Assembly: GCA_022508505.1 (NCBI GenBank) | Contig: JAFLVC010000002.1 | Span: 1-64,000, forward strand | Origin: Clostridiales bacterium | GTDB taxonomy: Bacteria > Bacillota > Clostridia > Christensenellales > Pumilibacteraceae | DNA length: 64,000 nt | Reading direction: 5' to 3' | Part shown: piece after piece, positions 1 to 64,000 of the stretch | How positions within the stretch are numbered: the first letter of the stretch is position 1 | Layout: each line of letters starts with the position of its first letter | Notes under the pieces: model-generated | Told to the model about the DNA's origin: nothing | Seen by the model: the letters and a program-made list of their open reading frames with translations, nothing else | Databases searched by the model: none | Made by a program: the position numbers and the translations under genes

Positions 1-215
1 TTGGGCGACTTCTCACTAAAATATCGCTTCATCTTTACTCCAAATAATTACAAGTTATTGTAAGGAATTATAACGACTATATAGGTATTTTATTTTTAAG
101 CGAAATAACAGAGTGATTCTGATTGTTGAATTGAAAAAATTTAATGTACTGTTTTCATTGAAATGAAAATTTAAATATGATAAAATATAGTGCAAGACAA
201 TTAGGGGGTGGTTTT
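1..215. other. AT-rich gene-free left edge
   Basis: No coding sequence is recognisable here. The stretch is strongly AT-rich like the gene that follows, and contains that gene's promoter near its right end. Any upstream gene lies outside the window. Confidence 0.6.
158..186 (+). promoter_or_regulatory. Promoter of the TIR/SLOG gene
   Basis: A TTGAAA at 158-163 and TAAAAT at 181-186 are separated by 17 bp. Transcription would start near 193, downstream of an in-frame ATG at 177. This excludes that ATG and supports the ATG at 216, which is preceded by a strong AGGGGGTGG ribosome binding site. Confidence 0.6.
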
Positions 216-2105
216 ATGCCTACAGATGACAAAAAACAATTGAAAATCAAAATAAATGTTATATGGGATACTCATTATCGTTATGGCGAGATTATTGCAG
301 AAGCGTTTTATAAATATTTTTGTTCAGGAGAACTGTCTATATTGCCGAATAATGTGTTTTCTATTCCGGTAAGATGCAAATCTATTAATGATTATTCCAA
401 GGGATTTAAGTGCATAAAAGGATATTTGACTGTTAATGTGCTAATTGCTGATGATAATATGAGAGTTAATGACCCACAGAGATTATTAGCTAGGAGATTA
501 GAGCAAACAAAAGCAAAAAATCATTTATACATTCCTGTTGCGATGAGTAAAAGTGGTTGCAAATATATTGACAAGGCAGAATGTATAACGGCATATAATT
601 GCGATCCGGATTATATTGGAAACAATCAAAGATTAAAAGAGATACAATATTATAAGGAACGCTTATCAAATGAAAACAGAGACCATCTATTGCTTATTTT
701 GCGTCGCACACTCGAAAGTATTGCCGGTTATTATTTTCATTTAGTAGGAAGATCCAATACAAAAAATATAGGCCTTTTTATTTGTCATACAAAAAGCACG
801 GGAAGAAGAGAGTTAGAATTGATCCAAAGCTATTTGGCTGTTAACACAACTTCTTCTTTTTTCGTTGATAAAAATTCAATAATTCTCGGGGAGAGATTAG
901 ATAAAAAAATTTTTACAGATATTCAAAAGCGAGCAGTTTTAGTAATTGCAACAAATAATATTTCAGGTCGTGAATGGTGCCTAAAGGAGATCGCCAAAGC
1001 AAAAGAATGTAATTTACCAATTGTTATTATAGACGCATATACTACCGGCGAAAACAGGATATTTCCGTATTTAGGTAACTGCCCGGTAATTAGGATAGAA
1101 ATGGATGAGAATAAACAATTGAATTCTGAAATAATTTACGAGTCGCTGGCTAACGAAATATTGTGGAACACCTTTAATATATATAAAACAAGCTTCCCTA
1201 AAAATGCAAAAGTATTGCCGAGAAAAGTAGAGCTCATGGACATTGCTTTGCTCAAAAATAAGCATAATAAAATAATTTATCCAGATCCACCTTTAGCTGA
1301 TACTGAAAAATCAATTATTGACGGCATGGTGTCACAATTAAAGAGAAAAATAAAATACGAAACTGAAATTTCTGCGCGTACTGAAAAGTATAAGAAATTG
1401 AAACCAAAAGTTATGATATCTTCTTCCGCAAATTCAGAATTGCAACGTATTGATGGTGATAATTGCTGTGTTGGAATAAACTACGCAGTTCGCGAAATAA
1501 CGCGATATCTTATATACATGGGTTGTACTATTCTAAATGCTGGTAACTATGATAGTGATGGTTTTAATAGAGTTATTCTCAAACAATTATTGAATTATGC
1601 TTCTTTGTCCAAATCGTCTTGCGCTAAATGCGTTCATTATGTAAACCCGTATTCCAAAATGGGCGACAGTGATAGGTTTGTCAATTTTCAAGGTGAATTC
1701 ATAGATGAATTAATTGAATTTAAAAATATCAATATGCAAGCCACAAGTAGTAAAGAAGCAATGACAATAGTACGTGATGCGATAACGACGGACGCGGATA
1801 TAGTTTTAGTTATAGGCGGAATAACGAATAATGGCAAAAGAACAGGTATTGATGATGAAATTGAATTTGCAATAGAAAAAGGTAAGAGTATTTATCTCTT
1901 GGGCGGTTTCGGTTTTAAGGCAAAAGAGCTTTGTGATAAGTATTTAAATGAAGCAAATTACGATAAATTAAATTCTGGCTTGAGTTTGGGAGAATATAAG
2001 AAGTTGGCAAATATGTACGAAATCGGAGATATTCTAGATTTGATTTTCAAAGGCTGGAAAAAAATTAAAAGTAATTTGTCACACAAAACATCTTTAAATA
2101 AATAG
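216..2105 (+). CDS. TIR and SLOG domain protein, putative antiphage effector
   Basis: This 629-residue protein has three parts. Residues 10-115 form an alpha/beta domain that looks TIR-like but is diverged. Residues about 182-290 form a clear TIR domain, with the W-C-x-x-E signature (W254, C255, putative catalytic E258) followed by a hydrophobic strand. Residues about 397-575 form a Rossmann-like domain of SLOG type, with IVLVIGG and IYLLGGFG strands. Catalytic TIR domains with this Glu usually cleave NAD+ or make NAD-derived signals, and SLOG domains bind nucleotide signals; pairings of the two are known from bacterial conflict systems. The inference is an abortive-infection enzyme that senses or makes a nucleotide signal. 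No partner gene is visible downstream. The gene is much more AT-rich than its neighbours and lies beside a dead recombinase, suggesting transfer. Confidence 0.8.
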   Translation: MPTDDKKQLKIKINVIWDTHYRYGEIIAEAFYKYFCSGELSILPNNVFSIPVRCKSINDYSKGFKCIKGYLTVNVLIADDNMRVNDPQRLLARRLEQTKAKNHLYIPVAMSKSGCKYIDKAECITAYNCDPDYIGNNQRLKEIQYYKERLSNENRDHLLLILRRTLESIAGYYFHLVGRSNTKNIGLFICHTKSTGRRELELIQSYLAVNTTSSFFVDKNSIILGERLDKKIFTDIQKRAVLVIATNNISGREWCLKEIAKAKECNLPIVIIDAYTTGENRIFPYLGNCPVIRIEMDENKQLNSEIIYESLANEILWNTFNIYKTSFPKNAKVLPRKVELMDIALLKNKHNKIIYPDPPLADTEKSIIDGMVSQLKRKIKYETEISARTEKYKKLKPKVMISSSANSELQRIDGDNCCVGINYAVREITRYLIYMGCTILNAGNYDSDGFNRVILKQLLNYASLSKSSCAKCVHYVNPYSKMGDSDRFVNFQGEFIDELIEFKNINMQATSSKEAMTIVRDAITTDADIVLVIGGITNNGKRTGIDDEIEFAIEKGKSIYLLGGFGFKAKELCDKYLNEANYDKLNSGLSLGEYKKLANMYEIGDILDLIFKGWKKIKSNLSHKTSLNK

Positions 2106-2160
2106 ATTTTAGATACTTACTATTTAAATGTGACGCCAATATTACAAAATAATGAGTAGA

Positions 2161-2235
2161 GTGTTCAATTTGTTCCTCGCTTGCTCCGCCAAGAGCACCC
2201 AATTTGAACTCAAGCGGCTCAAATCGGGTGTTTTC
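2161..2235. repeat. Dispersed hairpin element, copy 1
   Basis: A conserved block at 2161-2191 is followed by a GCACCC...GGGTG inverted repeat. The block matches 11801-11831 in 25 of 31 positions, and that copy is also followed by a hairpin. On the reverse strand both copies would encode a similar S-E-E-Q-I-E-H string, but there is no sign that either is a gene. Confidence 0.5.
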
Positions 2236-2239
2236 TTTT

Positions 2240-2735
2240 GCGTTATGGTTTCTCAGCTCGTCCGGCTCGTCTTTGGTCAGCTTCAAGCAGTACAAGCAAA
2301 TCACTTTTGGATAATCCTTCGTTCAAGCTCTCGACCACAGAAACGGCAATTTTTTCTATTGCCTGCGGTTGCAATATATATTCTATTGTCTTTTCAAATA
2401 CAAGGTTTTCTGATTTCTCTTTGGTAATATTGCTCTTATTGCACTCGGCTCCGTTCTTTTTCTTGTAGTAATGATACACCTTGCCCGTGTGGTTTGTTCC
2501 ATCCTCGGCGGTCATAAGTGTTCCGCAGTTGCCGCAGAATAATTATCCGCTCAGTATGTATTCGGTGTGTTTTTGTACGGCTTTTTGTTTGTGTCGTTGG
2601 TTATCCATTATCTTGTTCAAGCAACAAAGGTTTGTTCGTCCAAAATCGCAGGAACTATGTTGTTGTAGGTTTGTCCGTTGCTTATTACTACGCCTATGTA
2701 TTTACTATACAAAGATTGGTTAAACGAATGGTTTG
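2240..2735 (-). pseudogene. Decayed large serine recombinase, C-terminal fragment
   Basis: Reverse-strand translation gives the region before the zinc ribbon (YIGVVISNG..., VPAILDEQTF) in one frame. It then continues in another frame with EYILSG, a stop, LFCGNCGTLMTAEDG, and YHYYKKKNG with a downstream Cys. This is the recombinase and zinc-ribbon part of a phage or conjugative-element integrase (resolvase family). A frameshift near 2628 and a nonsense codon at 2543-2545 (Lys expected) break it, and the usual Cys after YHYYK is Lys. The catalytic N-terminal domain is absent. It is a scar of a mobile element next to the TIR gene. Confidence 0.75.
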
Positions 2736-2758
2736 AATGCTATGTTAAACCGTTTGTT

Positions 2759-3643
2759 TTACCTTATAATCTCTTTTATTTTCTCGATAAAGCTCTGCAG
2801 TGAAGGTGCGTGATTTTTGGCATACACAACGCCGTATGGCATACCGTAATCCCATTCCATAGGTAGTGTGATGAGAGATGGGTGAACATCCTTCCAAATA
2901 TCGAGTGTTTCCATAAGATAGTTGTTCTGCTCGCACGCGTTAAAGATAAGGGTGTCATAGCGGCTCGGTGCATCGACGATTTTTACTTTCGGGTGTTTGG
3001 AGAGTATCTCGTCACGCATTTCGTCTAAAATCGGAGATAACCCTTGCTTTAAGATCATAAAGTTTTCGCCGTCCAAATCAGCCCAACAAAGACTTTTTCT
3101 CTTTGCTAAACGGTGTTTTCGCGGTACCGCAATTCTGCATGGAATATGCTCAAGCAAAAGAATGTTGAATTTTTCTTTCCAATCTGTTGCGTCGCATGGA
3201 CTGACAAAACAATCTATTTGTTTCAGAAGTGCCGTATCCAAACTGTTTGGCTCGTCGTCTATCGGTACGATTTGAATACGATACGGGAGAGTCCCGTCGT
3301 CAATTTTCGACCATAAGTCTACAAGCGTTCTGCAAGGGCGCAAAATCGACGTTCCTACGCGAATAATAGCTTGCTCCGATTTTGCAATTTCCTTTGCGTG
3401 CGCCATCGCGGTATCGGCGAGTTCTATGATTTTCTTGGAGTCCTCATAAAGAGAGTGCCCTGCCGCGGTTAAGATAACCCCTTGATTTGTGCGCTCGAAT
3501 AGCTTTACGCCGACCGTTTGTTCGAGCTTGTTGATACGGTTCATTATAGTTGCGGGGGTTGTATAATATAGTTCTTCTGCGGCTTTAAGAAAACTTCCTT
3601 TATCTGCTACCGTTATAAATGTTATTAACTCTCTACTATACAT
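2759..3643 (-). CDS. LysR-family transcriptional regulator
   Basis: This 294-residue protein has an N-terminal winged helix-turn-helix (residues 1-60, with SFLKAAEELYYTTPATIMNRI and KLFERTNQGV) followed by a periplasmic-binding-protein-like effector domain, the normal LysR length and layout. The start at 3643 is chosen because GAGGTG precedes it and because the promoter's -10 box (3675-3680) covers the next upstream ATG. It is divergent from a MATE exporter across about 85 bp, the classical arrangement in which a LysR activator controls the neighbouring gene and itself. The effector is unknown. Confidence 0.88.
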   Translation of the reverse strand: MYSRELITFITVADKGSFLKAAEELYYTTPATIMNRINKLEQTVGVKLFERTNQGVILTAAGHSLYEDSKKIIELADTAMAHAKEIAKSEQAIIRVGTSILRPCRTLVDLWSKIDDGTLPYRIQIVPIDDEPNSLDTALLKQIDCFVSPCDATDWKEKFNILLLEHIPCRIAVPRKHRLAKRKSLCWADLDGENFMILKQGLSPILDEMRDEILSKHPKVKIVDAPSRYDTLIFNACEQNNYLMETLDIWKDVHPSLITLPMEWDYGMPYGVVYAKNHAPSLQSFIEKIKEIIR

Positions 3644-3672
3644 ACCCACCTCGTTTTTAATTTTTCTAAAAA

Positions 3673-3724
3673 CCATTATAACATTTTGGTGGATACAAAG
3701 TCAAGTTTTTATGTTATATAATGG
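3673..3724. promoter_or_regulatory. Divergent LysR/MATE promoter with inverted repeat
   Basis: Reverse strand: TTGACT (3699-3704) and TATAAT (3675-3680), 18 bp apart, serve the LysR gene. Forward strand: TATAAT at 3717-3722 serves the MATE gene but has no good -35 box, as expected for an activator-dependent promoter. CCATTATAACAT (3673-3684) and ATGTTATATAATGG (3711-3724) are inverted copies differing by a two-base insertion, a likely LysR binding region that spans both -10 boxes. Confidence 0.6.
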
Positions 3725-3728
3725 TCTT

Positions 3729-5120
3729 ATGGAAGAGACGATTAAGATCAATAAACAGAACGGCAATCAAGTATTATTGGAAGGCTCGCCGTGGAAAGGA
3801 ATTTTGAAGTTTGCTCTTCCGGTATTTTTGGGGCTTTTATTGCAACAGCTCTATAATACTGCCGATACGATTATTGTGGGTAATTTCGAGAGCGAGGACG
3901 CGATGGCGGCGGTCGGCGCAACGGCAGTTCTCACGATGGTTTTTCTGGCATTTGCCAACGGGTTTTCTGCCGGTGCGGGCGTAATCGTCGCACAGCTTTT
4001 CGGCGCAAAAAAAGATGAGGAAATGCGTAAAAACGCCTGTACTTCCATTTTGCTGATGATCGGCATGGGTGTTCTCTGTACAGGCATCGCGCTTTTGATT
4101 AACAGACTCGTGCTGCAATACGTTCTCAATACGCCTACCGACATTTTGGATACGGCAATTGTATATTTTAGAGTATATGCGCTCGGATTGATATTTCAGT
4201 TTGGCTATAATATCGTGGCGGCCGTTTTGCGCGGAGTGGGGGATAGCCGTGCGACAATGTACTTCTTGCTTATTGCCGCCGTCATAAATATCGGGCTCGA
4301 TATATTGTTTGTAGGTGTTTTTCATCTCGGCGCTTTGGGCGCGGCGCTTGCCACGGATATTTCACAAGCAGGGTGTTGTATCGCCGCCGTGATTTATATG
4401 GTTAAACGTTATCCGATATTTCGCTGGAAATTTAAAGAATTGACATTCGACCCGAAACTTGCAAAAAATACGCTCAAAGTAGGATTTCCTATGGCGTTGC
4501 AACAATTTATCGTCGCTATCGGTTTGGTCTTTTTGCAAAGAGCGGTAAATAGTTATGGAAAGTTTATGACTGCCTCTTTTACGGTTGCTATGCGAATTGA
4601 ATCATACATACAGCTTCCTGCGTCCTCTTTGCAAGTTACTCAAGCCACATATACGGGGCAAAATCTCGGTGCAAGCAATATGGAGCGGGTATCAAGAGGG
4701 GCAAAACAGACTTTTTTAATGTCTGAAATGATTACGCTTGTTTTATCGGTTGTTGTATTCTTTCTTGCCGGACCAATAACGACATTATTCAGTTTGACAG
4801 ACGAGGCGACGGCATATTGCATTACACATCTTCGCACAATAGCAATACTTTTACCTATTCTTGCGGCATACTTCCCGATACTCGGATTGTTTCAAGGCGC
4901 AAACAACGGCTTTAAGGCGACGATAGTCGCATCAATGGCGCTGCTTGTCAGGGTTGTAACAACATACACGCTTTGCTATCTGCCGTTTATGGGCTACCGT
5001 ATCATTTGGTGGAACACTGCGTTTGGTTGGGGTGTCGGATGCATGATTACTTGGACTTTCTACGTTGTAGGCGGCTGGAAGAAAAAATGGTTGGACAAAT
5101 TGAAAATCGCGGAGGAATGA
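3729..5120 (+). CDS. MATE-family multidrug exporter
   Basis: This 463-residue protein has about 12 hydrophobic helices in two MatE repeats (roughly residues 15-185 and 235-410). It includes the family's opening motif LFALP-like FALPVFLGLLLQQLYNTADT and the second-repeat PMALQQ. MATE proteins export cationic drugs or metabolites using Na+ or H+ gradients. The ATG at 3729 lies exactly six bases after the -10 box and has no ribosome binding site, so the mRNA is probably leaderless; an ATG at 3711 would lie upstream of transcription. The stop is one base from the next gene's ATG, and that gene's GGAGG lies inside this reading frame, so the two are likely co-translated. Confidence 0.9.
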   Translation: MEETIKINKQNGNQVLLEGSPWKGILKFALPVFLGLLLQQLYNTADTIIVGNFESEDAMAAVGATAVLTMVFLAFANGFSAGAGVIVAQLFGAKKDEEMRKNACTSILLMIGMGVLCTGIALLINRLVLQYVLNTPTDILDTAIVYFRVYALGLIFQFGYNIVAAVLRGVGDSRATMYFLLIAAVINIGLDILFVGVFHLGALGAALATDISQAGCCIAAVIYMVKRYPIFRWKFKELTFDPKLAKNTLKVGFPMALQQFIVAIGLVFLQRAVNSYGKFMTASFTVAMRIESYIQLPASSLQVTQATYTGQNLGASNMERVSRGAKQTFLMSEMITLVLSVVVFFLAGPITTLFSLTDEATAYCITHLRTIAILLPILAAYFPILGLFQGANNGFKATIVASMALLVRVVTTYTLCYLPFMGYRIIWWNTAFGWGVGCMITWTFYVVGGWKKKWLDKLKIAEE

Positions 5121-5121
5121 A

Positions 5122-5919
5122 ATGGAGTACATTACTTTAAACAACGGAGTCCAAATGCCCATATTAGGTTATGGCACATATCAAACACCCTCGAGCATAA
5201 CGGAGCGGTGCGTGTCGGATGCGCTAAACATAGGCTATCGATCGATTGATACGGCTCAATGCTACGGCAACGAACGGGAAGTCGGTCTTGCATGCCGCAA
5301 GTCCGGAATCGCACGTTCGGAGTTGTTCATTACAACAAAGTTATGGGCTTGCCGCGGCTATCGAGATACGGCAGATTCCATCGAAAGATCTTTGCGAGAA
5401 TTGAATTTGGACTATATTGACTTGCTGCTCATTCACGAGCCTACGGGCGACGTTAACGAAATCTACCGCGCGATGGAAACTGCATACAAAGACGGAAAAA
5501 TACGCGCAATAGGTATATCGAACTTTTTGGAAGACATGTACTTGAACATTGTCAACCATTGTAAAATTGTACCTGCTATCAATCAAGTGGAAACACATGT
5601 TTTCCGCCAGCAGAGGAAGTTGCGCGAATTGGAAGCGCAAATCGGAACGAAACATGAAAGTTGGTCGCCACTTTGCTGCGGACAAAACAATATTTTTCGC
5701 AACACCACATTGTTGGAAATTGCGAGTAATCACGGTAAGTCTGTAGCGCAAGTCGTCTTACGCTTTCTCACGCAAAATGGAATTATCGTTATACCGAAGT
5801 CAACGCATATTGAACGGATGAAAGAAAACCTCGCCTCGTTGGAGTTTGACCTGCATGCAGACGAAATGCGCGAAATCGAGAGGCTTGAAATCGGAAAGAG
5901 CCTGTTCGGTTGGTGGTAA
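5122..5919 (+). CDS. Aldo/keto reductase
   Basis: This 265-residue NADPH-dependent reductase resembles the AKR5/2,5-diketogluconate reductase group. The catalytic tetrad is visible as D43, Y48, K73 and H105 (SIDTAQCY, TTKLW, LLLIHEP). The NADPH-binding C-terminus includes VIPKSTHIERMKENL. It follows the MATE gene directly with coupled translation, so exporter and reductase may act on the same toxic carbonyl compound. The segment EAQIGTKHESWSPLCCG is a somewhat diverged version of the usual cofactor-binding stretch, but the frame is intact. The substrate cannot be told. Confidence 0.88.
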   Translation: MEYITLNNGVQMPILGYGTYQTPSSITERCVSDALNIGYRSIDTAQCYGNEREVGLACRKSGIARSELFITTKLWACRGYRDTADSIERSLRELNLDYIDLLLIHEPTGDVNEIYRAMETAYKDGKIRAIGISNFLEDMYLNIVNHCKIVPAINQVETHVFRQQRKLRELEAQIGTKHESWSPLCCGQNNIFRNTTLLEIASNHGKSVAQVVLRFLTQNGIIVIPKSTHIERMKENLASLEFDLHADEMREIERLEIGKSLFGWW

Positions 5920-5938
5920 TAAAAGAAAAGGAGATGCT

Positions 5939-6472
5939 ATGAAAATTTTAGTGATTGAAAGCAGTCCGCATAAAAAAGGCTCGTCAAATCTTTTAGCGGA
6001 GAACTTTGTGCGCGGCGCAAGGGAAGCGGGGAACTCCGTGACCGTTTTTGATGTCGCAAGAGCAAACATTCACCCATGCCTTGCGTGTGAAGTTTGCGGA
6101 ATGAACGGTCCTTGTACGCAAAAGGACGACATGGAAAAACTGAAAGAACTTATTTTGCAGTCCGATATGGTCGTGTTCGTTACGCCGCTTTACTACTTTG
6201 GAATGTCCGCACAGCTAAAAATTGCGATTGACCGCTGTTACAGTTTTAATAGCAAGCTTCATGCCAAAGATTTAAAAACAGCGCTTATTGCCGCTTCGTG
6301 GGACAGCAACGAAGTAAAGATGCGTCCGCTTGTCGAACACTATCAGATGATATGTCACTATTTAGGCTTTAAAGATAAAGGCATGATAATTGGTTTGGGT
6401 TGCGGCACTCCTGCCATGACGCAGAAAACTGTCTATCCGCAAAGGGCCTACGAATTCGGCAAATCAATATAG
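5939..6472 (+). CDS. Flavodoxin-like NAD(P)H-dependent FMN reductase
   Basis: This 177-residue flavodoxin-fold protein begins with MKILVIESSPHKKGSS, whose S-S-P-x-x-x-G-S-S loop binds FMN phosphate. A four-Cys segment (C47, C50, C53, C59) matches the CxxC region of anaerobe iron-sulfur flavoproteins. VFVTPLYYFGMSAQLK is the second flavin-binding stretch. The ATG at 5939 has AAGGAG before it; an in-frame upstream ATG overlaps the preceding gene and is unlikely. It is in line with the aldo/keto reductase, suggesting a small redox operon. Whether a 4Fe-4S cluster is really present is inference. Confidence 0.82.
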   Translation: MKILVIESSPHKKGSSNLLAENFVRGAREAGNSVTVFDVARANIHPCLACEVCGMNGPCTQKDDMEKLKELILQSDMVVFVTPLYYFGMSAQLKIAIDRCYSFNSKLHAKDLKTALIAASWDSNEVKMRPLVEHYQMICHYLGFKDKGMIIGLGCGTPAMTQKTVYPQRAYEFGKSI

Positions 6473-6511
6473 TCAATGTTTACATAATGAGACAGCAAAA
6501 TTAGTAAATGT

Positions 6512-6540
6512 TTGACTTAGTGCGTATTATTTCTTATAAT
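6512..6540 (+). promoter_or_regulatory. Consensus promoter of the acetyltransferase gene (leaderless)
   Basis: TTGACT (6512-6517) and TATAAT (6535-6540) are 17 bp apart. Six bases later comes the ATG at 6547, which has no ribosome binding site. The expected transcription start coincides with the A of the ATG. Confidence 0.7.
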
Positions 6541-6546
6541 ATATGT

Positions 6547-7113
6547 ATGGATATTAAGCAATTTTTGGAAATTATGAATCGCGGCGATTATGTTGTCGCA
6601 GGCTCCGAAGCACACCTTGTTATGCACGCATTGTCTGACGAGGCTCGGAAAGTTACTGCAGAGCTGAACAACGCCTATCATACGGACGAGGTAATCCGTT
6701 CGTTTTTTTCAAAGCTCATCGGAAAGGAAGTAGACAAAGGCTTTGTACTGTTCCCGCCGTTCTACACGGACTGCGGAAAGAATATTACGGTCGGAAAAAA
6801 CGTGTTTATAAACGAGGGCTGTTGCTTTCAGGATCAGGGCGGAATTACAATCGGCGACAATTGCTTAATCGGTCAGCAGGTCGTTATAGCTACGCTCAAT
6901 CACGATTTATGTCCCGATAAGCGTGCCAATATGCAGCCCGCGCCCGTCTTAATCGGCAAAAACGTTTGGGTGGGCGCACACGCAACAATATTGCCGGGCG
7001 TGACAATAGGCGACAACGCGGTAGTTGCGGCGGGTGCGGTTGTAACAAAAGACGTGCCGGCTAATACCGTTGTGGCAGGCGTTCCGGCAAAAGTCATAAA
7101 GACGATAGAATAA
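6547..7113 (+). CDS. Maltose/galactoside-type O-acetyltransferase
   Basis: This 188-residue left-handed beta-helix acyltransferase carries hexapeptide repeats from about residue 78 to 180 ([52 protein letters not shown]). H119 in the ATLNHD motif is the conserved catalytic His. The N-terminal helical region (residues 1-60) is of the Mac type. It moves acetyl from acetyl-CoA to a sugar hydroxyl. The start is the ATG six bases after the -10 box, so this begins its own probably leaderless transcript within the redox gene run. The following aldo/keto reductase starts 11 bp after its stop. Confidence 0.88.
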
Positions 7114-7124
7114 ACGGAGTAGTT

Positions 7125-8225
7125 ATGGAATACAGAAAGTTACCCAAAGGCAACGAAAAAATAGGCGTTCTCGGCATCGGCTTGGGCGGAATACAAGACG
7201 CGCCGAGTGACGAGATAGAGGCTGTTGTCCGCAAGGCGATAGATAACGGCATAAATTACTTTGACGCTTGCGGCGGCGGAGCGAGTATTTACGAGCCGTT
7301 TGGCAAGGCGATTGCCGGACAGAGAGACAAGGTGTTCTTTCAGCTTCATTTCGGCGCTGTCTATAATGAGAAAGGCGAGTACGGTTGGTCGAGGGATTTA
7401 GACAGAATTAAAGAGACCTTTGCTTGGGAGCTTAAACTGCTCGGCACCGATTACATAGACTTTGGATTTTTGCATTGCATAGACGAGGACGAGGACTTTG
7501 ACGAGATAAAAAGTAACGGCATATTCGATTATGTGTTGAGCCTTAAAAACAGCGGGGTTACAAGGCACGTCGGCTTTTCGTCACACACTCCGTCGGTGGC
7601 GGAAAGGGTGCTGGACGAAGGCGTGTTCGATATGATGATGTTCAGCATAAATCCCGCGTACGATTTGGAACAGGGCGACGAGTACGGCAAAGGCTCCTCC
7701 GGCGAGCGTGCAAAGCTATTTCGCCGTTGTCAGTCGGAAGGAGTGGGTATTTCCGTAATGAAGCCTTTTCACGGCGGGCAGCTTTTATCTAGCAGTACTT
7801 CGCCGTTCAAAAAGGAGCTTACAAAGGAGCAGTGTATTCAGTACTGTCTCGACCGTCCCGCCGTGCTCACGGTGCTTCCGGGTGTGCGAAGCGTAAAAGA
7901 CCTCGACGAACTCTTAAAATATCTTACCGCAAGCGCCGAGCAAAAAGATTATTCGGTAATAGGCGAGTTTACGCCCGAGTCGGCGATAGGGCACTGCGTA
8001 TATTGCAACCACTGTCAGCCGTGCCCCATGGGGATAGACATCGGACTAATTAATAAGTATTACGACCTATCGCTTGCGGGCGACAAAATGGCGCACAACC
8101 ATTATGATAAAATTTCGGTCAAAGCGGACGCCTGTGTCGCTTGCGGACATTGCGAAAAAAGATGTCCGTTCAAAGTAAAGCAAATTAAGCGCATGAAAGA
8201 AATAGCTACTTATTTCGGAAAGTAA
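7125..8225 (+). CDS. Aldo/keto reductase with C-terminal 2[4Fe-4S] ferredoxin domain
   Basis: This 366-residue protein has an aldo/keto reductase barrel (about residues 1-270). It ends in a ferredoxin-like tail with two clusters: C291-x2-C294-x2-C297-x2-C300-P and C337-x2-C340-x2-C343-x3-C347-P. This fused family is common in gut Clostridia and in anaerobic archaea. The clusters suggest electron supply from ferredoxin rather than only NADPH. In the barrel the usual tetrad is altered: the first region reads YFDACGGGASIYE and the His position is FLHC. A ribosome binding site (CGGAG) precedes the ATG. It lies in the redox gene run and is followed by a secreted lipoprotein. Confidence 0.88.
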   Translation: MEYRKLPKGNEKIGVLGIGLGGIQDAPSDEIEAVVRKAIDNGINYFDACGGGASIYEPFGKAIAGQRDKVFFQLHFGAVYNEKGEYGWSRDLDRIKETFAWELKLLGTDYIDFGFLHCIDEDEDFDEIKSNGIFDYVLSLKNSGVTRHVGFSSHTPSVAERVLDEGVFDMMMFSINPAYDLEQGDEYGKGSSGERAKLFRRCQSEGVGISVMKPFHGGQLLSSSTSPFKKELTKEQCIQYCLDRPAVLTVLPGVRSVKDLDELLKYLTASAEQKDYSVIGEFTPESAIGHCVYCNHCQPCPMGIDIGLINKYYDLSLAGDKMAHNHYDKISVKADACVACGHCEKRCPFKVKQIKRMKEIATYFGK

Positions 8226-8243
8226 CTTATTGAGGACTTAAAA

Positions 8244-9833
8244 ATGAAAAGACTGAAATCAATCGCAATTATATTGGCATTAGCTTTATGTTTTAGCTTT
8301 GTCGCAGTTGGGTGTACGCCCAACGAACCGTCGGAAAGTAAGCCGGATGACGGAGTAAAGATAACCGTCACTGTTGGGGATAAAGAGTTTTCCGCAACGC
8401 TTGCAGATAACGAAACGGCAAAGGCGTTTATGGGTTTGCTGCCGCTCACGCTAAGCATGAGCGAAATGAACGGCAATGAAAAATACAATTATCTCGGCGG
8501 TAGTTTGCCCGCAAACGCTACAAAGCCCGGAACAATCCATGCAGGCGATTTGATGCTGTACGGCTCAAATTGCATCGTGCTGTTTTATGAGACGTTTTCC
8601 TCGTCGTACTCTTACACGCGAATAGGTTGGGTGGATACAAAAGGACTTGCGGCAGCACTCGGCAGCGGCAATGTGACGGTTACGTTCGCCGCTTCAAATA
8701 CTTCCGGCGACGAAGACCCCGAAGAGCCTGACGAACCGGAGCAACCGAGCGGAACAACACAAAGCCTTGTGTTCAAAAAGGAAGGGCAAAGCTACACGGT
8801 TACGGGTATGACGGGTGAGGAAAAATCGGTCGTAATCCCTGCCGAGCATGACGGACTGCCGGTTGCAAAAATTCAAGGCGAGTACGGCACCGGCGCGTTT
8901 GCGCGAAAACCCATTACGTCGGTTACAATTCCGGACAGCGTAGTTGAAATCGGGCAAAACTCATTCAACAATTGCAACGGTCTCGAAACCGTCATCATAA
9001 GCGAAAACAGTAAGCTCACAACAATAGGAAACAATGCGTTTTCGGGCAACGCCGCCTTGAAAGAGTTTTATTTGCCGAGAGGTATGATAAACCTCGGCGA
9101 CAGCGTGTTCAACAACTGCGGCGCTATCGAGCGCTTTATTGTGGCGGACGGCAACGCCGCATATTCTTCCGAAAACGGGCATCTTATCGAGAAAGCTACC
9201 GCCACTCTCATGCGCGGCGCGAACAACAAAGAAGTTCCCGACGGCGTAAAAATAATCGCGTCGGCGGCGTTCAGAAAAAGCACATTAAAGCAGCTCGCCA
9301 TTCCCGCGACCGTTGAAGAAATAGAAAACTACATAATTCAGGATAGTGCGATTGACGAGATAGTTTTTGATGGCACAGAGGAGCAATGGGAACAAATACA
9401 AAAAGCAAAGCTGTGGAACGTCGGCAATACGGATATTACTATCAAATATAATATCAGCCAAGACGAGGAGATAACGGAAATGTATATTACAATAAACGGC
9501 AAAAAAACGGAAGTAACACTTGAAAACAATTCTTCGGTTACGGCGCTTGTGGAATTGCTTAAACATGGAGAAATAACCTACACCGCAGACGACTACGGCG
9601 GATTCGAAAAGGTGGGCGGATTGGGGCACACTCTTCCGACAAATCACACGCAGCTCACCACACAGCCGGGCGACGTTATTCTGTATCAAACCAATCAAAT
9701 CGTGTTGTTTTACGGCAGTAATTCGTGGTCGTACACTCGGATAGGTAAGATAAAATATTCTACCATCGACGAACTGAAAAGCTTTCTCGGCGCAGGGCAG
9801 GGAAGCGTACAAGTAACATTAAGTTTAAAATAA
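8244..9833 (+). CDS. Lipoprotein: cyclophilin-like domain, LRR, cyclophilin-like domain
   Basis: This 529-residue exported lipoprotein has a lipobox ending at C24. Residues about 38-147 form a cyclophilin-like domain (TVTVGDKEFSATLADNETAKAF ... PGDLMLYG-type, then VLFYE). Residues about 165-390 carry BspA-type leucine-rich repeats (ITSVTIPDSVVEIGQNSFNNC, LETVIISENSKLTTIGNNAF). Residues about 412-529 hold a second cyclophilin-like domain (MYITINGKKTEVTLENNSS, QPGDVILYQTNQIVLFYG, YTRIGK). The order places LRRs between two copies of the same fold. Such small cyclophilin-like domains often sit beside reductases and flavodoxins in gut anaerobes, as here. The ligand is unknown; surface binding is inferred. 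Confidence 0.82.
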   Translation: MKRLKSIAIILALALCFSFVAVGCTPNEPSESKPDDGVKITVTVGDKEFSATLADNETAKAFMGLLPLTLSMSEMNGNEKYNYLGGSLPANATKPGTIHAGDLMLYGSNCIVLFYETFSSSYSYTRIGWVDTKGLAAALGSGNVTVTFAASNTSGDEDPEEPDEPEQPSGTTQSLVFKKEGQSYTVTGMTGEEKSVVIPAEHDGLPVAKIQGEYGTGAFARKPITSVTIPDSVVEIGQNSFNNCNGLETVIISENSKLTTIGNNAFSGNAALKEFYLPRGMINLGDSVFNNCGAIERFIVADGNAAYSSENGHLIEKATATLMRGANNKEVPDGVKIIASAAFRKSTLKQLAIPATVEEIENYIIQDSAIDEIVFDGTEEQWEQIQKAKLWNVGNTDITIKYNISQDEEITEMYITINGKKTEVTLENNSSVTALVELLKHGEITYTADDYGGFEKVGGLGHTLPTNHTQLTTQPGDVILYQTNQIVLFYGSNSWSYTRIGKIKYSTIDELKSFLGAGQGSVQVTLSLK

Positions 9834-9852
9834 ATTAAAGGAGATATAAATC

Positions 9853-11025
9853 ATGCTTGGAAATTTCACTTACAGCAATCCCACAAAGCTTTACTTCGGA
9901 AAAGAGGCTCTTGACGGTCTCAATAAGGAATTGCCCAAATACGGGAAAAACGTTTTGCTCGTTTACGGCGGCGGAAGCATTAAGAAGAACGGCATTTACG
10001 ATAAGGTAGTTGCCATTCTTAAAGCCAACGGCAAAAATATTTTTGAAGATTCGGGCGTAATGCCCAATCCGACATCGGACAAGCTTAATGAGGGTTGCGA
10101 GCGCGCGAGGACGGCAAAAGCCGATTTGATTTTGGCTGTCGGCGGCGGCTCGGTCTGCGACTACGCTAAGGCGGTATCCGTTTCCGCACATTGCGGCGAG
10201 GATCCGTGGGAAAAGTACTATATTCGCTTTGAGGACGTGGACGAGAATACAAAAATCATTCCCGTCGGGTGCGTCCTTACAATGGTCGGAACGGGCAGCG
10301 AAATGAACGGCGGATCTGTTATTACCAACCATGCGCAAAAGCTGAAAATCGGGCATGTGTTCGGCGACAATGTGTTCCCCAAGTTCTCCGTTCTCAATCC
10401 GGAGTTTACCTACACGCTGCCCAAATACCAGATGATCGCGGGCATTTACGACATAATGTCGCACATTCTCGAACAGTATTTTTCGGGCGAGGACGACAAT
10501 ACGTCCGATTACGTCATGGAAGGGCTTTTGCGCTCGCTCATTCACAGCGCGGAGATAGCCGTAGTCAATCCCACCGACTACGAAGCGCGAAGCAATATTA
10601 TGTGGATTGCTACTTGGGCGCTCAATACGTTTGTCGCAAAGGGCAAAACCACCGATTGGGAAGTTCATATGCTCGGGCAGGCGGTGGGCGCGCATACCGA
10701 CGCCACGCACGGTATGACGCTTTCCGCAGTGTCTATGCCTTATTACCGCTATATCCTTCCTTACGGGCTGAAAAAATTTGCGCGCTATGCCGTCAATGTT
10801 TGGAGAGTCAACCCGCAGGGCAAGACAGACGAAGAGGTCGCACATGAAGGCTTAAACGCCATGGAGGCGTGGATGAAAAAGATCGGACTTGTGATGAATC
10901 TAACCGAGCTCGGCGCGAACGAACAAATGCTTGACGGTATTGTAAAGAGTACGCTCGTCATGGAAGGCGGTTATAAGGTTTTAACGCAGGACGAAATTTA
11001 TACCATTCTGAAACAGAGCTTATAA
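9853..11025 (+). CDS. Iron-containing alcohol dehydrogenase (YqhD/butanol dehydrogenase type)
   Basis: This 390-residue group III alcohol dehydrogenase has the GGGSVCDYAK nucleotide-binding signature. The metal site is supplied by D and H in IYDIMSHILEQ and by the two His of HMLGQAVGAHTDATHG. The family reduces aldehydes such as butanal or methylglyoxal-type carbonyls with NADPH, in the cytoplasm. A good ribosome binding site (AAAGGAGAT) precedes the ATG. It lies 19 bp after the lipoprotein gene and 19 bp before the cupin gene, consistent with one operon for reducing carbonyls. The exact substrate cannot be inferred. Confidence 0.92.
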   Translation: MLGNFTYSNPTKLYFGKEALDGLNKELPKYGKNVLLVYGGGSIKKNGIYDKVVAILKANGKNIFEDSGVMPNPTSDKLNEGCERARTAKADLILAVGGGSVCDYAKAVSVSAHCGEDPWEKYYIRFEDVDENTKIIPVGCVLTMVGTGSEMNGGSVITNHAQKLKIGHVFGDNVFPKFSVLNPEFTYTLPKYQMIAGIYDIMSHILEQYFSGEDDNTSDYVMEGLLRSLIHSAEIAVVNPTDYEARSNIMWIATWALNTFVAKGKTTDWEVHMLGQAVGAHTDATHGMTLSAVSMPYYRYILPYGLKKFARYAVNVWRVNPQGKTDEEVAHEGLNAMEAWMKKIGLVMNLTELGANEQMLDGIVKSTLVMEGGYKVLTQDEIYTILKQSL

Positions 11026-11044
11026 TCAAACAGGAGTAATAAAT

Positions 11045-11455
11045 ATGAACGAAATGGAATTATCCGTATTTCCCATGGGGGATCCCAACGACGCTTACGC
11101 TAAGTATTTCAGCGGAAAGAGCTATTTGAAGTATTTGTCCACCGAGCAGGTGATTATGTTTAACGTAACGTTTGAGCCGTCCTGCCGCAATAATTGGCAT
11201 ATTCATCATGCGAAAAAAGGCGGCGGACAGATTTTGGTGTGCGTAGCCGGACGCGGCTGGTATCAGGAATGGGGTAAGGAAGCAATCGAAATGAAACCCG
11301 GCGACGTCGTCAATATCCCAAGGGGCGTCAAGCATTGGCACGGCGCGGCTAAGGATTCTTGGTTCCAGCACCTCGCAATAGAGGTTCCCGGCGAGAATAT
11401 TGTCACCGAGTGGTTCGATCCGGTGAATGACGCAGATTACGAAAGGTTAGCTTAG
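11045..11455 (+). CDS. Single-domain cupin protein
   Basis: This 136-residue cupin has the first motif around NNWHIHHAKKGGGQ (metal-binding His pair and Gln) and the second around KPGDVVNIPRGVKHWHGA. It resembles stand-alone cupins seen next to aldo/keto reductases and fused to carboxymuconolactone decarboxylases. It probably binds a divalent metal in the cytoplasm. It is the last gene of the redox run, with AGGAG before the ATG. Its reaction is unknown. Confidence 0.85.
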   Translation: MNEMELSVFPMGDPNDAYAKYFSGKSYLKYLSTEQVIMFNVTFEPSCRNNWHIHHAKKGGGQILVCVAGRGWYQEWGKEAIEMKPGDVVNIPRGVKHWHGAAKDSWFQHLAIEVPGENIVTEWFDPVNDADYERLA

Positions 11456-11548
11456 TAATTTGTAAGAATATGTTGTGAAAATGCAAGAATATGTGATGAA
11501 TGCCGCCCTATACTAAAAGTAATTTACAATAATTGCCTCCGAAAAGCA

Positions 11549-11655
11549 AAACGACACGCGCAAGAACGCTCGTGTCGTTTAATAAAAAAGACACCTGTGA
11601 ACGCTCTTGTACCGTAATCAGATTTACGCGCAGGAAAGCGCCACATGTGTCGTTA
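11549..11655. other. Two nested inverted repeats after the redox operon
   Basis: AAACGACACG (11549-11558) pairs with CGTGTCGTTT (11571-11580). Further on, GACACCTGTG (11590-11599) pairs in part with CACATGTGTC (11642-11651). GTGTCG recurs, so alternative pairings are possible. There is no long T-run, so a simple terminator is not certain; a small RNA or mRNA 3' end structure is possible. Confidence 0.4.
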
Positions 11656-11800
11656 AGCTCTATTAAATTGTAGGTAAATTATATCAAAATAAGAGCTGAA
11701 AGTCAAATTAAAATTGCCCGCATATCGCGTAAAAATTTTTGCAAACAAAGAAGAAAGCATTGCTTTTCATGACGAAAAATGTGTCGTCTCTTGTTAGGCC

Positions 11801-11875
11801 GTGTTCTATTTGCTCCTCGCTCGTCCCGCCACGCAAGGCGCATCCTACGAAACGGGTGCGCTTTGGTTTGAAGAA
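11801..11875. repeat. Dispersed hairpin element, copy 2
   Basis: This is the second copy of the element at 2161, with 25 of 31 matching bases at 11801-11831. It is followed by its own hairpin (GCGCATCC...GGGTGCGC). The different hairpin sequence with the same shape suggests a maintained structure. I see no gene in this stretch. Confidence 0.5.
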
Positions 11876-11982
11876 AAATAAGCGGCGGCATCTGATTTCT
11901 TGGGACGCGGAAATTTGCGAGAGCAGTGGGCGATTTGCGAGGGCGCAGGTGTTCGGCGGGGGAAGGGGACATAAATGGTACA

Positions 11983-12007
11983 AAGCGGCAATTCGCCGCT
12001 TTTTTTG
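11983..12007 (+). terminator. Rho-independent terminator
   Basis: A seven-base-pair stem AAGCGGC/GCCGCTT with an AATTC loop is followed by six further T. It lies about 85 bp before the protease gene and insulates it. Confidence 0.75.
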
Positions 12008-12089
12008 ACAAAAACCGCATATTTTTAGTTGAGAAGTCGGGGGGTCGTGGAGTATAATGCTTCCACAAATAACCCAAGCGGAGGGAAAG

Positions 12090-13358
12090 ATGAAAGCATT
12101 TGAAAAAGTGATCGGTTATGAGAGCATTAAGACGGAACTCGAACGCATTTGCGACGTTATCGAAAACCCCGAAAAGTACGCTAAGCTCGGCGTAAATATT
12201 CCGAGCGGGCTGTTGCTTCACGGCGAGCCCGGCGTCGGCAAGACGACTATGGCAAAGTGCTTTATTTCGGCGTGCGGCAGAAAGGTTTTTATATGCCGCA
12301 AATCCAAGCCGGACGGCGATTTTGTAAACGAGATTGCAAAGACATTCGAGGACGCGAAAAACGCGGCGCCGTCCGTCGTGTTCTTGGACGACATGGACAA
12401 GTTCGCAAACAGCGACCGTCATCACCGCAACGCCGAGGAATACGTAGCCGTCCAGTCGTGCATAGACGACGCCAAGGATGCGGGCGTTTTCGTTCTTGCG
12501 ACGGCAAACGATCTGGACAACCTGCCCGACTCCTTGCTTCGCGCCGGACGGTTTGACAAGGTGATCGAAGTAAAGGCGCCCTCCGGCAAGGATGCGGAGC
12601 AAATCGTCGCATACTATCTCGGCACCAAACAGTTCGTCGCCGACGTCGACGCCGGCGAGATTGCGCGCATTCTTAACGGGAAGTCGTGCGCCGACCTCGA
12701 GACGGTCATCAACGAGGCGGGCATTTATGCGGGGTTCGCCGGCAAAGACAGTATCGAAATGGACGACATAGTCCGCGCCTGCCTGCGCGTAATTTTCAAC
12801 GCACCCGAAGCGCTCGAGGGCTACACCGACGAGGCGCTCGAGCGGATTGCCTATCACGAGGCGGGGCACGCGGTCGTCGCCGAGGTGTTGGAGCCGAACA
12901 GCGTCAACATCGTTTCGGTGTGCACGCACGACAGCCATAAGGGCGGGATTACGTCGCTCTATCAGCCTAAGGACTACTTTACGGCAAAGCGCTACATGGA
13001 AAACCGCGTGCGGACGCTGCTCGCCGGAAAGGCCGCGATCGAGGTCAAGTACGGCGAAGTGGACGTCGGCGCAAACAGCGACATGCACAGGGCGTTCGAC
13101 ATAGTGGCGCGCTTTGTCGACGACTATTGCTCGTACGGCTTCGACCGTTGGGAACGGAACAGCCCGACGCAGGCGGCGAGCGAGCGCAAGGAAATGCAGA
13201 TGTATTCGGAAATGGAGCGGTATTACGCAGAGGCGCGCAAAATCCTAATCCAAAACCGCGAGCTGCTCGACAAGCTCGCAAATGCGCTGGTCGAGAAAAA
13301 GACGGTTATCGCGCGCGACATACGCGCAATAAAAGAAAGCGGCCAATCGGCGGCGTAA
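12090..13358 (+). CDS. FtsH-like AAA ATPase/zinc protease lacking membrane segments
   Basis: This 422-residue protein joins an AAA+ domain to an M41 zinc peptidase. Visible are Walker A GEPGVGKT (45-52), Walker B VVFLDDMD (96-103), an Arg-finger region RAGRFDK (151-157), the zinc motif H256-E-A-G-H260, and a third ligand D331 in ANSDMH. True FtsH has about 600-650 residues with two N-terminal membrane helices; here the AAA domain starts almost at residue 1, so it should be a soluble protease. The ATG at 12090 follows CGGAGGGAAAG; a promoter TTGAGA (12029-12034)/TATAAT (12053-12058) lies just upstream. Walker B has DD instead of the usual DE, which may slow ATP hydrolysis. Targets are unknown. 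Confidence 0.85.
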   Translation: MKAFEKVIGYESIKTELERICDVIENPEKYAKLGVNIPSGLLLHGEPGVGKTTMAKCFISACGRKVFICRKSKPDGDFVNEIAKTFEDAKNAAPSVVFLDDMDKFANSDRHHRNAEEYVAVQSCIDDAKDAGVFVLATANDLDNLPDSLLRAGRFDKVIEVKAPSGKDAEQIVAYYLGTKQFVADVDAGEIARILNGKSCADLETVINEAGIYAGFAGKDSIEMDDIVRACLRVIFNAPEALEGYTDEALERIAYHEAGHAVVAEVLEPNSVNIVSVCTHDSHKGGITSLYQPKDYFTAKRYMENRVRTLLAGKAAIEVKYGEVDVGANSDMHRAFDIVARFVDDYCSYGFDRWERNSPTQAASERKEMQMYSEMERYYAEARKILIQNRELLDKLANALVEKKTVIARDIRAIKESGQSAA

Positions 13359-13381
13359 AACAAGATGCGCGTGGTTTTTGG

Positions 13382-13411
13382 TTGACTTGCCGCGAGCAAA
13401 TATCGTAATAT
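13382..13411 (+). promoter_or_regulatory. Promoter of the leader RNA
   Basis: TTGACT (13382-13387) and TAATAT (13406-13411) are 18 bp apart. Transcription would start near 13418, at the very beginning of the structured leader. Confidence 0.5.
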
Positions 13412-13414
13412 ATA

Positions 13415-13555
13415 TTTATCCATAAAGAGTGCGCGAGGGACGGGCCCGTAGACCGCACAGCAACCGCCTTGGAGGTAAGGTGCTAAAGGCCGTACGATGG
13501 GACTATACTTCCGCTTTTGTACGTTAGGGTCCGTCGTCGCGACGGGCTCTTTCTT
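13415..13555 (+). promoter_or_regulatory. S-box (SAM riboswitch clan)-like leader with terminator
   Basis: The leader shows, in order, the core strings of SAM-I type riboswitches: TTTATC then AAAGAG, GAGGGAC, GGGCCCG, an AGCAACC, and AAGGTGCTAA. GTGCG/CGCAC (around 13429 and 13454) can form P2, ACC/GGT can form P3, and TTTATC (13415-13420) can pair with GATGGG (13496-13501) as P1. The usual P4 hairpin between the last core string and P1 is missing; a hairpin CGTAC/GTACG lies further on, as in SAM-IV-like variants. A terminator stem (GTCCGTCG/CGACGGGC, 13530-13548) with a T-rich tail follows, ahead of the next gene's ribosome binding site. Known relatives bind S-adenosylmethionine; the ligand here is inference, and the downstream gene is not a methionine gene. 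Confidence 0.55.
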
Positions 13556-13584
13556 TTTTCGCCGCTCGGAACGCGGAGGTAGCT

Positions 13585-14505
13585 ATGAAGTGTATCAAAA
13601 GATTTAAGACGGTAAGCTTTTTCAAGCTCGCGGGCGGAGAGGAGCATTACGAGTTTACAAGCGTAAACAATTGCGTAAAAACGCTTGTATATTCGCAAGA
13701 GGACGGCGGCTTCGTGCTCAGCGACTGCGTTAGGCGTACCAGCATAGAGCTTATGCCGGAAGCGAGAGCGCAGCTCATTTCTGCGCGAAAAGCATTTACG
13801 GACAGCTTGTTAAGCGTTTTATCGGACGACGGCGCGTTTTTTTTGGCGAGCGGCGACGGGTACTATATCGCCTATCGCAAGCAAGCGAAAAAGGACTGCA
13901 AAAAAGAAGTTTATCTCTACGACAAAACAGAAAAAAGCGACTTTTATCGGTTTATTATTTTCCTCGGCGGAGGCAAGGTCATTCAAAAGTTGTGCACCTT
14001 TGACGAGCTTATGCATTGTCCGTATCCCTCGGGCAGAGAAAGCTCGATGAGTATGGCAAAGTTTTATTCATATAGGACGCGGCGCGAAGATCTCCTGCAC
14101 GAAATAGTCTACGGGCGCGGGCTGTACGGGTCGGCGGAAAAGCACGACCGCTACCTCGCGCTTTCGATTAAGTACCTCGCCGAGATCGCAACGCAGGAGG
14201 AGGCCGACGAGGCGAGCGCAGTCGACGGCAAGGTGCGCTTTGTGCCCGAAAATAGAATTTACGACGATATCACGGTAGACAACGTCGAGAAAATCCCCAA
14301 AACGTTTTTCAACCGTTCCGACAGGTATTCGTGCACGTTTGTCGCAGGCTCGCGCACTTGGCATGCCACTTGGTACCCGGGTGTGCGCTGTCTTTATGTT
14401 TGGCAGTACGCCCTCTCGCCGCACAGCAGCCGTATCGAAATATCCGAGGAGCCGTACGAGGCTCTCTGCGAAAAGGCGGGCGTAACATACGACCGAAAAC
14501 GGTAA
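13585..14505 (+). CDS. Unrecognised protein downstream of S-box-like leader
   Basis: This 306-residue protein matches no family I recognise. It has no signal peptide or membrane helix and looks cytosolic, with a mixed charged composition. A C-terminal stretch (about 245-290) is rich in aromatic residues (SRTWHATWYPGVRCLYVWQYAL). The start has a strong GCGGAGG ribosome binding site. The gene is separated from its promoter by a structured leader with its own terminator, so expression is probably controlled by a small molecule. If that molecule is S-adenosylmethionine, the protein may relate to sulfur or methyl metabolism, but nothing in its sequence shows this. Confidence 0.75.
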   Translation: MKCIKRFKTVSFFKLAGGEEHYEFTSVNNCVKTLVYSQEDGGFVLSDCVRRTSIELMPEARAQLISARKAFTDSLLSVLSDDGAFFLASGDGYYIAYRKQAKKDCKKEVYLYDKTEKSDFYRFIIFLGGGKVIQKLCTFDELMHCPYPSGRESSMSMAKFYSYRTRREDLLHEIVYGRGLYGSAEKHDRYLALSIKYLAEIATQEEADEASAVDGKVRFVPENRIYDDITVDNVEKIPKTFFNRSDRYSCTFVAGSRTWHATWYPGVRCLYVWQYALSPHSSRIEISEEPYEALCEKAGVTYDRKR

Positions 14506-14542
14506 TGCAAAAAACATCCGAATCACTTTTTTAAGGTAAAAT

Positions 14543-14833
14543 ATGAGTTTTGAACAATTTAAAAGCACGGTAATGTCTAATGCGCCGAAAAGCTAAACGA
14601 CAAGCTCTTTTCCGACATTAAAGAGGCAATCGAAATTCTGCCGCGCAAGTACAAGCAGAATGTAGAGATTTTGATTAAGGACTACGGCGAGTACTCGCGC
14701 GAGGAATGCGAAAAAATCATTTTTCGTGTGGGAGGGCGTGAGCACGGCGTTTATTCAGCGCAGCATCGAGCTTAGGAGCGCCAAAAAGCCAGGCAAGGCT
14801 TTGCAAAATATCACCGTCCTATCGAATGAATAG
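14543..14833 (+). pseudogene. Twice-frameshifted remnant of a small gene
   Basis: The ATG at 14543 opens MSFEQFKSTVMSNAPKS and then stops. Shifting frame gives LNDKLFSDIKEAIEILPRKY and on to YSREECEKII. A second shift near the run of T at 14729 gives FVWEGVSTAFIQRSIELRSA, ending at the stop at 14831. Joined, these make one helical protein of about 95 residues. No complete reading frame remains. The family is unknown to me. Sequencing error is a possible alternative. Confidence 0.6.
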
Positions 14834-14976
14834 AGTTTGTTTCATTTAATATTTCTCACCGACAATCGACAAGGCATTTGGCATTGTAGGTTTTTGTTTT
14901 TGAGCGGGGGAAGGTAGCCGGAGCTCGCGTTTTTTCGTTTTGTGGGATTTTCGTTGTGGGATTGCTTGCGCGGCTA

Positions 14977-15005
14977 TTGACAGGGCGGGAGAAGTGTGGT
15001 AGAAT
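14977..15005 (+). promoter_or_regulatory. Promoter of the GH3 gene
   Basis: TTGACA (14977-14982) and TAGAAT (15000-15005) are 17 bp apart. This gives a leader of about 105 bases before the ATG at 15118, and excludes in-frame upstream starts. Confidence 0.65.
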
Positions 15006-15117
15006 GACAACTACAAAAGACACAGTTCGAGCGTCGGCGCGACACAAGCTTTACGGTTTTGAGGTTGCGGTTTGGCGTGTGGGCTCGAGCTTATATCATT
15101 TACATAGGCGGGATTTG

Positions 15118-18100
15118 ATGAAAAAACTCCAAACGAAGCATATAGTTTCTTTTGCCGTCATGGCGTTTATTCTCGTCGCCGTTCTCGTTGCGACGATTAT
15201 CTGCGGCGTTTTTAACGAGGAGCTGACCGCGCTCTATGCGGACGGCGGCGCCGAAGAGGTGAGCATGGCGACGCTTGAGGGCGCGGACGATCTTGTGCGC
15301 GAAATAGAGGGCGAAGGAATCGTCATGCTCAAAAACGACGGTGCGCTACCGCTTAGCAAGCGTGCAATCAACGTTTTCGGCTGGGCGTCTACCGACGCGG
15401 GCTTTATTCTTTCCGGCTCGGGCTCGGGCGACGCGGGCGAGCGCGGCGGCGGCGCGGTGCCTACTGTCAACTTTTTGCGCGGGCTGACCGAGGTCGGATT
15501 CCGTCCCAACACCGAGCTTACCAAGATTTACACCAAGTTCAAAAAGAAAAAGGACGGCTCGGGTAAATCCTTAGAGGACAGGGCGGAGGTCTTTTTCAAG
15601 CTGTACGAGCCGCCCAAGTCGGTTTACACCCAGGCGGTGATGAAGCAGGCGCTCGATTATTCGGACACGGCGCTCATTGTTTTCAGCCGTTCGGGCGGCG
15701 AGGGGCAGGATCTGCCGTATTTTCAGACTCGCGCGCAGGGCACTGAGACTGCGACGAGCAACTACGACAAGGACGAGAGCAGAACATATCTTCAGCTCTC
15801 TCCGCAGGAGGAGGACCTAATCGACGTCGTCACGAAGGCGGGCTTTAAAAAGGTCGTGGTGGTCATCAACGCGATGAACGTCATGCAGCTCGGCTTTTTG
15901 GACAATCCCAAAATCAACGCGGCGATTTCGGTCGGCGGGCCCGGGCAGACGGGGTGCATATCTATTGCCAAGGTTTTGCACGGCACGATCAACCCGTCGG
16001 GCAAAACCACCGATACCTACGCTTACGACCTCAAGACGGCGCCGACATACGTCAATTCGGGCTCGCCCGGCGTCATGCAGTACAACGGCATGTGGGCGGA
16101 CGAGGATAGGCCGAACTGGTCGGACGTCGGCACGAGCTACATAGACTATGCCGAAAGCATTTACGTCGGTTACAAGTGGTACGAAACCGCCGACGCGGAA
16201 GGATATTGGAATTCGCAGGGCGGCTACGACAGCGTCGTTCAGTTCCCGTTCGGGTACGGGCTGTCGTACACCAAGTTCAGTTGGGAGGTGCGGAGCGTGT
16301 CGCCGAGCGACGGCTCTACGCTGACTAAGGACGGCAAAATCACCATACGCGTGCGCGTGACCAACACGGGAAACCGCGCGGGCAAGGACGTAGTCGAGGT
16401 TTACTACACGCCGCCCTACACGTCGGGCGGGATAGAAAAGTCGGCGGTCAACCTGTGCGCTTACGCCAAAACTCCGCTGCTCGAGCCCAAGGAGCACGCC
16501 GATTTGGATTTGACATTCACAGTCGAGGACATGAAGTCGTACGACTGCTACGACAAGAACGGCAACGACAACACCGGCTACGAGCTCGACGCCGGCAAGT
16601 ACGAAATTTCGCTGCGCACCGACGCGCACACCAAGGCGAGCTGCTCGCAAAACACGATTACGTACAAAGTCGCCGACACTATATACTATAAGGCAGACGT
16701 CGGCAAGAACGAAGTCGTAAACAGGTTTACGGGCGCCGACGCGTATTCGGGCGTTTCAATTGACGGCGTCACCTCGGGCGAGGGCATAACCTACCTCACG
16801 CGCGCCGACTTTGCGGGTACATTCCCTCGGTCGACTAAGCAGCGCGCAAAGAGCCAGAAGGTGGCTGCCCTCGGCCTTGCTTGGTACGAGCAAAACAAGG
16901 TGGCGTCGACACCGCAGACGGGCAAGTCGGGCGGCTTGAAGCTCGTCAAGGACAACGCATACAATAACGAGCTCGTCATGGCGCTCGGCTCGAACTACGA
17001 CGATCCGACGTGGTCCGATTTGATAAGCCAGCTCACCTTGGCGGAGCTCACCAACCTCGTCGAACAAGGTGGCTTTCAGACCGTAGCGCTCGACTCGATA
17101 GGCAAGCCGCGCTGCATCGACCTTGACGGGCCGGCGGGGCTCAACTTCGTAAACGGTTCGTCGGACGCGTCGTTTACAATTTACCCCGTGGAGATGGTGC
17201 TGTCGGCGACTTGGAACGACGATCTCGCTTTCCGCATGGGACAGACGGTGGGACTTGAAGCGCAGGAAGCAAGGGTCTCCGGCTGGTACGCGCCCGGCGC
17301 GAACATTCACCGCAGTCCGTTCGACGGCAGAAACTTCGAGTACTATTCGGAGGACTCCTTCCTTTCGGGCAAGATGTGCGCGAACGAGGTTTACGGGTGC
17401 CTGACGAAGGGCCTGTACCCGTACATGAAGCACTTTGTCGCAAACGAGACCGAAAGGCAGCGCACGAGCCTTAACACCTGGCTGACCGAGCAAGCGCTAC
17501 GCGAAATATATCTACGTCCGTTTGAAATCGCCGTCAAGGAAGGGCACGCGAACGCGATTATGACGTCGTTCAACTGCATCGGCGCGGTTTGGACGGGCGG
17601 CAACAGAGCGCTCCTCGAGGACCTCGCGCGCGGCGAGTGGGGCTTTAACGGCACTATGCTGACAGACTGGTCGAGCGGCGGCGATTTTATGAATATCGAT
17701 CAAGGGCTCGCGTGCGGGCAGGATATTTGGCTGAACGGCCCGGGCGGCGGCGTTTCGGGGCACAACCGCAAGAATTCTGCGGACGGCATTGCCGACATGC
17801 AGCGGGCGGCAAAGAATATAGTTTACACCTACTGCAACACCTATTATATAGCGCAGACCGCGGGCGACGGCATGTCGCTTAAGCTCGTCGAAGAGGGCGA
17901 GCCCTTGTGGCTTGCGATACTTATTCCGCTCGACGTCGTAGCCTTGGCGGGCGTGGGCGTGTGGCTGTTCTTTACCATTCGCTCAATCAAGAAGGGAAAC
18001 GCGACCGCGACGGTCGGCGCGGACAGCTTGTCGGCAGACACTTCGGACGCGTCGGGCGAAGCGACGGAAACGATGGAAACGTCGGGCGCTTCAGACGCGT

Positions 18101-18312
18101 CGGGCGTTTCGGGCGAGGCGGAGGCGGAAAGTCCGGCGGCGGACGAGAGCCCGACGGACACGGCGGAAGAAAACAGTCCGATTGAAGCCGCCGAAGAAGA
18201 TAAGAAAGAAAAGACGGACGGCGCGGTTTGCCATAACTGCGGTGCAAAGCTAAACAAGACGTCAAAGTTCTGCTACAAGTGCGGTATTAAAGTGCGCGGC
18301 GACGGCGAGTAG
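15118..18312 (+). CDS. Membrane-anchored GH3 glycosidase with swapped domain order and C-terminal zinc ribbon
   Basis: This 1064-residue protein has an N-terminal signal anchor (about 8-31). The GH3 C-terminal domain follows (IEGEGIVMLKNDGALPL), then a fibronectin-III-like domain (about 395-490), and only then the GH3 barrel. The nucleophile is D850 in MLTDW, and substrate-binding KHFVANE and the HRSPFDGRNFEYYSEDSF region are visible. This inverted order is known in a subset of GH3 enzymes. A second membrane helix (about 929-953) and an acidic, Ser/Glu-rich linker lead to a zinc ribbon with two CxxC pairs (CHNC, CYKC). With two helices, the enzyme would face outside and the zinc ribbon the cytoplasm. 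It likely trims beta-linked sugars at the surface; substrate unknown. Confidence 0.85.
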   Translation: MKKLQTKHIVSFAVMAFILVAVLVATIICGVFNEELTALYADGGAEEVSMATLEGADDLVREIEGEGIVMLKNDGALPLSKRAINVFGWASTDAGFILSGSGSGDAGERGGGAVPTVNFLRGLTEVGFRPNTELTKIYTKFKKKKDGSGKSLEDRAEVFFKLYEPPKSVYTQAVMKQALDYSDTALIVFSRSGGEGQDLPYFQTRAQGTETATSNYDKDESRTYLQLSPQEEDLIDVVTKAGFKKVVVVINAMNVMQLGFLDNPKINAAISVGGPGQTGCISIAKVLHGTINPSGKTTDTYAYDLKTAPTYVNSGSPGVMQYNGMWADEDRPNWSDVGTSYIDYAESIYVGYKWYETADAEGYWNSQGGYDSVVQFPFGYGLSYTKFSWEVRSVSPSDGSTLTKDGKITIRVRVTNTGNRAGKDVVEVYYTPPYTSGGIEKSAVNLCAYAKTPLLEPKEHADLDLTFTVEDMKSYDCYDKNGNDNTGYELDAGKYEISLRTDAHTKASCSQNTITYKVADTIYYKADVGKNEVVNRFTGADAYSGVSIDGVTSGEGITYLTRADFAGTFPRSTKQRAKSQKVAALGLAWYEQNKVASTPQTGKSGGLKLVKDNAYNNELVMALGSNYDDPTWSDLISQLTLAELTNLVEQGGFQTVALDSIGKPRCIDLDGPAGLNFVNGSSDASFTIYPVEMVLSATWNDDLAFRMGQTVGLEAQEARVSGWYAPGANIHRSPFDGRNFEYYSEDSFLSGKMCANEVYGCLTKGLYPYMKHFVANETERQRTSLNTWLTEQALREIYLRPFEIAVKEGHANAIMTSFNCIGAVWTGGNRALLEDLARGEWGFNGTMLTDWSSGGDFMNIDQGLACGQDIWLNGPGGGVSGHNRKNSADGIADMQRAAKNIVYTYCNTYYIAQTAGDGMSLKLVEEGEPLWLAILIPLDVVALAGVGVWLFFTIRSIKKGNATATVGADSLSADTSDASGEATETMETSGASDASGVSGEAEAESPAADESPTDTAEENSPIEAAEEDKKEKTDGAVCHNCGAKLNKTSKFCYKCGIKVRGDGE

Positions 18313-18341
18313 TATAAATTCGGCAAATATCGGGGGCGAAT

Positions 18342-18989
18342 ATGAGAAAGAAGATATTGATTTTTACGGCGACTGTTTTAGCCGCCGTCATGACGGCGGG
18401 ACTTTTCGTCGGCTGCGGCGAGGACAAGGCGCCGCCTCGCAAGCCCAACAGCGGCTGGGAGGACCTCGACGGGTGGGAGGACGACGATTTCGACTATCCC
18501 GGCCCCGGCACGGGCGACGACGAGCCCGACCTTCCCGTGTTCACTTACAACGGAAGCGATTGGGCATGGATAGGCGCGGAGGAGTCGTACTATGAGGGTG
18601 ACGAGGTCGTCTTTGAAAACTATCAGGAGGAAGGCTCCGACCCGCGCCCCATTTTGACAAAGCTTAACGGCGCCACCGTTTCGTTCATAGTCGCCGCAGA
18701 TTACGAGACCGACGCAAAGTTTGTCGTGAGAACGGCGGTCGACCTCGGCTGGCAGGGCGCGTGCTGGGCGAGCGATAAATTCGAGATGACGGTGAACGGG
18801 CAGGACATCAACCTCAACGGCACCGACGACGGGAAGTGGCTGTGGCAGCAGGCGGATTGGTGGACCAACGCCAACTATATCGACGTCAACTTCGGCAACA
18901 TTCATTTACTTAGCGGCAATAACGAAATTTCCATATACGTCAAGTCGGACAACGTTCAGCTCGACTGCTTCATCATTCAGCCTTGGTGA
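18342..18989 (+). CDS. Lipoprotein with carbohydrate-binding-like domain
   Basis: This 215-residue protein has a lipoprotein signal with lipobox Cys at about residue 25 (LFVGC). An acidic Pro/Gly linker follows, then a beta-rich domain (about 75-215) resembling CBM6/CBM35-type modules: VSFIVAADYETDAKFVVRTA, SDKFEMTVNGQDI, and a terminal YVKSDNVQLDCFII. It begins 30 bp after the GH3 gene with GGGGGCG as ribosome binding site, so the two are probably co-transcribed. Glycan binding in support of the GH3 enzyme is an inference. Confidence 0.7.
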   Translation: MRKKILIFTATVLAAVMTAGLFVGCGEDKAPPRKPNSGWEDLDGWEDDDFDYPGPGTGDDEPDLPVFTYNGSDWAWIGAEESYYEGDEVVFENYQEEGSDPRPILTKLNGATVSFIVAADYETDAKFVVRTAVDLGWQGACWASDKFEMTVNGQDINLNGTDDGKWLWQQADWWTNANYIDVNFGNIHLLSGNNEISIYVKSDNVQLDCFIIQPW

Positions 18990-19019
18990 TTTTCGAGCGC
19001 ACATACATTTTCAAAACAG

Positions 19020-19048
19020 GGACGCTTGCACTTGCAGGCGTCCTTTTT
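19020..19048 (+). terminator. Rho-independent terminator
   Basis: GGACGC/GCGTCC with an inner TGCA/TGCA is followed by TTTTTAT. It ends the GH3-lipoprotein unit. Confidence 0.7.
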
Positions 19049-19165
19049 ATAGTAAAAATCAATTGTAATGAATTTTGATTTACGTCTTGAAATCGCCGAT
19101 AATTTATGATACAATGATATAAAGTGTTTCGATATTCGAGATAATGGGAAAAAAGGAGAGAATGT

Positions 19166-21652
19166 ATGAAAAACGCTGTCTCGGTTTGCGTGAGAGGGCT
19201 CGTCGCTGTTTTGCTTGGGCTCGCGCTCTTTGCCGTGCTGTTTTTTGCTCGGCCCGCCGTCGTTCGCGCGGACGATTCGGTTTCCGGCTTTACCGAGCTT
19301 CCGTCGAATTGGGAGCTTTCGGAGCTGTGTGACGTCGACAATGTGACGGTCGGCGCGGCTAACGGAAACCTTTCGATCAAGAGCATGAGCACCGCGACGA
19401 TGAGCAAGTATTACGGCGCGCTCGTCCGCATTGAGACCGACAAGACGTACGGAGATTTCACCTTCGAAATATCGGTGCGCATGAGCGATCCCTTCGACAC
19501 CTCGCGCTGGTTCGGCATAATGTACCACACGCAGTTCGCCGATAACGGCAAGCTCATAGGCTACATGATGAACTTCCGCTATTCGGGCGAGTCGGCGTCG
19601 TCCGCCGTGACGCCCTCGCTGTCGTATCCCGACGACGCGCGAAAAGCCTCGGGCGTTCAGCTCTCCGACGGGCTTTTCCATACGATTACCATTACGCTGT
19701 CGGGAACGACCGCCGCGCACTACGTCGACGGCAAGCTAATCACCGAGTGGGACGTTTCGACAAAGGACGGGAATATCGGCAAGTCGCTCGAGAGCGGAGG
19801 CTTTGCGCTTATCGTAAACCGCAGCACGCTCACGGTTAAGAGCGTTAATATATCGAACGAGGTCAAGGCGCCGACGCCCGTCGAGCGCGAGACCGACAAC
19901 AGCCTTGCCGGCACGTACAATCCTACCACCGGGCTCGTCAGCCCCGCGACCGTGGTCACAGACGTAACGAGCGAGGACGTTCTCAAAAACCTGACCGACG
20001 AAAAGGGCCGCGCTCCGTCGAGCGTCATACTGCATGTCGACGAAAAGATGAACGTCGTAGACGCTAAGGGCAAGTCGATAGGCGCGTTCTACGACGTATA
20101 TAAGAGCCTCGGCAACAAGATTATTCCCGTCGTTTACGTCAATAGCAAGAAGGCGGCGGACGCGTTTGTCGAGTTTATGCACAAAAAGCTTTACATACTC
20201 GACATAGCCGTCATGTCCAAGGACGCGGCGCTCGTGAAGAGCGTGCGCTCAAATCTCATCGGCATTCGCGGCATCGTCGAATACGACAGAGTGAAGTCGC
20301 TTTACTCCGTCGTTCGCGAAAGCACGGACGCGGGCGCAATGACTGTCGTTCTGCCGCAAAGCAGCGCAGACTCCAAGTCGGTTGCGTACCTTCAGGCACG
20401 GTTCAAGACGGTGTGGGTGAGGGCGAACAGCAGCTCTCTCGGCGATATTTCGGACTCGCTGTTCGGCGGCGCGTTCGGCGTGATTGCCGACTATTCGGCG
20501 GCGTACGACGTCATGGAAAACCTGTCCGGCTTTACGCGCAACATATTTAACGTCGCGCACCGCGGGCTTCGCAAGGTGTACAACGAGAACGGACTTATTG
20601 GGCTTGAAGCGTCCATGCGCGCGGGCGCCACGCACGTCGAGCTCGACGCCATGCTGACAAAGGACAAAGAGGTCGTCATCATGCACGACGACAACATTTC
20701 GCGCACGACGAACGGCTCGGGTGCGGTCGCCAACATGACTTTGGCGGATTTGCGCAAGTATGTTCTCAAAGACAAGGATTCCGCCGCGAAGGAAAGAATC
20801 CCCACGCTCGAGGAGATTATCGACACGATGAAGAGCTTGAACGACGAGCTCGGCACCGACGTCGTGCTAATTCTCGAAATCAAGGCGGACGATACCGACC
20901 TCGTGCCGCGCATAAAGGAAATCCTCGACGAAAAGGAGTTCTACGAAAGCATAGTATTTATCACCTTCGACAGCAGCGAGCATCAGCTCGCGCCCCTTCG
21001 CGACAACATGCCGTGGGTGCCTGCGAGCGGGCTCAACGACGCAAACGTCGGCAATTTCGCCGCGCAGCTCGGCGCGCTCAATGCGGCGCACGCCGGCGTC
21101 GATCCGAGCAAGGGCAACATTACTCCGCAGTTTATCAAAATGATGACCGACCGCGGATTTACGCCCTGGGCTTGGACGTTTGACGAGGTGGGCTCTTCGA
21201 CCAATACCACCTTCGACGCGGTAAAGCTCGGGCTTCTCGGCGTGACGTCCGACGAGGCGGACATTTACAGCGGCATGGTTCGCTACGCATACGGCGACGA
21301 CGTCAAAGACGTTTCCCAAAAGGACGTGCCCGCAGTCGGCGACACAGTTCTGATAACCCTCGTCTGCTACAACGGCGAGGAGAGTATCGTCCCCGCCGAG
21401 ATTTACGCCGTGGAAAAAACGCCGTGGGGCTGGCAGTGCTTCGTGTCGTACACCGTCGAGGTCAAGGGCGAGGAGAAGACGGCATACTCCCGCGCGGTCA
21501 ACTATTATGCGCCCGTGTCCGATGATGACGGCGGAAACGTCGGGTTGATCGTGGCGCTTTGCGTAGTCGGCGGCGTTGTCGTCGCTGGCGGCGCGGTCGC
21601 GCTCGTCATCGTGCTCAAGAAAAAGAACAAGAAAAAGGGCGAAGCGCAATAA
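19166..21652 (+). CDS. Membrane-anchored glycerophosphodiester phosphodiesterase with LamG-like domain
   Basis: This 828-residue protein has an N-terminal signal segment (8-32) and an N-terminal beta-sandwich domain of LamG/DUF1080 type (about 40-215). A linker domain (about 260-445) looks like a degenerate phosphodiesterase-like barrel. The GDPD domain (about 460-700) shows H465-R466, E492-x-D494 and H507-D as catalytic and metal-binding residues. A C-terminal membrane helix (about 790-815) and a Lys-rich tail follow. The family hydrolyses glycerophosphodiesters; an outside-facing form may act on teichoic-acid-like or lipid glycerophosphates. The ribosome binding site AAGGAGAG and a TTGAAA/TACAAT-like promoter precede it. 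Confidence 0.82.
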   Translation: MKNAVSVCVRGLVAVLLGLALFAVLFFARPAVVRADDSVSGFTELPSNWELSELCDVDNVTVGAANGNLSIKSMSTATMSKYYGALVRIETDKTYGDFTFEISVRMSDPFDTSRWFGIMYHTQFADNGKLIGYMMNFRYSGESASSAVTPSLSYPDDARKASGVQLSDGLFHTITITLSGTTAAHYVDGKLITEWDVSTKDGNIGKSLESGGFALIVNRSTLTVKSVNISNEVKAPTPVERETDNSLAGTYNPTTGLVSPATVVTDVTSEDVLKNLTDEKGRAPSSVILHVDEKMNVVDAKGKSIGAFYDVYKSLGNKIIPVVYVNSKKAADAFVEFMHKKLYILDIAVMSKDAALVKSVRSNLIGIRGIVEYDRVKSLYSVVRESTDAGAMTVVLPQSSADSKSVAYLQARFKTVWVRANSSSLGDISDSLFGGAFGVIADYSAAYDVMENLSGFTRNIFNVAHRGLRKVYNENGLIGLEASMRAGATHVELDAMLTKDKEVVIMHDDNISRTTNGSGAVANMTLADLRKYVLKDKDSAAKERIPTLEEIIDTMKSLNDELGTDVVLILEIKADDTDLVPRIKEILDEKEFYESIVFITFDSSEHQLAPLRDNMPWVPASGLNDANVGNFAAQLGALNAAHAGVDPSKGNITPQFIKMMTDRGFTPWAWTFDEVGSSTNTTFDAVKLGLLGVTSDEADIYSGMVRYAYGDDVKDVSQKDVPAVGDTVLITLVCYNGEESIVPAEIYAVEKTPWGWQCFVSYTVEVKGEEKTAYSRAVNYYAPVSDDDGGNVGLIVALCVVGGVVVAGGAVALVIVLKKKNKKKGEAQ

Positions 21653-21821
21653 AGCTGCGTTACGCATACAACCAAAACCGCGCCGAGACTTTCAAACGGT
21701 CTCGGCGCTATTTGCACTGTTTTCGGTTTTTGCAAGGCGTATATCGACAGGCGACGGCATAGCGCAAGGCTTTAAAGCCCTTTTGAGATAAAATGTAAAG
21801 CAGAAAAAATGCGGAAATGGG

Positions 21822-21850
21822 TTGACCGTTTGTTAAAAGTGTGGTAAAAT
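21822..21850 (+). promoter_or_regulatory. Promoter of the coiled-coil membrane protein gene
   Basis: TTGACC (21822-21827) and TAAAAT (21845-21850) are 17 bp apart. The leader to the ATG at 21936 is about 80 bases. A hairpin around CGCCGAGAC/GTCTCGGCG (21680-21705) lies upstream and may end the GDPD transcript. Confidence 0.6.
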
Positions 21851-21935
21851 TATACATGGCTTATTGTTCGTAAGACGTTTTTTGACATGCCGTCTTGCGC
21901 GCAAACCAATCGGCTTTGCATTAAGGAGGAGATCC

Positions 21936-24203
21936 ATGGAAAGAAAAATGCGAAAGAGCTCGCTCGTAGCGATCTTGCTCGTCGCCGTTTTGGCGTTTTT
22001 CGGGAGCATGATTGCCGTATTCGGGCGGTTCGCAGTCAGGGCGTCGGCGGAAGATCACGCCGACCTTTATAACGATGCGGCAGGCGGCATTGCGCCGTAC
22101 GCCGCGGGAAACAAGCTCGTCGATTCGGAGGGCGGCGATTATTCGGTGCCCAACCACGCTTACGGCGGGGAGACGGCAGTTACGGCTCCCGAGCTTTTGC
22201 ACGGCGGCGACGGCGGCGAGATGACGTTTAAGCTCTACTACAACGAGGAGCAGATCGGCGCTGAGGAAGGCTTCGGCGTCGACAGCTTCGATTATTACAT
22301 AAACAGCGCAATGCCGGTCGGCTCTTACCGCTTGGAGGTTGAAGTCGGCGCGGTTACGACAGAGGGCGAGGACGAAGCCGAGGGCGATACCTACGACGCG
22401 TTCTCCGATACGCTCACGTTCGAAGTCAGCGAGGGGACGCTTCCTTCGCTCGACGAGTTGAATGACGTGCTCGACGGCAAGATGTTCGAGTCCGCGGGGT
22501 ACAGCCACGTTATTTACGACGATCCGGACGAGGTTATAAGCGCGTATATCGACAATCTCAACGGTCTCAGGAACGGAACGATTTGGGGCGACGTTCTCGA
22601 TTACAGCGACCGCTTCCTCGGAACGTGCGAGATGCTTTACGACCTTGACGGTGACGACGAAGAGGTCGGATATATGACTGTCGACTTGCTCGCAGTTGCG
22701 CTTGCGGCGGCAGAAAATACCTACACGGTGCGCTACAAGGTCGTCGCCAAAAACTACGCCGACGCGACCGCCGATTTTGCAGGCAAGTCGTTTGAAGTAT
22801 TGAGATACCGCGTGCTTCAAATCCCGTCGGTTGAGGAAGGCTTGGTGTACACGGGCAGCGTTCTCTATCCCGAGCTCACCACCGACGAGCTTGACGTCGA
22901 AGGGCTTTACACGGCGGACTGGGGCGCCGCAATCGACCGCGTCGACGCCGGTGAGCATTCCGTTATCGTCACTCTCGCCAAGCCGCTCTACTACCGTTGG
23001 GCGGGTTACGAGGACGACAAAACGGGCGAAATCGAAGTGTTTTACCACATCGCTCAGGCTGAAAACAGATTCATCTCCCGTCCCTACATTGCCGGCTGGG
23101 ACTACGGCTTCTACGATAAAGAGGTGTACAGCATTCGCGTGGCGGCATTGTACAACAACGAGAATATTCGCTTCCGCATCACGAAGATGGGCGACGTGAA
23201 CGTCGTGCCCGGCCTCGACAACTTTACGGTCGACGTCGCGAACGGCATCGTGTCGGACGAAATAGCGGAGCTTCTCAACGGGCTCACCGCCGGAAGATAC
23301 ATTTTGTACGCCTACATTCCCGAACTGAAAAACTTCAGCTCGCTCACAGAACAGGCCGAGTTCGTGGTAGCCCAGGCTCAAAACGAGTGGGGCGGTAAAG
23401 ACGGCGACCTTGTTCTTCCGAGCTGGACGGAAGGTCAGTTCAACGAGGGACTTCACAGGTTCGTCGTTCATGCCAAGTACGGCGAAGTCAACATCAAAAT
23501 TACCGACATCAACGGCAAGGAGTACTACAACTCCGTCACCGGCAAGAACAAGCTCAACGACTGCGCGGCGGGCAAGTACCTCCTTAAAGCGTGGGTTGAC
23601 GGAACTGAAAACTACACGAAGCTTGACGAGCGCACCTTCACGCTTCAGGTCTTTGAAAAGCCGGGTATACCTTGGTGGGTGTCGCTCGTGATAGCGCTCA
23701 GTATCGTGCTCGTCGTCGCGCTCGTGATCTTCATTCTGTGGAAGAAAGACGTGTTCCAAATCCTCACCGAAAAGGTAGCCGTCGCTATCCGCACCAAGGC
23801 CAGCGTGGAGGCGACGATTGCCGCGGCACGCGCTCAAAAGATGGCGGAAGAGGGCAGAGAATCGATTGAGGCCGCAAAGCGCCGCGAGCGCCTCGAAAAG
23901 ATGCGCAAAAAGGCGGAGGAGAAGCGTAAAATGTCGCCCGAGGAACGCGCGGCGGAGCTTGAAGCTAAGGCCGAGGCTGCCGAAGCGCGCGCGGAAAAGC
24001 TTCGCGCACAGAGCGAAAAGAACAAGGCAAAAGCGGCAAAGATGCGCGAGAATACGCCCAAGAAGGAAGACGAACCCAAAGCCGAGGACGTAAAAGAGGA
24101 AGCGCAGACCGCCGAAGCTCCTACGAATGAAGCGCCGACGACGGAAGCACCCGAAAAGGAAGCGGCCGCTACCGAGACACCCGAAACCCCGACGGAAGAA
24201 TAA
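21936..24203 (+). CDS. Large surface protein with C-terminal membrane helix and cytoplasmic coiled coil
   Basis: This 755-residue protein has a signal anchor (about 8-30). A long extracellular part (35-578) is made of repeated beta-rich modules with YTVRYKV, GEHSVIVTLAK and GRYILYAYIPEL segments, resembling bacterial Ig/MBG-like repeats. A membrane helix follows (about 581-604). A cytoplasmic tail of about 150 residues is a charged Ala/Glu/Lys/Arg coiled coil ending in a Thr/Glu/Pro-rich stretch. The ATG is preceded by AAGGAGG. Two small coiled-coil genes follow at 47 bp and further on, and could pair with the tail. The family is unknown to me. Confidence 0.7.
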   Translation: MERKMRKSSLVAILLVAVLAFFGSMIAVFGRFAVRASAEDHADLYNDAAGGIAPYAAGNKLVDSEGGDYSVPNHAYGGETAVTAPELLHGGDGGEMTFKLYYNEEQIGAEEGFGVDSFDYYINSAMPVGSYRLEVEVGAVTTEGEDEAEGDTYDAFSDTLTFEVSEGTLPSLDELNDVLDGKMFESAGYSHVIYDDPDEVISAYIDNLNGLRNGTIWGDVLDYSDRFLGTCEMLYDLDGDDEEVGYMTVDLLAVALAAAENTYTVRYKVVAKNYADATADFAGKSFEVLRYRVLQIPSVEEGLVYTGSVLYPELTTDELDVEGLYTADWGAAIDRVDAGEHSVIVTLAKPLYYRWAGYEDDKTGEIEVFYHIAQAENRFISRPYIAGWDYGFYDKEVYSIRVAALYNNENIRFRITKMGDVNVVPGLDNFTVDVANGIVSDEIAELLNGLTAGRYILYAYIPELKNFSSLTEQAEFVVAQAQNEWGGKDGDLVLPSWTEGQFNEGLHRFVVHAKYGEVNIKITDINGKEYYNSVTGKNKLNDCAAGKYLLKAWVDGTENYTKLDERTFTLQVFEKPGIPWWVSLVIALSIVLVVALVIFILWKKDVFQILTEKVAVAIRTKASVEATIAAARAQKMAEEGRESIEAAKRRERLEKMRKKAEEKRKMSPEERAAELEAKAEAAEARAEKLRAQSEKNKAKAAKMRENTPKKEDEPKAEDVKEEAQTAEAPTNEAPTTEAPEKEAAATETPETPTEE

Positions 24204-24249
24204 TCCGCGGCAGCATGATAACAAAAAATATTAAAGGAGACAAAATATC

Positions 24250-24480
24250 ATGTCGTTAAGAAAGGAAATCATCAAGGAAATCGAAGTTCTTGAAAAAGAG
24301 ATGCAGGAGCTTGAAAGCAAGCGTGCCCGCTCTATAGCGGCGCTCATGGAAGCGGTAATAAGCAAGCGCGACCCCGATCCCGCCGAGATGCAGTACTTCC
24401 GTCAATATAATACCGAAATCGAGGAAACTCGCGAAAAGCTCATCAGGCTTAATAAGCATCTGAAAAAGATGGTAGACTAA
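24250..24480 (+). CDS. Small coiled-coil protein, paralog A
   Basis: This 76-residue, wholly helical, charged protein opens with heptad-like KEIIKEIEVLEKEMQELESK and ends with KLIRLNKHLKKM. It has a strong AAGGAG ribosome binding site. It is about 60% identical to the 75-residue protein at 24730, and both share an exact EMQELESK segment and a central SIAALME. It has no signal and is probably cytoplasmic. It may associate with the coiled-coil tail of the membrane protein encoded just upstream (inference from position and composition). Confidence 0.7.
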   Translation: MSLRKEIIKEIEVLEKEMQELESKRARSIAALMEAVISKRDPDPAEMQYFRQYNTEIEETREKLIRLNKHLKKMVD

Positions 24481-24729
24481 CGATAAATAATAAATTATCG
24501 GCGGCACTTGTGATTGCGTATCACTCGTGCCGTCGGCTATTTAATTCGGCAAGTATTTGCCTCGCGCGTATAAAACATAATGCTACAACAAAGAGCGCGT
24601 GCACTTGTCGAATGAATATGTTTATCGGAAAATGTCTTTTAAACATGCCGCAACCGAAACATCGGACTCTCCGACGGGAGAATAATCGGTGCAATAATAA
24701 ATACAAAAATCAAGAAAGGAGATAAAAAT
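24481..24729. repeat. Spacer carrying a decayed copy of the upstream gene's end
   Basis: Bases 24640-24729 resemble 24160-24249. Both show ACCGA(A/G)AC, then CGACGG(G/A)AGAATAATC, then an A-rich spacer and AAAGGAGA before an ATG. The duplication that made the second small gene thus also copied the last dozen codons of the membrane-protein gene, which are no longer coding here. Confidence 0.6.
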
Positions 24730-24957
24730 ATGTCGCTCAAAAAGGATTTGGCAAGGGAAATCACGATACTCGAGAAAGAGATGCAGGAGCTTGAAAGCAA
24801 GCGCTCGCGCTCTATCGCCGCGCTCATGGAGTCAGTCATAAGCAAGGTCGAACCCGACGCGACCGAGATGCAGTTCTTCCGTCAGTACACTGCGGAGATC
24901 GATGTCAAGCGCGAAAAGATTATCGATATGACCAACCAACTGAAAAACATGATGTAG
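24730..24957 (+). CDS. Small coiled-coil protein, paralog B
   Basis: This 75-residue paralog of the gene at 24250 arose by tandem duplication. It keeps the ribosome binding site (AAAGGAG), the LEKEMQELESK core and the SIAALMESVISK segment, and has diverged mostly at the C-terminus (TNQLKNMM). Both copies remain open, suggesting each is used. Function unknown; a homo- or hetero-oligomeric helical bundle is likely. Confidence 0.7.
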   Translation: MSLKKDLAREITILEKEMQELESKRSRSIAALMESVISKVEPDATEMQFFRQYTAEIDVKREKIIDMTNQLKNMM

Positions 24958-25012
24958 TACGTAGCACCGTAGACATCGCATAATGCGCCCCAATGGGGTG
25001 ATTCGTCGCCGG

Positions 25013-25043
25013 AAGCGTGAGAGTTTTCTCTTGCGCTTTTTTG
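25013..25043 (+). terminator. Rho-independent terminator
   Basis: An 11-bp stem AAGCGTGAGAG/CTCTTGCGCTT with a TTTT loop is followed by further T. It ends the coiled-coil gene cluster. Confidence 0.75.
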
Positions 25044-25748
25044 TTGCGGCGGGACAGATTAAACGAGTCGTTTTATTGAGTCCTTCAGTCGGCGGGCAGA
25101 CTTGCAGTCGGATCACATTACACAGGGGAGCCGAATAAAGCGGAAGCGCGGGATAGGAAATGCCCGCGCTCTTTCGTGGGTCAACAGTATTTAACGGAAT
25201 AAACGCAACGCTCAATACGTTTATAGGATAGTAGCGTGCAGGTATGTTATTAACGTACCTGCACCGATTGAGAGGCGATATGACTTGCCGCCATCACCTC
25301 GAGCATACGGGCTCCCACGAAAAGCCTGCGACTGCTTGCAGTGAAGTATCGAGCGAGTCTACGACGAGCGGCGTCGCGTCAGCGGCCACGTAGGATAGGT
25401 TTGGTTCAATTTAAAAGCGCGGGATAGGAAATGCCCGCGCTTTTTCGTTCACATACCCTAAGTCTCGCTACGCTCGACAGCCCCCTAAATTCAAGGGGAG
25501 CCTGATAGTAGTCGAGCGTCGCACTTCGCTAACCGTAATGCCTCGCTGTCCCCTTTTGCGTTAGCCAAAGGGTAAAGTGCCCCGAAGGGGCGAAAGGGGT
25601 TTGCGCTCCGCGCCGCACTCTCTAAAATCCCGACCTTAATTTTTCATTATTCATTCTTATCTCTTATCTTAGCCGCAACGCGGCGCTTTGGGTAACGGGA
25701 CAGGCGAGACACCGCATAATATGAATGTAGTACTGCGGTGAGGCGTAT
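25044..25748. repeat. Gene-free stretch filled with dispersed repeats
   Basis: No credible gene lies here. It holds two copies of the GCGCGGG...CCCGCGC hairpin (25142-25176 and 25412-25446), a near-palindrome GTGCAGGTA...TACCTGCAC (about 25235-25263) and a GGGGAGCCTGATAG box near 25495. It also holds a paired segment GCGTTAGCC...GGGGCGAAAGGGG and a TCTTATCTCTTATCTTA tail. The same pieces recur in the other gene-free stretches of the window. Confidence 0.6.
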
Positions 25749-26816
25749 ATGAGTTTAAGTCTTTGCATGATTGTCAAGAACGAGGCGGACGTACTCGGCA
25801 GGGCGCTCTCCGACGCGAGCGTCTATGCCGACGAAATTATAATCGTCGACACGGGCTCGACGGACGGCACCAAGGATGTGGCGCGCGAGTTTACCGACAA
25901 GATTTACGACTTCGAGTGGCGGGACGATTTTGCCGCCGCGCGCAACTTCGCGTTTTCTAAGGCGACGGGCGACTACTGCATGTGGCTTGACGCGGACGAC
26001 GTCGTGCCCATAACCTCGGCGCGGGCAATAGCGCGGCTCATGAAGCATATCGGCGACGCAGACGTCGTAATGCTCCCGTACGTCATTTCCGAGGACGGAC
26101 CGCGTTCGTATTCGTACTACCGCGAGCGCATTGTTCGTAACCGCCCCGATTACCTGTTCGTCGGCAGAGTACACGAGGCGATAGCGCTTAGCGGCAACGT
26201 CGTCTATAAGTCCGTTCCCGTCTACCACAGAAAGCCGTCGCGGAAGAGCGACTCTACGCGCAACCTCGATATCTACAAAAGGATGCTCGCGGAAAACGCG
26301 GCGTTTTCTCCGCGCGACAGATACTACTACGCCCGCGAGCTGTACTTTAACGACGAGACGGTTGCGGCGGCGCGCGAGCTCGAGCGGTTCATTGTCGAGC
26401 CCGACGGGTTTTACGTCAATAAGATAGACGCTTGCCTCATACTTTCGCGGTGCTACCGCAAAAACGGCGACAGACAGGCGGCGTACCTCGCGCTCTTCGA
26501 CAGCTTTCTTTTCGGACTGCCGACGGGCGAAGTGGCGTGCGAAATAGCGCTCATGTACTTTGCCGACGAAAAGTACGCGCTCGCCGCGTATTGGTTTGAG
26601 CGCGCGGCGACGGCTAAGCCCGACGTCAAGAGCGGCGCGTTCGTCGACACCGAGTATTACGCGTTTTTCCCGCTCGTGTGGCTGTCTGTGTGCTACGACA
26701 AGCTCGGCAAAACGCGTACCGCCTACCGCTACCACTGCCGCGCGCGAAAGCTTCGCCCCGATCACCCGTCCGTCATCGCAAACGACAGATATTTTCAAAG
26801 CTTGGGTTATCTGTAA
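25749..26816 (+). CDS. Family 2 glycosyltransferase with TPR-like C-terminus
   Basis: This 355-residue cytosolic enzyme has a GT-A domain (1-225) opening with LSLCMIVKNEADVLGRAL. IIIVDTGSTDGT, FAAARNF and WLDADD (nucleotide-sugar and metal site) are visible. The C-terminal third has helical repeats of tetratricopeptide style. It matches the 'MIVKNEE' group that includes SunS-like and cell-envelope glycosyltransferases. It stands alone between gene-free stretches, with GTGAGG as ribosome binding site. The acceptor is unknown. Confidence 0.85.
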   Translation: MSLSLCMIVKNEADVLGRALSDASVYADEIIIVDTGSTDGTKDVAREFTDKIYDFEWRDDFAAARNFAFSKATGDYCMWLDADDVVPITSARAIARLMKHIGDADVVMLPYVISEDGPRSYSYYRERIVRNRPDYLFVGRVHEAIALSGNVVYKSVPVYHRKPSRKSDSTRNLDIYKRMLAENAAFSPRDRYYYARELYFNDETVAAARELERFIVEPDGFYVNKIDACLILSRCYRKNGDRQAAYLALFDSFLFGLPTGEVACEIALMYFADEKYALAAYWFERAATAKPDVKSGAFVDTEYYAFFPLVWLSVCYDKLGKTRTAYRYHCRARKLRPDHPSVIANDRYFQSLGYL

Positions 26817-26834
26817 TCAGACCTAAACGGTTTT

Positions 26835-26904
26835 GCTACCGCGCCGATAAGGTAGCGGTTTTTAAACGATAATGCCCGACGAGCGATTCCGTCGGGCATT
26901 TTTT
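26835..26904 (+). terminator. Two consecutive terminator hairpins
   Basis: GCTACC/GGTAGC (26835-26856) followed by GGTTTTT, then AATGCCCGAC/GTCGGGCATT (26871-26900) followed by TTTT. The second is a strong rho-independent terminator. Confidence 0.8.
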
Positions 26905-27080
26905 CATTTTAGGTCACGAAGCGAACGGTTGCTTCTTACTGCGTAACACATTTAACATAGCACTAATTCCGATAAAATGTGTCAAAATACCCAAAAACGC
27001 CGTTTATGCCGCGATTATCGGAAATACACTTGAACAAACACGTGTAATATGCTACAATATTATCGGAGGAGACTACGGTC

Positions 27081-27719
27081 ATGAAAAAAATCAAGCGGTT
27101 ATTCTTGATAGTGGCGTTTGCGGCCATGGGCGCTCTATGCATGACTGCGTGTGCTTCGACCCCGAACGGAGACAAAAAACCGACGTCGGTTACCGATAGT
27201 ATTTATGAAATTTCCGTCGACGCGAGTAAGGTGTCGGTCGACGCGAGCGACATAAGCGTTTACATTTATTCTTCGGACGGAATGACCGAACTCGCAAAGA
27301 AAAAACTGTCGCAAGGAAAAGCGCAGTTCGAGCTCGACGACGGCAGTTATGTCGCAACGCTCGGCGGCTTGCCGCAAGAGGTCAGCTATTCTTCGGTGCT
27401 GCTGACGAAAAACGGCAGAAAGGCGAAGGTAACTCTCGAAACTTCGAAATACGACAGGTTTTCCGAAGAATACAGCTTTGCGTTTACGATCATCATGTTT
27501 CCCGGCGATAGAGACGTCGGCGAATTGGACGTTCAAGTATGCGATGACAGTGTGTGCCGATTTGCGTTATTTACGGACGGCAACGTTGCGGATGTTTCAC
27601 TCAACGTCGGAGATTACGTGGTAAAGGTAGGCATATATACGGACGACGGTTTGGAAGAGCTGTATCATGAGAACTGCACCGTGACTTTGGATAGGCGTTT
27701 TTGCGTCGTCGCTTTGTAA
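27081..27719 (+). CDS. Small exported lipoprotein
   Basis: This 212-residue protein has a lipoprotein signal with lipobox Cys at residue 24 (MTAC). The mature part is beta-rich with two repeats of the style DVSLNVGDYVVKVGIYTDDG / QFELDDGSYVATLGGL, resembling prealbumin-like or Ig-like modules. It has only a few Cys residues. The ATG follows GGAGGAGAC. It starts a three-gene unit whose other members are a thioredoxin-domain lipoprotein and a papain-like protease. Function unknown. Confidence 0.7.
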   Translation: MKKIKRLFLIVAFAAMGALCMTACASTPNGDKKPTSVTDSIYEISVDASKVSVDASDISVYIYSSDGMTELAKKKLSQGKAQFELDDGSYVATLGGLPQEVSYSSVLLTKNGRKAKVTLETSKYDRFSEEYSFAFTIIMFPGDRDVGELDVQVCDDSVCRFALFTDGNVADVSLNVGDYVVKVGIYTDDGLEELYHENCTVTLDRRFCVVAL

Positions 27720-27736
27720 GTGAAGGAGAGCCGCGC

Positions 27737-29539
27737 ATGATAAAGAAATTGCGAATTTGCATTATTATCGCAGTTGCCGCCTGTTTGGTGGCATCTGTGT
27801 TTTTGATGCTTACGGCGTGCGCGCAAAGCGAGCATAATCACACGTACGGCGAGTGGTCCGAGACCGCGGCTACCTGCGAAACGGCAGGTAAAAGAACGCG
27901 TGTGTGCACCGAATGCGGTAAAGCTGATATCGAGACAATCGACCCGCTCGGGCATTTGTGGAACGACGGCGAAGTTACCGAAAAAGCCACTTGCGAGAAC
28001 AGCGGCATAATGACATATACATGCACCAGAGCGGATTGCGGAAAGACGAAGCCGGAGGATATCAAACCGCTCGGGCACGATTGGCAGGAGGAGTCCGAAA
28101 TAAAGCCCGCTACGTGCGAAGATGACGGGTTGAGGTCGGCAGCTTGCAGCCGATGCGACGCCAGAGAGGATGAGCAAGTAATCCCCGCGCTCGGACACGA
28201 TTGGAAAATAGATACGGTTCGGACCGAAACCTGTCGGCACGGCGGAGAGTATTTGCATACCTGCAAGAGAGTAGGCTGCGGAAAAACGGATACGGTTACG
28301 ACGGAGCCTGTTGACCATAAATGGGACGGCGGCGTTACGGTGGCGGCAAAATGCGAGAGCGAGGGGTCGGTTACATATACGTGCACGTTTGAGTGCGGAA
28401 CGCAAAAGGTCGATAAATTAGATGCGCTCGGGCATCAGTGGGGGATTTGGAAAACCCAAGCGGAGGCGACTTGCACCGAGAAGGGCTCCGAAAAGCGCGA
28501 CTGCACAAGAATCGGTTGCGACAAGAGCGAAACGCGCGACGTTGCAAAGCTCGGACACAGTTTCAGCTCCGACTATACCGTTGATAAAGCGCCTACGCTC
28601 GAGGAGGACGGCTCTAAGTCGAAGCATTGCGTGCGCAGCGGCTGTAATGCGCGCGACGATATTCAGACTATTCCCAAGCTCGACGCCAATACGAAAATCG
28701 ACTACACGGTAACGATAAAGGATCCGTGCGGAGAGCAGTATTACGGCGCCGCGACGATCGGATTTTATCTCGACGACCGATTGGTCGAAGAGGTTCCGAT
28801 GTCGAATAGCACAGTCACAACCGTTTCGCTGGGTGCGAATAATTACACTGTCAAGTTTACCGATCTTACAAAAGGATATTTTACCGATAAAGAGCAATAC
28901 GCCATATCGGCAAACAATCCGCAGCTCACAGTTCTCCTGAATGCGGCCGTGATAGACGGAACGGCAGGCGGAACGAAATACAATATCGGCTCGATAATAT
29001 ACGACTATTCGCTCAGTTATTACGACGATCCCGACGGGAATTTGAAATCGACGTTGTTAAGCGAGATTTTAAAAGGCAAGAAGGGAATTTTCCTTAACTT
29101 CTATTTTAAAGGTTGCGTCCCGTGCGTCAACGAAATGCCCGAAATTGTTTCGGTCGGCAACAAGTACGGCGACGATATTCAATTCCTGATGGTAAACGAT
29201 ACCGCTCACGGCAATCAGGACAGCGATATATTGTATTTCCAAAGCACTTATGCGAAAAATTCCAAGCTGTGGTTTGTCAACCGCGCAAGAAGTCTGTTTT
29301 TGTACAATTATTTTACCAACCTTATCGGCGGATTCCCGACGACGATTTTGATAGACTGCAACGGTCAAGTGGTTTTCGCACACACAGGCACTATGACCGA
29401 AGCGTCGTTTACTTCGGCGTTGGAGACATACATTATAAACCGTTACAATAAACTGCACCCGACTGCCGAAACGGCAAGCATGACTGCTTATTGCGAAGCT
29501 GTTCTTCCGTCGAGAAAGTTCGACTTGCTCGACTTTTAA
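27737..29539 (+). CDS. Lipoprotein: Cys-rich GHxW repeats fused to a thioredoxin domain
   Basis: This 600-residue lipoprotein has lipobox Cys28. Residues about 32-320 hold roughly seven repeats of about 40 residues with the plan A-T-C-x4-G-x3-Y-x-C-x2-CG...I-x2-LGH-x-W. A short beta domain (about 325-400) follows. The C-terminus is a thioredoxin/TlpA-like domain with active site C460-V-P-C463 and the cis-Pro region GGFPTTILID. The ATG at 27737 has GAAGGAG before it. Extracellular disulfide exchange is the expected chemistry of the last domain. The Cys pairs of the repeats could be substrates or metal sites. It sits 13 bp before a Cys protease gene, whose active-site thiol it could keep reduced (inference). 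Confidence 0.82.
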   Translation: MIKKLRICIIIAVAACLVASVFLMLTACAQSEHNHTYGEWSETAATCETAGKRTRVCTECGKADIETIDPLGHLWNDGEVTEKATCENSGIMTYTCTRADCGKTKPEDIKPLGHDWQEESEIKPATCEDDGLRSAACSRCDAREDEQVIPALGHDWKIDTVRTETCRHGGEYLHTCKRVGCGKTDTVTTEPVDHKWDGGVTVAAKCESEGSVTYTCTFECGTQKVDKLDALGHQWGIWKTQAEATCTEKGSEKRDCTRIGCDKSETRDVAKLGHSFSSDYTVDKAPTLEEDGSKSKHCVRSGCNARDDIQTIPKLDANTKIDYTVTIKDPCGEQYYGAATIGFYLDDRLVEEVPMSNSTVTTVSLGANNYTVKFTDLTKGYFTDKEQYAISANNPQLTVLLNAAVIDGTAGGTKYNIGSIIYDYSLSYYDDPDGNLKSTLLSEILKGKKGIFLNFYFKGCVPCVNEMPEIVSVGNKYGDDIQFLMVNDTAHGNQDSDILYFQSTYAKNSKLWFVNRARSLFLYNYFTNLIGGFPTTILIDCNGQVVFAHTGTMTEASFTSALETYIINRYNKLHPTAETASMTAYCEAVLPSRKFDLLDF

Positions 29540-29551
29540 GGAGAGACTTAT

Positions 29552-32206
29552 ATGGTCAAAGCGTTGAAAATATACAGCTGTATTGCGGCAGCGTTAATAT
29601 CGGCGTTTGTCGCATTGTTTTGCGGCTTTAAATTCTCCTTTACGTTTGCAGAGGCGTACGAGGCAAGCGCTGTCGCCGAAATCGAGCAACATGTTTGGAC
29701 AAAGGAAGAAGTCGGTACGTCGCTTGAAATGCTCAGGCAGGCGCCCGCCGATCAAATAGCGCAATGGGACAGCTACGACAGCCGCGAATTCGGAATCGTT
29801 ACCGGCGCCAGAGATCAGGGCAATTACGGATTGTGTTGGGCATACGGTCCGCTTGCCTCGATGGAAATAGCTATTTTGCGCGAGGGTATTGATTATCCGC
29901 CGAATAACGCAAGTTTGATATTGTCGCACTTCGCTCTCGCCAAAGCGGCGATGGGCTGGTATGACGACCCGCTCGATTTATACGATGAAGACAATGCCAA
30001 TTACGGAAAGCCCATCGACAGGAGCATCTACGACCACGGCGCCAATGTCCCCACGGCTACGCTTGTTGCGACGCGGTGGTTCGGAACCTGTAACTACACA
30101 GATTTCGACAACGCGCAAGATGGGAACGGAGTGGCGGTAGCGCAGTATTCGCCGATTAGGCTGGAAAGCGCAGTCATATGCAACAACAAGGAGTCCGAAA
30201 TAAAAGAGCTTATTGCGGCATACGGCAGTGTGTCGTTTGCGTATTCCGCAGCCGGTCTCGGCAACAATACGATGTATTATTATACAAACCAGAGTGCGCC
30301 AAATCACGTGAGCGCGATTGTCGGTTGGGATGACGGCATTTCGGTTGAATCGTTCAAGCAGGACGGCTTTACGGTGTCTCGCCCGGGTGCGTGGATTGTA
30401 AAGAATTCTTGGGGCAAAAACAAGCATGACAGCGGGTTTTATTATCTTTCTTACGAATCGTACATATCCCAAATCACGGCATTCGATATGATGGACTCGG
30501 ACGTCTACGACTATAATTACAACTATGCCGGCAATATTCCGAGCGTGTACTTGACGCAATATGCGAGCTTGCCGTCATATTACAACAATGAATTTATGGC
30601 GGCGTACGTCGGTCGGAAGGGCGGCGACGGCAAGGTGGAATCTTTAAAGGGAGTTAACGTAGGCGTAAAAGGCAATAACATCACGGCAGATATAAAAATT
30701 TACACCGATGTGGACCAAAACAATCTCGGCTCATTCGATCCGAGCTCGGTTACTCCTGCGGTAACGACTACCGAAACATTCAAGTACGGCGGCTTTTACA
30801 CGGTCGAACTGCCTGAACAAGTGGAAATAGAGGCGGGCTCATGCTATCTTATTCACGTCAAGCTAAGCAGCGGCGCCGAGATGATATACGAGCGAGATGC
30901 CGCAGTCAATTCGACCAACGACTTGACGTTTTACAAATCCGGCACAACATCGTGGATGAATTTCAGACATTATTATTCATCGGTAGCGGCGATCAAGGGA
31001 TTTACCGTCGTTGAGGACGATACCAAGCAGAATATCGCAGACTGTGAGTTCACTTTAAGTGAAAACACATTTACATATAGCGGCGGCGCGCACATGCCTA
31101 CGCCGACCGTAAAATCGGGCGATTACACACTTGTTGCGGAACAAGACTATACTTTCTCTTACCGAGATAACGTGAACGCCGGTCGGGGTGCGGTCGTCAT
31201 TACAGGCAAGGGCGATTACAGAGGAACATATTACGCGTATTTCACAATCGCCGCCGCGGATATAACTTCGGCGACAGTGACGCTTTCGGACAATTCGGTG
31301 TATGACGGTCGGGAGCAAAAGCCGTTGCAGTCAGTCGTGTCGGACGGCAAGCTTCTCGTGCAGGGCGTGGACTATTCGGTAACGTACGGCAACAATATTA
31401 ACGCTGGCGGCGCGTCGGTGACGATACAGGGTCAAGGCAATTACAGCGGAGTTATCACAAGGTATTTCGTCATAGCTAAGGCGGAAAGAAAAGTGACGGC
31501 CACTATAAAAGGTTGGGCATACGGAGAATTGCCCAACGAGCCCGAAATCGTGTGGGACGAAGCCGAGCGCGATAAAGAAGTTTGGTACAGAAAGAAGGGC
31601 GGCGAGTACACCAAAGCCGTGCCCGTCGACGTGGGAGAGTACGAGATAAAGATCGTATTTCCGCAGACATATAACTACAACGCGAAAGAGATAGTCCTTC
31701 CGTTTACCATTGAAAAAGCGGAAAAGCCTCGCTTTGATTTTCGGACGGATTTGGAAGTCAATGCCGACGACGTAGCAACGCTGTCCGATATACAGCTTCC
31801 GCATAATTGGGAATGGAAAAACGGCGACACGGCTGTTATTGACGGCATGACGGCTGTCGCCGTATATGTCGGGGAAGATAGGGACAGTTATAAGAGCGTC
31901 GAAATTGTCGTTAGCATAACGGTTATAGGCGGCACGGAACAGCCCGAAAATCCCGACGACGGAAAAGAAGAGAAACCCGATCCCGACCCCGATCCCGAGC
32001 CGAAGCCGGAGCCGGAGCCGGATCCCGACGACGATACGGACAGCGACGAAGAAAAACCCGACGACAATAATTCGGATGTCGTCGAGCCCGATGACGACGG
32101 CGTCGGCGCGGTCGCCGTGGCCGTCGGCGTCGGAGCGGGTGTTGCAGGAGTCGGCGCAATCGGCGGAGCGGCGTATTTTGTCGTTCGCAGAAGGAGAAGG
32201 CTGTAA
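29552..32206 (+). CDS. Cell-surface papain-family (C1) cysteine protease with repeat modules
   Basis: This 884-residue protein has a signal segment (about 8-33). Its C1 peptidase domain carries oxyanion Q89, nucleophile C95 (RDQGNYGLCWAYG), catalytic H252 (NHVSAIVGWDD) and N285 (VKNSWG). Residues about 335-490 form a jelly-roll lectin-like domain common in Clostridial C1 proteases. Several MBG/cadherin-like repeats follow (YDGREQKPLQSVVSDGK and similar), then an Asp/Pro/Glu-rich linker, a Gly/Ala/Val membrane helix and an Arg-rich stop (RRRRRL). It is likely membrane-anchored at the cell surface. It is co-directional with the thioredoxin-domain gene. Confidence 0.88.
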   Translation: MVKALKIYSCIAAALISAFVALFCGFKFSFTFAEAYEASAVAEIEQHVWTKEEVGTSLEMLRQAPADQIAQWDSYDSREFGIVTGARDQGNYGLCWAYGPLASMEIAILREGIDYPPNNASLILSHFALAKAAMGWYDDPLDLYDEDNANYGKPIDRSIYDHGANVPTATLVATRWFGTCNYTDFDNAQDGNGVAVAQYSPIRLESAVICNNKESEIKELIAAYGSVSFAYSAAGLGNNTMYYYTNQSAPNHVSAIVGWDDGISVESFKQDGFTVSRPGAWIVKNSWGKNKHDSGFYYLSYESYISQITAFDMMDSDVYDYNYNYAGNIPSVYLTQYASLPSYYNNEFMAAYVGRKGGDGKVESLKGVNVGVKGNNITADIKIYTDVDQNNLGSFDPSSVTPAVTTTETFKYGGFYTVELPEQVEIEAGSCYLIHVKLSSGAEMIYERDAAVNSTNDLTFYKSGTTSWMNFRHYYSSVAAIKGFTVVEDDTKQNIADCEFTLSENTFTYSGGAHMPTPTVKSGDYTLVAEQDYTFSYRDNVNAGRGAVVITGKGDYRGTYYAYFTIAAADITSATVTLSDNSVYDGREQKPLQSVVSDGKLLVQGVDYSVTYGNNINAGGASVTIQGQGNYSGVITRYFVIAKAERKVTATIKGWAYGELPNEPEIVWDEAERDKEVWYRKKGGEYTKAVPVDVGEYEIKIVFPQTYNYNAKEIVLPFTIEKAEKPRFDFRTDLEVNADDVATLSDIQLPHNWEWKNGDTAVIDGMTAVAVYVGEDRDSYKSVEIVVSITVIGGTEQPENPDDGKEEKPDPDPDPEPKPEPEPDPDDDTDSDEEKPDDNNSDVVEPDDDGVGAVAVAVGVGAGVAGVGAIGGAAYFVVRRRRRL

Positions 32207-32442
32207 CGCGAGGCGTGCGTAACGGTTTTTTTCTCCTGTGTCCTTTTAAAATTTGCGTTTAATCTATGTATATGCTATAATACACGCAGTAACGATTGCG
32301 TTGCAATCGCGGCGCTGACGCGCCTCGCGTGTCCCACGCGACTGCGGTATTGAATCACGGCGCAAAAATGCTATTGCAAGCAAGCATATTTTGCTTGTGA
32401 TATAATGTGTATAGAAGCGATTTTTCGTTTCAAGGAGAGCTT

Positions 32443-35400
32443 ATGAAAAAGTGGTTTACGATAATAGCGGTGCTCGTCGTCGCGGTTTGCGGCACGGTTG
32501 TTGCCGCTTGCGGCGACGATTCATCGGGGGGAAAGGAGAAGGTCCCCGCCCACACCCATACTGCCGACAGCTACATTGTAACCGGCGACGCGACGTGCAC
32601 CGAGGACGGCGAGCTCACAGGCGTTTGTAATGTGTGCGGCGAGACGTTTACGGTAGTCGTTCCCGCGACAGGTCACGATTGGCAACTGAAGTCCAAAAAA
32701 GCGGCGACCTGCACGGATGACGGCGTGGAGGTTTACGAGTGCGGCAACTGCCACGAGCTCGACGAGCGCGGTATCGACGCGCTCGGTCATGACACCGTCG
32801 GGCTGATCCCCGCCGTTGCCGCCACGTGCGAGAAGAATGGATACACGGAAGGCAGGGAATGCTCGCGGTGCGGCAAGGTAGTAGTCGCACCCGAAGAAAT
32901 CCCCGCGACAGGCCATAAACTGCACTACGAGAAGCGAAGCAACGATACGCACGCCGTCTCTTGCGAAAACTGCGACTATGCGAACGTCGAGGATTGCACG
33001 TTCGACGAGGTGGTGATTGCTCCAGATTGCACAAAGAGCGGCAAGCTCATACATACGTGCAACGCTTGCGGCGACACGCACGAGCACGAGACCGAAGCGG
33101 CGCTCGGACACCTCTTTACCGAGAGCCCGTCGTTTTACGGCGCGGTCGACGGCGTATATAAGCACAGAAAAACCTGCTACCGCTGCGCAGAGTACGTCGA
33201 GGAGGACTGCTCGCTCAAATCGGGCGAAACCGTTTTGCCTAAGTGCGAGACGATAGGCTATACCGTCTATACCTGCGACGATTGCGGCAACACGTTCAAC
33301 TCCGATTTTGAGGAAGCGCTCGGTCACAAATGGACTGAGTACGAGCTCGAAAACGATAGCGTCGATCCGTATGCGCACACGCATTCCCGTCATTGCGACC
33401 GCGAAGATTGCGATGTGAAGGAGAGCGGCGTTGAAGTCGGTACGGTCGGCGCCGTTATAGCCGTAAGGACTGACGAAACGTGCGAAGCCGACGCGTTTAC
33501 AGATTACACGTGTTCGCTCCCGACCTGCGAATATCACAAAATAGAAACGCACGGCGGCACTGCGCTCGGGCACAGCTTCGGCGAGTGGGAATACAGCGGC
33601 GATAACGACGAGCACCATACCCATACTCACTACTGCCTGCGAACAGGCTGCGAGAAGAGCGAGACCAAGGATTGCCGCATGACGACTTCGAGCCAGGCGG
33701 CGACGTGCACCAAGCCCGAAATAGATATAGACGTTTGCGAGGATTGCTTCCACGTCGACAGGGACGAAAGCCCTGCGCTCGGGCACAAGTGGGGCGATTG
33801 GGTAAGTCTGAGCGGCGGATTGCAGCACACGCACGTCTGTTCGGTGTGCAAAACGCGTGAGTACGGCAATCATACTTTGGAGACGACCACTACTCCTGCC
33901 GACTGCGAAAACGACGAAATGACGGTGAACACCTGCTCGGTGTGCGGCTATGTCAAAAAGACGGCAACTCCCGATACGGCGCTCGGTCATGAATGGACTT
34001 GCACGGAAAGCGACGCGAGCACGCACTCGCTCGTCTGCTCGCGCAATAACGAGCACACAGTTACGGAGTCGCACGACTACAATAAGTCAAACATCTGTCA
34101 GTACGACGGTACGGACGGTCTCACTTACAAGCTTTCCGAAAACGGCGATTATTATATCGTCCTTAACGACAACGGTTTGGGCACGGCTTCGGAGATAGTC
34201 GTTCCGGCATTCAGACCTTTGCCCGACGGCGGCAGCGAAGTCCCCGTTCTCGCGATAGGCCAGCTTGCGTTTTCGGTAAACAAAAATATAGTTACGGTAA
34301 GGCTTCCGGCGACGATAACATTAATTGACAGAGGCGCGTTCGCTATGTGTTCGGAGCTCACGACCGTTTCGTTCTACGGCGGCGAATCGCAGCTCACTCG
34401 TATAGAAATGATTGCGTTTCAGGCTTGCTCGAGATTATCGAGCATCGAGCTCGGCGACAATCTTGTGTACATCGGACCGAGCGCATTCCAGGGCTGCTCC
34501 GGTCTTGTCGATATAGACGTGCCTCATTCTGTCAAAGAGATCGGATTGAGCGCGTTCGCAAATACCGGCTTCTTCGCAGACGCCGATAACTGGAAAGGCG
34601 GCGCGTTGTATGCGGGCTTGCATCTTATAAGTGTGGATAATTCATTCTTTACGGACGAGAATGACGAATTTACAGTCAATGACAAAACGATTACGATAAG
34701 CGCGTATGCGTTTCAAAATTGCACAGGACTGAGAAAGATAACCATTCCCGTTTCGGTCACGACTGTCGGAAGCGACGCTTTCCGCGGCTGCGTAAACCTC
34801 GTCGAGGTGGTGTACGGCGGAGGCGTTTCGGACTGGTTCGCTATAACATTTGTGAGCACGCTGTCGAGTCCTATGTATTACGCTACGCACATGACGATTA
34901 CCGGCGAGGTGAGCGAAGAACTTACCCTGCCCGACAACATCACGGCAATCCCCGCGGGCACGTTTAAGGGCAACACGTCGCTTCGAAAAATCACCATTCC
35001 CGCAAAGCTTGCGTCAATCGGCGACGAGGCGTTTATGGGCTGCATAAACCTCACGCAGATCGTGTTCGAAAACGATAACGTTTCTTACGTAGGGAAAGAC
35101 GCATTCAAGGGTACGGGATTCTACAACGACGGCGAAAACTGGACAGACGGCGTTCTCATTCTCGGCAACCATATCATAGCGACAAACGCCGACTTTTCGG
35201 CTACCGAGTATGTAATTGCCGACAATATCCGCACGGTGTCGGCAGGCGCGTTCGCGGCACACAATATAGAAAACATAACGATAGGAGCAGGCGTAGTATG
35301 GATTGGCGCGGACGCGTTCAACGTGCAGGCGCTTAAAGGCGTGTCGTTTGTCAGCTCCGCCTCTAAGTGGATGGCAAAGAACCGCGGCGGCGCGTTGAGA

Positions 35401-35478
35401 TCGGTTGGAGTGACAGCCGACGCCGCCGCTAACGCAAACCTCTTCCGCGACTATCCCTGCGAGTGGAAAAAGGCGTAA
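32443..35478 (+). CDS. Lipoprotein: Cys-rich GHxW repeats followed by BspA-type LRRs
   Basis: This 1011-residue lipoprotein has lipobox Cys23 (VVAAC). Residues about 30-545 carry about 11 diverged repeats of the same C-x2-CG...ALGH-x-W kind as the thioredoxin fusion at 27737. Residues about 555-1010 are BspA-type leucine-rich repeats (VRLPATITLIDRGAF, LRKITIPVSVTTVGSDAF, KITIPAKLASIGDEAF) with interspersed non-repeat loops. The ATG at 32443 has AAGGAG and a TATAAT lies at 32401-32406. It is probably a surface adhesin-like protein. The repeated module in two neighbours suggests a common partner, metal, or redox state. Confidence 0.82.
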   Translation: MKKWFTIIAVLVVAVCGTVVAACGDDSSGGKEKVPAHTHTADSYIVTGDATCTEDGELTGVCNVCGETFTVVVPATGHDWQLKSKKAATCTDDGVEVYECGNCHELDERGIDALGHDTVGLIPAVAATCEKNGYTEGRECSRCGKVVVAPEEIPATGHKLHYEKRSNDTHAVSCENCDYANVEDCTFDEVVIAPDCTKSGKLIHTCNACGDTHEHETEAALGHLFTESPSFYGAVDGVYKHRKTCYRCAEYVEEDCSLKSGETVLPKCETIGYTVYTCDDCGNTFNSDFEEALGHKWTEYELENDSVDPYAHTHSRHCDREDCDVKESGVEVGTVGAVIAVRTDETCEADAFTDYTCSLPTCEYHKIETHGGTALGHSFGEWEYSGDNDEHHTHTHYCLRTGCEKSETKDCRMTTSSQAATCTKPEIDIDVCEDCFHVDRDESPALGHKWGDWVSLSGGLQHTHVCSVCKTREYGNHTLETTTTPADCENDEMTVNTCSVCGYVKKTATPDTALGHEWTCTESDASTHSLVCSRNNEHTVTESHDYNKSNICQYDGTDGLTYKLSENGDYYIVLNDNGLGTASEIVVPAFRPLPDGGSEVPVLAIGQLAFSVNKNIVTVRLPATITLIDRGAFAMCSELTTVSFYGGESQLTRIEMIAFQACSRLSSIELGDNLVYIGPSAFQGCSGLVDIDVPHSVKEIGLSAFANTGFFADADNWKGGALYAGLHLISVDNSFFTDENDEFTVNDKTITISAYAFQNCTGLRKITIPVSVTTVGSDAFRGCVNLVEVVYGGGVSDWFAITFVSTLSSPMYYATHMTITGEVSEELTLPDNITAIPAGTFKGNTSLRKITIPAKLASIGDEAFMGCINLTQIVFENDNVSYVGKDAFKGTGFYNDGENWTDGVLILGNHIIATNADFSATEYVIADNIRTVSAGAFAAHNIENITIGAGVVWIGADAFNVQALKGVSFVSSASKWMAKNRGGALRSVGVTADAAANANLFRDYPCEWKKA

Positions 35479-35504
35479 TAAAATCTTATAATCCCAACTG
35501 AAAG

Positions 35505-35530
35505 AACGAGCGCTTTTGCTCGTTTTTTCT
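35505..35530 (+). terminator. Rho-independent terminator
   Basis: AACGAGC/GCTCGTT with a GCTTTT loop and a T-run. It ends the LRR lipoprotein gene. Confidence 0.8.
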
Positions 35531-35674
35531 TGCCCTCCTAATTGCACGTGCAGGGTTTTTTCGGCATACCATGATGTTAGAAGTGCCGTCATATTCGACA
35601 GCCGTTTCCGCGCATTTTCCGCCGTGCGCGTGTGCAGTCGAATGGAGAGCGGCAACAAACGAAAGGAGGCAAAC

Positions 35675-37000
<1,326 letters not shown>

Positions 37001-37560
37001 CTTCTGCGGTGCGGCACGAGCTCTTGCGTCTTTACGGCGGCAGGCTCCTTGTCGACCTAACCTTAGGTAATGCCGCAGTCGACGGCGGCTTGCCTATAGG
37101 TCGTGAATATATCGGCAAAGCGCGAGGAAGATTTCCTCGCGCTTTGCGTTAGGCGGCGTATGTCGAAGTCTCGTTTTGCGCCATGTAGCCAAGGCTCTCG
37201 CGCACGTACGTTATTAACGTACGTGTTCAATGGCGCAATATGGATTTTTAGGCTTAGCCTTAAATATGGGGAATTCACATCCCCTCAGTCTGCCGCAAGC
37301 GGCAGCCAGCTCCCCTTATTAAGGGGAGCCTGATTGAGGTAATAGTGAAGAGTGAATAGTGAATAGGTAAGGAAGCGCGGGAGAAAAAAGCCTGCGCCGT
37401 GCCTACGCCGCCGTGTGTCGCTATGTAATTGTACGACAAGTTTGAACGACAATATTAGGTACCACTGTTTTGAAGTGAGATGTCGTCGGGCGACTTAGGG
37501 GAATGTGAAAAGTCGCAAGTCTGAATCTCGCACTTTCGCTGTTTGACAACGGGCGCAATA
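37001..37560. repeat. Gene-free stretch with hairpins and dispersed repeats
   Basis: Contents in order: a terminator-like stem AAAGCGCGAGGAA/TTCCTCGCGCTTT (37117-37145); a nested palindrome (37174-37235) with outer TTGCGCCAT/ATGGCGCAA and inner CACGTACGTTA/TAACGTACGTG; the CTCAGTCTGCCGCAAGCGGCAG...GGGGAGCCTGAT box (37284-37335); and a degenerate GCGCGGG hairpin (37369-37398). I see no gene. The promoter of the TetR gene lies at the end. Confidence 0.6.
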
Positions 37561-37595
37561 AATGATATAATATCGGCACATTTTAAGAGGGTATT

Positions 37596-38108
37596 ATGAC
37601 GGGAGAGAAAAAGGCGGCGGCGACCAAATACCACAGAAAAGCGCTCATGACGGCGGCGGATCGGCTGCTCGTCGAGTACGGCTATGCCGGAATGAATATG
37701 AACATGCTCGCCAAGGAGGCCAACTACTCCAAAGCGACGGTGTACGTCTACTTTAGGAGCAAGGACGAGCTCGTCTGCGCGCTCGCAATCGAGCGGCTCA
37801 AATTATTAAAGCGCGAGGTGGCGCTCGTACTTAAAAGCGATTTCGACATCAACGAAAAGCTACATGAAATAGGAAACGTTTTAAAAGAGTTCGCCGAGGA
37901 TGACAGCGTGTACTTCGACTACGTTACGACGCGTGCGTACGAGGACGATGAGACCACGGGCAACACCGAACTCCGCGCGCTCGTAAAAGACATATTCAAC
38001 AGCATGACGGTGCTGACCGACGAAGAGGATCTTCTCGGTATGTGGTACACCTTCTACGGCAAGATAAAGACCAAGCGCATGGCAAAGGCGCTTTCGGAGG
38101 TGCTATGA
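37596..38108 (+). CDS. TetR-family repressor
   Basis: This 170-residue protein has an N-terminal TetR helix-turn-helix (about 12-60; NMLAKEANYSKATVYVYFRSKDEL) and a short ligand-binding helical domain. Its stop overlaps the ABC ATPase start (ATGA), so the two are translationally coupled. A TTGACA and TATAAT precede it with an AGAGGG ribosome binding site. It most likely senses a substrate of the downstream transporter and represses its own operon. Confidence 0.87.
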   Translation: MTGEKKAAATKYHRKALMTAADRLLVEYGYAGMNMNMLAKEANYSKATVYVYFRSKDELVCALAIERLKLLKREVALVLKSDFDINEKLHEIGNVLKEFAEDDSVYFDYVTTRAYEDDETTGNTELRALVKDIFNSMTVLTDEEDLLGMWYTFYGKIKTKRMAKALSEVL

Positions 38109-38806
38109 GTCTTATCGAATTTAAAAACGTCAGCAAGATTTACAGGATGGGCGAAGTCGAAATCCCCGCGCTCGACGGCGTCGATTTTTCGGTCGAGGAG
38201 GGCGAGTTCGTCGTCGTTCTCGGCGCGTCGGGAGCGGGCAAATCGACCATTCTCAACATTCTCGGCGGCATGGACAGCGCGTCCGGCGGCGAGGTCATAG
38301 TCGACGGAGACGACATAACTAAGTATAATCAAAAGCAACTGACGATGTACCGCCGCGAAAAGGTGGGGTTTGTGTTTCAATTCTACAACCTCATAACAAA
38401 CCTCAACGCACTTGAAAACGTCGAGTTCGCGGCTTCCGTCACTCAAAATCACCTCGACCCCGCAAAGACTCTAAAAGACGTCGGGCTCGAAGACCGTGCC
38501 AAAAACTTTCCCTCCCAGCTCTCGGGCGGCGAACAGCAGCGCGTCGCAATCGCCCGCGCCGTCGCCAAAAACCCGCTCCTTTTGCTTTGCGACGAGCCGA
38601 CGGGCGCACTCGATTACAAGACGGGCAAAATGGTGTTGAAGCTTTTGGAAACGGTCAATGCCGAGTACAAAAAGACGGTCATGCTTATAACGCACAACAG
38701 TGCAATCGCGCCCATGGCGGACAAGGTCATTCACGTCAAAAGCGGCAAAATCGAAGAAGTGCGCGTAAATACCGAGCGCGTGTCCGTCGACACCATAGAG
38801 TGGTAA
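38105..38806 (+). CDS. ABC transporter ATPase, MacB/LolD type
   Basis: This 233-residue ATPase shows Walker [10 protein letters not shown], the Q-loop, signature LSGGEQQR, Walker [14 protein letters not shown] and the switch His in LITHN. It is the small ATPase type that pairs with FtsX-like permeases to expel peptides or drugs or to drive extracellular events. The start ATG overlaps the TetR stop. The permease gene follows after 175 bp that contain a three-copy tandem repeat. Confidence 0.93.
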
Positions 38807-38816
38807 AAATATCGTT

Positions 38817-38920
38817 AGAGCGGCGTCGAGCTATTTCCAACGGCAATATCGCTCAGAGTGGCGTCAAGCTATTTTTAACGGCAATATCGCTCAGAGTGGC
38901 GTTGAGCTATTCCTAACGTT
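38817..38920. repeat. Three-copy 38-bp tandem repeat between ATPase and permease genes
   Basis: Units start at 38817, 38855 and 38893 (the last is partial, about 28 bp). Each reads AGAG(C/T)GGCGT..GAGCTATT....AACGGCAATATCGCTC with a few differences. Each unit can fold weakly (CGTT...AACG). The core GAGTGGCGTTGAG also occurs in the 106-bp tandem repeat near 59.8 kb. Confidence 0.8.
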
Positions 38921-38981
38921 ATAAAACTCTTCGAGCGTAACAAACAACCCCCGACGGCAGTCCATATACGACATTGAAAAA

Positions 38982-41501
38982 ATGAAATATATAATGCTAA
39001 AAACGCTTCGCGATATACGCGAAACCATAGGCAGTTTTATCTCGATACTTGTAGTCATTTTTATCGGGTGCTTTTTCTTTGCCGGAATAGCCGAAGCGTC
39101 GACGGCGGTCTCCAACAAGATAGATGACTACTGCGCGGCGCAGCACATCGCTTCGGCGCGTGCGACTTATATGTATGTCAACTCGGCGGCGGTGGATGAG
39201 ATTGCGGCGAGCAAGGGCGTTAAAAAGGCGGCGGGCTACGACACGTTCTATACTAAGCTCAAAGGCACGCGCGTGGACGTCACGATAACGACGCTTACGG
39301 ACGGCATAGACGAGCCGACCATGATTCGCGGCAAGCTCCCCAAAGCGGGCGAAATCATAGTCGACAGCAAGTACGTCGAATCTCACACCGTAAGGGTGGG
39401 CGACGTATTGACATTCGATATAGACGAGCTCGACCGCATAACGCTGACTACTGACGGCTACAACGCGAGCTATACGCCCAAGGAATACACGTTCACGGTG
39501 AGCGGAATCTTCCATTCTCCCGACGTCATTCGCAAGGTGAACATGATGAATACGGCGGACCCCGTCGACGCGTTTATCATGGCGTACGTCAATTACGGCG
39601 AGATAAAGTCGTATTCCGAATATGCGACGGTCGACATGGGTGTAATGCAGGATAATGTATTCAAACGTGCCGATGACGCGGGCGTAAAGATATACAACGG
39701 CGTAAAGATTTTGGGCGAGCCGAAGGACGGGCAAAAGCTGTTCGAAAAATACACCGTCACGGCGGATAACATGGCGGCGATGCTTGCCAATCCGCAGCAG
39801 GCGGCGGGAATGTTTTTGTACGCGCTCGAAAAGGACGAATACCCTTCGATCGTCGGCTATACCGGCATAAACGACACCATAAAGGCGCTTGCCGCGGTGT
39901 TGCCTTTGATATTCTTTGCAGTGGCGGCGGCGATAACCGTCATCTCGCTTTCAAAGACGGTCGACAACCAGCGCATGCAAATCGGCGTCATTCAGGCGCT
40001 CGGCATAAGTAAGGGGAGCGTGTATTTTTCGTACATATTCTATGCACTGTTCGCGTGCTTAGTCGGCGGATTTTCGGGCGGAATCGTCGGAACGATCGCC
40101 GTGCCGCCTCTTCTCGAGCTGATATATAAAAGACAGTTTGCAATGCCGCCGACGCCCCTACATGCCGGAGTGCTGTACATGTTCCTCGGCGTGATAATAT
40201 CGGCGGCGCTCGCATGCCTTGCCGCGTTCCTTTCCTGCCACAGAACGCTCAAAGCGGCGCCCGCGCAGGCCATGCGCCCCAAGCCCCCCAAAAAGACCAA
40301 GCGCATTCTCGCAGAACGGTGGACGGGTCTTTGGAATCGGCTGGGCTTCGGCGCAAAGATGAACTTGCGAAACATGTTCTTGCACAAGATGAGAATGCTT
40401 CTCTCGTCCGTCGGCATAATAGGCTGTCTGGCGCTTTTAATAGGGCTCGTCGGCTTAAAGGACAACATGGCGTTTTCCTTTGACCATTACGAAAAGCAGT
40501 CGGGCTACGACATAGCCGCATATTCGGCGGCGCCCGTCGACATAACCGCCGCGGAAAGCTACGAAAGCCTCTCCGTCGACGGCGTGCAAAAGCTGACCTT
40601 TGTTCCGGCGTTTTCGGCGCACTTCACATTTAATGGCAACAGCTCCGACCAAACGCTTATGGCGCTTCCCACTGCTTCCGACAAAGAAAAGTATCGGCGG
40701 GTCGACCCCGACTGCGTTAAGCTGTATTACGACATGTCGCAAAAGAATCGGATTAAGTTCGGTGACGGCACGTTCGTAATACCCGAATCGCTCGCGAAAG
40801 ACCTCGGCGCGGAAAAGGGCGACACCGTCACGGTCAGCGGCAGGACGCTGACAGGCGAGACCAAGGAGTTTACCGCAAAGATAACGGCTGTGGTCGCGGA
40901 ATACTTCGAGCAAAAGGCGTATTGCTCGTACGGATTTTTCGAAAATGCGGGAATAGCGATGTATGCCGACACGGCGTATATTTCGGTGAAGGGCGCGGCA
41001 ATGAGCGACGTCGTAAAAACGCTCGAGGACGTAGACGGCGTTCGCGCGGTGCAGACTTTCAGAGCGGGTTTTGAGGTGCTCGCGGACAGAATGTCGCTGC
41101 TCGACTATGCGGTGCTGCTGTTCGTCGTCGGAGCGGGCGCGCTTGCCGTCGCCGTCATTTACAACATAACCGCCACAAACCTGAAAGAGCGCACGCGCGA
41201 GATAGCGACGCTCATGGTGCTCGGCTACAAAAAGCGCGAGACGGCGAACATGCTGCTCGTCGAGAACATGGTCATAACGGGCATAGGCTGCCTACTCGGC
41301 CTGCCGTTCGGGTATTGGCTGCTGTATTGGCTGGGCGGCTTGACCGAGTCGTTCAGCGTCATAATAGCTAGCTTTATGTCCTGGTACACCGCGCTCGGCT
41401 GCATCGGGCTTACATTCGTGTTCAGCTTTATAGCGACCATGTTCCTAAACAGAAAGATGAAAAAGATATCAATGGTTGAAGCGCTAAAGAGCGTAGAGTA
41501 A
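38982..41501 (+). CDS. FtsX-family ABC transporter permease
   Basis: This 839-residue permease has a helix at about 14-36 and a large extracellular domain to about 295. Three helices follow (about 305-430), then a Lys-rich cytoplasmic loop. A second unit has a helix at about 475, another extracellular domain and three helices (about 715-825). This is the two-FtsX layout of the Bce/Yxd and MacB relatives, and pairs with the upstream ATPase. No ribosome binding site is clear at 38982; the Met four codons on (38994) is an alternative start. Confidence 0.88.
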   Translation: MKYIMLKTLRDIRETIGSFISILVVIFIGCFFFAGIAEASTAVSNKIDDYCAAQHIASARATYMYVNSAAVDEIAASKGVKKAAGYDTFYTKLKGTRVDVTITTLTDGIDEPTMIRGKLPKAGEIIVDSKYVESHTVRVGDVLTFDIDELDRITLTTDGYNASYTPKEYTFTVSGIFHSPDVIRKVNMMNTADPVDAFIMAYVNYGEIKSYSEYATVDMGVMQDNVFKRADDAGVKIYNGVKILGEPKDGQKLFEKYTVTADNMAAMLANPQQAAGMFLYALEKDEYPSIVGYTGINDTIKALAAVLPLIFFAVAAAITVISLSKTVDNQRMQIGVIQALGISKGSVYFSYIFYALFACLVGGFSGGIVGTIAVPPLLELIYKRQFAMPPTPLHAGVLYMFLGVIISAALACLAAFLSCHRTLKAAPAQAMRPKPPKKTKRILAERWTGLWNRLGFGAKMNLRNMFLHKMRMLLSSVGIIGCLALLIGLVGLKDNMAFSFDHYEKQSGYDIAAYSAAPVDITAAESYESLSVDGVQKLTFVPAFSAHFTFNGNSSDQTLMALPTASDKEKYRRVDPDCVKLYYDMSQKNRIKFGDGTFVIPESLAKDLGAEKGDTVTVSGRTLTGETKEFTAKITAVVAEYFEQKAYCSYGFFENAGIAMYADTAYISVKGAAMSDVVKTLEDVDGVRAVQTFRAGFEVLADRMSLLDYAVLLFVVGAGALAVAVIYNITATNLKERTREIATLMVLGYKKRETANMLLVENMVITGIGCLLGLPFGYWLLYWLGGLTESFSVIIASFMSWYTALGCIGLTFVFSFIATMFLNRKMKKISMVEALKSVE

Positions 41502-41536
41502 TCGAAAAGCGCAGAGCAAGGGTTTAAAAAACAAAA

Positions 41537-41564
41537 AAAGGCCGCGTTCGTTGCGGTCTTTTTT
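41537..41564 (+). terminator. Rho-independent terminator
   Basis: GGCCGC/GCGGTC with a GTTCGTT loop and flanking A and T runs. It separates the transporter operon from the convergent YjzC-like gene. Confidence 0.75.
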
Positions 41565-41588
41565 CGTCGAGAAAAAATCTTTTGTCTA

Positions 41589-41744
41589 TCAGTCTATCTC
41601 GAAGTGGCTGCCGGAATGGCGGGTAGGGGGCATTCTGTCGCCCTTTTTAACGCGTACCGTGCCGACGACCTTACCCTTGGACGAAACGATGTTGTATTCG
41701 CCCGTCTTGGGTGCAATCTTGCCTGATGTCAGCTTGTTTTCCAT
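41589..41744 (-). CDS. YjzC-like small protein
   Basis: This 51-residue protein opens MENKLTSGKIAPKTGEYNIV and contains KKGDRMPPTRHSGSHFE. It matches the small YjzC family of Firmicutes (APxxGxY...KKGxxFPPC plan), though the usual Cys residues are absent. GAGGAGGA precedes the ATG. A TCGACA/TGTCGA dyad lies just upstream. The function of the family is unknown. Confidence 0.75.
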   Translation of the reverse strand: MENKLTSGKIAPKTGEYNIVSSKGKVVGTVRVKKGDRMPPTRHSGSHFEID

Positions 41745-41756
41745 GACTTTTCCTCC

Positions 41757-41774
41757 TCGACATTATTTTGTCGA
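41757..41774. promoter_or_regulatory. TCGACA-N6-TGTCGA dyad, possible Spo0A-box pair
   Basis: The inverted repeat TCGACA (41757-41762)/TGTCGA (41769-41774) includes TTGTCGAA, which matches the Spo0A box core TGTCGAA. It lies just upstream of the YjzC-like gene's ribosome binding site. It could equally be an mRNA hairpin. Confidence 0.35.
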
Positions 41775-41821
41775 AATTTGAGTTTTTTATGCGTATGAGT
41801 TTTCATCCGCCGGCATGCCCG

Positions 41822-42280
41822 TCAATTGTGCAAGAAATGCTTCATCTCGTCGATGTTCTTTTGCTGAACCCAAAGTAGCTTGTAGCCGATGTTTTTTAGG
41901 TCGTTGTCGATGTCCGAAAAGTCGCTTATCTTGCTCGTGCATTCGGTTACGCCCTTTGTCGTGCCGTCGATTATCATTTTAGCGACCTCGCTGTCGGCGG
42001 TGTCGTCGCTTATCTTGACGTCTATCATCATGCCCGCCATGGCGCGAACTATTTTCCCGACGGGCTTGGCGTCGTCGCCGCGCTCTTCGAGCTTGCGTTG
42101 CACCTGTGCGCAGACGTCCGAATAGTCGAATATGTCCTTTTCGACCGCTTTGCGTAGCTCGCCCGGGCCTATGTTGTTATTGACGTGCTCGAGAGTGTCG
42201 CGCCCCATCTGCGCCGCTTGGTGAAGCTGTTTCAAAAACTCGATTTCGCGTTCGAGCCGGACGCTTTGTTCTTTATTCAT
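41822..42280 (-). CDS. Helical-bundle protein of unknown function
   Basis: This 152-residue protein is predicted to be nearly all helix, with Met-, Glu- and His-containing amphipathic segments (EIEFLKQLHQAAQMGRDTLEH; QQKNIDEMKHFLHN). The pattern resembles ferritin-like DUF2383/DUF892-type four-helix bundles, but I do not see a full di-metal motif. The ribosome binding site GGAGGA is about 10 bases from the ATG. It lies downstream of spmAB on the same strand. Confidence 0.65.
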   Translation of the reverse strand: MNKEQSVRLEREIEFLKQLHQAAQMGRDTLEHVNNNIGPGELRKAVEKDIFDYSDVCAQVQRKLEERGDDAKPVGKIVRAMAGMMIDVKISDDTADSEVAKMIIDGTTKGVTECTSKISDFSDIDNDLKNIGYKLLWVQQKNIDEMKHFLHN

Positions 42281-42343
42281 CAGTTGTTATTCCTCCGCCG
42301 TTAGTTTGTGCAAAACCGAAAAATTTATCGCCGTTTTTTACTC

Positions 42344-42850
42344 CTAAAAGAACTTTAACAGCGCGCAGCCTACAATACAGCCGGTGTAGGTTGCGACGAG
42401 CGCGACGGGGATTGCGTAGCGCAGGCGGCGCACGCTCGACTGCGAAAAGTATATCGTCGCTACGTAGAATACCGTTTCGCTCGAGCCGTATATGACGGAC
42501 GCGCACCGCCCGATATAGCTGTCCGTGCCGTAGTTTTTGTATATGCCGTCGAGAATGGCGAGCGAGCCTGCGCCCGACACGGGACGAAGAAACATGAGCT
42601 CCGCCACTTCTTTGGGTAAGCCCACTTTAGCGAGTACGGGCTCGACGGCGTGCGCGAGGTATGCCGACGCGCCCGACACGCGGAACGCCTCGACGGCGAC
42701 CATGATTGCGAGAAGGTAGGGAAACACGTTTATCGTCAGATCGACCGCCTGCCGCGCGCCGCCTATGAACCCGCTGTACGGCTCGCGCCGTCTTATGAAC
42801 GACGCGGCGAGAACGACGAGGAACAGTATTGGAATTATGTACGCGCTCAC
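42344..42850 (-). CDS. spmB: Spore maturation protein SpmB
   Basis: This 168-residue membrane protein with four or five helices is recognised by the SpmB pattern RPVSGAGSLAILDGIYKNYG and GSSETVFYVATIYF. With SpmA it acts in the developing spore to dehydrate the core, conferring heat resistance. It starts with GTG overlapping the spmA stop (GTGA), as in other Clostridia, so the two are translated together. Confidence 0.92.
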   Translation of the reverse strand: MSAYIIPILFLVVLAASFIRRREPYSGFIGGARQAVDLTINVFPYLLAIMVAVEAFRVSGASAYLAHAVEPVLAKVGLPKEVAELMFLRPVSGAGSLAILDGIYKNYGTDSYIGRCASVIYGSSETVFYVATIYFSQSSVRRLRYAIPVALVATYTGCIVGCALLKFF

Positions 42851-43512
42851 AGTTTGTTCCCTCCGCGCATCGCCGCTTTCCCACGCTTTTCATGTCTGAT
42901 TTTGCTTTTGCGTTTTTGTTTTGCGCGCGGTGCGCTTGTCCGCTCCCGTTTTTTTCGGTCGAAAATTTTAGAACACAGCTTGACTCCGATTATTCCGATT
43001 ACAGTGGACAGGACGGTCGCAATAAGCGAGGGGAAAAGGAAGTCGGCGGGGTTTGCCGAGCCTGCCGTCGCGCGCATGCCGATGACCGTCGTCGGCAGGA
43101 TTTGAAGGCTTGTAGCGGATATTACGGTCAGCATTATCATGTCGGTGGACGCCCGACCGCTCCCGTCGTCCATGCGCTTTATGGCGTTTATCGCCATGGG
43201 TGTTGCGGCGTTGCCGAGCCCCAACAGGTTTGCCGAAACGTTCATCGTTATATATTTTCTGGTCTCGGCGTCGCACGAGGGGAACATGCGCGATATTACG
43301 GGGCGGAGAAGGCGCTCCAAGCCTCGCGACAGCCCGAGCTTTTCGATGAGCGCGAAAAAGCCCAGCCAAAACGCGTAAAGCGCCATGAGATTGAGCGACA
43401 GCTCCACCGCGCTGTGCGCGCCTGTTATCATGGAGTTTACCGCCGCGGAGGGGTCTGTGAATATCATAAGTCCAAGCGCGGAAGCGAGCATTAACAGCCA
43501 TATGATTGCCAT
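42847..43512 (-). CDS. spmA: Spore maturation protein SpmA
   Basis: This 221-residue membrane protein carries the SpmA/nucleoside-recognition-like pattern NVSANLLGLGNAATPMAINA and TLISATSLQ-type MLTVISATSLQILPTTVIG. The Lys/Arg-rich tail (about 180-221) is longer than usual. The ATG at 43512 has no ribosome binding site but lies six bases after a sigma-E-like -10 box, so I prefer it to an in-frame upstream ATG at 43572 that lies beyond the promoter. It forms an operon with spmB. Confidence 0.9.
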   Translation of the reverse strand: MAIIWLLMLASALGLMIFTDPSAAVNSMITGAHSAVELSLNLMALYAFWLGFFALIEKLGLSRGLERLLRPVISRMFPSCDAETRKYITMNVSANLLGLGNAATPMAINAIKRMDDGSGRASTDMIMLTVISATSLQILPTTVIGMRATAGSANPADFLFPSLIATVLSTVIGIIGVKLCSKIFDRKKRERTSAPRAKQKRKSKIRHEKRGKAAMRGGNKL

Positions 43513-43518
43513 GCTTAA

Positions 43519-43551
43519 AATATATGCCGTAGCTTTGTGAATAATGTCGAA
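43519..43551 (-). promoter_or_regulatory. Sigma-E-like promoter of spmA (leaderless)
   Basis: CATATATT (43519-43526) and CATTATT (43540-43546), 13 bp apart, resemble sigma-E -10 (CATACAAT) and -35 (KMATATT) elements. The -10 box ends six bases before the spmA ATG. A Spo0A-box core TGTCGAA at 43545-43551 touches the -35 element. Sigma-E control of spmA is known in Bacillus subtilis. Confidence 0.5.
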
Positions 43552-43595
43552 CGCATAAAGCGGACGGCGCATATAAAATAAGCGGAGGATTGAAT

Positions 43596-43820
43596 ATGAG
43601 CGGCGAATCGAACAACAAGAGCGCGGATATTAAATCGCTTCGAAAGCTTTTTGCCGCGAATATCGGGCGGCGAGCTCGAATCGACGTGGCAGACGGCGAA
43701 AAGTCTCGCATTTTGCGGGGCGAGGTCTACTGCGTGGGGAACGCTTTTTTGAGCTTGATCGACGACGAGAGTGTGTCCGTCGCGGAGCTTGCGGAGATAT
43801 ATGACTTTGCGTTTGAATAG
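43596..43820 (+). CDS. Small Sm-like or beta-barrel protein
   Basis: This 74-residue protein has a short charged N-terminus, then a compact beta-rich stretch (RRARIDVADGEKSRILRGEVYCVGNAFLSLID). This recalls Sm/Hfq-like or YabP-like small barrels, but I cannot assign a family. GGAGG sits seven bases before the ATG; a TTG two codons earlier is a weaker alternative. It is divergent from spmA across about 80 bp. Confidence 0.6.
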   Translation: MSGESNNKSADIKSLRKLFAANIGRRARIDVADGEKSRILRGEVYCVGNAFLSLIDDESVSVAELAEIYDFAFE

Positions 43821-44158
43821 AAACAAAGCGGCGCAAGCGCCTAAAATAAGAGATAAAAGATAAGAAATGAGGAAGCGCGGGATTGATATGCCCGCGCTTT
43901 TTTGAACCCCTTTCGACGCTCCGCGCCACTTTCCCCTTTGATCGCTTCGCGCTAAAAGCGGACAGCGAGACGGTGCGGTAATCGAAGTGTGCCGCATTGT
44001 TACTTCGCGTCTTGCCTCCCACTTTTGCGCCGGCCAAAGGGGGAGGAGGCACAAGCGAAGCGAGTGCCGGTGGGGGTTTTTTATATGTACCGCACTCGTC
44101 GGGTGTACAAAAGACGAATAACGGCAGTAAATACACGAGAAAAAACAGGCTGTGCCTG
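43821..44158. repeat. Gene-free stretch with dispersed repeats
   Basis: Holds an AGATAAAAGATAAGAAATGA segment (43850-43869), a GCGCGGG...CCCGCGC hairpin (43871-43902), and a GCTTCGCGCTAAAAGCG-type paired segment. It also holds a block (about 44087-44160) that recurs at 63627-63703 with the core GAATAACGGCAGTA-ATACACGA. No gene seen. Confidence 0.6.
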
Positions 44159-44989
44159 TTAATCGAGTGCGCCGTTAAGTGCGGCGTCGAGGTTGCCCGA
44201 ATCGGAGACGGTGAAGCGGTCGAGCCCGAGATAGTTGAGGAGCGCACCGAGAATGATCGCGCCGTACGGAAGCGTGTCGGCGCGCTTTGCGCAAATCGGG
44301 CGGAATACGGACAAGTCCTTGCTCATCAGCATGGGCAGCATGCCGTCGAGCTCGGCGGCAGTCATGCATGCGCCGTTTATTCTGTTCTTATCGTAGACCG
44401 TCATGTTGAGAAAACCCGCGGCAATCGAGCAAACGCTCCCGCCGATGATGACGAGAGGGTGCGCGGGGACTTTTCCGTATTCTTTTACGAGGTCGGGCGC
44501 CTCGTCGATCGCCCTGCGGAAATCGCCTTTATAGCGGTTTTTCAGCACTACCACGCCGAGCGGCAGGCTCTTTATGTAGTTCGGATTTTTTCCGTCGCGC
44601 GACGAAATGAGTTCCATGCTTCCGCCGCCGAGATCGCACACGCATACCTTGCCATTCGGCTTTACCGCGCCGAAAAGGGCGAGCCGCGCCTCGTCTTCGC
44701 CCGATAACACGCGGACGGAAAGATTTGTCTCGCGAAGAACCTCGGCACAGAACGCGTCGCCGTCTTTTGCACGGCGCACCGCCTCGGTCGCGAAAACGTC
44801 TATCCTGTCGAAGTCGGCGCACATGCTTACGTAGCGTGATATTGCGGCGAGCGTAGCGCGGACGCCGACGGGAGAAAGCGTGCCCGTCGATTCTATGCCG
44901 TCGGCGAGTTTTGTTATTTCCGAAAAGACTTTGCCGTCCGAGCGGGCGAGCCTTACCGAGTTCGATCCTATGTCTATTGCTGCGCGCAT
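44159..44989 (-). CDS. Ppx/GppA-family phosphatase
   Basis: This 276-residue protein of the actin-like ATPase fold has MRAAIDIGSNSVRL (phosphate 1) and VCDLGGGSMEL (phosphate 2), plus IIGGSVCSIAAG near the end. Ppx/GppA enzymes cleave polyphosphate or pppGpp; at about 275 residues this is the short, catalytic-core-only form common in Clostridia. The ATG at 44989 follows CGGAGAAA. It follows the DivIC-like gene and is probably in its operon. Confidence 0.87.
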   Translation of the reverse strand: MRAAIDIGSNSVRLARSDGKVFSEITKLADGIESTGTLSPVGVRATLAAISRYVSMCADFDRIDVFATEAVRRAKDGDAFCAEVLRETNLSVRVLSGEDEARLALFGAVKPNGKVCVCDLGGGSMELISSRDGKNPNYIKSLPLGVVVLKNRYKGDFRRAIDEAPDLVKEYGKVPAHPLVIIGGSVCSIAAGFLNMTVYDKNRINGACMTAAELDGMLPMLMSKDLSVFRPICAKRADTLPYGAIILGALLNYLGLDRFTVSDSGNLDAALNGALD

Positions 44990-45084
44990 AATTTCTCCGA
45001 GAGTACGCATAAGACGCTTAATGTCGCGTACGATGTTCTGTCTCATCAAAAACGGGACGGCTATAAGCACGTCCCGCGTTGTGA

Positions 45085-45366
45085 TTATTTCGTTCCCGAG
45101 GGCAACTCGCCGCGGTAGATCATGTTGAGATATTCGCGCGCGTAGTTGATGATAAAAGACGACGTCTTGCAGTAGGTGAGCATGCTTTCGTTTTCGGCGA
45201 GCGCCTTTTCGAGATAGGCGGATTGCGCCTTGTAATCGTCAAGCCTGTCGTTTACTGCCGAAAGCCGCACGAGGTTGATGATGAGCGCGACGATGAGTAG
45301 CACCAAAAGCGTGGCGAGCGACGCGACTACAACTTTTATTATCGTTTTCTTGTTTGCTTCTGTCAT
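45085..45366 (-). CDS. DivIC/FtsB-like septum protein
   Basis: This 93-residue single-pass protein has a short cytoplasmic N-terminus and a membrane helix (about 10-32). A coiled coil (LSAVNDRLDDYKAQSAYLEKALAE) and a C-terminal YAREYLNMIYRGELP segment follow, typical of DivIC/FtsB (septum formation initiator). It bridges division proteins at the septum. The promoter is a perfect consensus and the ATG lies six bases after the -10 box without a ribosome binding site. Confidence 0.82.
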   Translation of the reverse strand: MTEANKKTIIKVVVASLATLLVLLIVALIINLVRLSAVNDRLDDYKAQSAYLEKALAENESMLTYCKTSSFIINYAREYLNMIYRGELPSGTK

Positions 45367-45372
45367 GGCGGT

Positions 45373-45401
45373 ATTATACCACCGACGGAAACTCTTGTCA
45401 A
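45373..45401 (-). promoter_or_regulatory. Perfect-consensus promoter of divIC-like gene (leaderless)
   Basis: TTGACA (45396-45401) and TATAAT (45373-45378) with a 17-bp spacer on the reverse strand. Six bases (ACCGCC) separate the -10 box from the ATG at 45366. Confidence 0.8.
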
Positions 45402-45420
45402 GCTTTTGCCGTTAAATACA

Positions 45421-46149
45421 CTACACGCTTTCGAGCAGCATTTTGTCGGCGACGAGCGCTATGAACTCGCCGTTGGTCGGTTTTTCGTTGTGGTTGTAGA
45501 CGCGAACGCCGAACAGGGTGTTGATGTTTTCTATCTTGCCGCGGTTCCAAGCGACCTCTATCGCGTGGCGAATGGCGCGCTCGACCTTGCTCGGGCTGGT
45601 GTTGAAGTGCTCGGCGACCTCGGGATACAGCTTTTTGGTGATCGAGTTGATTATTTCGGGGCTGTCGATCGTCATTTTGATAGCTTCGCGCAGATACTGA
45701 TAGCCCTTGATGTGCGCGGGAATTCCCACGGTGATGAAGATGTTGCTTATCTTCTCGTCCATAGAACGGTTTTTGGCGGTGGGGCGCTTGGTGTTGACCG
45801 CTTCGACTATGCGCTCGTCGAGGACGGGGAAGGATATCGGCTTCATCATGTAGAAGTCGGCGCCGAGATTCATCGCCTTACTTATAAACGCTTCCTGCGA
45901 CAGCGCGGACACGACGATTATTTTCATGTTGCCCTTGTTGACGCGTTCCAAAACGGAAAATCCGTCAAGCGTGGGCATTACGAGGTCGAGGAGCAGCGCG
46001 TCGGGATGCACCGCGTCGATTTTGTCGAGCGCGTCCTTGCCGTTGACCGCCGTTTCCACAAGCTCGATCTTGTCCGACGTCGCAAAATGCCGCTTAGCCT
46101 CGGTGACGAACTCCGCGTTGTCGTCGCACATCATTACCCGAATTTTCAT
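45421..46149 (-). CDS. spo0A: Sporulation master regulator Spo0A
   Basis: This 242-residue response regulator has a receiver domain (1-120) with acidic pocket D9/D10 and phospho-acceptor D55 (ALLLDLVMP). Its sporulation-specific DNA-binding domain (about 135-240) carries SKVERAIRHAIEVAWNRG and the diagnostic C-terminus PTNGEFIALVADKM. Phosphorylated Spo0A starts sporulation by binding TGTCGAA boxes. AAAGGAG lies before the ATG. A promoter TTGTCT (46211-46216)/TAAAAT (46188-46193) with a 17-bp spacer lies upstream. The spoIVB gene that often precedes spo0A is not adjacent here. Confidence 0.96.
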   Translation of the reverse strand: MKIRVMMCDDNAEFVTEAKRHFATSDKIELVETAVNGKDALDKIDAVHPDALLLDLVMPTLDGFSVLERVNKGNMKIIVVSALSQEAFISKAMNLGADFYMMKPISFPVLDERIVEAVNTKRPTAKNRSMDEKISNIFITVGIPAHIKGYQYLREAIKMTIDSPEIINSITKKLYPEVAEHFNTSPSKVERAIRHAIEVAWNRGKIENINTLFGVRVYNHNEKPTNGEFIALVADKMLLESV

Positions 46150-46498
46150 TGTTTGTATCTCCTTTTCGTTCCGTTAAATCTACTACTATTTTATCATTTT
46201 CGAGCTATACAGACAAGCCTCGCATGCGTGTGAAAAAGGGGTGCTTTTGTCATAGAAGGTCTGTTTTTGCCGAAAATACACGTTTGCTTTCGCGCTGCGT
46301 ACGTTTTCGTCCTATTTTGGGCGAGTAAAAAAGTACACAAAAACCATTAAATGTGCCGTAAAATCGCGTTTCATGGCGACTTCGCGGGCAATTTACGCAA
46401 AATACTATCCAAAACGAATAATATGTTGTATAATAACAATACACTCGTATAAAACGTGGGCGGCAAACGCACGCGTTCTACAATCAGAGGAGGCTCTC

Positions 46499-47368
46499 AT
46501 GGGTTTTATTCTTGCGGCGGATACTTCCGGCGATATCCCCCGGACCGAAATGACGGCGCGAAACATCGAGTACAAGTCGCTCGTTTACACAATCGACGGC
46601 GTCGAGTATCCCGACAACTTCTCGCTCGACTCGGAGTATAAGGCGTTCTACGACGAGATACGCGCCGGCAAGCTCCCCACGACCTCGCAGATAAACACGC
46701 TGGAGCACGAGGAGTTTTTCGAGTCGCTTTTGCAAAAGTACGAGGACGACATACTCTACGTCACGCTGTCGTCCGGTCTTTCGGGCTCGTACGAGAGCGC
46801 AGTGCTCGCCGCGAAAAATCTTTTGGAAAAAACGGGACGTAAAATATATGTCGTCGATTCGCTCGGCGCGACAATTTCTCAGCGCAAGGTTGTCGACAAA
46901 GCGGAGCAGCTCAGAAACGACGGATTGAGCGCGAAAGAGGCCGCGGCCGTGCTTGTCGATTACGTCAAGCACATCCAGACCTGGTTCATGCCGACCGACC
47001 TCAAGCACCTTTGCCGCGGCGGCAGGGTGTCGCGTGCGGCGGCGACCTTCGGCACTATGCTCAACATCAAGCCCGTGCTGTTTATAGATCGGTTGGGCAA
47101 GCTCCCCGTAATTAAAAAGCTGCGCGGCGCCTCTAACGGTATGACGTATATGTTAGAACGCTTTAAAGAATATGCGACTGCTACGCCCCACAGGGTATAT
47201 ATAGCTTCGGCGGACAGCGATTTCGCCGAAGAAATGCGCCAAAAGGTAAAGGACGCCCGCCCCGACTGCGACGTCGTAATCGGTTGGATAGGACCGGTTA
47301 TCGGTGCGCACACAGGCTGCGGCGCCGTCGGCGTTTCGTTCGAGTCCGACATCGAAAGACCGTACTAA
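46499..47368 (+). CDS. DegV-family fatty-acid-binding protein
   Basis: This 289-residue protein has the DegV layout: ADTSGDIP near the N-terminus, TSQINTLEHEEFFE, the VTLSSGLSGSYESAV lipid-carboxylate-binding motif, VVDSLGAT, and a C-terminal HTGCGAVGV-type ending. DegV proteins (FakB) deliver fatty acids to a fatty-acid kinase. The ATG has AGAGGAGG before it, and TATAAT occurs at 46429-46434. It stands alone; no fatty-acid kinase is nearby. Confidence 0.9.
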   Translation: MGFILAADTSGDIPRTEMTARNIEYKSLVYTIDGVEYPDNFSLDSEYKAFYDEIRAGKLPTTSQINTLEHEEFFESLLQKYEDDILYVTLSSGLSGSYESAVLAAKNLLEKTGRKIYVVDSLGATISQRKVVDKAEQLRNDGLSAKEAAAVLVDYVKHIQTWFMPTDLKHLCRGGRVSRAAATFGTMLNIKPVLFIDRLGKLPVIKKLRGASNGMTYMLERFKEYATATPHRVYIASADSDFAEEMRQKVKDARPDCDVVIGWIGPVIGAHTGCGAVGVSFESDIERPY

Positions 47369-47450
47369 GCGCCACTTCAAGGCTAAGATAAGAGATAATA
47401 GATAAGAATGAATAATTAAGGAAGCGCGAGTCAAAGCTCGCGCTTTTATG
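47369..47450. repeat. Dispersed repeat copy
   Basis: Contains AGATAAGAGATAATAGATAAGAATG-like repeats (47381-47410) and a GAAGCGCGAG...CTCGCGCTTTT hairpin (47420-47447), which may also terminate the DegV transcript. Confidence 0.6.
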
Positions 47451-47498
47451 TTTTTTGGCCTACGTATATTTTCGGTTTAACATACGGCGTCAAAACAG

Positions 47499-47527
47499 TT
47501 GCGTTTTTTTTATTCGTTTGTTATAAT
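47499..47527 (+). promoter_or_regulatory. Promoter of tRNA-Met
   Basis: TTGCGT (47499-47504) and TATAAT (47522-47527), 17 bp apart, 17 bases before the tRNA. Confidence 0.7.
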
Positions 47528-47544
47528 AGTCGAGCAATATGTGT

Positions 47545-47621
47545 GGCGGCATAGCTCAGCTGGCTAGAGCGTCCGGTTCATACCCGGCAGGTCATTGGTT
47601 CGAATCCGATTGCCGCTACCA
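47545..47621 (+). tRNA. tRNA-Met (anticodon CAT), CCA encoded
   Basis: The acceptor stem GGCGGCA/TGCCGCT has a G-U first pair. The D arm is AGCTC...GAGC, the anticodon loop TTCATAC (anticodon at 47579-47581), the T arm ATTGGTTCGAATCCGAT, and CCA is encoded. The G1-U72 pair and D arm fit an elongator Met tRNA, or an Ile tRNA with modified C34, better than an initiator. Confidence 0.9.
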
Positions 47622-47622
47622 T

Positions 47623-47660
47623 GAAAGACCCAAAACGAATCTTTTCGTTTTGGGTCTTTC
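47623..47660 (+). terminator. Terminator-like perfect hairpin after tRNA-Met
   Basis: A 17-bp inverted repeat GAAAGACCCAAAACGAA/TTCGTTTTGGGTCTTTC begins two bases after the tRNA. Confidence 0.65.
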
Positions 47661-47897
47661 AAATGAAGCGCCGCCTACGGCGGCATGAAAAATGAAGACG
47701 TTCACTTCGTTCACTAATGAAGTCGCTCGCTTGTGCTCGCTAATTAAGGTGGCGCTTCGCTTCATTTTTCATTAGGTGCCGTAGGCACCGTCTTCATTAT
47801 TCGTTTTAGGTTTGTTATGCTCTACCATTTATCGGTGACGTCGAAAGACGTTGCCGATTTTTTTTGTTATCGGCGCTTTTAAAAATTTCGGAAGGTA
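47661..47897. repeat. Gene-free stretch with nested short palindromes and a terminator
   Basis: A series of paired segments (GCCGCCTACGGCGGC, TTCACTTCGTTCACT, GTGCCGTAGGCAC) is interspersed with AAAATGAAG strings. A strong terminator ATCGG-TG-ACGTC/GACGT-TG-CCGAT with eight T lies at 47831-47866. No gene seen; a small RNA ending at that terminator is possible. Confidence 0.5.
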
Positions 47898-48016
47898 TTG
47901 ACAAAGTCGATTAAATGCTATAAAATACTTTTACAAGTTTTAATACGGCTCACACTATAGGTACTCTTATCGGTCTGCGGTTTTAAAAGTTGAATACTAC
48001 AAGGAGAAAGGCTTCC

Positions 48017-48196
48017 ATGACTGACAAGGTGCTTACTTGCAGGGATTGCGGAAAGGAGTTTACTTTTACCGCGGGGGAACAGGAGTTCTACGCGGAAAAG
48101 GGTTTCGAGCACGAGCCGACGCGCTGCCCCGAATGCCGCAAGATAAACAAGGCTAAGCGTGCCGCCGCGCGCAACAACCGCCGCAACGATCAATAA
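48017..48196 (+). CDS. Small zinc-ribbon protein
   Basis: This 59-residue protein has one zinc ribbon: CRDCGKEF (residues 8-15) and CPECRK near residue 40, with an Arg/Lys/Asn-rich tail. It is the widespread single zinc-ribbon (zf-trcl) family seen in Clostridia, probably nucleic-acid binding. TTGACA (47898-47903)/TAAAAT (47921-47926) and AAGGAG precede it. Confidence 0.82.
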   Translation: MTDKVLTCRDCGKEFTFTAGEQEFYAEKGFEHEPTRCPECRKINKAKRAAARNNRRNDQ

Positions 48197-48255
48197 TTTG
48201 CTCACACAATCGTCAAAAAGCGTCCGACATACAATCGGGCGTTTTTGTTTTTGCA

Positions 48256-48284
48256 TTGACTATTATCGCGTTTTATTGTATAAT
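48256..48284 (+). promoter_or_regulatory. Consensus promoter of the histidine kinase gene (leaderless)
   Basis: TTGACT (48256-48261) and TATAAT (48279-48284), spacer 17. Six bases separate the -10 box from the ATG at 48291. Confidence 0.75.
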
Positions 48285-48290
48285 ACGGGT

Positions 48291-49808
48291 ATGGAAGAAA
48301 GAACTCCGCCGCTCGACATCGCGGCAGACAAAAAGACGGACGACAAGCCCGCCGTCAAAAAACGCCGCAATTGGTTCGGCTCGCTCAAGATAAAGACGAG
48401 CTTTACCTTTATTGCGTTTGCGGCGGCGATCCTCGTCATACTGTGGGCGATATTTTTGATATTCATTTTCGGAGTCTACGGGCGAATGCTCGAAAACGAT
48501 TTGGCGGCGGTGGGCGACGCCGTCGCGGCGCGAGTGCCGTCCGCTATCGAGGACGTGGACTCCCTTCAAGCGACGCTCAGCGACCACGCACAGCGCGACT
48601 CCGTTTCCATAACCGTTTTCACCGTCGGAGAGGACGGCATTCCCAACGCCCCGATAATCAATATCGACACGTTCGGCAACAGCATAGACACCGAAAAGCC
48701 GGAGTCGTTTGACGCCATCATTGCGGACATCGACTTCGACGACGTGTTCGTCAAGCGCGGCGGCGTCGGCCGAGTCAGTACCGAAATGGGCGACTACATG
48801 TGCTACGGCGCAAAGCGAAACGTCAGTTTGAACGGCGAGCACACCGAGCTCTACATTCTCGTCGCCGAGCCCGACGACCTGTTCAACTCGCAGACCATGA
48901 TACTTATCTATGCGCTCGTCGTGATTACGGCGGTCGTGCTTGTGGGCGCTATCATAAGCTCGATATTCATGTCGGACTATCAGATACGGCTACTCCGCGG
49001 GTTTTCGCGGAACGCCAAAAGGCTTGCCGAGGGCGACTTCGACGCCGAGTTCTCGGGTGGCGGCTACGAGGAATACGACAACCTCGCGAGTGCGCTCAAC
49101 GCCGCAAAGGACAGTATCAAAAAAACGGAAGCGCTGCAGCGCGACATGATTGCAAACGTTTCGCACGACATACGCACGCCGCTCACCATGATACGCGCGT
49201 ATGCCGAAATGCTGCGCGACATGCCGCTCGATCCCGAAAAGCGCGAAAGGACAGCCGAAATCATCATAGCGGAAAGCGACAGGCTGGACGCTCTTACCGC
49301 AGACATCTTGAACCTGTCAAAATTGCAGGCGGGCGTCGTCGAGTTCAAGTACGAGCCGCTCTACATAGGCGAGCTCGCTTACGCCACGCTCGTGGAGTTC
49401 GAAATCTTCCGTACGCGCGACGGCGTCAAGTTCGAAACGGACATAGACGACAACGCTCTTGCGGTGTGCGACAGCTCGCGCATATTTCAGGTATTTTACA
49501 ATCTCATCATCAACGCGATCAATTACAGCGGCGACGACAAGACGGTCATCGTCCGCGTCAAGAATAAAGAAAACGCCGTGCGCGTCGAGGTCGCCGATCA
49601 CGGCAAGGGCATCGAGCCGGACGAGCTAGACAACGTTTGGGACAGGTACTACCGTTCGGCGCACACCAAGAGAAGCGCCGTCGGTTCGGGACTCGGTCTC
49701 AGTATTTGCAAGAGCATTCTCGAAGCGCACAAAGCCGAGTACGGCGTTACGTCCGAGCTCGGCAAGGGGACTACGTTCTGGTTTGAATTGGCGACAAAGA
49801 ATGATTAG
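48291..49808 (+). CDS. Orphan sensor histidine kinase
   Basis: This 505-residue kinase has a first membrane helix at about 38-62 and an extracellular sensor domain to about 205. A second helix (about 210-232) and a HAMP domain follow. The HisKA has phospho-acceptor H292 (NVSHDIRTPL), and the HATPase has NLIINAINYS, DHGKGIEPDEL and GSGLGLSICKS. No response regulator gene adjoins it; Spo0A is about 2 kb away on the other strand, so feeding the sporulation pathway is possible but unproven. Translation probably starts on a leaderless message. Confidence 0.9.
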   Translation: MEERTPPLDIAADKKTDDKPAVKKRRNWFGSLKIKTSFTFIAFAAAILVILWAIFLIFIFGVYGRMLENDLAAVGDAVAARVPSAIEDVDSLQATLSDHAQRDSVSITVFTVGEDGIPNAPIINIDTFGNSIDTEKPESFDAIIADIDFDDVFVKRGGVGRVSTEMGDYMCYGAKRNVSLNGEHTELYILVAEPDDLFNSQTMILIYALVVITAVVLVGAIISSIFMSDYQIRLLRGFSRNAKRLAEGDFDAEFSGGGYEEYDNLASALNAAKDSIKKTEALQRDMIANVSHDIRTPLTMIRAYAEMLRDMPLDPEKRERTAEIIIAESDRLDALTADILNLSKLQAGVVEFKYEPLYIGELAYATLVEFEIFRTRDGVKFETDIDDNALAVCDSSRIFQVFYNLIINAINYSGDDKTVIVRVKNKENAVRVEVADHGKGIEPDELDNVWDRYYRSAHTKRSAVGSGLGLSICKSILEAHKAEYGVTSELGKGTTFWFELATKND

Positions 49809-49957
49809 CAGATAGCGCCGCAAGCGGCTGAGCGCCGCGTTGCGGCTAAGATAAGAGATAAGAGATAAGAAATAATAATGAATAATTAAGGAAGCGCGGG
49901 ATTTATATGCCCGCGCTTTTATTCTAAAATCCGACCTTAATTATTATCTATTATCTA
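49809..49957. repeat. Dispersed repeat copy
   Basis: AGATAAGAGATAAGAGATAAG strings, AATGAATAATTAAGG, and a GCGCGGG...CCCGCGC hairpin (49891-49920). A TATCTATTATCTATTATTTC run in the opposite sense follows, so the whole element is an imperfect inverted repeat. Confidence 0.65.
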
Positions 49958-50254
49958 TTATTTCTTATCTATTGTCTTAGACTCGGGGTGCCGCTTGACG
50001 ACATTCCGAGTCGCCCAGTATGCGATGAGATATCCGCCGAATAGGCAGGCGAAGATGTACGGCGCGATAACCGTGCCCGTAAGTATTATGTATGCGACGA
50101 GTGCGCCGCCGACGGTAAGCGCTACGAGTGAGTCCAAAACGATTGTAACCGGTTTTAGATCGGTTCTTTTTGCGAGCGCGCTCGCTGCCATATACAGCAC
50201 GCGCGTGGCGACGCCAAGCCCGAGCGAAAACAAAAAGGCGTACAGCTCGGTCAT
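49958..50254 (-). CDS. yabQ: YabQ-like spore cortex membrane protein
   Basis: This 98-residue membrane protein has three helices (about 5-27, 38-60, 65-85) and starts with an ATG overlapping the yabP stop (ATGA). The position after yabP and the helix pattern fit YabQ, needed for cortex formation, although sequence identity is weak and it is shorter than the Bacillus protein. Confidence 0.7.
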   Translation of the reverse strand: MTELYAFLFSLGLGVATRVLYMAASALAKRTDLKPVTIVLDSLVALTVGGALVAYIILTGTVIAPYIFACLFGGYLIAYWATRNVVKRHPESKTIDKK

Positions 50255-50535
50255 TTGAAAATGCGCTTTAAGAGCGACTGCTTAGCCGCCGTGTACTTTA
50301 TGCCGTCGATGTTGCCGCTTAAAGCGAGGTCGCCGCTCGCTTCGTCGAAGCGCTCGATCTTGAGCTCGCTGCCGGATATGACGAGCCGTCCCAAGCACGA
50401 CACGAGGATTATCTCCGTCGCGTTGGAGCTTTCCACTCGTACTACGCCCGTGAGCGTCGCTTTTTTGCGGTCGGTCACGGCGATAGAGTGCGATGTGAAC
50501 TTGGTCTTAAATACTTCCGCGTTGTTTTCTTTCAT
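50251..50535 (-). CDS. yabP: Sporulation protein YabP
   Basis: This 94-residue beta-rich protein has the YabP pattern: SIAVTDRKKATLTGVVRVES, SCLGRLVISGSELKIERF, SGDLALSGNIDGIKY, and a terminal LLKRIFK. In Bacillus it acts in the mother cell at the spore cortex under sigma-E. The ATG at 50535 has no ribosome binding site and lies six bases after a sigma-E-like -10 box. The longer in-frame extension upstream lies beyond the promoter. Confidence 0.88.
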   Translation of the reverse strand: MKENNAEVFKTKFTSHSIAVTDRKKATLTGVVRVESSNATEIILVSCLGRLVISGSELKIERFDEASGDLALSGNIDGIKYTAAKQSLLKRIFK

Positions 50536-50541
50536 GTAAAT

Positions 50542-50570
50542 AAAGTATGCGGCGCTTCCGCCTAATATGT
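50542..50570 (-). promoter_or_regulatory. Sigma-E-like promoter of yabP (leaderless)
   Basis: ACATATT (50564-50570) and CATACTTT (50542-50549), 14 bp apart, match sigma-E -35 (KMATATT) and -10 (CATACAAT) consensus well. The -10 element ends six bases before the ATG. Confidence 0.65.
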
Positions 50571-50764
50571 TTATTTCTCGCGGTCGCGCCGCTTTTTCCC
50601 GCAGACGCAAAATAACCCGAAAGCTACATGTCAAAAAAATTTTCGGTCAAAACGATTGCTTTTCGGCGGCGTGTGTTGTAAAATTATAGTGTTGCAGGTT
50701 AGAGGCGGTAGGCTCGTTGCGGAGCGCGATTGCCATAACCTAAGGCATCGAAAAGAGGATTTTT

Positions 50765-53275
50765 ATGGACATCAAAAAACAGCTTGCCGAGGAGTTTTCC
50801 CTCAAAGAAGAGCACTGCTCAAACATCGTCGACCTGCTCGATCAGGACAACACCGTTCCGTTTATCGCGCGCTACCGCAAGGAGATGCACGGCGGCACCG
50901 ACGATCAGGTCATTCGTGCGCTTTCCGAGCGCTACGACTATCTCAAAAACCTCGCCAAGCGCAAGGAAGAGATTAAAAACTCCATCGAGGAGCAAGGCAA
51001 GTGGACGGACGAGCTCGCCGCTCAGCTCGACGCCGCAAAGACGTTGACCGAAGCGGAGGATATTTACCGCCCGTACAAACAGAAGAAAAAGACGCGTGCG
51101 TCGGTCGCGATTGCGCGTGGCTTGGAGCCGCTTGCCGACATCATCGAGGCGCAGGAGCTTGCATCTTACGACGAACAGGAGCTCACCGCGCCGTATATCG
51201 ACGCCGAAAAGGAAGTGCCCGACGCCGCAGCTGCGATAAGCGGCGCATGCGACATAATAGCCGAACGCATATCGGACGACGCGGCTATTCGCAAGGCGCT
51301 TCGCGAAAGCGCGCTGTCGGAGGGGCATTTGGTCGCCGCCGCCGACGAGTCGTGCAAGGACGACGAAAAGAAAAAGATTTACGAGACGTACTTCAAGTTT
51401 GACGAGCCGGTGTCGACTGTGCCCAGCCACCGCATTCTCGCAGTCAACCGCGGCGAGAAGGAGAGCTGTCTCAAGGTGAATATTACGGTCGACGAAGCGA
51501 AGGCGATTTCGACGATTTCCGCCGCCAAAAAGAAGAGCTCGGCGTTCGATGCGTTGATTGACAAGACGATAGAGGACAGCTATAAGCGCCTTATTGCGCC
51601 GAGCATAGAGCGCGAGGTGCGCGCAGAGCTATTGGACCGCGCGTCCGAGCAGGCGATCAAGACCTTTGAATCCAACCTCAAGCCGCTGCTCTTGCAGCCG
51701 CCATTAAAGGGCAAGGTCATACTCGGGCTCGATCCCGCCTACCGCACAGGCTGCAAGCTCGCCGTCATCGACGCGAGCGGAAACTTCCTCGCGAGCTCCG
51801 TCATATATCCCACGCCGCCGCAAAAGAAAATCGAGCAGGCGAAGGTTACCATGAAAGAGCTCATTGCAAAGTACTCCGTCGACTGCATAGCAATCGGCAA
51901 CGGCACCGCATCCAAGGAGTCCGAGATATTTGTGTCCGAGCTTTTGAAAGAGATTGACCGTCCCGTTCAGTACGCGATAGTTTCGGAGTCCGGCGCGTCG
52001 GTATACTCGGGCAGCAAGCTTGGCGCGGAGGAGTTCCCCGAGCTCGACCTCACGATAAGGAGCGCCATTTCTATAGCGCGCCGCCTTCTCGATCCGCTCG
52101 CAGAGCTTATCAAGGTGGACGTGCGCTCGCTTGGCGTCGGTCAGTATCAGCACGACATGCCGCAAAAGCGGCTGGTGTCGTCGCTCACCGCCGCAGTCGA
52201 GGACTGCGTCAACAGCGTGGGCGTCGACCTCAACACCGCGTCGTACTCGCTGCTCTCGTACGTGTCAGGGCTCAATATCGGCACGGCAAAGAGCATAGTC
52301 GAGTACAGGTCAAACAAGCGGTTCGGCTCGAGAAAGGAGCTACTCAAGGTTCCCAAGCTCGGAGCAAAGGCGTTTGAACAGTGCGCCGGATTTTTGCGCA
52401 TAACGGACGGCGAGAACGTTCTCGACAACACCGCCGTTCACCCCGAGTCGTACGAGGCTGCCGAAAAGCTCATCAAAAAGTTCGGTTACACCGACGCCGA
52501 CGTCAGGGAGGGCAAGCTTTCCGACATCAAGGCAAAAGTAGCGGAAGCGGGCGAGGAAAAAATCGCCGCCGAGATAGGCGTCGGCGTTCCCACCCTCAAC
52601 GACATTGTAAGCGAGCTCGTAAAGCCGGGCAGAGATATACGCGACGAGCTGCCGCCGCCCGTGCTTCGCTCCGACCTCATGGACATGAACGACCTCAAGG
52701 ACGGAATGAAGGTTTCGGGCGTCGTCAGAAACGTTACCGACTTCGGCGCGTTCGTGGATATTTCGGTACACCAAGACGGACTGCTGCATATATCGGAGAT
52801 GTCGAACAGCTTTGTTCGCCATCCGTCGGACGTTCTCAAGGTGGGCGACAAGGTTGAAGTGTGGGTGCTCTCCGTCGACAAAGACAAGCACCGCATAGCG
52901 CTCACCATGATAGATCCCGCGCTCCGCGAGAGCAAGAAGGCGGAGTACGAAAAGCAGAAGGCGGAGCGTGCCGAGAAAAAGGCGGAATGGGAAAAGCAGA
53001 AGGCCGAGCGCGCCGCCAAAAAAGCGGAATGGGAAAAGCGCCACGCCGAATGGGAAAAGCGTCAGCAAGAGCGCAAGGAGCGTCAAGAGCGTGGCGAGGG
53101 CGAGCGCAGAGAAAGGCCCGCCTTCGATAAGCGCGACGACCGTCACGGAAAGGACAGGAACGACCGCCGCGAGAGAGGTGATTACCGCGAACGCGACCGC
53201 GAGTACGTTTCCACCGAAAATATGACGATGGAGCAAAAGCTCGCGGCGCTTGCGAGCAAGTTCAACCGCAAGTAA
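50765..53275 (+). CDS. tex: Tex-family S1 RNA-binding protein
   Basis: This 836-residue protein has the Tex order: N-terminal helical region, YqgF-like RNase H fold (about 318-450; VILGLDPAYRTGCKLAVID), helix-hairpin-helix (about 490-560; DLNTASYSLLSYVSGL), and an S1 domain (about 645-715; GVVRNVTDFGAFVDI). It ends in a Lys/Glu/Arg-rich low-complexity tail (720-836) with KAEWEKQKAER repeats, longer than in typical Tex (about 720-780 residues). Tex binds RNA and affects transcription and stress tolerance. AGAGGA precedes the ATG. Confidence 0.93.
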   Translation: MDIKKQLAEEFSLKEEHCSNIVDLLDQDNTVPFIARYRKEMHGGTDDQVIRALSERYDYLKNLAKRKEEIKNSIEEQGKWTDELAAQLDAAKTLTEAEDIYRPYKQKKKTRASVAIARGLEPLADIIEAQELASYDEQELTAPYIDAEKEVPDAAAAISGACDIIAERISDDAAIRKALRESALSEGHLVAAADESCKDDEKKKIYETYFKFDEPVSTVPSHRILAVNRGEKESCLKVNITVDEAKAISTISAAKKKSSAFDALIDKTIEDSYKRLIAPSIEREVRAELLDRASEQAIKTFESNLKPLLLQPPLKGKVILGLDPAYRTGCKLAVIDASGNFLASSVIYPTPPQKKIEQAKVTMKELIAKYSVDCIAIGNGTASKESEIFVSELLKEIDRPVQYAIVSESGASVYSGSKLGAEEFPELDLTIRSAISIARRLLDPLAELIKVDVRSLGVGQYQHDMPQKRLVSSLTAAVEDCVNSVGVDLNTASYSLLSYVSGLNIGTAKSIVEYRSNKRFGSRKELLKVPKLGAKAFEQCAGFLRITDGENVLDNTAVHPESYEAAEKLIKKFGYTDADVREGKLSDIKAKVAEAGEEKIAAEIGVGVPTLNDIVSELVKPGRDIRDELPPPVLRSDLMDMNDLKDGMKVSGVVRNVTDFGAFVDISVHQDGLLHISEMSNSFVRHPSDVLKVGDKVEVWVLSVDKDKHRIALTMIDPALRESKKAEYEKQKAERAEKKAEWEKQKAERAAKKAEWEKRHAEWEKRQQERKERQERGEGERRERPAFDKRDDRHGKDRNDRRERGDYRERDREYVSTENMTMEQKLAALASKFNRK

Positions 53276-53402
53276 AATAATTAAAAATCGTCCGTGTACG
53301 CATTTAAAACGGTTGACAAAAAGCGGGGCGTTTACTACAATAATAAAGATGTTGCAAGGGCGCCGTAAGTAATTACGGCGTTCTATTTTTAAGGAGTGAA
53401 CT

Positions 53403-55484
53403 ATGGTTAAGGTTACGGAGTTGTTCGGCTCGATGGTGTTCAACGAGCAGGTCATGCGTGAGCGCTTGCCTAAAGAGGTGTTTAAGGCGCTTCAGTGCAC
53501 CATCAAGACGGGGTCGTATCTTCCGTCCGACGTCGCGGACGTCGTGGCGAGCGCGATGAAGGACTGGGCAATCGAAAAGGGCGCGACGCACTACACGCAT
53601 TGGTTCCAGCCCATGACCGGCATAACCGCCGAAAAGCACGACAGCTTCATAACCCCCGACGACGGCGGCTCGGTAATAATGAAGTTTTCGGGCAAGGAGC
53701 TCATCAAGGGCGAGCCCGACGCGTCGAGCTTTCCGTCGGGCGGACTTCGCTCCACCTTCGAGGCGCGCGGCTACACGGCGTGGGATCCGACGAGCTATGC
53801 CTTTGTAAAAGGCACCGTGCTTTACATACCGACGGCGTTCATATCGTATTCGGGGCAGGTGCTCGACAAGAAAACGCCGCTACTCCGCTCCATGGACAGC
53901 GTGAGCAAAGCGGCGGTTCGCGTGCTTAAGCTGTTCGGCAAAAACCCGACGAGCGTACTGCCGTCCGTCGGTCCCGAACAGGAATACTTTTTGATTCCCA
54001 TCGAGCTTTATAAAAAGCGTCCCGACCTCATCATCACAGGCCGCACGCTGTTCGGCGCGAAACCGCCCAAGGGACAGGAGCTCGACGACCACTATTTCGG
54101 AAAAATCAAGAGCAAGGTGCTCGAATACATGGAGGACCTCGACGCGGAGCTGTGGAAGCTCGGCATTCACGCAAAGACGCGGCACAACGAGGTCGCGCCC
54201 GCTCAACACGAGCTTGCGCCCATCTATTCGACGGTCAATATCGCAACAGACCACAACCAGCTTACCATGGCGGTCATGCGCGAGCTTGCCGTAAAGCACG
54301 GGCTCGTGTGCCTGTTGCACGAAAAACCGTTTGCAGGCGTCAACGGCTCGGGCAAGCACAACAATTGGTCGCTGACCACCTCGGACGGTGAAAACCTCCT
54401 GGATCCCGGCAAGGACCTCAAAAACAACCTTCAGTTCATGCTGTTTTTGACAGCCGTCATAAAGGCGGTTGACGAGCACCAGGACCTTTTGCGCCTCTCC
54501 GTCGCGACGGCGGGCAACGACCACCGTCTCGGCGCGAACGAGGCTCCGCCCGCCATTATTTCCATGTTCCTCGGCGACGAGATTACCGACCTTTTCGAGA
54601 CCATATCGTCGGGCAAGGAATACAAAAACCGCGTCGGCGCGAAGCTGTCGACGGGTGTGGAGTCGGTGCCCGTCATTTACGAGGACACGACGGACAGAAA
54701 CCGCACGTCGCCGTTCGCGTTTACGGGCAACAAGTTCGAGTTCCGTTCGCTCGGCTCGTCGCTCAATATCGCGTGCCCCAACATCATGATAAACGCCGCC
54801 GTCGCCGACGCGCTCAATGCGTACGCCGACAAGCTCGAAAAGGCTAAGGACTTCAAGAAAGCGGCGCTCGACCTCATAAAAAAGGAATATATCGCGCACA
54901 AGCGCATCGTGTTCAACGGCGATAACTACGCCGACGCTTGGAAGGCGGAAGCGGCGCGTCGCGGCCTCCTCAACCTCAAGGGAACGCCCGAAGCGCTTTC
55001 GTACTACGACACCAAGGAAAACGTCGAGCTGTTTGAAAAGCTCAAGATCTACACGGCGGAAGAGGTCAAGGCGAGAAAGGACATTCTCCTCGAAAACTAC
55101 TGCAAGATAATCAACATCGAAGCGCTTACGATGTGCGAGATAGCTGTCAAGCAGATACTGCCCGCCGCCGCGAGGTTTACCACCGAGCTCGCCGACAACA
55201 TCGCAAAGCTGACCGCGCTCGGCGTGGATGCAAGGGCGCAACGCGAAGTGCTCGACATATCCGCGGCGCTCATAGGCGACGCGTACGAGGCTGAGCAGCG
55301 GCTTTCGGACGCTCAGCTCGCAATCAAGAACGAGACAGACAGTCAAAGCGCGGCGAACTTCTGCCACGACACGGTGTTCTCGGCAATGCAGGAACTCCGC
55401 ACCTACTGCGACAGGCTGGAAACGCTCGTCGCAAAGGATTTGTGGCCGTTCCCGTCGTACGGCGACCTCTTGCTGTACGTTTAA
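53403..55484 (+). CDS. glnN: Type III glutamine synthetase
   Basis: This 693-residue GSIII enzyme has WFQPMTG and EKHDSF near the start, [53 protein letters not shown] and [16 protein letters not shown]. It makes glutamine from glutamate, ammonia and ATP; type III is common in Bacteroidetes and Clostridia. AAGGAG precedes the ATG. A TTGACA (53313) lies upstream. No other glutamine synthetase is visible in the window. Confidence 0.95.
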
Positions 55485-55508
55485 TATCGCGCATTTTCGG
55501 CAAATAGC

Positions 55509-55537
55509 TTGACAGCCCGCGCCGCGCGCTGTATAAT
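55509..55537 (+). promoter_or_regulatory. Perfect-consensus promoter (leaderless)
   Basis: TTGACA (55509-55514) and TATAAT (55532-55537), spacer 17, six bases before the ATG at 55544. Confidence 0.8.
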
Positions 55538-55543
55538 ATCGTT

Positions 55544-56059
55544 ATGTTTTTGAGTGCATTGGAACCGTATGTAGTAGTCATACTCATAGTAATAGTCGCG
55601 TTGCAGTACGCTTTTGCGCTGTTCTGCCTGCTCAAGCTCGCGTACCTCGATATAACAAAGCGCGAGTACGTGCTGTGGAACCTGTTCATTCTCCTCGTGT
55701 TCTTTATCGGCGATATCGCATTCCTTGTGTATTATTACAAGAAAGGCAAGGAAAAGACAATCCCGCCCTACGTCCCGCCCGTGGAAGGCGACGACGAAAA
55801 AGACGTCGAAAAATCGGAGAGCTACGCGGAAGGCGAGGCGAACGCGGAAGCGGCGGAAACCGAAACGGTCGATACGCTGACGAAGCCCGAGGAAAAAACT
55901 GAAATCGCTGAGAATGATCAAGAGGCTAATGAGCCGATAGCGGAAGAAAAGAAAGAAGAAACGGACAGCACAGCCGACGCTACGCTTTCGGAACAGGACA
56001 AGCCCGAGAAGAAAGCTCCTGCAAAGAAAAAGCCGACGGGCAAAAAGAAAACCCAATAA
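55544..56059 (+). CDS. Two-helix membrane protein with charged cytoplasmic tail
   Basis: This 171-residue protein has two membrane helices (about 10-32 and 45-65), the second preceded by KREYVLWNLFILLVF, resembling PLDc-N-like domains. A 100-residue Glu/Lys/Ala/Pro-rich tail ends in a Lys-rich cluster. No catalytic motif is visible. The ATG has no ribosome binding site and lies six bases after the -10 box. Confidence 0.7.
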   Translation: MFLSALEPYVVVILIVIVALQYAFALFCLLKLAYLDITKREYVLWNLFILLVFFIGDIAFLVYYYKKGKEKTIPPYVPPVEGDDEKDVEKSESYAEGEANAEAAETETVDTLTKPEEKTEIAENDQEANEPIAEEKKEETDSTADATLSEQDKPEKKAPAKKKPTGKKKTQ

Positions 56060-56077
56060 TCATTGTAACAAAAACAG

Positions 56078-56105
56078 AAAAGCTCTCGATTATTTGAGAG
56101 CTTTT
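56078..56105 (+). terminator. Rho-independent terminator
   Basis: AAAAGCTCTC/GAGAGCTTTT with a GATTATTT loop. Confidence 0.75.
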
Positions 56106-56267
56106 AATTATGTATGAGTGAGCGCATCAATCGAGTTGTGCTAATGTCAACAGTGCCGGCAATTTCCTATATCAAGCTCCACTTAATAAAGGGAGCCTGA
56201 TAGCGTCGGTCGACAAGCGAAAACTCATTACATAGGCGCGGTTAATAGCTTTGCCTTTAAATGAAAT
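56106..56267. repeat. Short spacer with repeat remnant
   Basis: A GGGAGCCTGATAG box at about 56190-56203 is the only recognisable element; it belongs to the dispersed repeat families. No gene. Confidence 0.5.
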
Positions 56268-56669
56268 TTATATCTCAAACTCAATATTTTTGATTTCGGT
56301 TATTCTTATTTCAATTAAGTATTTACCGATATTACCTTGCAAAGAGATTGCTTGTGCAAATGGCGAATAAAAATCCAAGTTAACTGCAAAGTGATTTTTT
56401 AGCAACAAGTCTTTTATATCTGCCAAATCAACTTCTGCCCAACGATTTTTGTGGCATTTATAAAATGAACAATGCTCAAAAAGTCTATTAATGTCAAAAT
56501 CGTCAACATAAATGTTCATTTTGCAAGGCTTGGATAGGTAGCTCTCTTTTCCTGTATCGTCTAAAATATAGACACCATTACAAAATGAAAATGTTAAACC
56601 ATTTTTATTAATGATAATATCATTTATAAATGTGTCGTGTAAACCGTATTCGATATATCTATCAAACAT
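56268..56669 (-). CDS. AT-rich gene of unknown function
   Basis: This 133-residue soluble protein has mixed alpha/beta composition and ends in a strongly beta-prone KYLIEIRITEIKNIEFEI. No family is recognised; it resembles small immunity-type or DUF proteins often carried on mobile DNA. AATGGAG precedes the ATG. Its base composition is far more AT-rich than dnaN next to it, suggesting recent acquisition. Confidence 0.65.
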   Translation of the reverse strand: MFDRYIEYGLHDTFINDIIINKNGLTFSFCNGVYILDDTGKESYLSKPCKMNIYVDDFDINRLFEHCSFYKCHKNRWAEVDLADIKDLLLKNHFAVNLDFYSPFAQAISLQGNIGKYLIEIRITEIKNIEFEI

Positions 56670-56786
56670 ACAAACTCCATTAGATTACTGTTTATTGTAT
56701 AATTATTATAGCAAATCGCAATCAAAAAAGCAAACAGGCGCGACTTTAAGCCGCGCCGTTGTCGTACTATTAGGTTTTGTGCGAAA

Positions 56787-57890
56787 TTACACGCTTCTTA
56801 CGGGAAGGACGAGGTAGATGTATTCGTCCACGCTGCCGGCGGGGGATACGACGCAAGCGGAAGTCGCGTTCGTCAGGTTGAGAACAATCGTGTCGCAGTT
56901 CATGCAGTGCAGGAACTCGGTAAAGTACCGCGCGTTGAACGATATGGAAATGTCCGCACCGTCCGTTTTTACGGGCAGGTTTTCCTCGACGTTGCCTACG
57001 TCGCTTCTCGACTTTACCGTCATGTTGGTTTCGGTTATGTCGAAGCGGACGAGGTAGTTGTTCTTTTCGGTACGCGCCATGAGCACCGCGCGGTCGATTG
57101 CGTCCTCGAACAACGCTTTGGGGATATATACGTGCGTGTCGAAGTGCTGAGGCACGATCTGGCGGTAGTTGACGAAGTCGCCGTCGATAAGCCGCGTCGT
57201 AATGGTCGTCGCGTCAAGCCGCACCATGAGGTAGTTCTTGTGCATATAGAACATTACTACGTCGTCGTTGTCGGGTACGAGCTTGGATATTTCCATGATG
57301 GCGCGTACAGGCACGACGATACTCGTTTCGGCGGTGGTCGCAATCAGCGGCTTTACGCACTTTGCGAGCCGATATCCGTCGAGCGCGACTGCCACGACGT
57401 CCGATTCGTTTATCTCGAACAGCACGCCCTTAAGGGTGGGGTGCGAGTCGTCGGTGCATACGGAAAACGCTACCTTGTTGACGAGGTCGCGGAACTCCGA
57501 GTTTTTCATCTCGAAGTGCTGCGTGTCCTCGACGCGGTTTATCTCGGGGAACTGGTCGGCGGAATAGCAGCCGAACTCGCCCTCGCTCCTTTCGTAGTCT
57601 ATTTTGAGGCGGGAGCCGTTGGCGGAAAGCACTATGTTTTGAGAGGTCAGCTTTTTGACGAAGTCGCCGAACAGCTTGCCCGGCACAACCGTTTCGCCCG
57701 ACTCGATGACGTCGGCGCGTATCATGTGCTCTATGGAAAGCTCGAGATCGGTCGCCGAAAGGGTGAGCGTGCCGTCCTCGGCGGTCATTCTGATTCCCTC
57801 GAGAACGGGGTTTGTCGAGCGCGCGGATACCGCCTTGATGACGCGTCCTACCGCTTCGCAAAGATCGTTGCCGTTGCATTCGATTTTCAT
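56787..57890 (-). CDS. dnaN: DNA polymerase III beta sliding clamp
   Basis: This 367-residue clamp has three repeated domains, with TAEDGTLTLSATDLELSI, NKVAFSVCTDDSHPTLKGVLFE and the C-terminal YLVLPVR. It encircles DNA and tethers the polymerase. The start at 57890 has GAGGTG before it. The promoter is TTGACT (57943-57948)/TACAAT (57920-57925), 17 bp apart. dnaA and recF, the usual neighbours near the origin, are absent; instead a divergent metal-type repressor lies upstream. Confidence 0.95.
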   Translation of the reverse strand: MKIECNGNDLCEAVGRVIKAVSARSTNPVLEGIRMTAEDGTLTLSATDLELSIEHMIRADVIESGETVVPGKLFGDFVKKLTSQNIVLSANGSRLKIDYERSEGEFGCYSADQFPEINRVEDTQHFEMKNSEFRDLVNKVAFSVCTDDSHPTLKGVLFEINESDVVAVALDGYRLAKCVKPLIATTAETSIVVPVRAIMEISKLVPDNDDVVMFYMHKNYLMVRLDATTITTRLIDGDFVNYRQIVPQHFDTHVYIPKALFEDAIDRAVLMARTEKNNYLVRFDITETNMTVKSRSDVGNVEENLPVKTDGADISISFNARYFTEFLHCMNCDTIVLNLTNATSACVVSPAGSVDEYIYLVLPVRSV

Positions 57891-57958
57891 AAATATTTCA
57901 CCTCGCATGTGTTTGTAATATTGTACCACACTCGACAAAAAAAGTCAATATAATTGGC

Positions 57959-57973
57959 AAAGTAAAATACTTT
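57959..57973. promoter_or_regulatory. Palindromic operator candidate between dnaN and the DtxR-type gene
   Basis: AAAGTA-AAA-TACTTT is a perfect dyad. It overlaps the -35 box TTTACA (57971-57976) of the repressor gene (-10 TAGAAT at 57995-58000) and lies 10 bp upstream of the dnaN -35 box. It is a plausible self-repression site. Confidence 0.5.
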
Positions 57974-58029
57974 ACAACCCACCCTCAAAAATGATAGAAT
58001 AGTAAAAATTATACTTACAAGGAGAGAAT

Positions 58030-58404
58030 ATGTTGCGCGACCACGAATCCGAAGAGATGTACCTCGAGACGATACTCGTATTGAAGGGCGAGAAGGTTGC
58101 CGTGCGCTCTATCGACGTAGCGGAACGGTTGGGCTATGCCAAATCGAGCGTTTCGCGCGGCGTCAATCTTCTTCAAGACCGCGGATATATCGTCATTCGC
58201 GAGGACGGGTTTATAGACTTTACCGATGCCGGTGCGCAAAAGGCGAACACAATCTACGAGCGGCACAACGTCCTTACCGAAATGCTCATCGAGCTCGGCG
58301 CGAGCAAGGAGCTCGCCGAAACCAACGCTTGCAGGATAGAGCACGTGATTGACGACGAGGTGTTCGACCTCATCAAAAACCACATCGAGGCAAAGTCGAA
58401 ATAA
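58030..58404 (+). CDS. DtxR/MntR-family metal-dependent repressor
   Basis: This 124-residue protein has an N-terminal winged helix (SIDVAERLGYAKSSVSRGVNLLQDRGYI) and a helical metal-binding/dimerisation domain with E and H residues (YERHNVLTEMLIELG, CRIEHVIDDEVF). It lacks the third SH3-like domain, as in MntR. It would sense Mn or Fe in the cytoplasm. AAGGAGAG precedes the ATG. No metal transporter is adjacent; a Cys-rich small protein is convergent. Confidence 0.85.
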   Translation: MLRDHESEEMYLETILVLKGEKVAVRSIDVAERLGYAKSSVSRGVNLLQDRGYIVIREDGFIDFTDAGAQKANTIYERHNVLTEMLIELGASKELAETNACRIEHVIDDEVFDLIKNHIEAKSK

Positions 58405-58416
58405 CGACTTAAACAA

Positions 58417-58452
58417 AAAGAGAACGACTGCCGATAAGCAGTCGTTCTCTTT
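58417..58452. terminator. Bidirectional terminator
   Basis: AAGAGAACGACTGC/GCAGTCGTTCTCTT with flanking A and T runs, between the convergent repressor and Cys-rich genes. Confidence 0.8.
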
Positions 58453-58480
58453 CTTTGTTTTAGCGGGAGAGAAAGTTCAC

Positions 58481-58780
58481 TCAGCCGTTGTTGTTGCAGC
58501 CGCCGTTATTGTAACCGCCGTTGTTGTTGCAGCCGCCGCTACTTCCGCACATGCTTCCCCATATGTTCTTGAGCAGGCATTGGCAGGGGCTCTGCGCACG
58601 GTTGCACTCGCAGCTGCGGCACTTCCGACAGCAATTGCACCCGCTGTTGCAGCTACTGCCGCTGTTGCAGTTGCAGTTAGAGCTGTTGTCGTTGTTGCCG
58701 TTCTGATTGTCGCACTCGCGCATGACGGTACATCTCACGCAGCACGACCTGTTGCAGTTGTTGCAGTTATTAAAAAACAT
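58481..58780 (-). CDS. Cys/Asn/Gly-rich small protein
   Basis: This 99-residue protein has about a quarter Cys and many Asn, in clusters such as CNNCNRSCCVRC, CNCNSGSSCNSGCNCC and GGCNNNGGYNN. CGGAGG precedes the ATG. The composition fits a spore-coat (CotY/Z-like in richness only) or metal-binding metallothionein-like protein; I cannot choose. The longer upstream extension in frame has no ribosome binding site and overlaps the divergent alkylation-repair gene. The position opposite a metal repressor is suggestive. Confidence 0.7.
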   Translation of the reverse strand: MFFNNCNNCNRSCCVRCTVMRECDNQNGNNDNSSNCNCNSGSSCNSGCNCCRKCRSCECNRAQSPCQCLLKNIWGSMCGSSGGCNNNGGYNNGGCNNNG

Positions 58781-58873
58781 AAAACACCTCCGATTGTTTA
58801 TGTAAAGTTTGCTGTGAAAAAGGCGGTGTCTTAATTTCAGTCTATGCGACAGTGCGGCGGTGTGTGAAAACGC

Positions 58874-58903
58874 TTGATTTTTTACAAGCGGAAATGTTAT
58901 TCT
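58874..58903 (+). promoter_or_regulatory. Promoter of the AlkD-like gene (leaderless)
   Basis: TTGATT (58874-58879) and TATTCT (58898-58903), 18 bp apart. The -10 box ends six bases before the ATG at 58910, which has no ribosome binding site. Confidence 0.5.
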
Positions 58904-58909
58904 TGAATC

Positions 58910-59632
58910 ATGTACGAAACTTACGACGAGTGTCGCGCGAGGATATTCGGCGCGACGGAAGAAGAGAAGGTGGGCGGCGGCAACGCGGAGCGGCATAACG
59001 CCATAATAAACAGCGACAGCGGAACGCTCGGCGTTCGCGTGCCTGTCATAAAGCGGCTTGCAAAAGCGGTGCCCATTGCGTGTCGCGACGCCGTCCTTTC
59101 GGGGTTTTTCGGGAGCGGCGACACCGTGTTCGAAACGGTGCTGTTTGCGGGAGTGTTGGCGGCGCGAAAGGGCGACTACCGAAAAACGCGCGAGTACATG
59201 AAGCGGTTGATCCCGATGTTCTCGTCATGGGCGCATCCCGATACGATAGTCCCGTGCTTGAGATGGACGGACGAGGCGGCCTTCCGCACCGATTTTTCGT
59301 ACCTTTTGGACTGCGAGGGACAGTACGAGGTGCGGACGTACATAATTTATTTGATGACGCGGTGTATCGAGAGCGATTTGGATTTTGCGCTCGACACGCT
59401 TATAAATAAAGTGAAATACGGGCAATATTATGTTGACATGGCGGCGGCCTGGTGCGTCGCCGAGGCGCTCGTCAAAAACTACGAGGGCGCGCTGCCTACG
59501 ATAGAAAAGAGCGTATTGCCGCCCTTCGTTCACAACAAGGCGATACAGAAGGCGCGGGAGTCGTTTAGGCTGACGGACGAGAGGAAGGCGCAGCTTAGCT
59601 CGCTGCGCGCTAAGATAAAAGATAAGAAATAA
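58910..59632 (+). CDS. AlkD-like DNA alkylation repair protein
   Basis: This 240-residue all-helical HEAT-repeat protein has GVRVPVIKRLAK, FETVLFAGVL, the SWAHPDT motif and YYVDMAAAWCVAEALVKN, the pattern of the AlkD/DNA-7-methylguanine glycosylase family. It would remove alkylated bases. The last residues (RAKIKDKK) are encoded by a dispersed AGATAAAAGATAAGAAATAA repeat that supplies the stop codon. Confidence 0.85.
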   Translation: MYETYDECRARIFGATEEEKVGGGNAERHNAIINSDSGTLGVRVPVIKRLAKAVPIACRDAVLSGFFGSGDTVFETVLFAGVLAARKGDYRKTREYMKRLIPMFSSWAHPDTIVPCLRWTDEAAFRTDFSYLLDCEGQYEVRTYIIYLMTRCIESDLDFALDTLINKVKYGQYYVDMAAAWCVAEALVKNYEGALPTIEKSVLPPFVHNKAIQKARESFRLTDERKAQLSSLRAKIKDKK

Positions 59633-59639
59633 GGTCGGG

Positions 59640-59720
59640 GTTTTAGATTTCACATCCCTCAGTCTGCGAGCAAGCTCGTAGACAGCTCCCCTGGATTCAA
59701 GTGGAGCCTGATGGGGGAGG
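59640..59720. repeat. Dispersed repeat copy
   Basis: CTCAGTCTGCGAGCAAGCTCGTAGACAGCTCCCC followed by a GGAGCCTGATGGGGGAGG box, the same family as at 37284 and 63488. Confidence 0.6.
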
Positions 59721-59721
59721 A

Positions 59722-59947
59722 GGCAAACACACGAGGTATTAAAATTCGCGTAAACGTCTGAGCGAGTGGCGTTGAGAAATAATCAACGACACGCTATTAC
59801 TCGGGTGTAATCTCGTATCACCGTTGCGGCAAACACACGAGGTATTAAAATCCGCGTAAACGTATGAGCGAGTGGCGTTGAGAAATAATCAACGACACGC
59901 TATTACTCGGGTGTAATCTCGTATCACCGTTGCGGCAAACACACGAC
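59722..59947. repeat. 106-bp tandem repeat, two full copies plus start of a third
   Basis: Units start at 59722 and 59828, with 14 bases of a third from 59934. The two full copies differ at two positions. Each contains the stem CGTTGA/TCAACG, within GAGTGGCGTTGAG...ATCAACGACACGC. The core GAGTGGCGTTGAG matches the 38-bp repeat at 38817. No reading frame runs through it. Confidence 0.9.
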
Positions 59948-60081
59948 AAATATCCAAGCTGTGCTTGGTTGCTTATTTCTTTTACAAAAGAAGTAAGGAA
60001 AAACATAGCGAAAACGTTTGATTTTTTGCGGTATGTTTAGTATAATGATAGGACAGATTTAATCGGTATAGGTGTCAGCAG

Positions 60082-61776
60082 ATGTTTAAACGCTTCATCA
60101 TAGGAATACTTTCGATAGTTATGGCGGCGGCCGTGCTCACGGGCTGCACGTTTTTCGACCACAATTACGACAGGGATTACCGTCAGGTAGTCGCCGTGGT
60201 CAAGTCGTACGAGATAGAAAACCTCGTCGGCGTGGACGAAGACGGCAACAACATAACGAGCACGTACAAGACCGCCAAGCGCACCATATACAAGCGCGAC
60301 CTTGTAGAGTACATCAACAGCAATCAAACCTCGCTCTCTCAGCAGTACAACACCGCAAAAAGTCTCGTCAATCACGCGATAGAAATGCTCATCGACACCG
60401 AGCTCGTAATTAACGAGGTCGACGCCCTTATCGACGCGGGACTTATCGAATGGGGACAGGCCCAAGAAAACACTGTCAAACAGCGCATTTACGGCGTTAT
60501 CGACGGCTCTATCATCAGCATCCAGAACGAGCTTTTGGAGAGCCGCAACAAACCGACTATCGACACCGATCTCGACGCTTTGAACGAGGAGACGACGTAT
60601 CCCGTCAAGCCCGCGGAAAAAGTTGACGACGACGATGACGAAGTGGAGCCCGAGCCGTGGAAGCCCGACCTTTCGAGCTATCCCGGTCTTTTCGGCGACA
60701 GCGACGAGCGCTCGCTCGGTCGTCAGGCAATGCGCGAGTTCATCTCGCTGTTAAAGAACCGAGTCAAGGATGACTTCCGTCTCACTAAAGAAGACAAGGC
60801 GAAGTTCAAAGAGGACGACAAAAAGATCGACGAAATCATCGACACGCAGGGCATTTCGTACGTGTACGGCATGATAGGCGACACGCACTACATGTACTAC
60901 ATCAGCGGTAAGAACATCGAGCGCTCGGTCAAGATAAACGAAATGCAGACTTACCTCACCGACGCGATCGAGGTTGAGGAAAACGAAGTCGTCGACAGAT
61001 ACCAAAAGCTTCTCAACGGTCAAAAGAGCACGTACGACGCAGACGTTTCGCTGTTTGAATCGGCGATGTCGGGCGGCAGCACCACGATACTGTACTATCC
61101 CAATCCCGACTACTTCTACGTCAAACACATACTCCTTCCGTTCTCGGACGAGCAGAAGGCGGCGTTCGATCAGTATAAAGAGAACGCGACCGACGAACAG
61201 ATCGAGGCATACCGCGCGCGCATGGTGGACAACATCGTTTGCTATCCTCACGTCGCGGGCGAGGACGACAAGCTGCACCCCATGACGGTGAACGAGGTCC
61301 TTAACGAGATAAAAGCGACCATGCTCCCGCTCGAGAGCAACGTCATGCTCGCCGACGCGGCGTTCGACGACCTTATTTACAAGTACAACACCGATCCCGG
61401 CGCGTTCGGCAACAACAAGGGCTACGTTGTCAAGAACTCGGAGAGCGGCAACAACTACATGCAAGAGTTTACCGACGGCGCGCTGTATATGCGCAAGGAG
61501 CTCGAAGTCGGTCAGGTTTATTACGAGCCTGTCATCACCGACTACGGCGTACACATCATGTACTTCGCGTCGACGACCAAGACGGGCGAGGTCGGTTTGA
61601 ACGACTACACGACGCCGGGCAAGCTGGAGACGTACTACGACATCATCGAGGACAGCATTCATTCCACCAAGGCGCAGGTCAGATACTCTGCGTGGGAGAG
61701 AACGGTGCTCACCACCAACTACAAAAAGCAGTCGGTGCGTTACGAGGACAGATATTCCGATCTTTGGAAAAGCTAA
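60082..61776 (+). CDS. Lipoprotein foldase of PpiC/SurA type
   Basis: This 564-residue lipoprotein has lipobox Cys22 (VLTGC) and a long helical N-terminal region. The parvulin-like domain is spread over about 345-515: YFYVKHILLPFSDEQK, an insertion, DDLIYKYNTDPGAFGNNKGYVV, GQVYYEPVITDYGVHIMYF. It would speed prolyl isomerisation and folding of exported proteins. Its promoter is TTGATT/TATAAT at about 60025-60050 with a 30-base leader. It fits the many secreted proteins encoded in the window. Confidence 0.87.
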   Translation: MFKRFIIGILSIVMAAAVLTGCTFFDHNYDRDYRQVVAVVKSYEIENLVGVDEDGNNITSTYKTAKRTIYKRDLVEYINSNQTSLSQQYNTAKSLVNHAIEMLIDTELVINEVDALIDAGLIEWGQAQENTVKQRIYGVIDGSIISIQNELLESRNKPTIDTDLDALNEETTYPVKPAEKVDDDDDEVEPEPWKPDLSSYPGLFGDSDERSLGRQAMREFISLLKNRVKDDFRLTKEDKAKFKEDDKKIDEIIDTQGISYVYGMIGDTHYMYYISGKNIERSVKINEMQTYLTDAIEVEENEVVDRYQKLLNGQKSTYDADVSLFESAMSGGSTTILYYPNPDYFYVKHILLPFSDEQKAAFDQYKENATDEQIEAYRARMVDNIVCYPHVAGEDDKLHPMTVNEVLNEIKATMLPLESNVMLADAAFDDLIYKYNTDPGAFGNNKGYVVKNSESGNNYMQEFTDGALYMRKELEVGQVYYEPVITDYGVHIMYFASTTKTGEVGLNDYTTPGKLETYYDIIEDSIHSTKAQVRYSAWERTVLTTNYKKQSVRYEDRYSDLWKS

Positions 61777-61848
61777 ACAAACTCCCGAAATGACGAACAT
61801 CCGCTACGGCGGAATACATATATAGATAGATAAATAGAGGAGAGAATA

Positions 61849-62175
61849 ATGGCAAGGTTCGGCGGATTTAACGGCGGCGGCATGAACATGCAGCAGATGA
61901 TGAAGCAGGCGCAAAAGCTTCAGGAACAAATGGCGCAGGCCAAGGAAGAGCTCGAGGAAGCGCGCGTCACCGGCACGTCGGGCGGCGGCGCCGTGACCGT
62001 CACGCTGTCGGGCAGCAAGCGGTTCATTTCGATATCGATAAAGCCCGAGGTTGTCGACCCCGACGACGTGGAAATGCTCGAGGACCTCATCACCGCCGCG
62101 GCTAACGAGGCGTATGCCGAGGCCGACGAGCTCGTCAAGAACAGCCCGCTCAGCAAGCTCGGCGGCGCGTTTTAA
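61849..62175 (+). CDS. YbaB/EbfC nucleoid-associated protein
   Basis: This 108-residue protein has the pattern NMQQMMKQAQKLQEQMAQAKEELEE and VTVTLSGSKRFISISIKPEVV. It binds DNA as a tweezers-like dimer. Its stop overlaps the recR start (TTTTAATGA), the conserved ybaB-recR pairing. The dnaX gene usually found upstream is not here; a PpiC lipoprotein is in its place. GAGGAGAG precedes the ATG. Confidence 0.93.
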   Translation: MARFGGFNGGGMNMQQMMKQAQKLQEQMAQAKEELEEARVTGTSGGGAVTVTLSGSKRFISISIKPEVVDPDDVEMLEDLITAAANEAYAEADELVKNSPLSKLGGAF

Positions 62176-62759
62176 TGAAAGAAATCAAGAGTATTTCGGC
62201 GCTTGCGGCGTGCTTTTCGCAGCTGCCGGGCGTGGGGCGCAAAACGGCGCTCCGTTATGCGTATGCGGTCGTCGATATGTCCGAAGAACAGGTCGACGGC
62301 TTTTGCGTTGCGCTAAACGACGTCAAGGACAGCGTGCGGTTCTGCTCGGTGTGCGGCAACTTTACCGACGCCGAGGTGTGCGACCTTTGCAGGACGAGAA
62401 AGTCCGATAAAATCTGCGTCGTCGCGTATCCCAAGGACGTCGCCGCAATTGAAAAATCGGGCGCGTTCGACGGCGCGTACCACGTACTGCACGGCACGCT
62501 CTCGCCGATGTCGGGAAGAACGCCCGACGACCTCAATATCAAATCGCTCATGGCGCGGCTGGACGGCGTAGACGAAGTGATCGTCGCGACCAACCCCGAC
62601 GTTGAGGGCGAGGCGACGGCGGTGTACCTCGCGCGGCTCATCAAGCCTATGGGTATAAAGGTTACGCGCATAGCGCAGGGTATATCAATGGGTAGCGAGC
62701 TCGAATACGCCGACGCGGTGACGCTGTCGCAAGCACTCGGAAGAAGAACACTGCTTTAG
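62175..62759 (+). CDS. recR: Recombination protein RecR
   Basis: This 194-residue protein has a helix-hairpin-helix (LPGVGRKTALRYA), a C4 zinc finger (CSVCGNFTDAEVCDLC) and a Toprim domain (VIVATNPDVEGEATAVYLA) in the usual order and length. It loads RecA with RecO/RecF in gap repair. It is translationally coupled to ybaB. Confidence 0.96.
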   Translation: MKEIKSISALAACFSQLPGVGRKTALRYAYAVVDMSEEQVDGFCVALNDVKDSVRFCSVCGNFTDAEVCDLCRTRKSDKICVVAYPKDVAAIEKSGAFDGAYHVLHGTLSPMSGRTPDDLNIKSLMARLDGVDEVIVATNPDVEGEATAVYLARLIKPMGIKVTRIAQGISMGSELEYADAVTLSQALGRRTLL

Positions 62760-62770
62760 AATGAAAACAA

Positions 62771-62806
62771 AAAACACTCTCTCGAAAAACATCGAGAGAG
62801 TGTTTT
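62771..62806. terminator. Bidirectional terminator
   Basis: AAAACACTCTCTCGA/TCGAGAGAGTGTTTT between recR and the convergent macro-domain gene. Confidence 0.8.
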
Positions 62807-62826
62807 AAAATGCGCCTATAATGAAC

Positions 62827-63336
62827 TTATTTCTCAAGAGATTGATTAACCGTTATAGAAAGCATATAGGTATCGTAGTCATACAAAATAAGCGATATCT
62901 CGATGCCACTTGACAAATATTCTTTGAGCGTCGAAATCGCCACTTCAAGCGCCTCTTTTTTGGGATAGCCGTATACTCCGGCTGAGATGAGAGGGAATGC
63001 AATGCTTTTTATGCCGTGTTCTATAGCAATGTCCATAGAATGTTTATAACAGCTTGCAAGCAGTTCCTTTTCGCCATTTTCACCGCCATACCAAATCGGT
63101 CCGACCGTGTGAATGACATATTTGGCAGGCAGTTTATAACCACTCGTAATTTTTGCTTCGCCTGTTTGACAACCGCCGAGTGTTCTGCACTCTTCTAAGA
63201 GAGCAGGTCCGGCCGCCCTATGAATTGCTCCGTCTACACCGCCGCCGCCGAGTAAACTCTTATTAGCAGCGTTGACAATTGCATCCGCAGTAAAGGTTGT
63301 TATATCGCCTTGTACTAATTTTATTTTATTCTCCAT
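62827..63336 (-). CDS. Macro-domain protein (ADP-ribose-acting)
   Basis: This 169-residue single macro domain has [36 protein letters not shown], the typical ADP-ribose-binding start. [12 protein letters not shown] forms the distal loop. It is close to O-acetyl-ADP-ribose deacetylases (YmdB type). AAGGAG precedes the ATG. It could process ADP-ribose made by NAD-consuming enzymes such as the TIR protein at the left edge, though they are 60 kb apart and no link is shown. Confidence 0.93.
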
Positions 63337-63419
63337 CGAACTGCTCCTTAAAAACTATCATTTTGTTCGAATCTATTATATCATAATCGGTATCTTTTGT
63401 AAATATCCTGAAAGACGAA

Positions 63420-63779
63420 ACTCAAATCATATCATGCGGTGCGGCTAAGATAAGAGATAAGAAGTAAGAATGAATAATGAGGGATAGTCCCTCAGTCTGC
63501 CGCAAGCGGCAGCCGGGTCTTACACAGGGGAGCCTAATAAAGCGGAAGCGCGGTCAAATGCCGCGCTTTTCAGATTCTTCGCTGCCGCGCAGAATAACCT
63601 TCGTTTGCTTCGTAGGATATAGTAATGGTGCGACTCGTCGGGCGTAACAAAAAATGAATAACGGCAGTACATACACGACGGGAAACGGGCTATGCCTGTG
63701 TCATTCTGAGCGGAGCGTCAGCGGAGTCGAAGAATCTGTTTGTCGGCAATAAAAAAATCGAAAAATGCTGCGTAAATAA
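63420..63779. repeat. Gene-free stretch with dispersed repeats
   Basis: Contains AGATAAGAGATAAGAAGTAAGAATG (63448-63472), the CTCAGTCTGCCGCAAGCGGCAG box (63491-63512), and a GCGCGG...CCGCGC hairpin (63543-63570). It also holds a GAATAACGGCAGTACATACACGAC block (63627-63703) matching 44087-44160. No gene. Confidence 0.6.
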
Positions 63780-63808
63780 TTGCAAAGTCTTAAAATGTAT
63801 GATATACT
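63780..63808 (+). promoter_or_regulatory. Promoter of tRNA-Thr
   Basis: TTGCAA (63780-63785) and TATACT (63803-63808), 17 bp apart. Confidence 0.65.
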
Positions 63809-63831
63809 AAATCTCAGTCAAGAAAAGGCTT

Positions 63832-63907
63832 GCTACTGTGGCTCAGTTGGTAGAGCAGCTGATTCGTAATCAGCAGGTCGGCGGTTCGAGTCCGCCCAGT
63901 AGCTCCA
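63832..63907 (+). tRNA. tRNA-Thr (anticodon CGT), CCA encoded
   Basis: Acceptor GCTACTG/CAGTAGC, D arm GCTC...GAGC, anticodon stem CTGAT/ATCAG with loop TCGTA and anticodon CGT at 63865-63867. T arm GGCGGTTCGAGTCCGCC; T73 and CCA encoded. Confidence 0.93.
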
Positions 63908-63943
63908 AAAACAGGTAATTGTATTTACGATTACCTGTTTTTA
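63907..63943 (+). terminator. Terminator after tRNA-Thr
   Basis: AAAAACAGGTAAT/ATTACCTGTTTTT with a TGTATTTACG loop. Confidence 0.75.
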
Positions 63944-63970
63944 CTTATTCACTCTTTATTGAGTTTATTT

Positions 63971-64000
63971 AGCTCGAAGAGCAGCTGATTCGTAATACTC
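63971..64000 (+). repeat. Partial copy of the tRNA-Thr D and anticodon arms
   Basis: Bases 63978-63996 repeat 19 bases of tRNA-Thr (63852-63870) exactly. They are preceded by AGCTC as in a D arm with most of its loop deleted. The copy loses the match after the anticodon. It may be a decayed tRNA or an attachment site of an element lying beyond the window. Confidence 0.6.

Follow-up and report, generated by a model that had tools for sequence, protein, structure and literature searches.

Predicted leaderless genes with a six-base promoter spacing in an uncultured clostridia-like lineage

Predicted leaderless sites in the window

Taken as a class, eight genes of the window, i.e. of the whole analysed stretch of 64,000 nucleotides (52% GC), and the corresponding sites throughout the genome are very probably (about 0.9) true leaderless genes, judging from their sequence. 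This reading is supported by a peak in the spacing between the -10 box and the start codon, by a purine peak downstream of the -10 box, and by conservation in orthologs of several genes. An earlier note on this DNA had described eight -10-like elements, each ending six bases before an ATG, and all of them were found and read as described (Table 1). Also recovered were the boxes TTGACA or TTGACT at 17 bp before the acetyltransferase, DivIC-like, histidine kinase and two-helix genes, and the sigma-E-like boxes before spmA and yabP, with a -35-like hexamer 14 bp from the -10 element. The eight sites are nevertheless not equal examples, since the exact TATAAT-N6-ATG is present in five (MATE at 3729, acetyltransferase at 6547, DivIC-like at 45366 on the reverse strand, histidine kinase at 48291 and two-helix at 55544) and the MATE and AlkD-like sites are weak when taken singly. 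The -35 candidate of the weak AlkD-like site is TTGATT at 18 bp. The MATE reading frame has a further opening ATG at 3711 and is absent from the output of the gene caller, which yielded 0.70 genes per kb and missed some genes. The window exceeds the average in such sites, holding five exact ones where the genome mean predicts 1.9.

Table 1. Predicted promoter elements and leaderless genes of the window
Feature	Position	Strand	Basis
-10 TATAAT, MATE gene (weak case)	3717..3722	+	no -35 match; six bases before ATG 3729; MatE domain
-35 TTGACT, acetyltransferase gene	6512..6517	+	sequence, 17 bp before -10
-10 TATAAT, acetyltransferase gene	6535..6540	+	six bases before ATG 6547
Hexapeptide acetyltransferase, predicted leaderless start 6547	6547..7113	+	Pfam Hexapep
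spmA-like gene, predicted leaderless	42847..43512	-	Pfam Gate, below curated cut-off
Sigma-E-like -10 CATATATT, spmA	43519..43526	-	six bases before ATG 43512
Sigma-E-like -35 CATTAT, spmA	43541..43546	-	sequence, 14 bp spacing
DivIC-like small protein, predicted leaderless	45085..45366	-	no Pfam match
-10 TATAAT, DivIC-like gene	45373..45378	-	six bases before ATG 45366
-35 TTGACA, DivIC-like gene	45396..45401	-	sequence, 17 bp spacing
-35 TTGACT, histidine kinase gene	48256..48261	+	sequence, 17 bp spacing
-10 TATAAT, histidine kinase gene	48279..48284	+	six bases before ATG 48291
Sensor histidine kinase, predicted leaderless start	48291..49808	+	HisKA, HATPase_c
yabP sporulation gene, predicted leaderless	50251..50535	-	Pfam YabP, above cut-off
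Sigma-E-like -10 CATACTTT, yabP	50542..50549	-	six bases before ATG 50535
Sigma-E-like -35 CATATT, yabP	50564..50569	-	sequence, 14 bp spacing
-35 TTGACA, two-helix protein gene	55509..55514	+	sequence, 17 bp spacing
-10 TATAAT, two-helix protein gene	55532..55537	+	six bases before ATG 55544
Two-helix membrane protein, predicted leaderless	55544..56059	+	ortholog-conserved geometry
Degenerate -10 TATTCT, AlkD-like gene	58898..58903	+	six bases before ATG 58910
AlkD-like gene, possibly leaderless	58910..59632	+	no Pfam match

The sigma-E promoter consensus comprises a -35 element and the -10 element CATANNNT, 14 bp apart. The boxes of spmA and yabP fit this pattern, and both genes would be sigma-E dependent; the name spmA is that of the earlier note, the profile match being limited to Gate, below the cut-off.

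Genome-wide spacing and share of leaderless genes

A genome-wide peak at six bases, whose absence had been named beforehand as evidence against the class, is present: TATAATN6ATG occurs 56 times in the whole genome, against 9 occurrences at spacing 12 and 7 of the reversed pattern, a control that is too lenient and flatters the effect, so that spacing 12 is the fairer one. GTG starts of the same genome are only slightly enriched: subtracting the ATG counts leaves 77-56 = 21 at 6 nt and 21-9 = 12 at spacing 12. In a 464-kb sample with 326 called genes, the distance from TATAAT to an in-frame ATG peaks at 6-7 nt. Near gene starts, the exact TATAAT was counted 18 times at 6 nt, 4 times at 7, never at 8-14 and 7 times at 15-18, and out-of-frame pairs at 6-7 nt number zero in this sample. 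A looser promoter score leaves the peak at 6-7 nt and fills the range of 8-18 nt sparsely (11 genes, four of these at 11 nt). In 28 genes with a TATAAT-like box (at most one mismatch) at 6-7 nt, a -35 box (at most two mismatches to TTGACA) lies at exactly 17 bp in 21 and at 16 bp in one more.

The sample was partly selected, 11 of its 20 stretches (L018-L028) having been chosen with the places of matches known (13 exact sites vs 6.5 expected). The first estimate of the leaderless share, 25/326 genes and 18/78 strong promoters, was enriched by this site-guided choice and has been corrected with an unselected grid of nine stretches evenly spaced on contig 1 (180 kb; 6 exact sites vs 5.3 expected). 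The grid gives 5/121 genes, about 4%, and 3/29 strong promoters; its own spacing counts are 2 at 6 nt, 3 at 7 nt and 0 at 8-14 nt.

Across the genus, the excess over spacing 12 is 1.9-fold. Spacing 12 was also applied singly to 12 genomes, namely the own genome and 11 picked by eye, mostly for strength against the reversed pattern. Clear enrichment is seen in the own genome (56/9), G523 (43/8), G646 (39/8), G390 (36/12) and G302 (25/8), about two-fold excess in G222 (38/19) and G351 (29/16), and little or none in G364 (43/33), G413 (33/27), G041 (25/21), G605 (14/14) and G071 (30/30). In a further congener, G695, the peak for exact TATAAT is weak (3 at 6 nt, 2 at 4, 2 at 8, 1 at 9); with 122 genes for G695 and 59 genes, poorly called in 120 kb, for G302, both samples are too small to give a clear histogram.

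Proposed mode of initiation

RNA polymerase would bind a near-consensus TTGACA-17-TATAAT or a sigma-E-type CATATT-14-CATANNNT promoter, the -10 box of which would end six, sometimes seven, bases ahead of the start codon. Transcription would begin 7-8 bases past this box, and the predicted first base of the mRNA is the A of the start codon (in relatives often G), because purines peak 7-8 nt after the -10 box of leadered promoters. In 60 such promoters, purines make up 73% at positions 7 and 8, position 1 being equally purine-rich (72%). The ribosome, presumably as an assembled 70S particle, would initiate at the 5'-terminal codon without Shine-Dalgarno (SD) contact. SD-led genes coexist with this class, and for one and the same start codon the mode can vary between orthologs.

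The usual 3' end of 16S rRNA, GGATCACCTCCTTT, is present at one site and the anti-SD is intact. Loss of S1 as the cause of the leaderless class is not supported: rpsA matches an S1-domain protein here (E 1e-73, below cut-off), and it has matches in 13/13 genomes, 0/13 of them above the cut-off, which is exceeded in 2/14 control genomes.

Conservation in orthologs

Promoter geometry and start codon are retained in the two-helix gene and tilS, partly in the DivIC-like gene, and not in the AlkD-like gene, most acetyltransferases and nrdG2. All 12 same-genus orthologs of the two-helix gene that were read carry TTGAC[AT]-17-TATAAT-6-ATG. The geometry of tilS is kept in 15/18 same-genus orthologs, mostly with GTG in place of ATG at the same position, and in 6/11 more distant ones. 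Among 19 same-genus orthologs of yabP, CATA is found at 6 nt in 17 and an SD in none; the two spmA orthologs read have CATATATT and CATATACT, each five bases before the ATG. The single histidine kinase ortholog read (L140) shows TTGCAA-17-TATAAT-6-ATG. In 14 DivIC orthologs the distance from -10 to ATG is 6 nt in four (of which one lacks a -35 match and another has an uncertain start), 8 in one and 9-10 in nine, the last group assigned by eye; most of these relatives would carry a leader of 1-3 nt.

Among the 15 other acetyltransferase loci aligned, L162 is clearly leaderless, L168 is ambiguous and 13 are not leaderless; several of these 13 show, by eye, an SD-like purine run ahead of the same ATG. 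Of 13 aligned relatives of the AlkD-like gene, L161 carries TTGACT-17-TATAAT-6-ATG and the other 12 lack the promoter, which suggests that the gene is possibly leaderless in its own species and one near relative. The candidate nrdG2, predicted leaderless here, was rejected as a conserved case: the geometry was unseen in its best 80 relatives, even a weak match occurring in 2/80, and a 75% identical relative (L030) has an SD-like run. Most of these 80 come from metagenome-assembled genomes of Lachnospiraceae, Oscillospiraceae and other Clostridia from gut and rumen; the closest of them is labelled "uncultured Clostridia bacterium".

Alternative explanations

Both TATAAT and ATG occur often, and a search for their combination may succeed by chance. 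Counts in the phylum list are often, by eye, near the reversed-pattern control, and the exact TATAAT is missing at 3/8 window sites. Against chance stand the genome-wide excess over spacing 12, the in-frame bias at 6-7 nt, the -35 boxes at 17 bp in 21/28 genes and the spacing conserved in orthologs; a chance origin of the entire class is refuted and very improbable, and it is possible for MATE alone. Scarcely more credible is that translation really starts at later codons served by conventional ribosome binding sites, the ATG at six bases being incidental. The acetyltransferase ortholog L168, where the in-frame ATG at six bases is followed 12 nt downstream by an SD-preceded ATG, would fit such an arrangement. 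However, 18 of 115 strong promoters have an in-frame ATG 6-7 nt away, and an SD-type site precedes the listed in-frame starts in none of these 18; the same start codon serves the majority of AlkD and acetyltransferase orthologs, including those that are SD-led, and in tilS GTG takes the position of ATG. In some products family matches run from or near the first residues, e.g. in fumarase alpha (1-271 to profile 1-278) and GatC (5-97 to 1-93).

A special regulator site or phage-like element, rather than a general promoter class, is as improbable as chance, given that the boxes agree with a sigma-70-type consensus and the genes behind them are unrelated, e.g. gatC, tilS, fumarase, pyrophosphatase and nrdG2. 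Very short leaders without SD, with transcription starting 1-5 nt ahead of the codon, are unlikely, yet deserve more weight. The seven-base cases of the own genome, the 9-10 nt in 9/14 DivIC orthologs and the five bases in both spmA orthologs speak for them; the exact six bases in every two-helix ortholog read and in nearly all those of yabP, as well as the purine peak at positions 7-8, argue against them and for leaderless transcripts.

Significance

A conserved leaderless class would belong to an uncultured clostridia-like lineage, transcription start maps of cultured clostridia showing few such genes. Three things seem to be new, namely the lineage, the conserved and gene-specific leaderless class in it, and a likely member under a sporulation sigma factor. 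If this is true, yabP would carry leaderless expression into the genes of such a factor, and some start codons would be easily mis-annotated in these genomes: the longest reading frame of the histidine kinase opens at GTG 48159, and the longest-ORF rule would place its start 132 nt ahead of the predicted one at 48291. Only tentatively, leaderless initiation may be a selected, gene-specific class across sigma factors, with two-helix and tilS (sigma-A) and yabP and spmA (sigma-E) held at about six bases. Since genes of both factors are kept at this spacing, their translation may be co-tuned when the state of the ribosome changes, e.g. in sporulation. Orthologs that are leaderless or SD-led at the same codon would form natural sets in which to test what either mode costs and gains.

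Comparison with known leaderless systems

A report of leaderless genes in this group was not found in the open-licence literature searched. According to a review (PMC9031893), the leaderless share of genes in Mycobacterium and Deinococcus exceeds 20% and reaches 60%; the start codon stands at the 5' end or close to it, and GUG is usable in some species. The predicted position of the start is alike here, and the share is about 4%. In Firmicutes, Zheng et al. 2011 (PMC3160421) describe leaderless genes in 56/209 genomes (mean 4.2%, maximum 16.6%), mainly of Lactobacillales and Mycoplasma, by a TANNNT box located some 12 bp ahead of the start; "Clostridi" is absent from the main text of that paper. 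Signal and position are alike here and the grid share is near that mean, although those Firmicutes are mostly low-GC, in contrast to the 52% of the window. The share is thus ordinary for Firmicutes with leaderless genes, not exceptional. As the grid gives about 4%, the Firmicutes mean is 4.2% and streptococci reach 9%, the view of the earlier note that leaderless genes are not typical of Firmicutes was too strong and only partly right.

The related solventogenic clostridia (2-3% leaderless transcripts, PMC9045289) and C. difficile (15 potential leaderless genes, PMC7438776) share the same kind of signal. Among strong promoters the share here is 3/29 in the grid, or 18/78 in the partly selected sample, and, given the small numbers and the other counting methods, the difference from cultured clostridia is suggestive only. 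In streptococci, 8.6-9% of mRNAs are leaderless, and 81% of those of S. pyogenes are leaderless in S. agalactiae too (PMC6431027), so that the class is conserved there as well. SD-led genes coexist with leaderless ones in both groups; the streptococcal starts were mapped by dRNA-seq, whereas those described here are predicted from sequence alone, and the class here seems to extend to a sporulation sigma factor.

Promoters at the window starts

Through reading of 70 bases upstream of each of the eight window starts, the six-base sites that the earlier note had reported were confirmed, two members being weak and two of another sigma type. The 14-bp arrangement before spmA and yabP corresponds to the sigma-E pattern.

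Upstream elements of the eight start codons in the window (reverse-strand genes are marked -)
Gene	Start	-10 box and distance to start	-35 box
MATE	3729	TATAAT-6-ATG	none
Acetyltransferase	6547	TATAAT-6-ATG	TTGAC[AT], 17 bp
spmA	43512 (-)	CATATATT, six bases before ATG	-35-like hexamer 14 bp upstream
DivIC-like	45366 (-)	TATAAT-6-ATG	TTGAC[AT], 17 bp
Histidine kinase	48291	TATAAT-6-ATG	TTGAC[AT], 17 bp
yabP	50535 (-)	CATACTTT, six bases before ATG	-35-like hexamer 14 bp upstream
Two-helix	55544	TATAAT-6-ATG	TTGAC[AT], 17 bp
AlkD-like	58910	TATTCT only	

The longest histidine kinase frame opens 132 nt before the predicted leaderless start (48159-48291), so automatic annotation may misplace this start. 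Within 1-6500, a codon-usage gene caller trained on the own genome missed MATE (3729-5120) and other long frames, its single plus-strand gene ending before 7200 being 6508-7113; codon usage there may be unusual.

Enrichment and share in the genome

The genome-wide six-base peak foreseen in the earlier note was found: in 1.89 Mb, TATAATN6ATG occurs 56 times, against 7 for the reversed pattern and 9 at spacing 12. In a sample of 20 stretches and the window (464 kb, 326 called genes), exact TATAAT precedes an in-frame ATG near called starts at 6 nt in 18 cases, 7 nt in 4, 8-14 nt in none and 15-18 nt in 7; out-of-frame ATGs gave none at 6-7 nt. With up to one mismatch, 28 genes have the box at 6-7 nt, 21 of them with a -35 (at most two mismatches to TTGACA) at exactly 17 bp. 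A looser score (9 of 12 box bases) gave 25 genes at 6-7 nt; the eleven distances from 8 to 18 nt together gave 11, including four at 11 nt. Strong promoters number 115. In 18 of them an in-frame ATG follows at 6-7 nt, and none of these 18 shows a Shine-Dalgarno (SD)-type site ahead of its listed in-frame starts. A further 60 stand at some other distance of up to 300 nt from a called gene start, and the remaining 37 are intragenic, distant from any start or lack a gene.

Eleven of the 20 stretches were picked after TATAATN6ATG positions were known, which enriches the sample: they hold 13 exact sites where 6.5 are expected (twofold) and the window 5 against 1.9, while nine unselected stretches on a regular grid along contig 1 hold 6 against 5.3. 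The fairer leaderless share is therefore about 4% of called genes rather than 7-8%, the grid giving 5/121 genes and 3/29 strong promoters. The peak does not depend on the choice of stretches, since the grid keeps it (exact sites: 2 at 6 nt, 3 at 7 nt, none at 8-14 nt) and the count over the whole genome is independent of sampling.

Other proteins were noticed in this genome. A divergent release factor 1-like gene (locus L019, contig C12, 14880-15875; 122 of 423 bits, far below the prfA cut-off) is preceded by TTGACA-17-TATAAT-6-ATG. A 588-aa protein (L021, C19, 14395-16158) contains PrmC as residues 345-584; for the roughly 340 preceding residues no match was listed, and the -10 box assigned to the gene (TATATT, with a poor -35) is probably spurious. 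A 368-aa GlmU-like protein (L028, C23, 17984-19087) matches the C-terminal half of GlmU in residues 129-356 alone, its first 128 residues lacking a match to the nucleotidyltransferase half.

Transcription start and initiation

The transcription start was estimated from 60 leadered promoters (start codon 15-300 nt away), evidence that is independent of the leaderless set. Purines reach 73% at both positions 7 and 8 after the -10 box, against 43-62% at positions 2-6, 52-65% at 9-14 and 72% at position 1. A purine peak at such positions is the usual sign of +1, and for distances of six or seven bases it makes the A of ATG the predicted +1.

Leaderless transcription is the best reading of these sequences: ordinary promoters would yield a leaderless transcript, with initiation at the 5'-terminal AUG or GUG. 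Confidence in this reading is high and is not altered by the lower share. Nothing suggests a loss of SD translation, because the anti-SD is intact and an S1-domain protein is present; the coexistence of SD-led genes and genes without SD, proposed earlier, is borne out. The S1-domain match (contig C21, 125050-126072) lies inside a 703-aa open frame, possibly a fusion with another enzyme; such fusions occur in clostridia. By analogy, whole 70S ribosomes may bind the leaderless starts here, as described for leaderless messages in a review (PMC9031893).

Conservation and spread

A search recovered tilS from 78 of 81 relatives, and its 30 best-scoring loci, own included, were read. TTGA[CT][AT]-17/18-TATA[AC]T-6/7 precedes the start in 15/18 other same-genus species (exceptions L125, L126 and L128), 11 of the 15 starting with GTG, and 6/11 more distant loci keep the geometry. 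The two-helix gene has TTGAC[AT]-17-TATAAT-6-ATG in 12/12 same-genus orthologs read, leaving out one partial match (G691), with differing spacer sequences. yabP was matched in 46 genomes, and 19 same-genus orthologs were read: 17 carry CATA at the position leaving six bases, and an SD is absent from the nearest 20 nt in all 19. L159, the single relative read from beyond the genus, carries AAGGAG instead. The histidine kinase geometry is kept in the one readable relative, and spmA has 5 nt in both relatives read. The 14 DivIC orthologs read (6 nt in 4, 8 nt in 1, 9-10 nt in 9, the last by eye) appear to form a near-leaderless set.

As judged from upstream regions, conservation is not general. 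AlkD and the acetyltransferase are leaderless in the own species and one relative each (1/13; 1/15 plus one ambiguous), whereas in the other relatives the promoter is mostly missing and an SD-like run is common; nrdG2 geometry is not conserved among 80 relatives. The orthologs read give no pointer to later start codons with binding sites, which would have spoken against the earlier note; closer AlkD and acetyltransferase relatives use the same ATG.

For TATAAT before ATG or GTG, spacing 12 is a fairer control than the more lenient reversed pattern. Counts at spacing 6 are higher than at spacing 12 in 20/20 genomes of the genus (1425 vs 746, own included), 47/47 from the family's other genera (3125 vs 1676) and 35/44 from the order's other families (2152 vs 1643). 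This is an excess of about 1.9-fold for the genus and likewise for the family, and of 1.3-fold for the remaining families of the order. The own genome has the largest excess within the genus (77 vs 21), and the congener G695 has only a weak peak (160-kb sample). When spacing 12 replaces the reversed pattern as control, the excess mostly or wholly disappears in some genomes that had seemed strong. With ATG alone, spacing 6 also outnumbers spacing 12 in G523 (43/8) and G646 (39/8), which belong to another family of the order, and in G222 (38/19), which belongs to a different order of the class.

Comparison with known leaderless genes

In the open-licence library searched, no published report was found of leaderless genes in this lineage, of their gene-by-gene conservation there or of sigma-E-type members. 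The latter class comprises two genes, yabP and spmA, at 6 nt; four other sampled genes have a sigma-E-like site 28-97 nt upstream.

Leaderless genes with the same signal were described in 2011, Firmicutes included (56/209 genomes, mean 4.2%, maximum 16.6%; PMC3160421), and reach 8.6-9% in streptococci (PMC6431027) and 2-3% in solventogenic clostridia (PMC9045289), with 15 potential cases in C. difficile (PMC7438776). The view that they are not typical of Firmicutes thus needs qualification, as 56 of 209 Firmicutes genomes have them; against those, the share of about 4% is ordinary and the kind already known.
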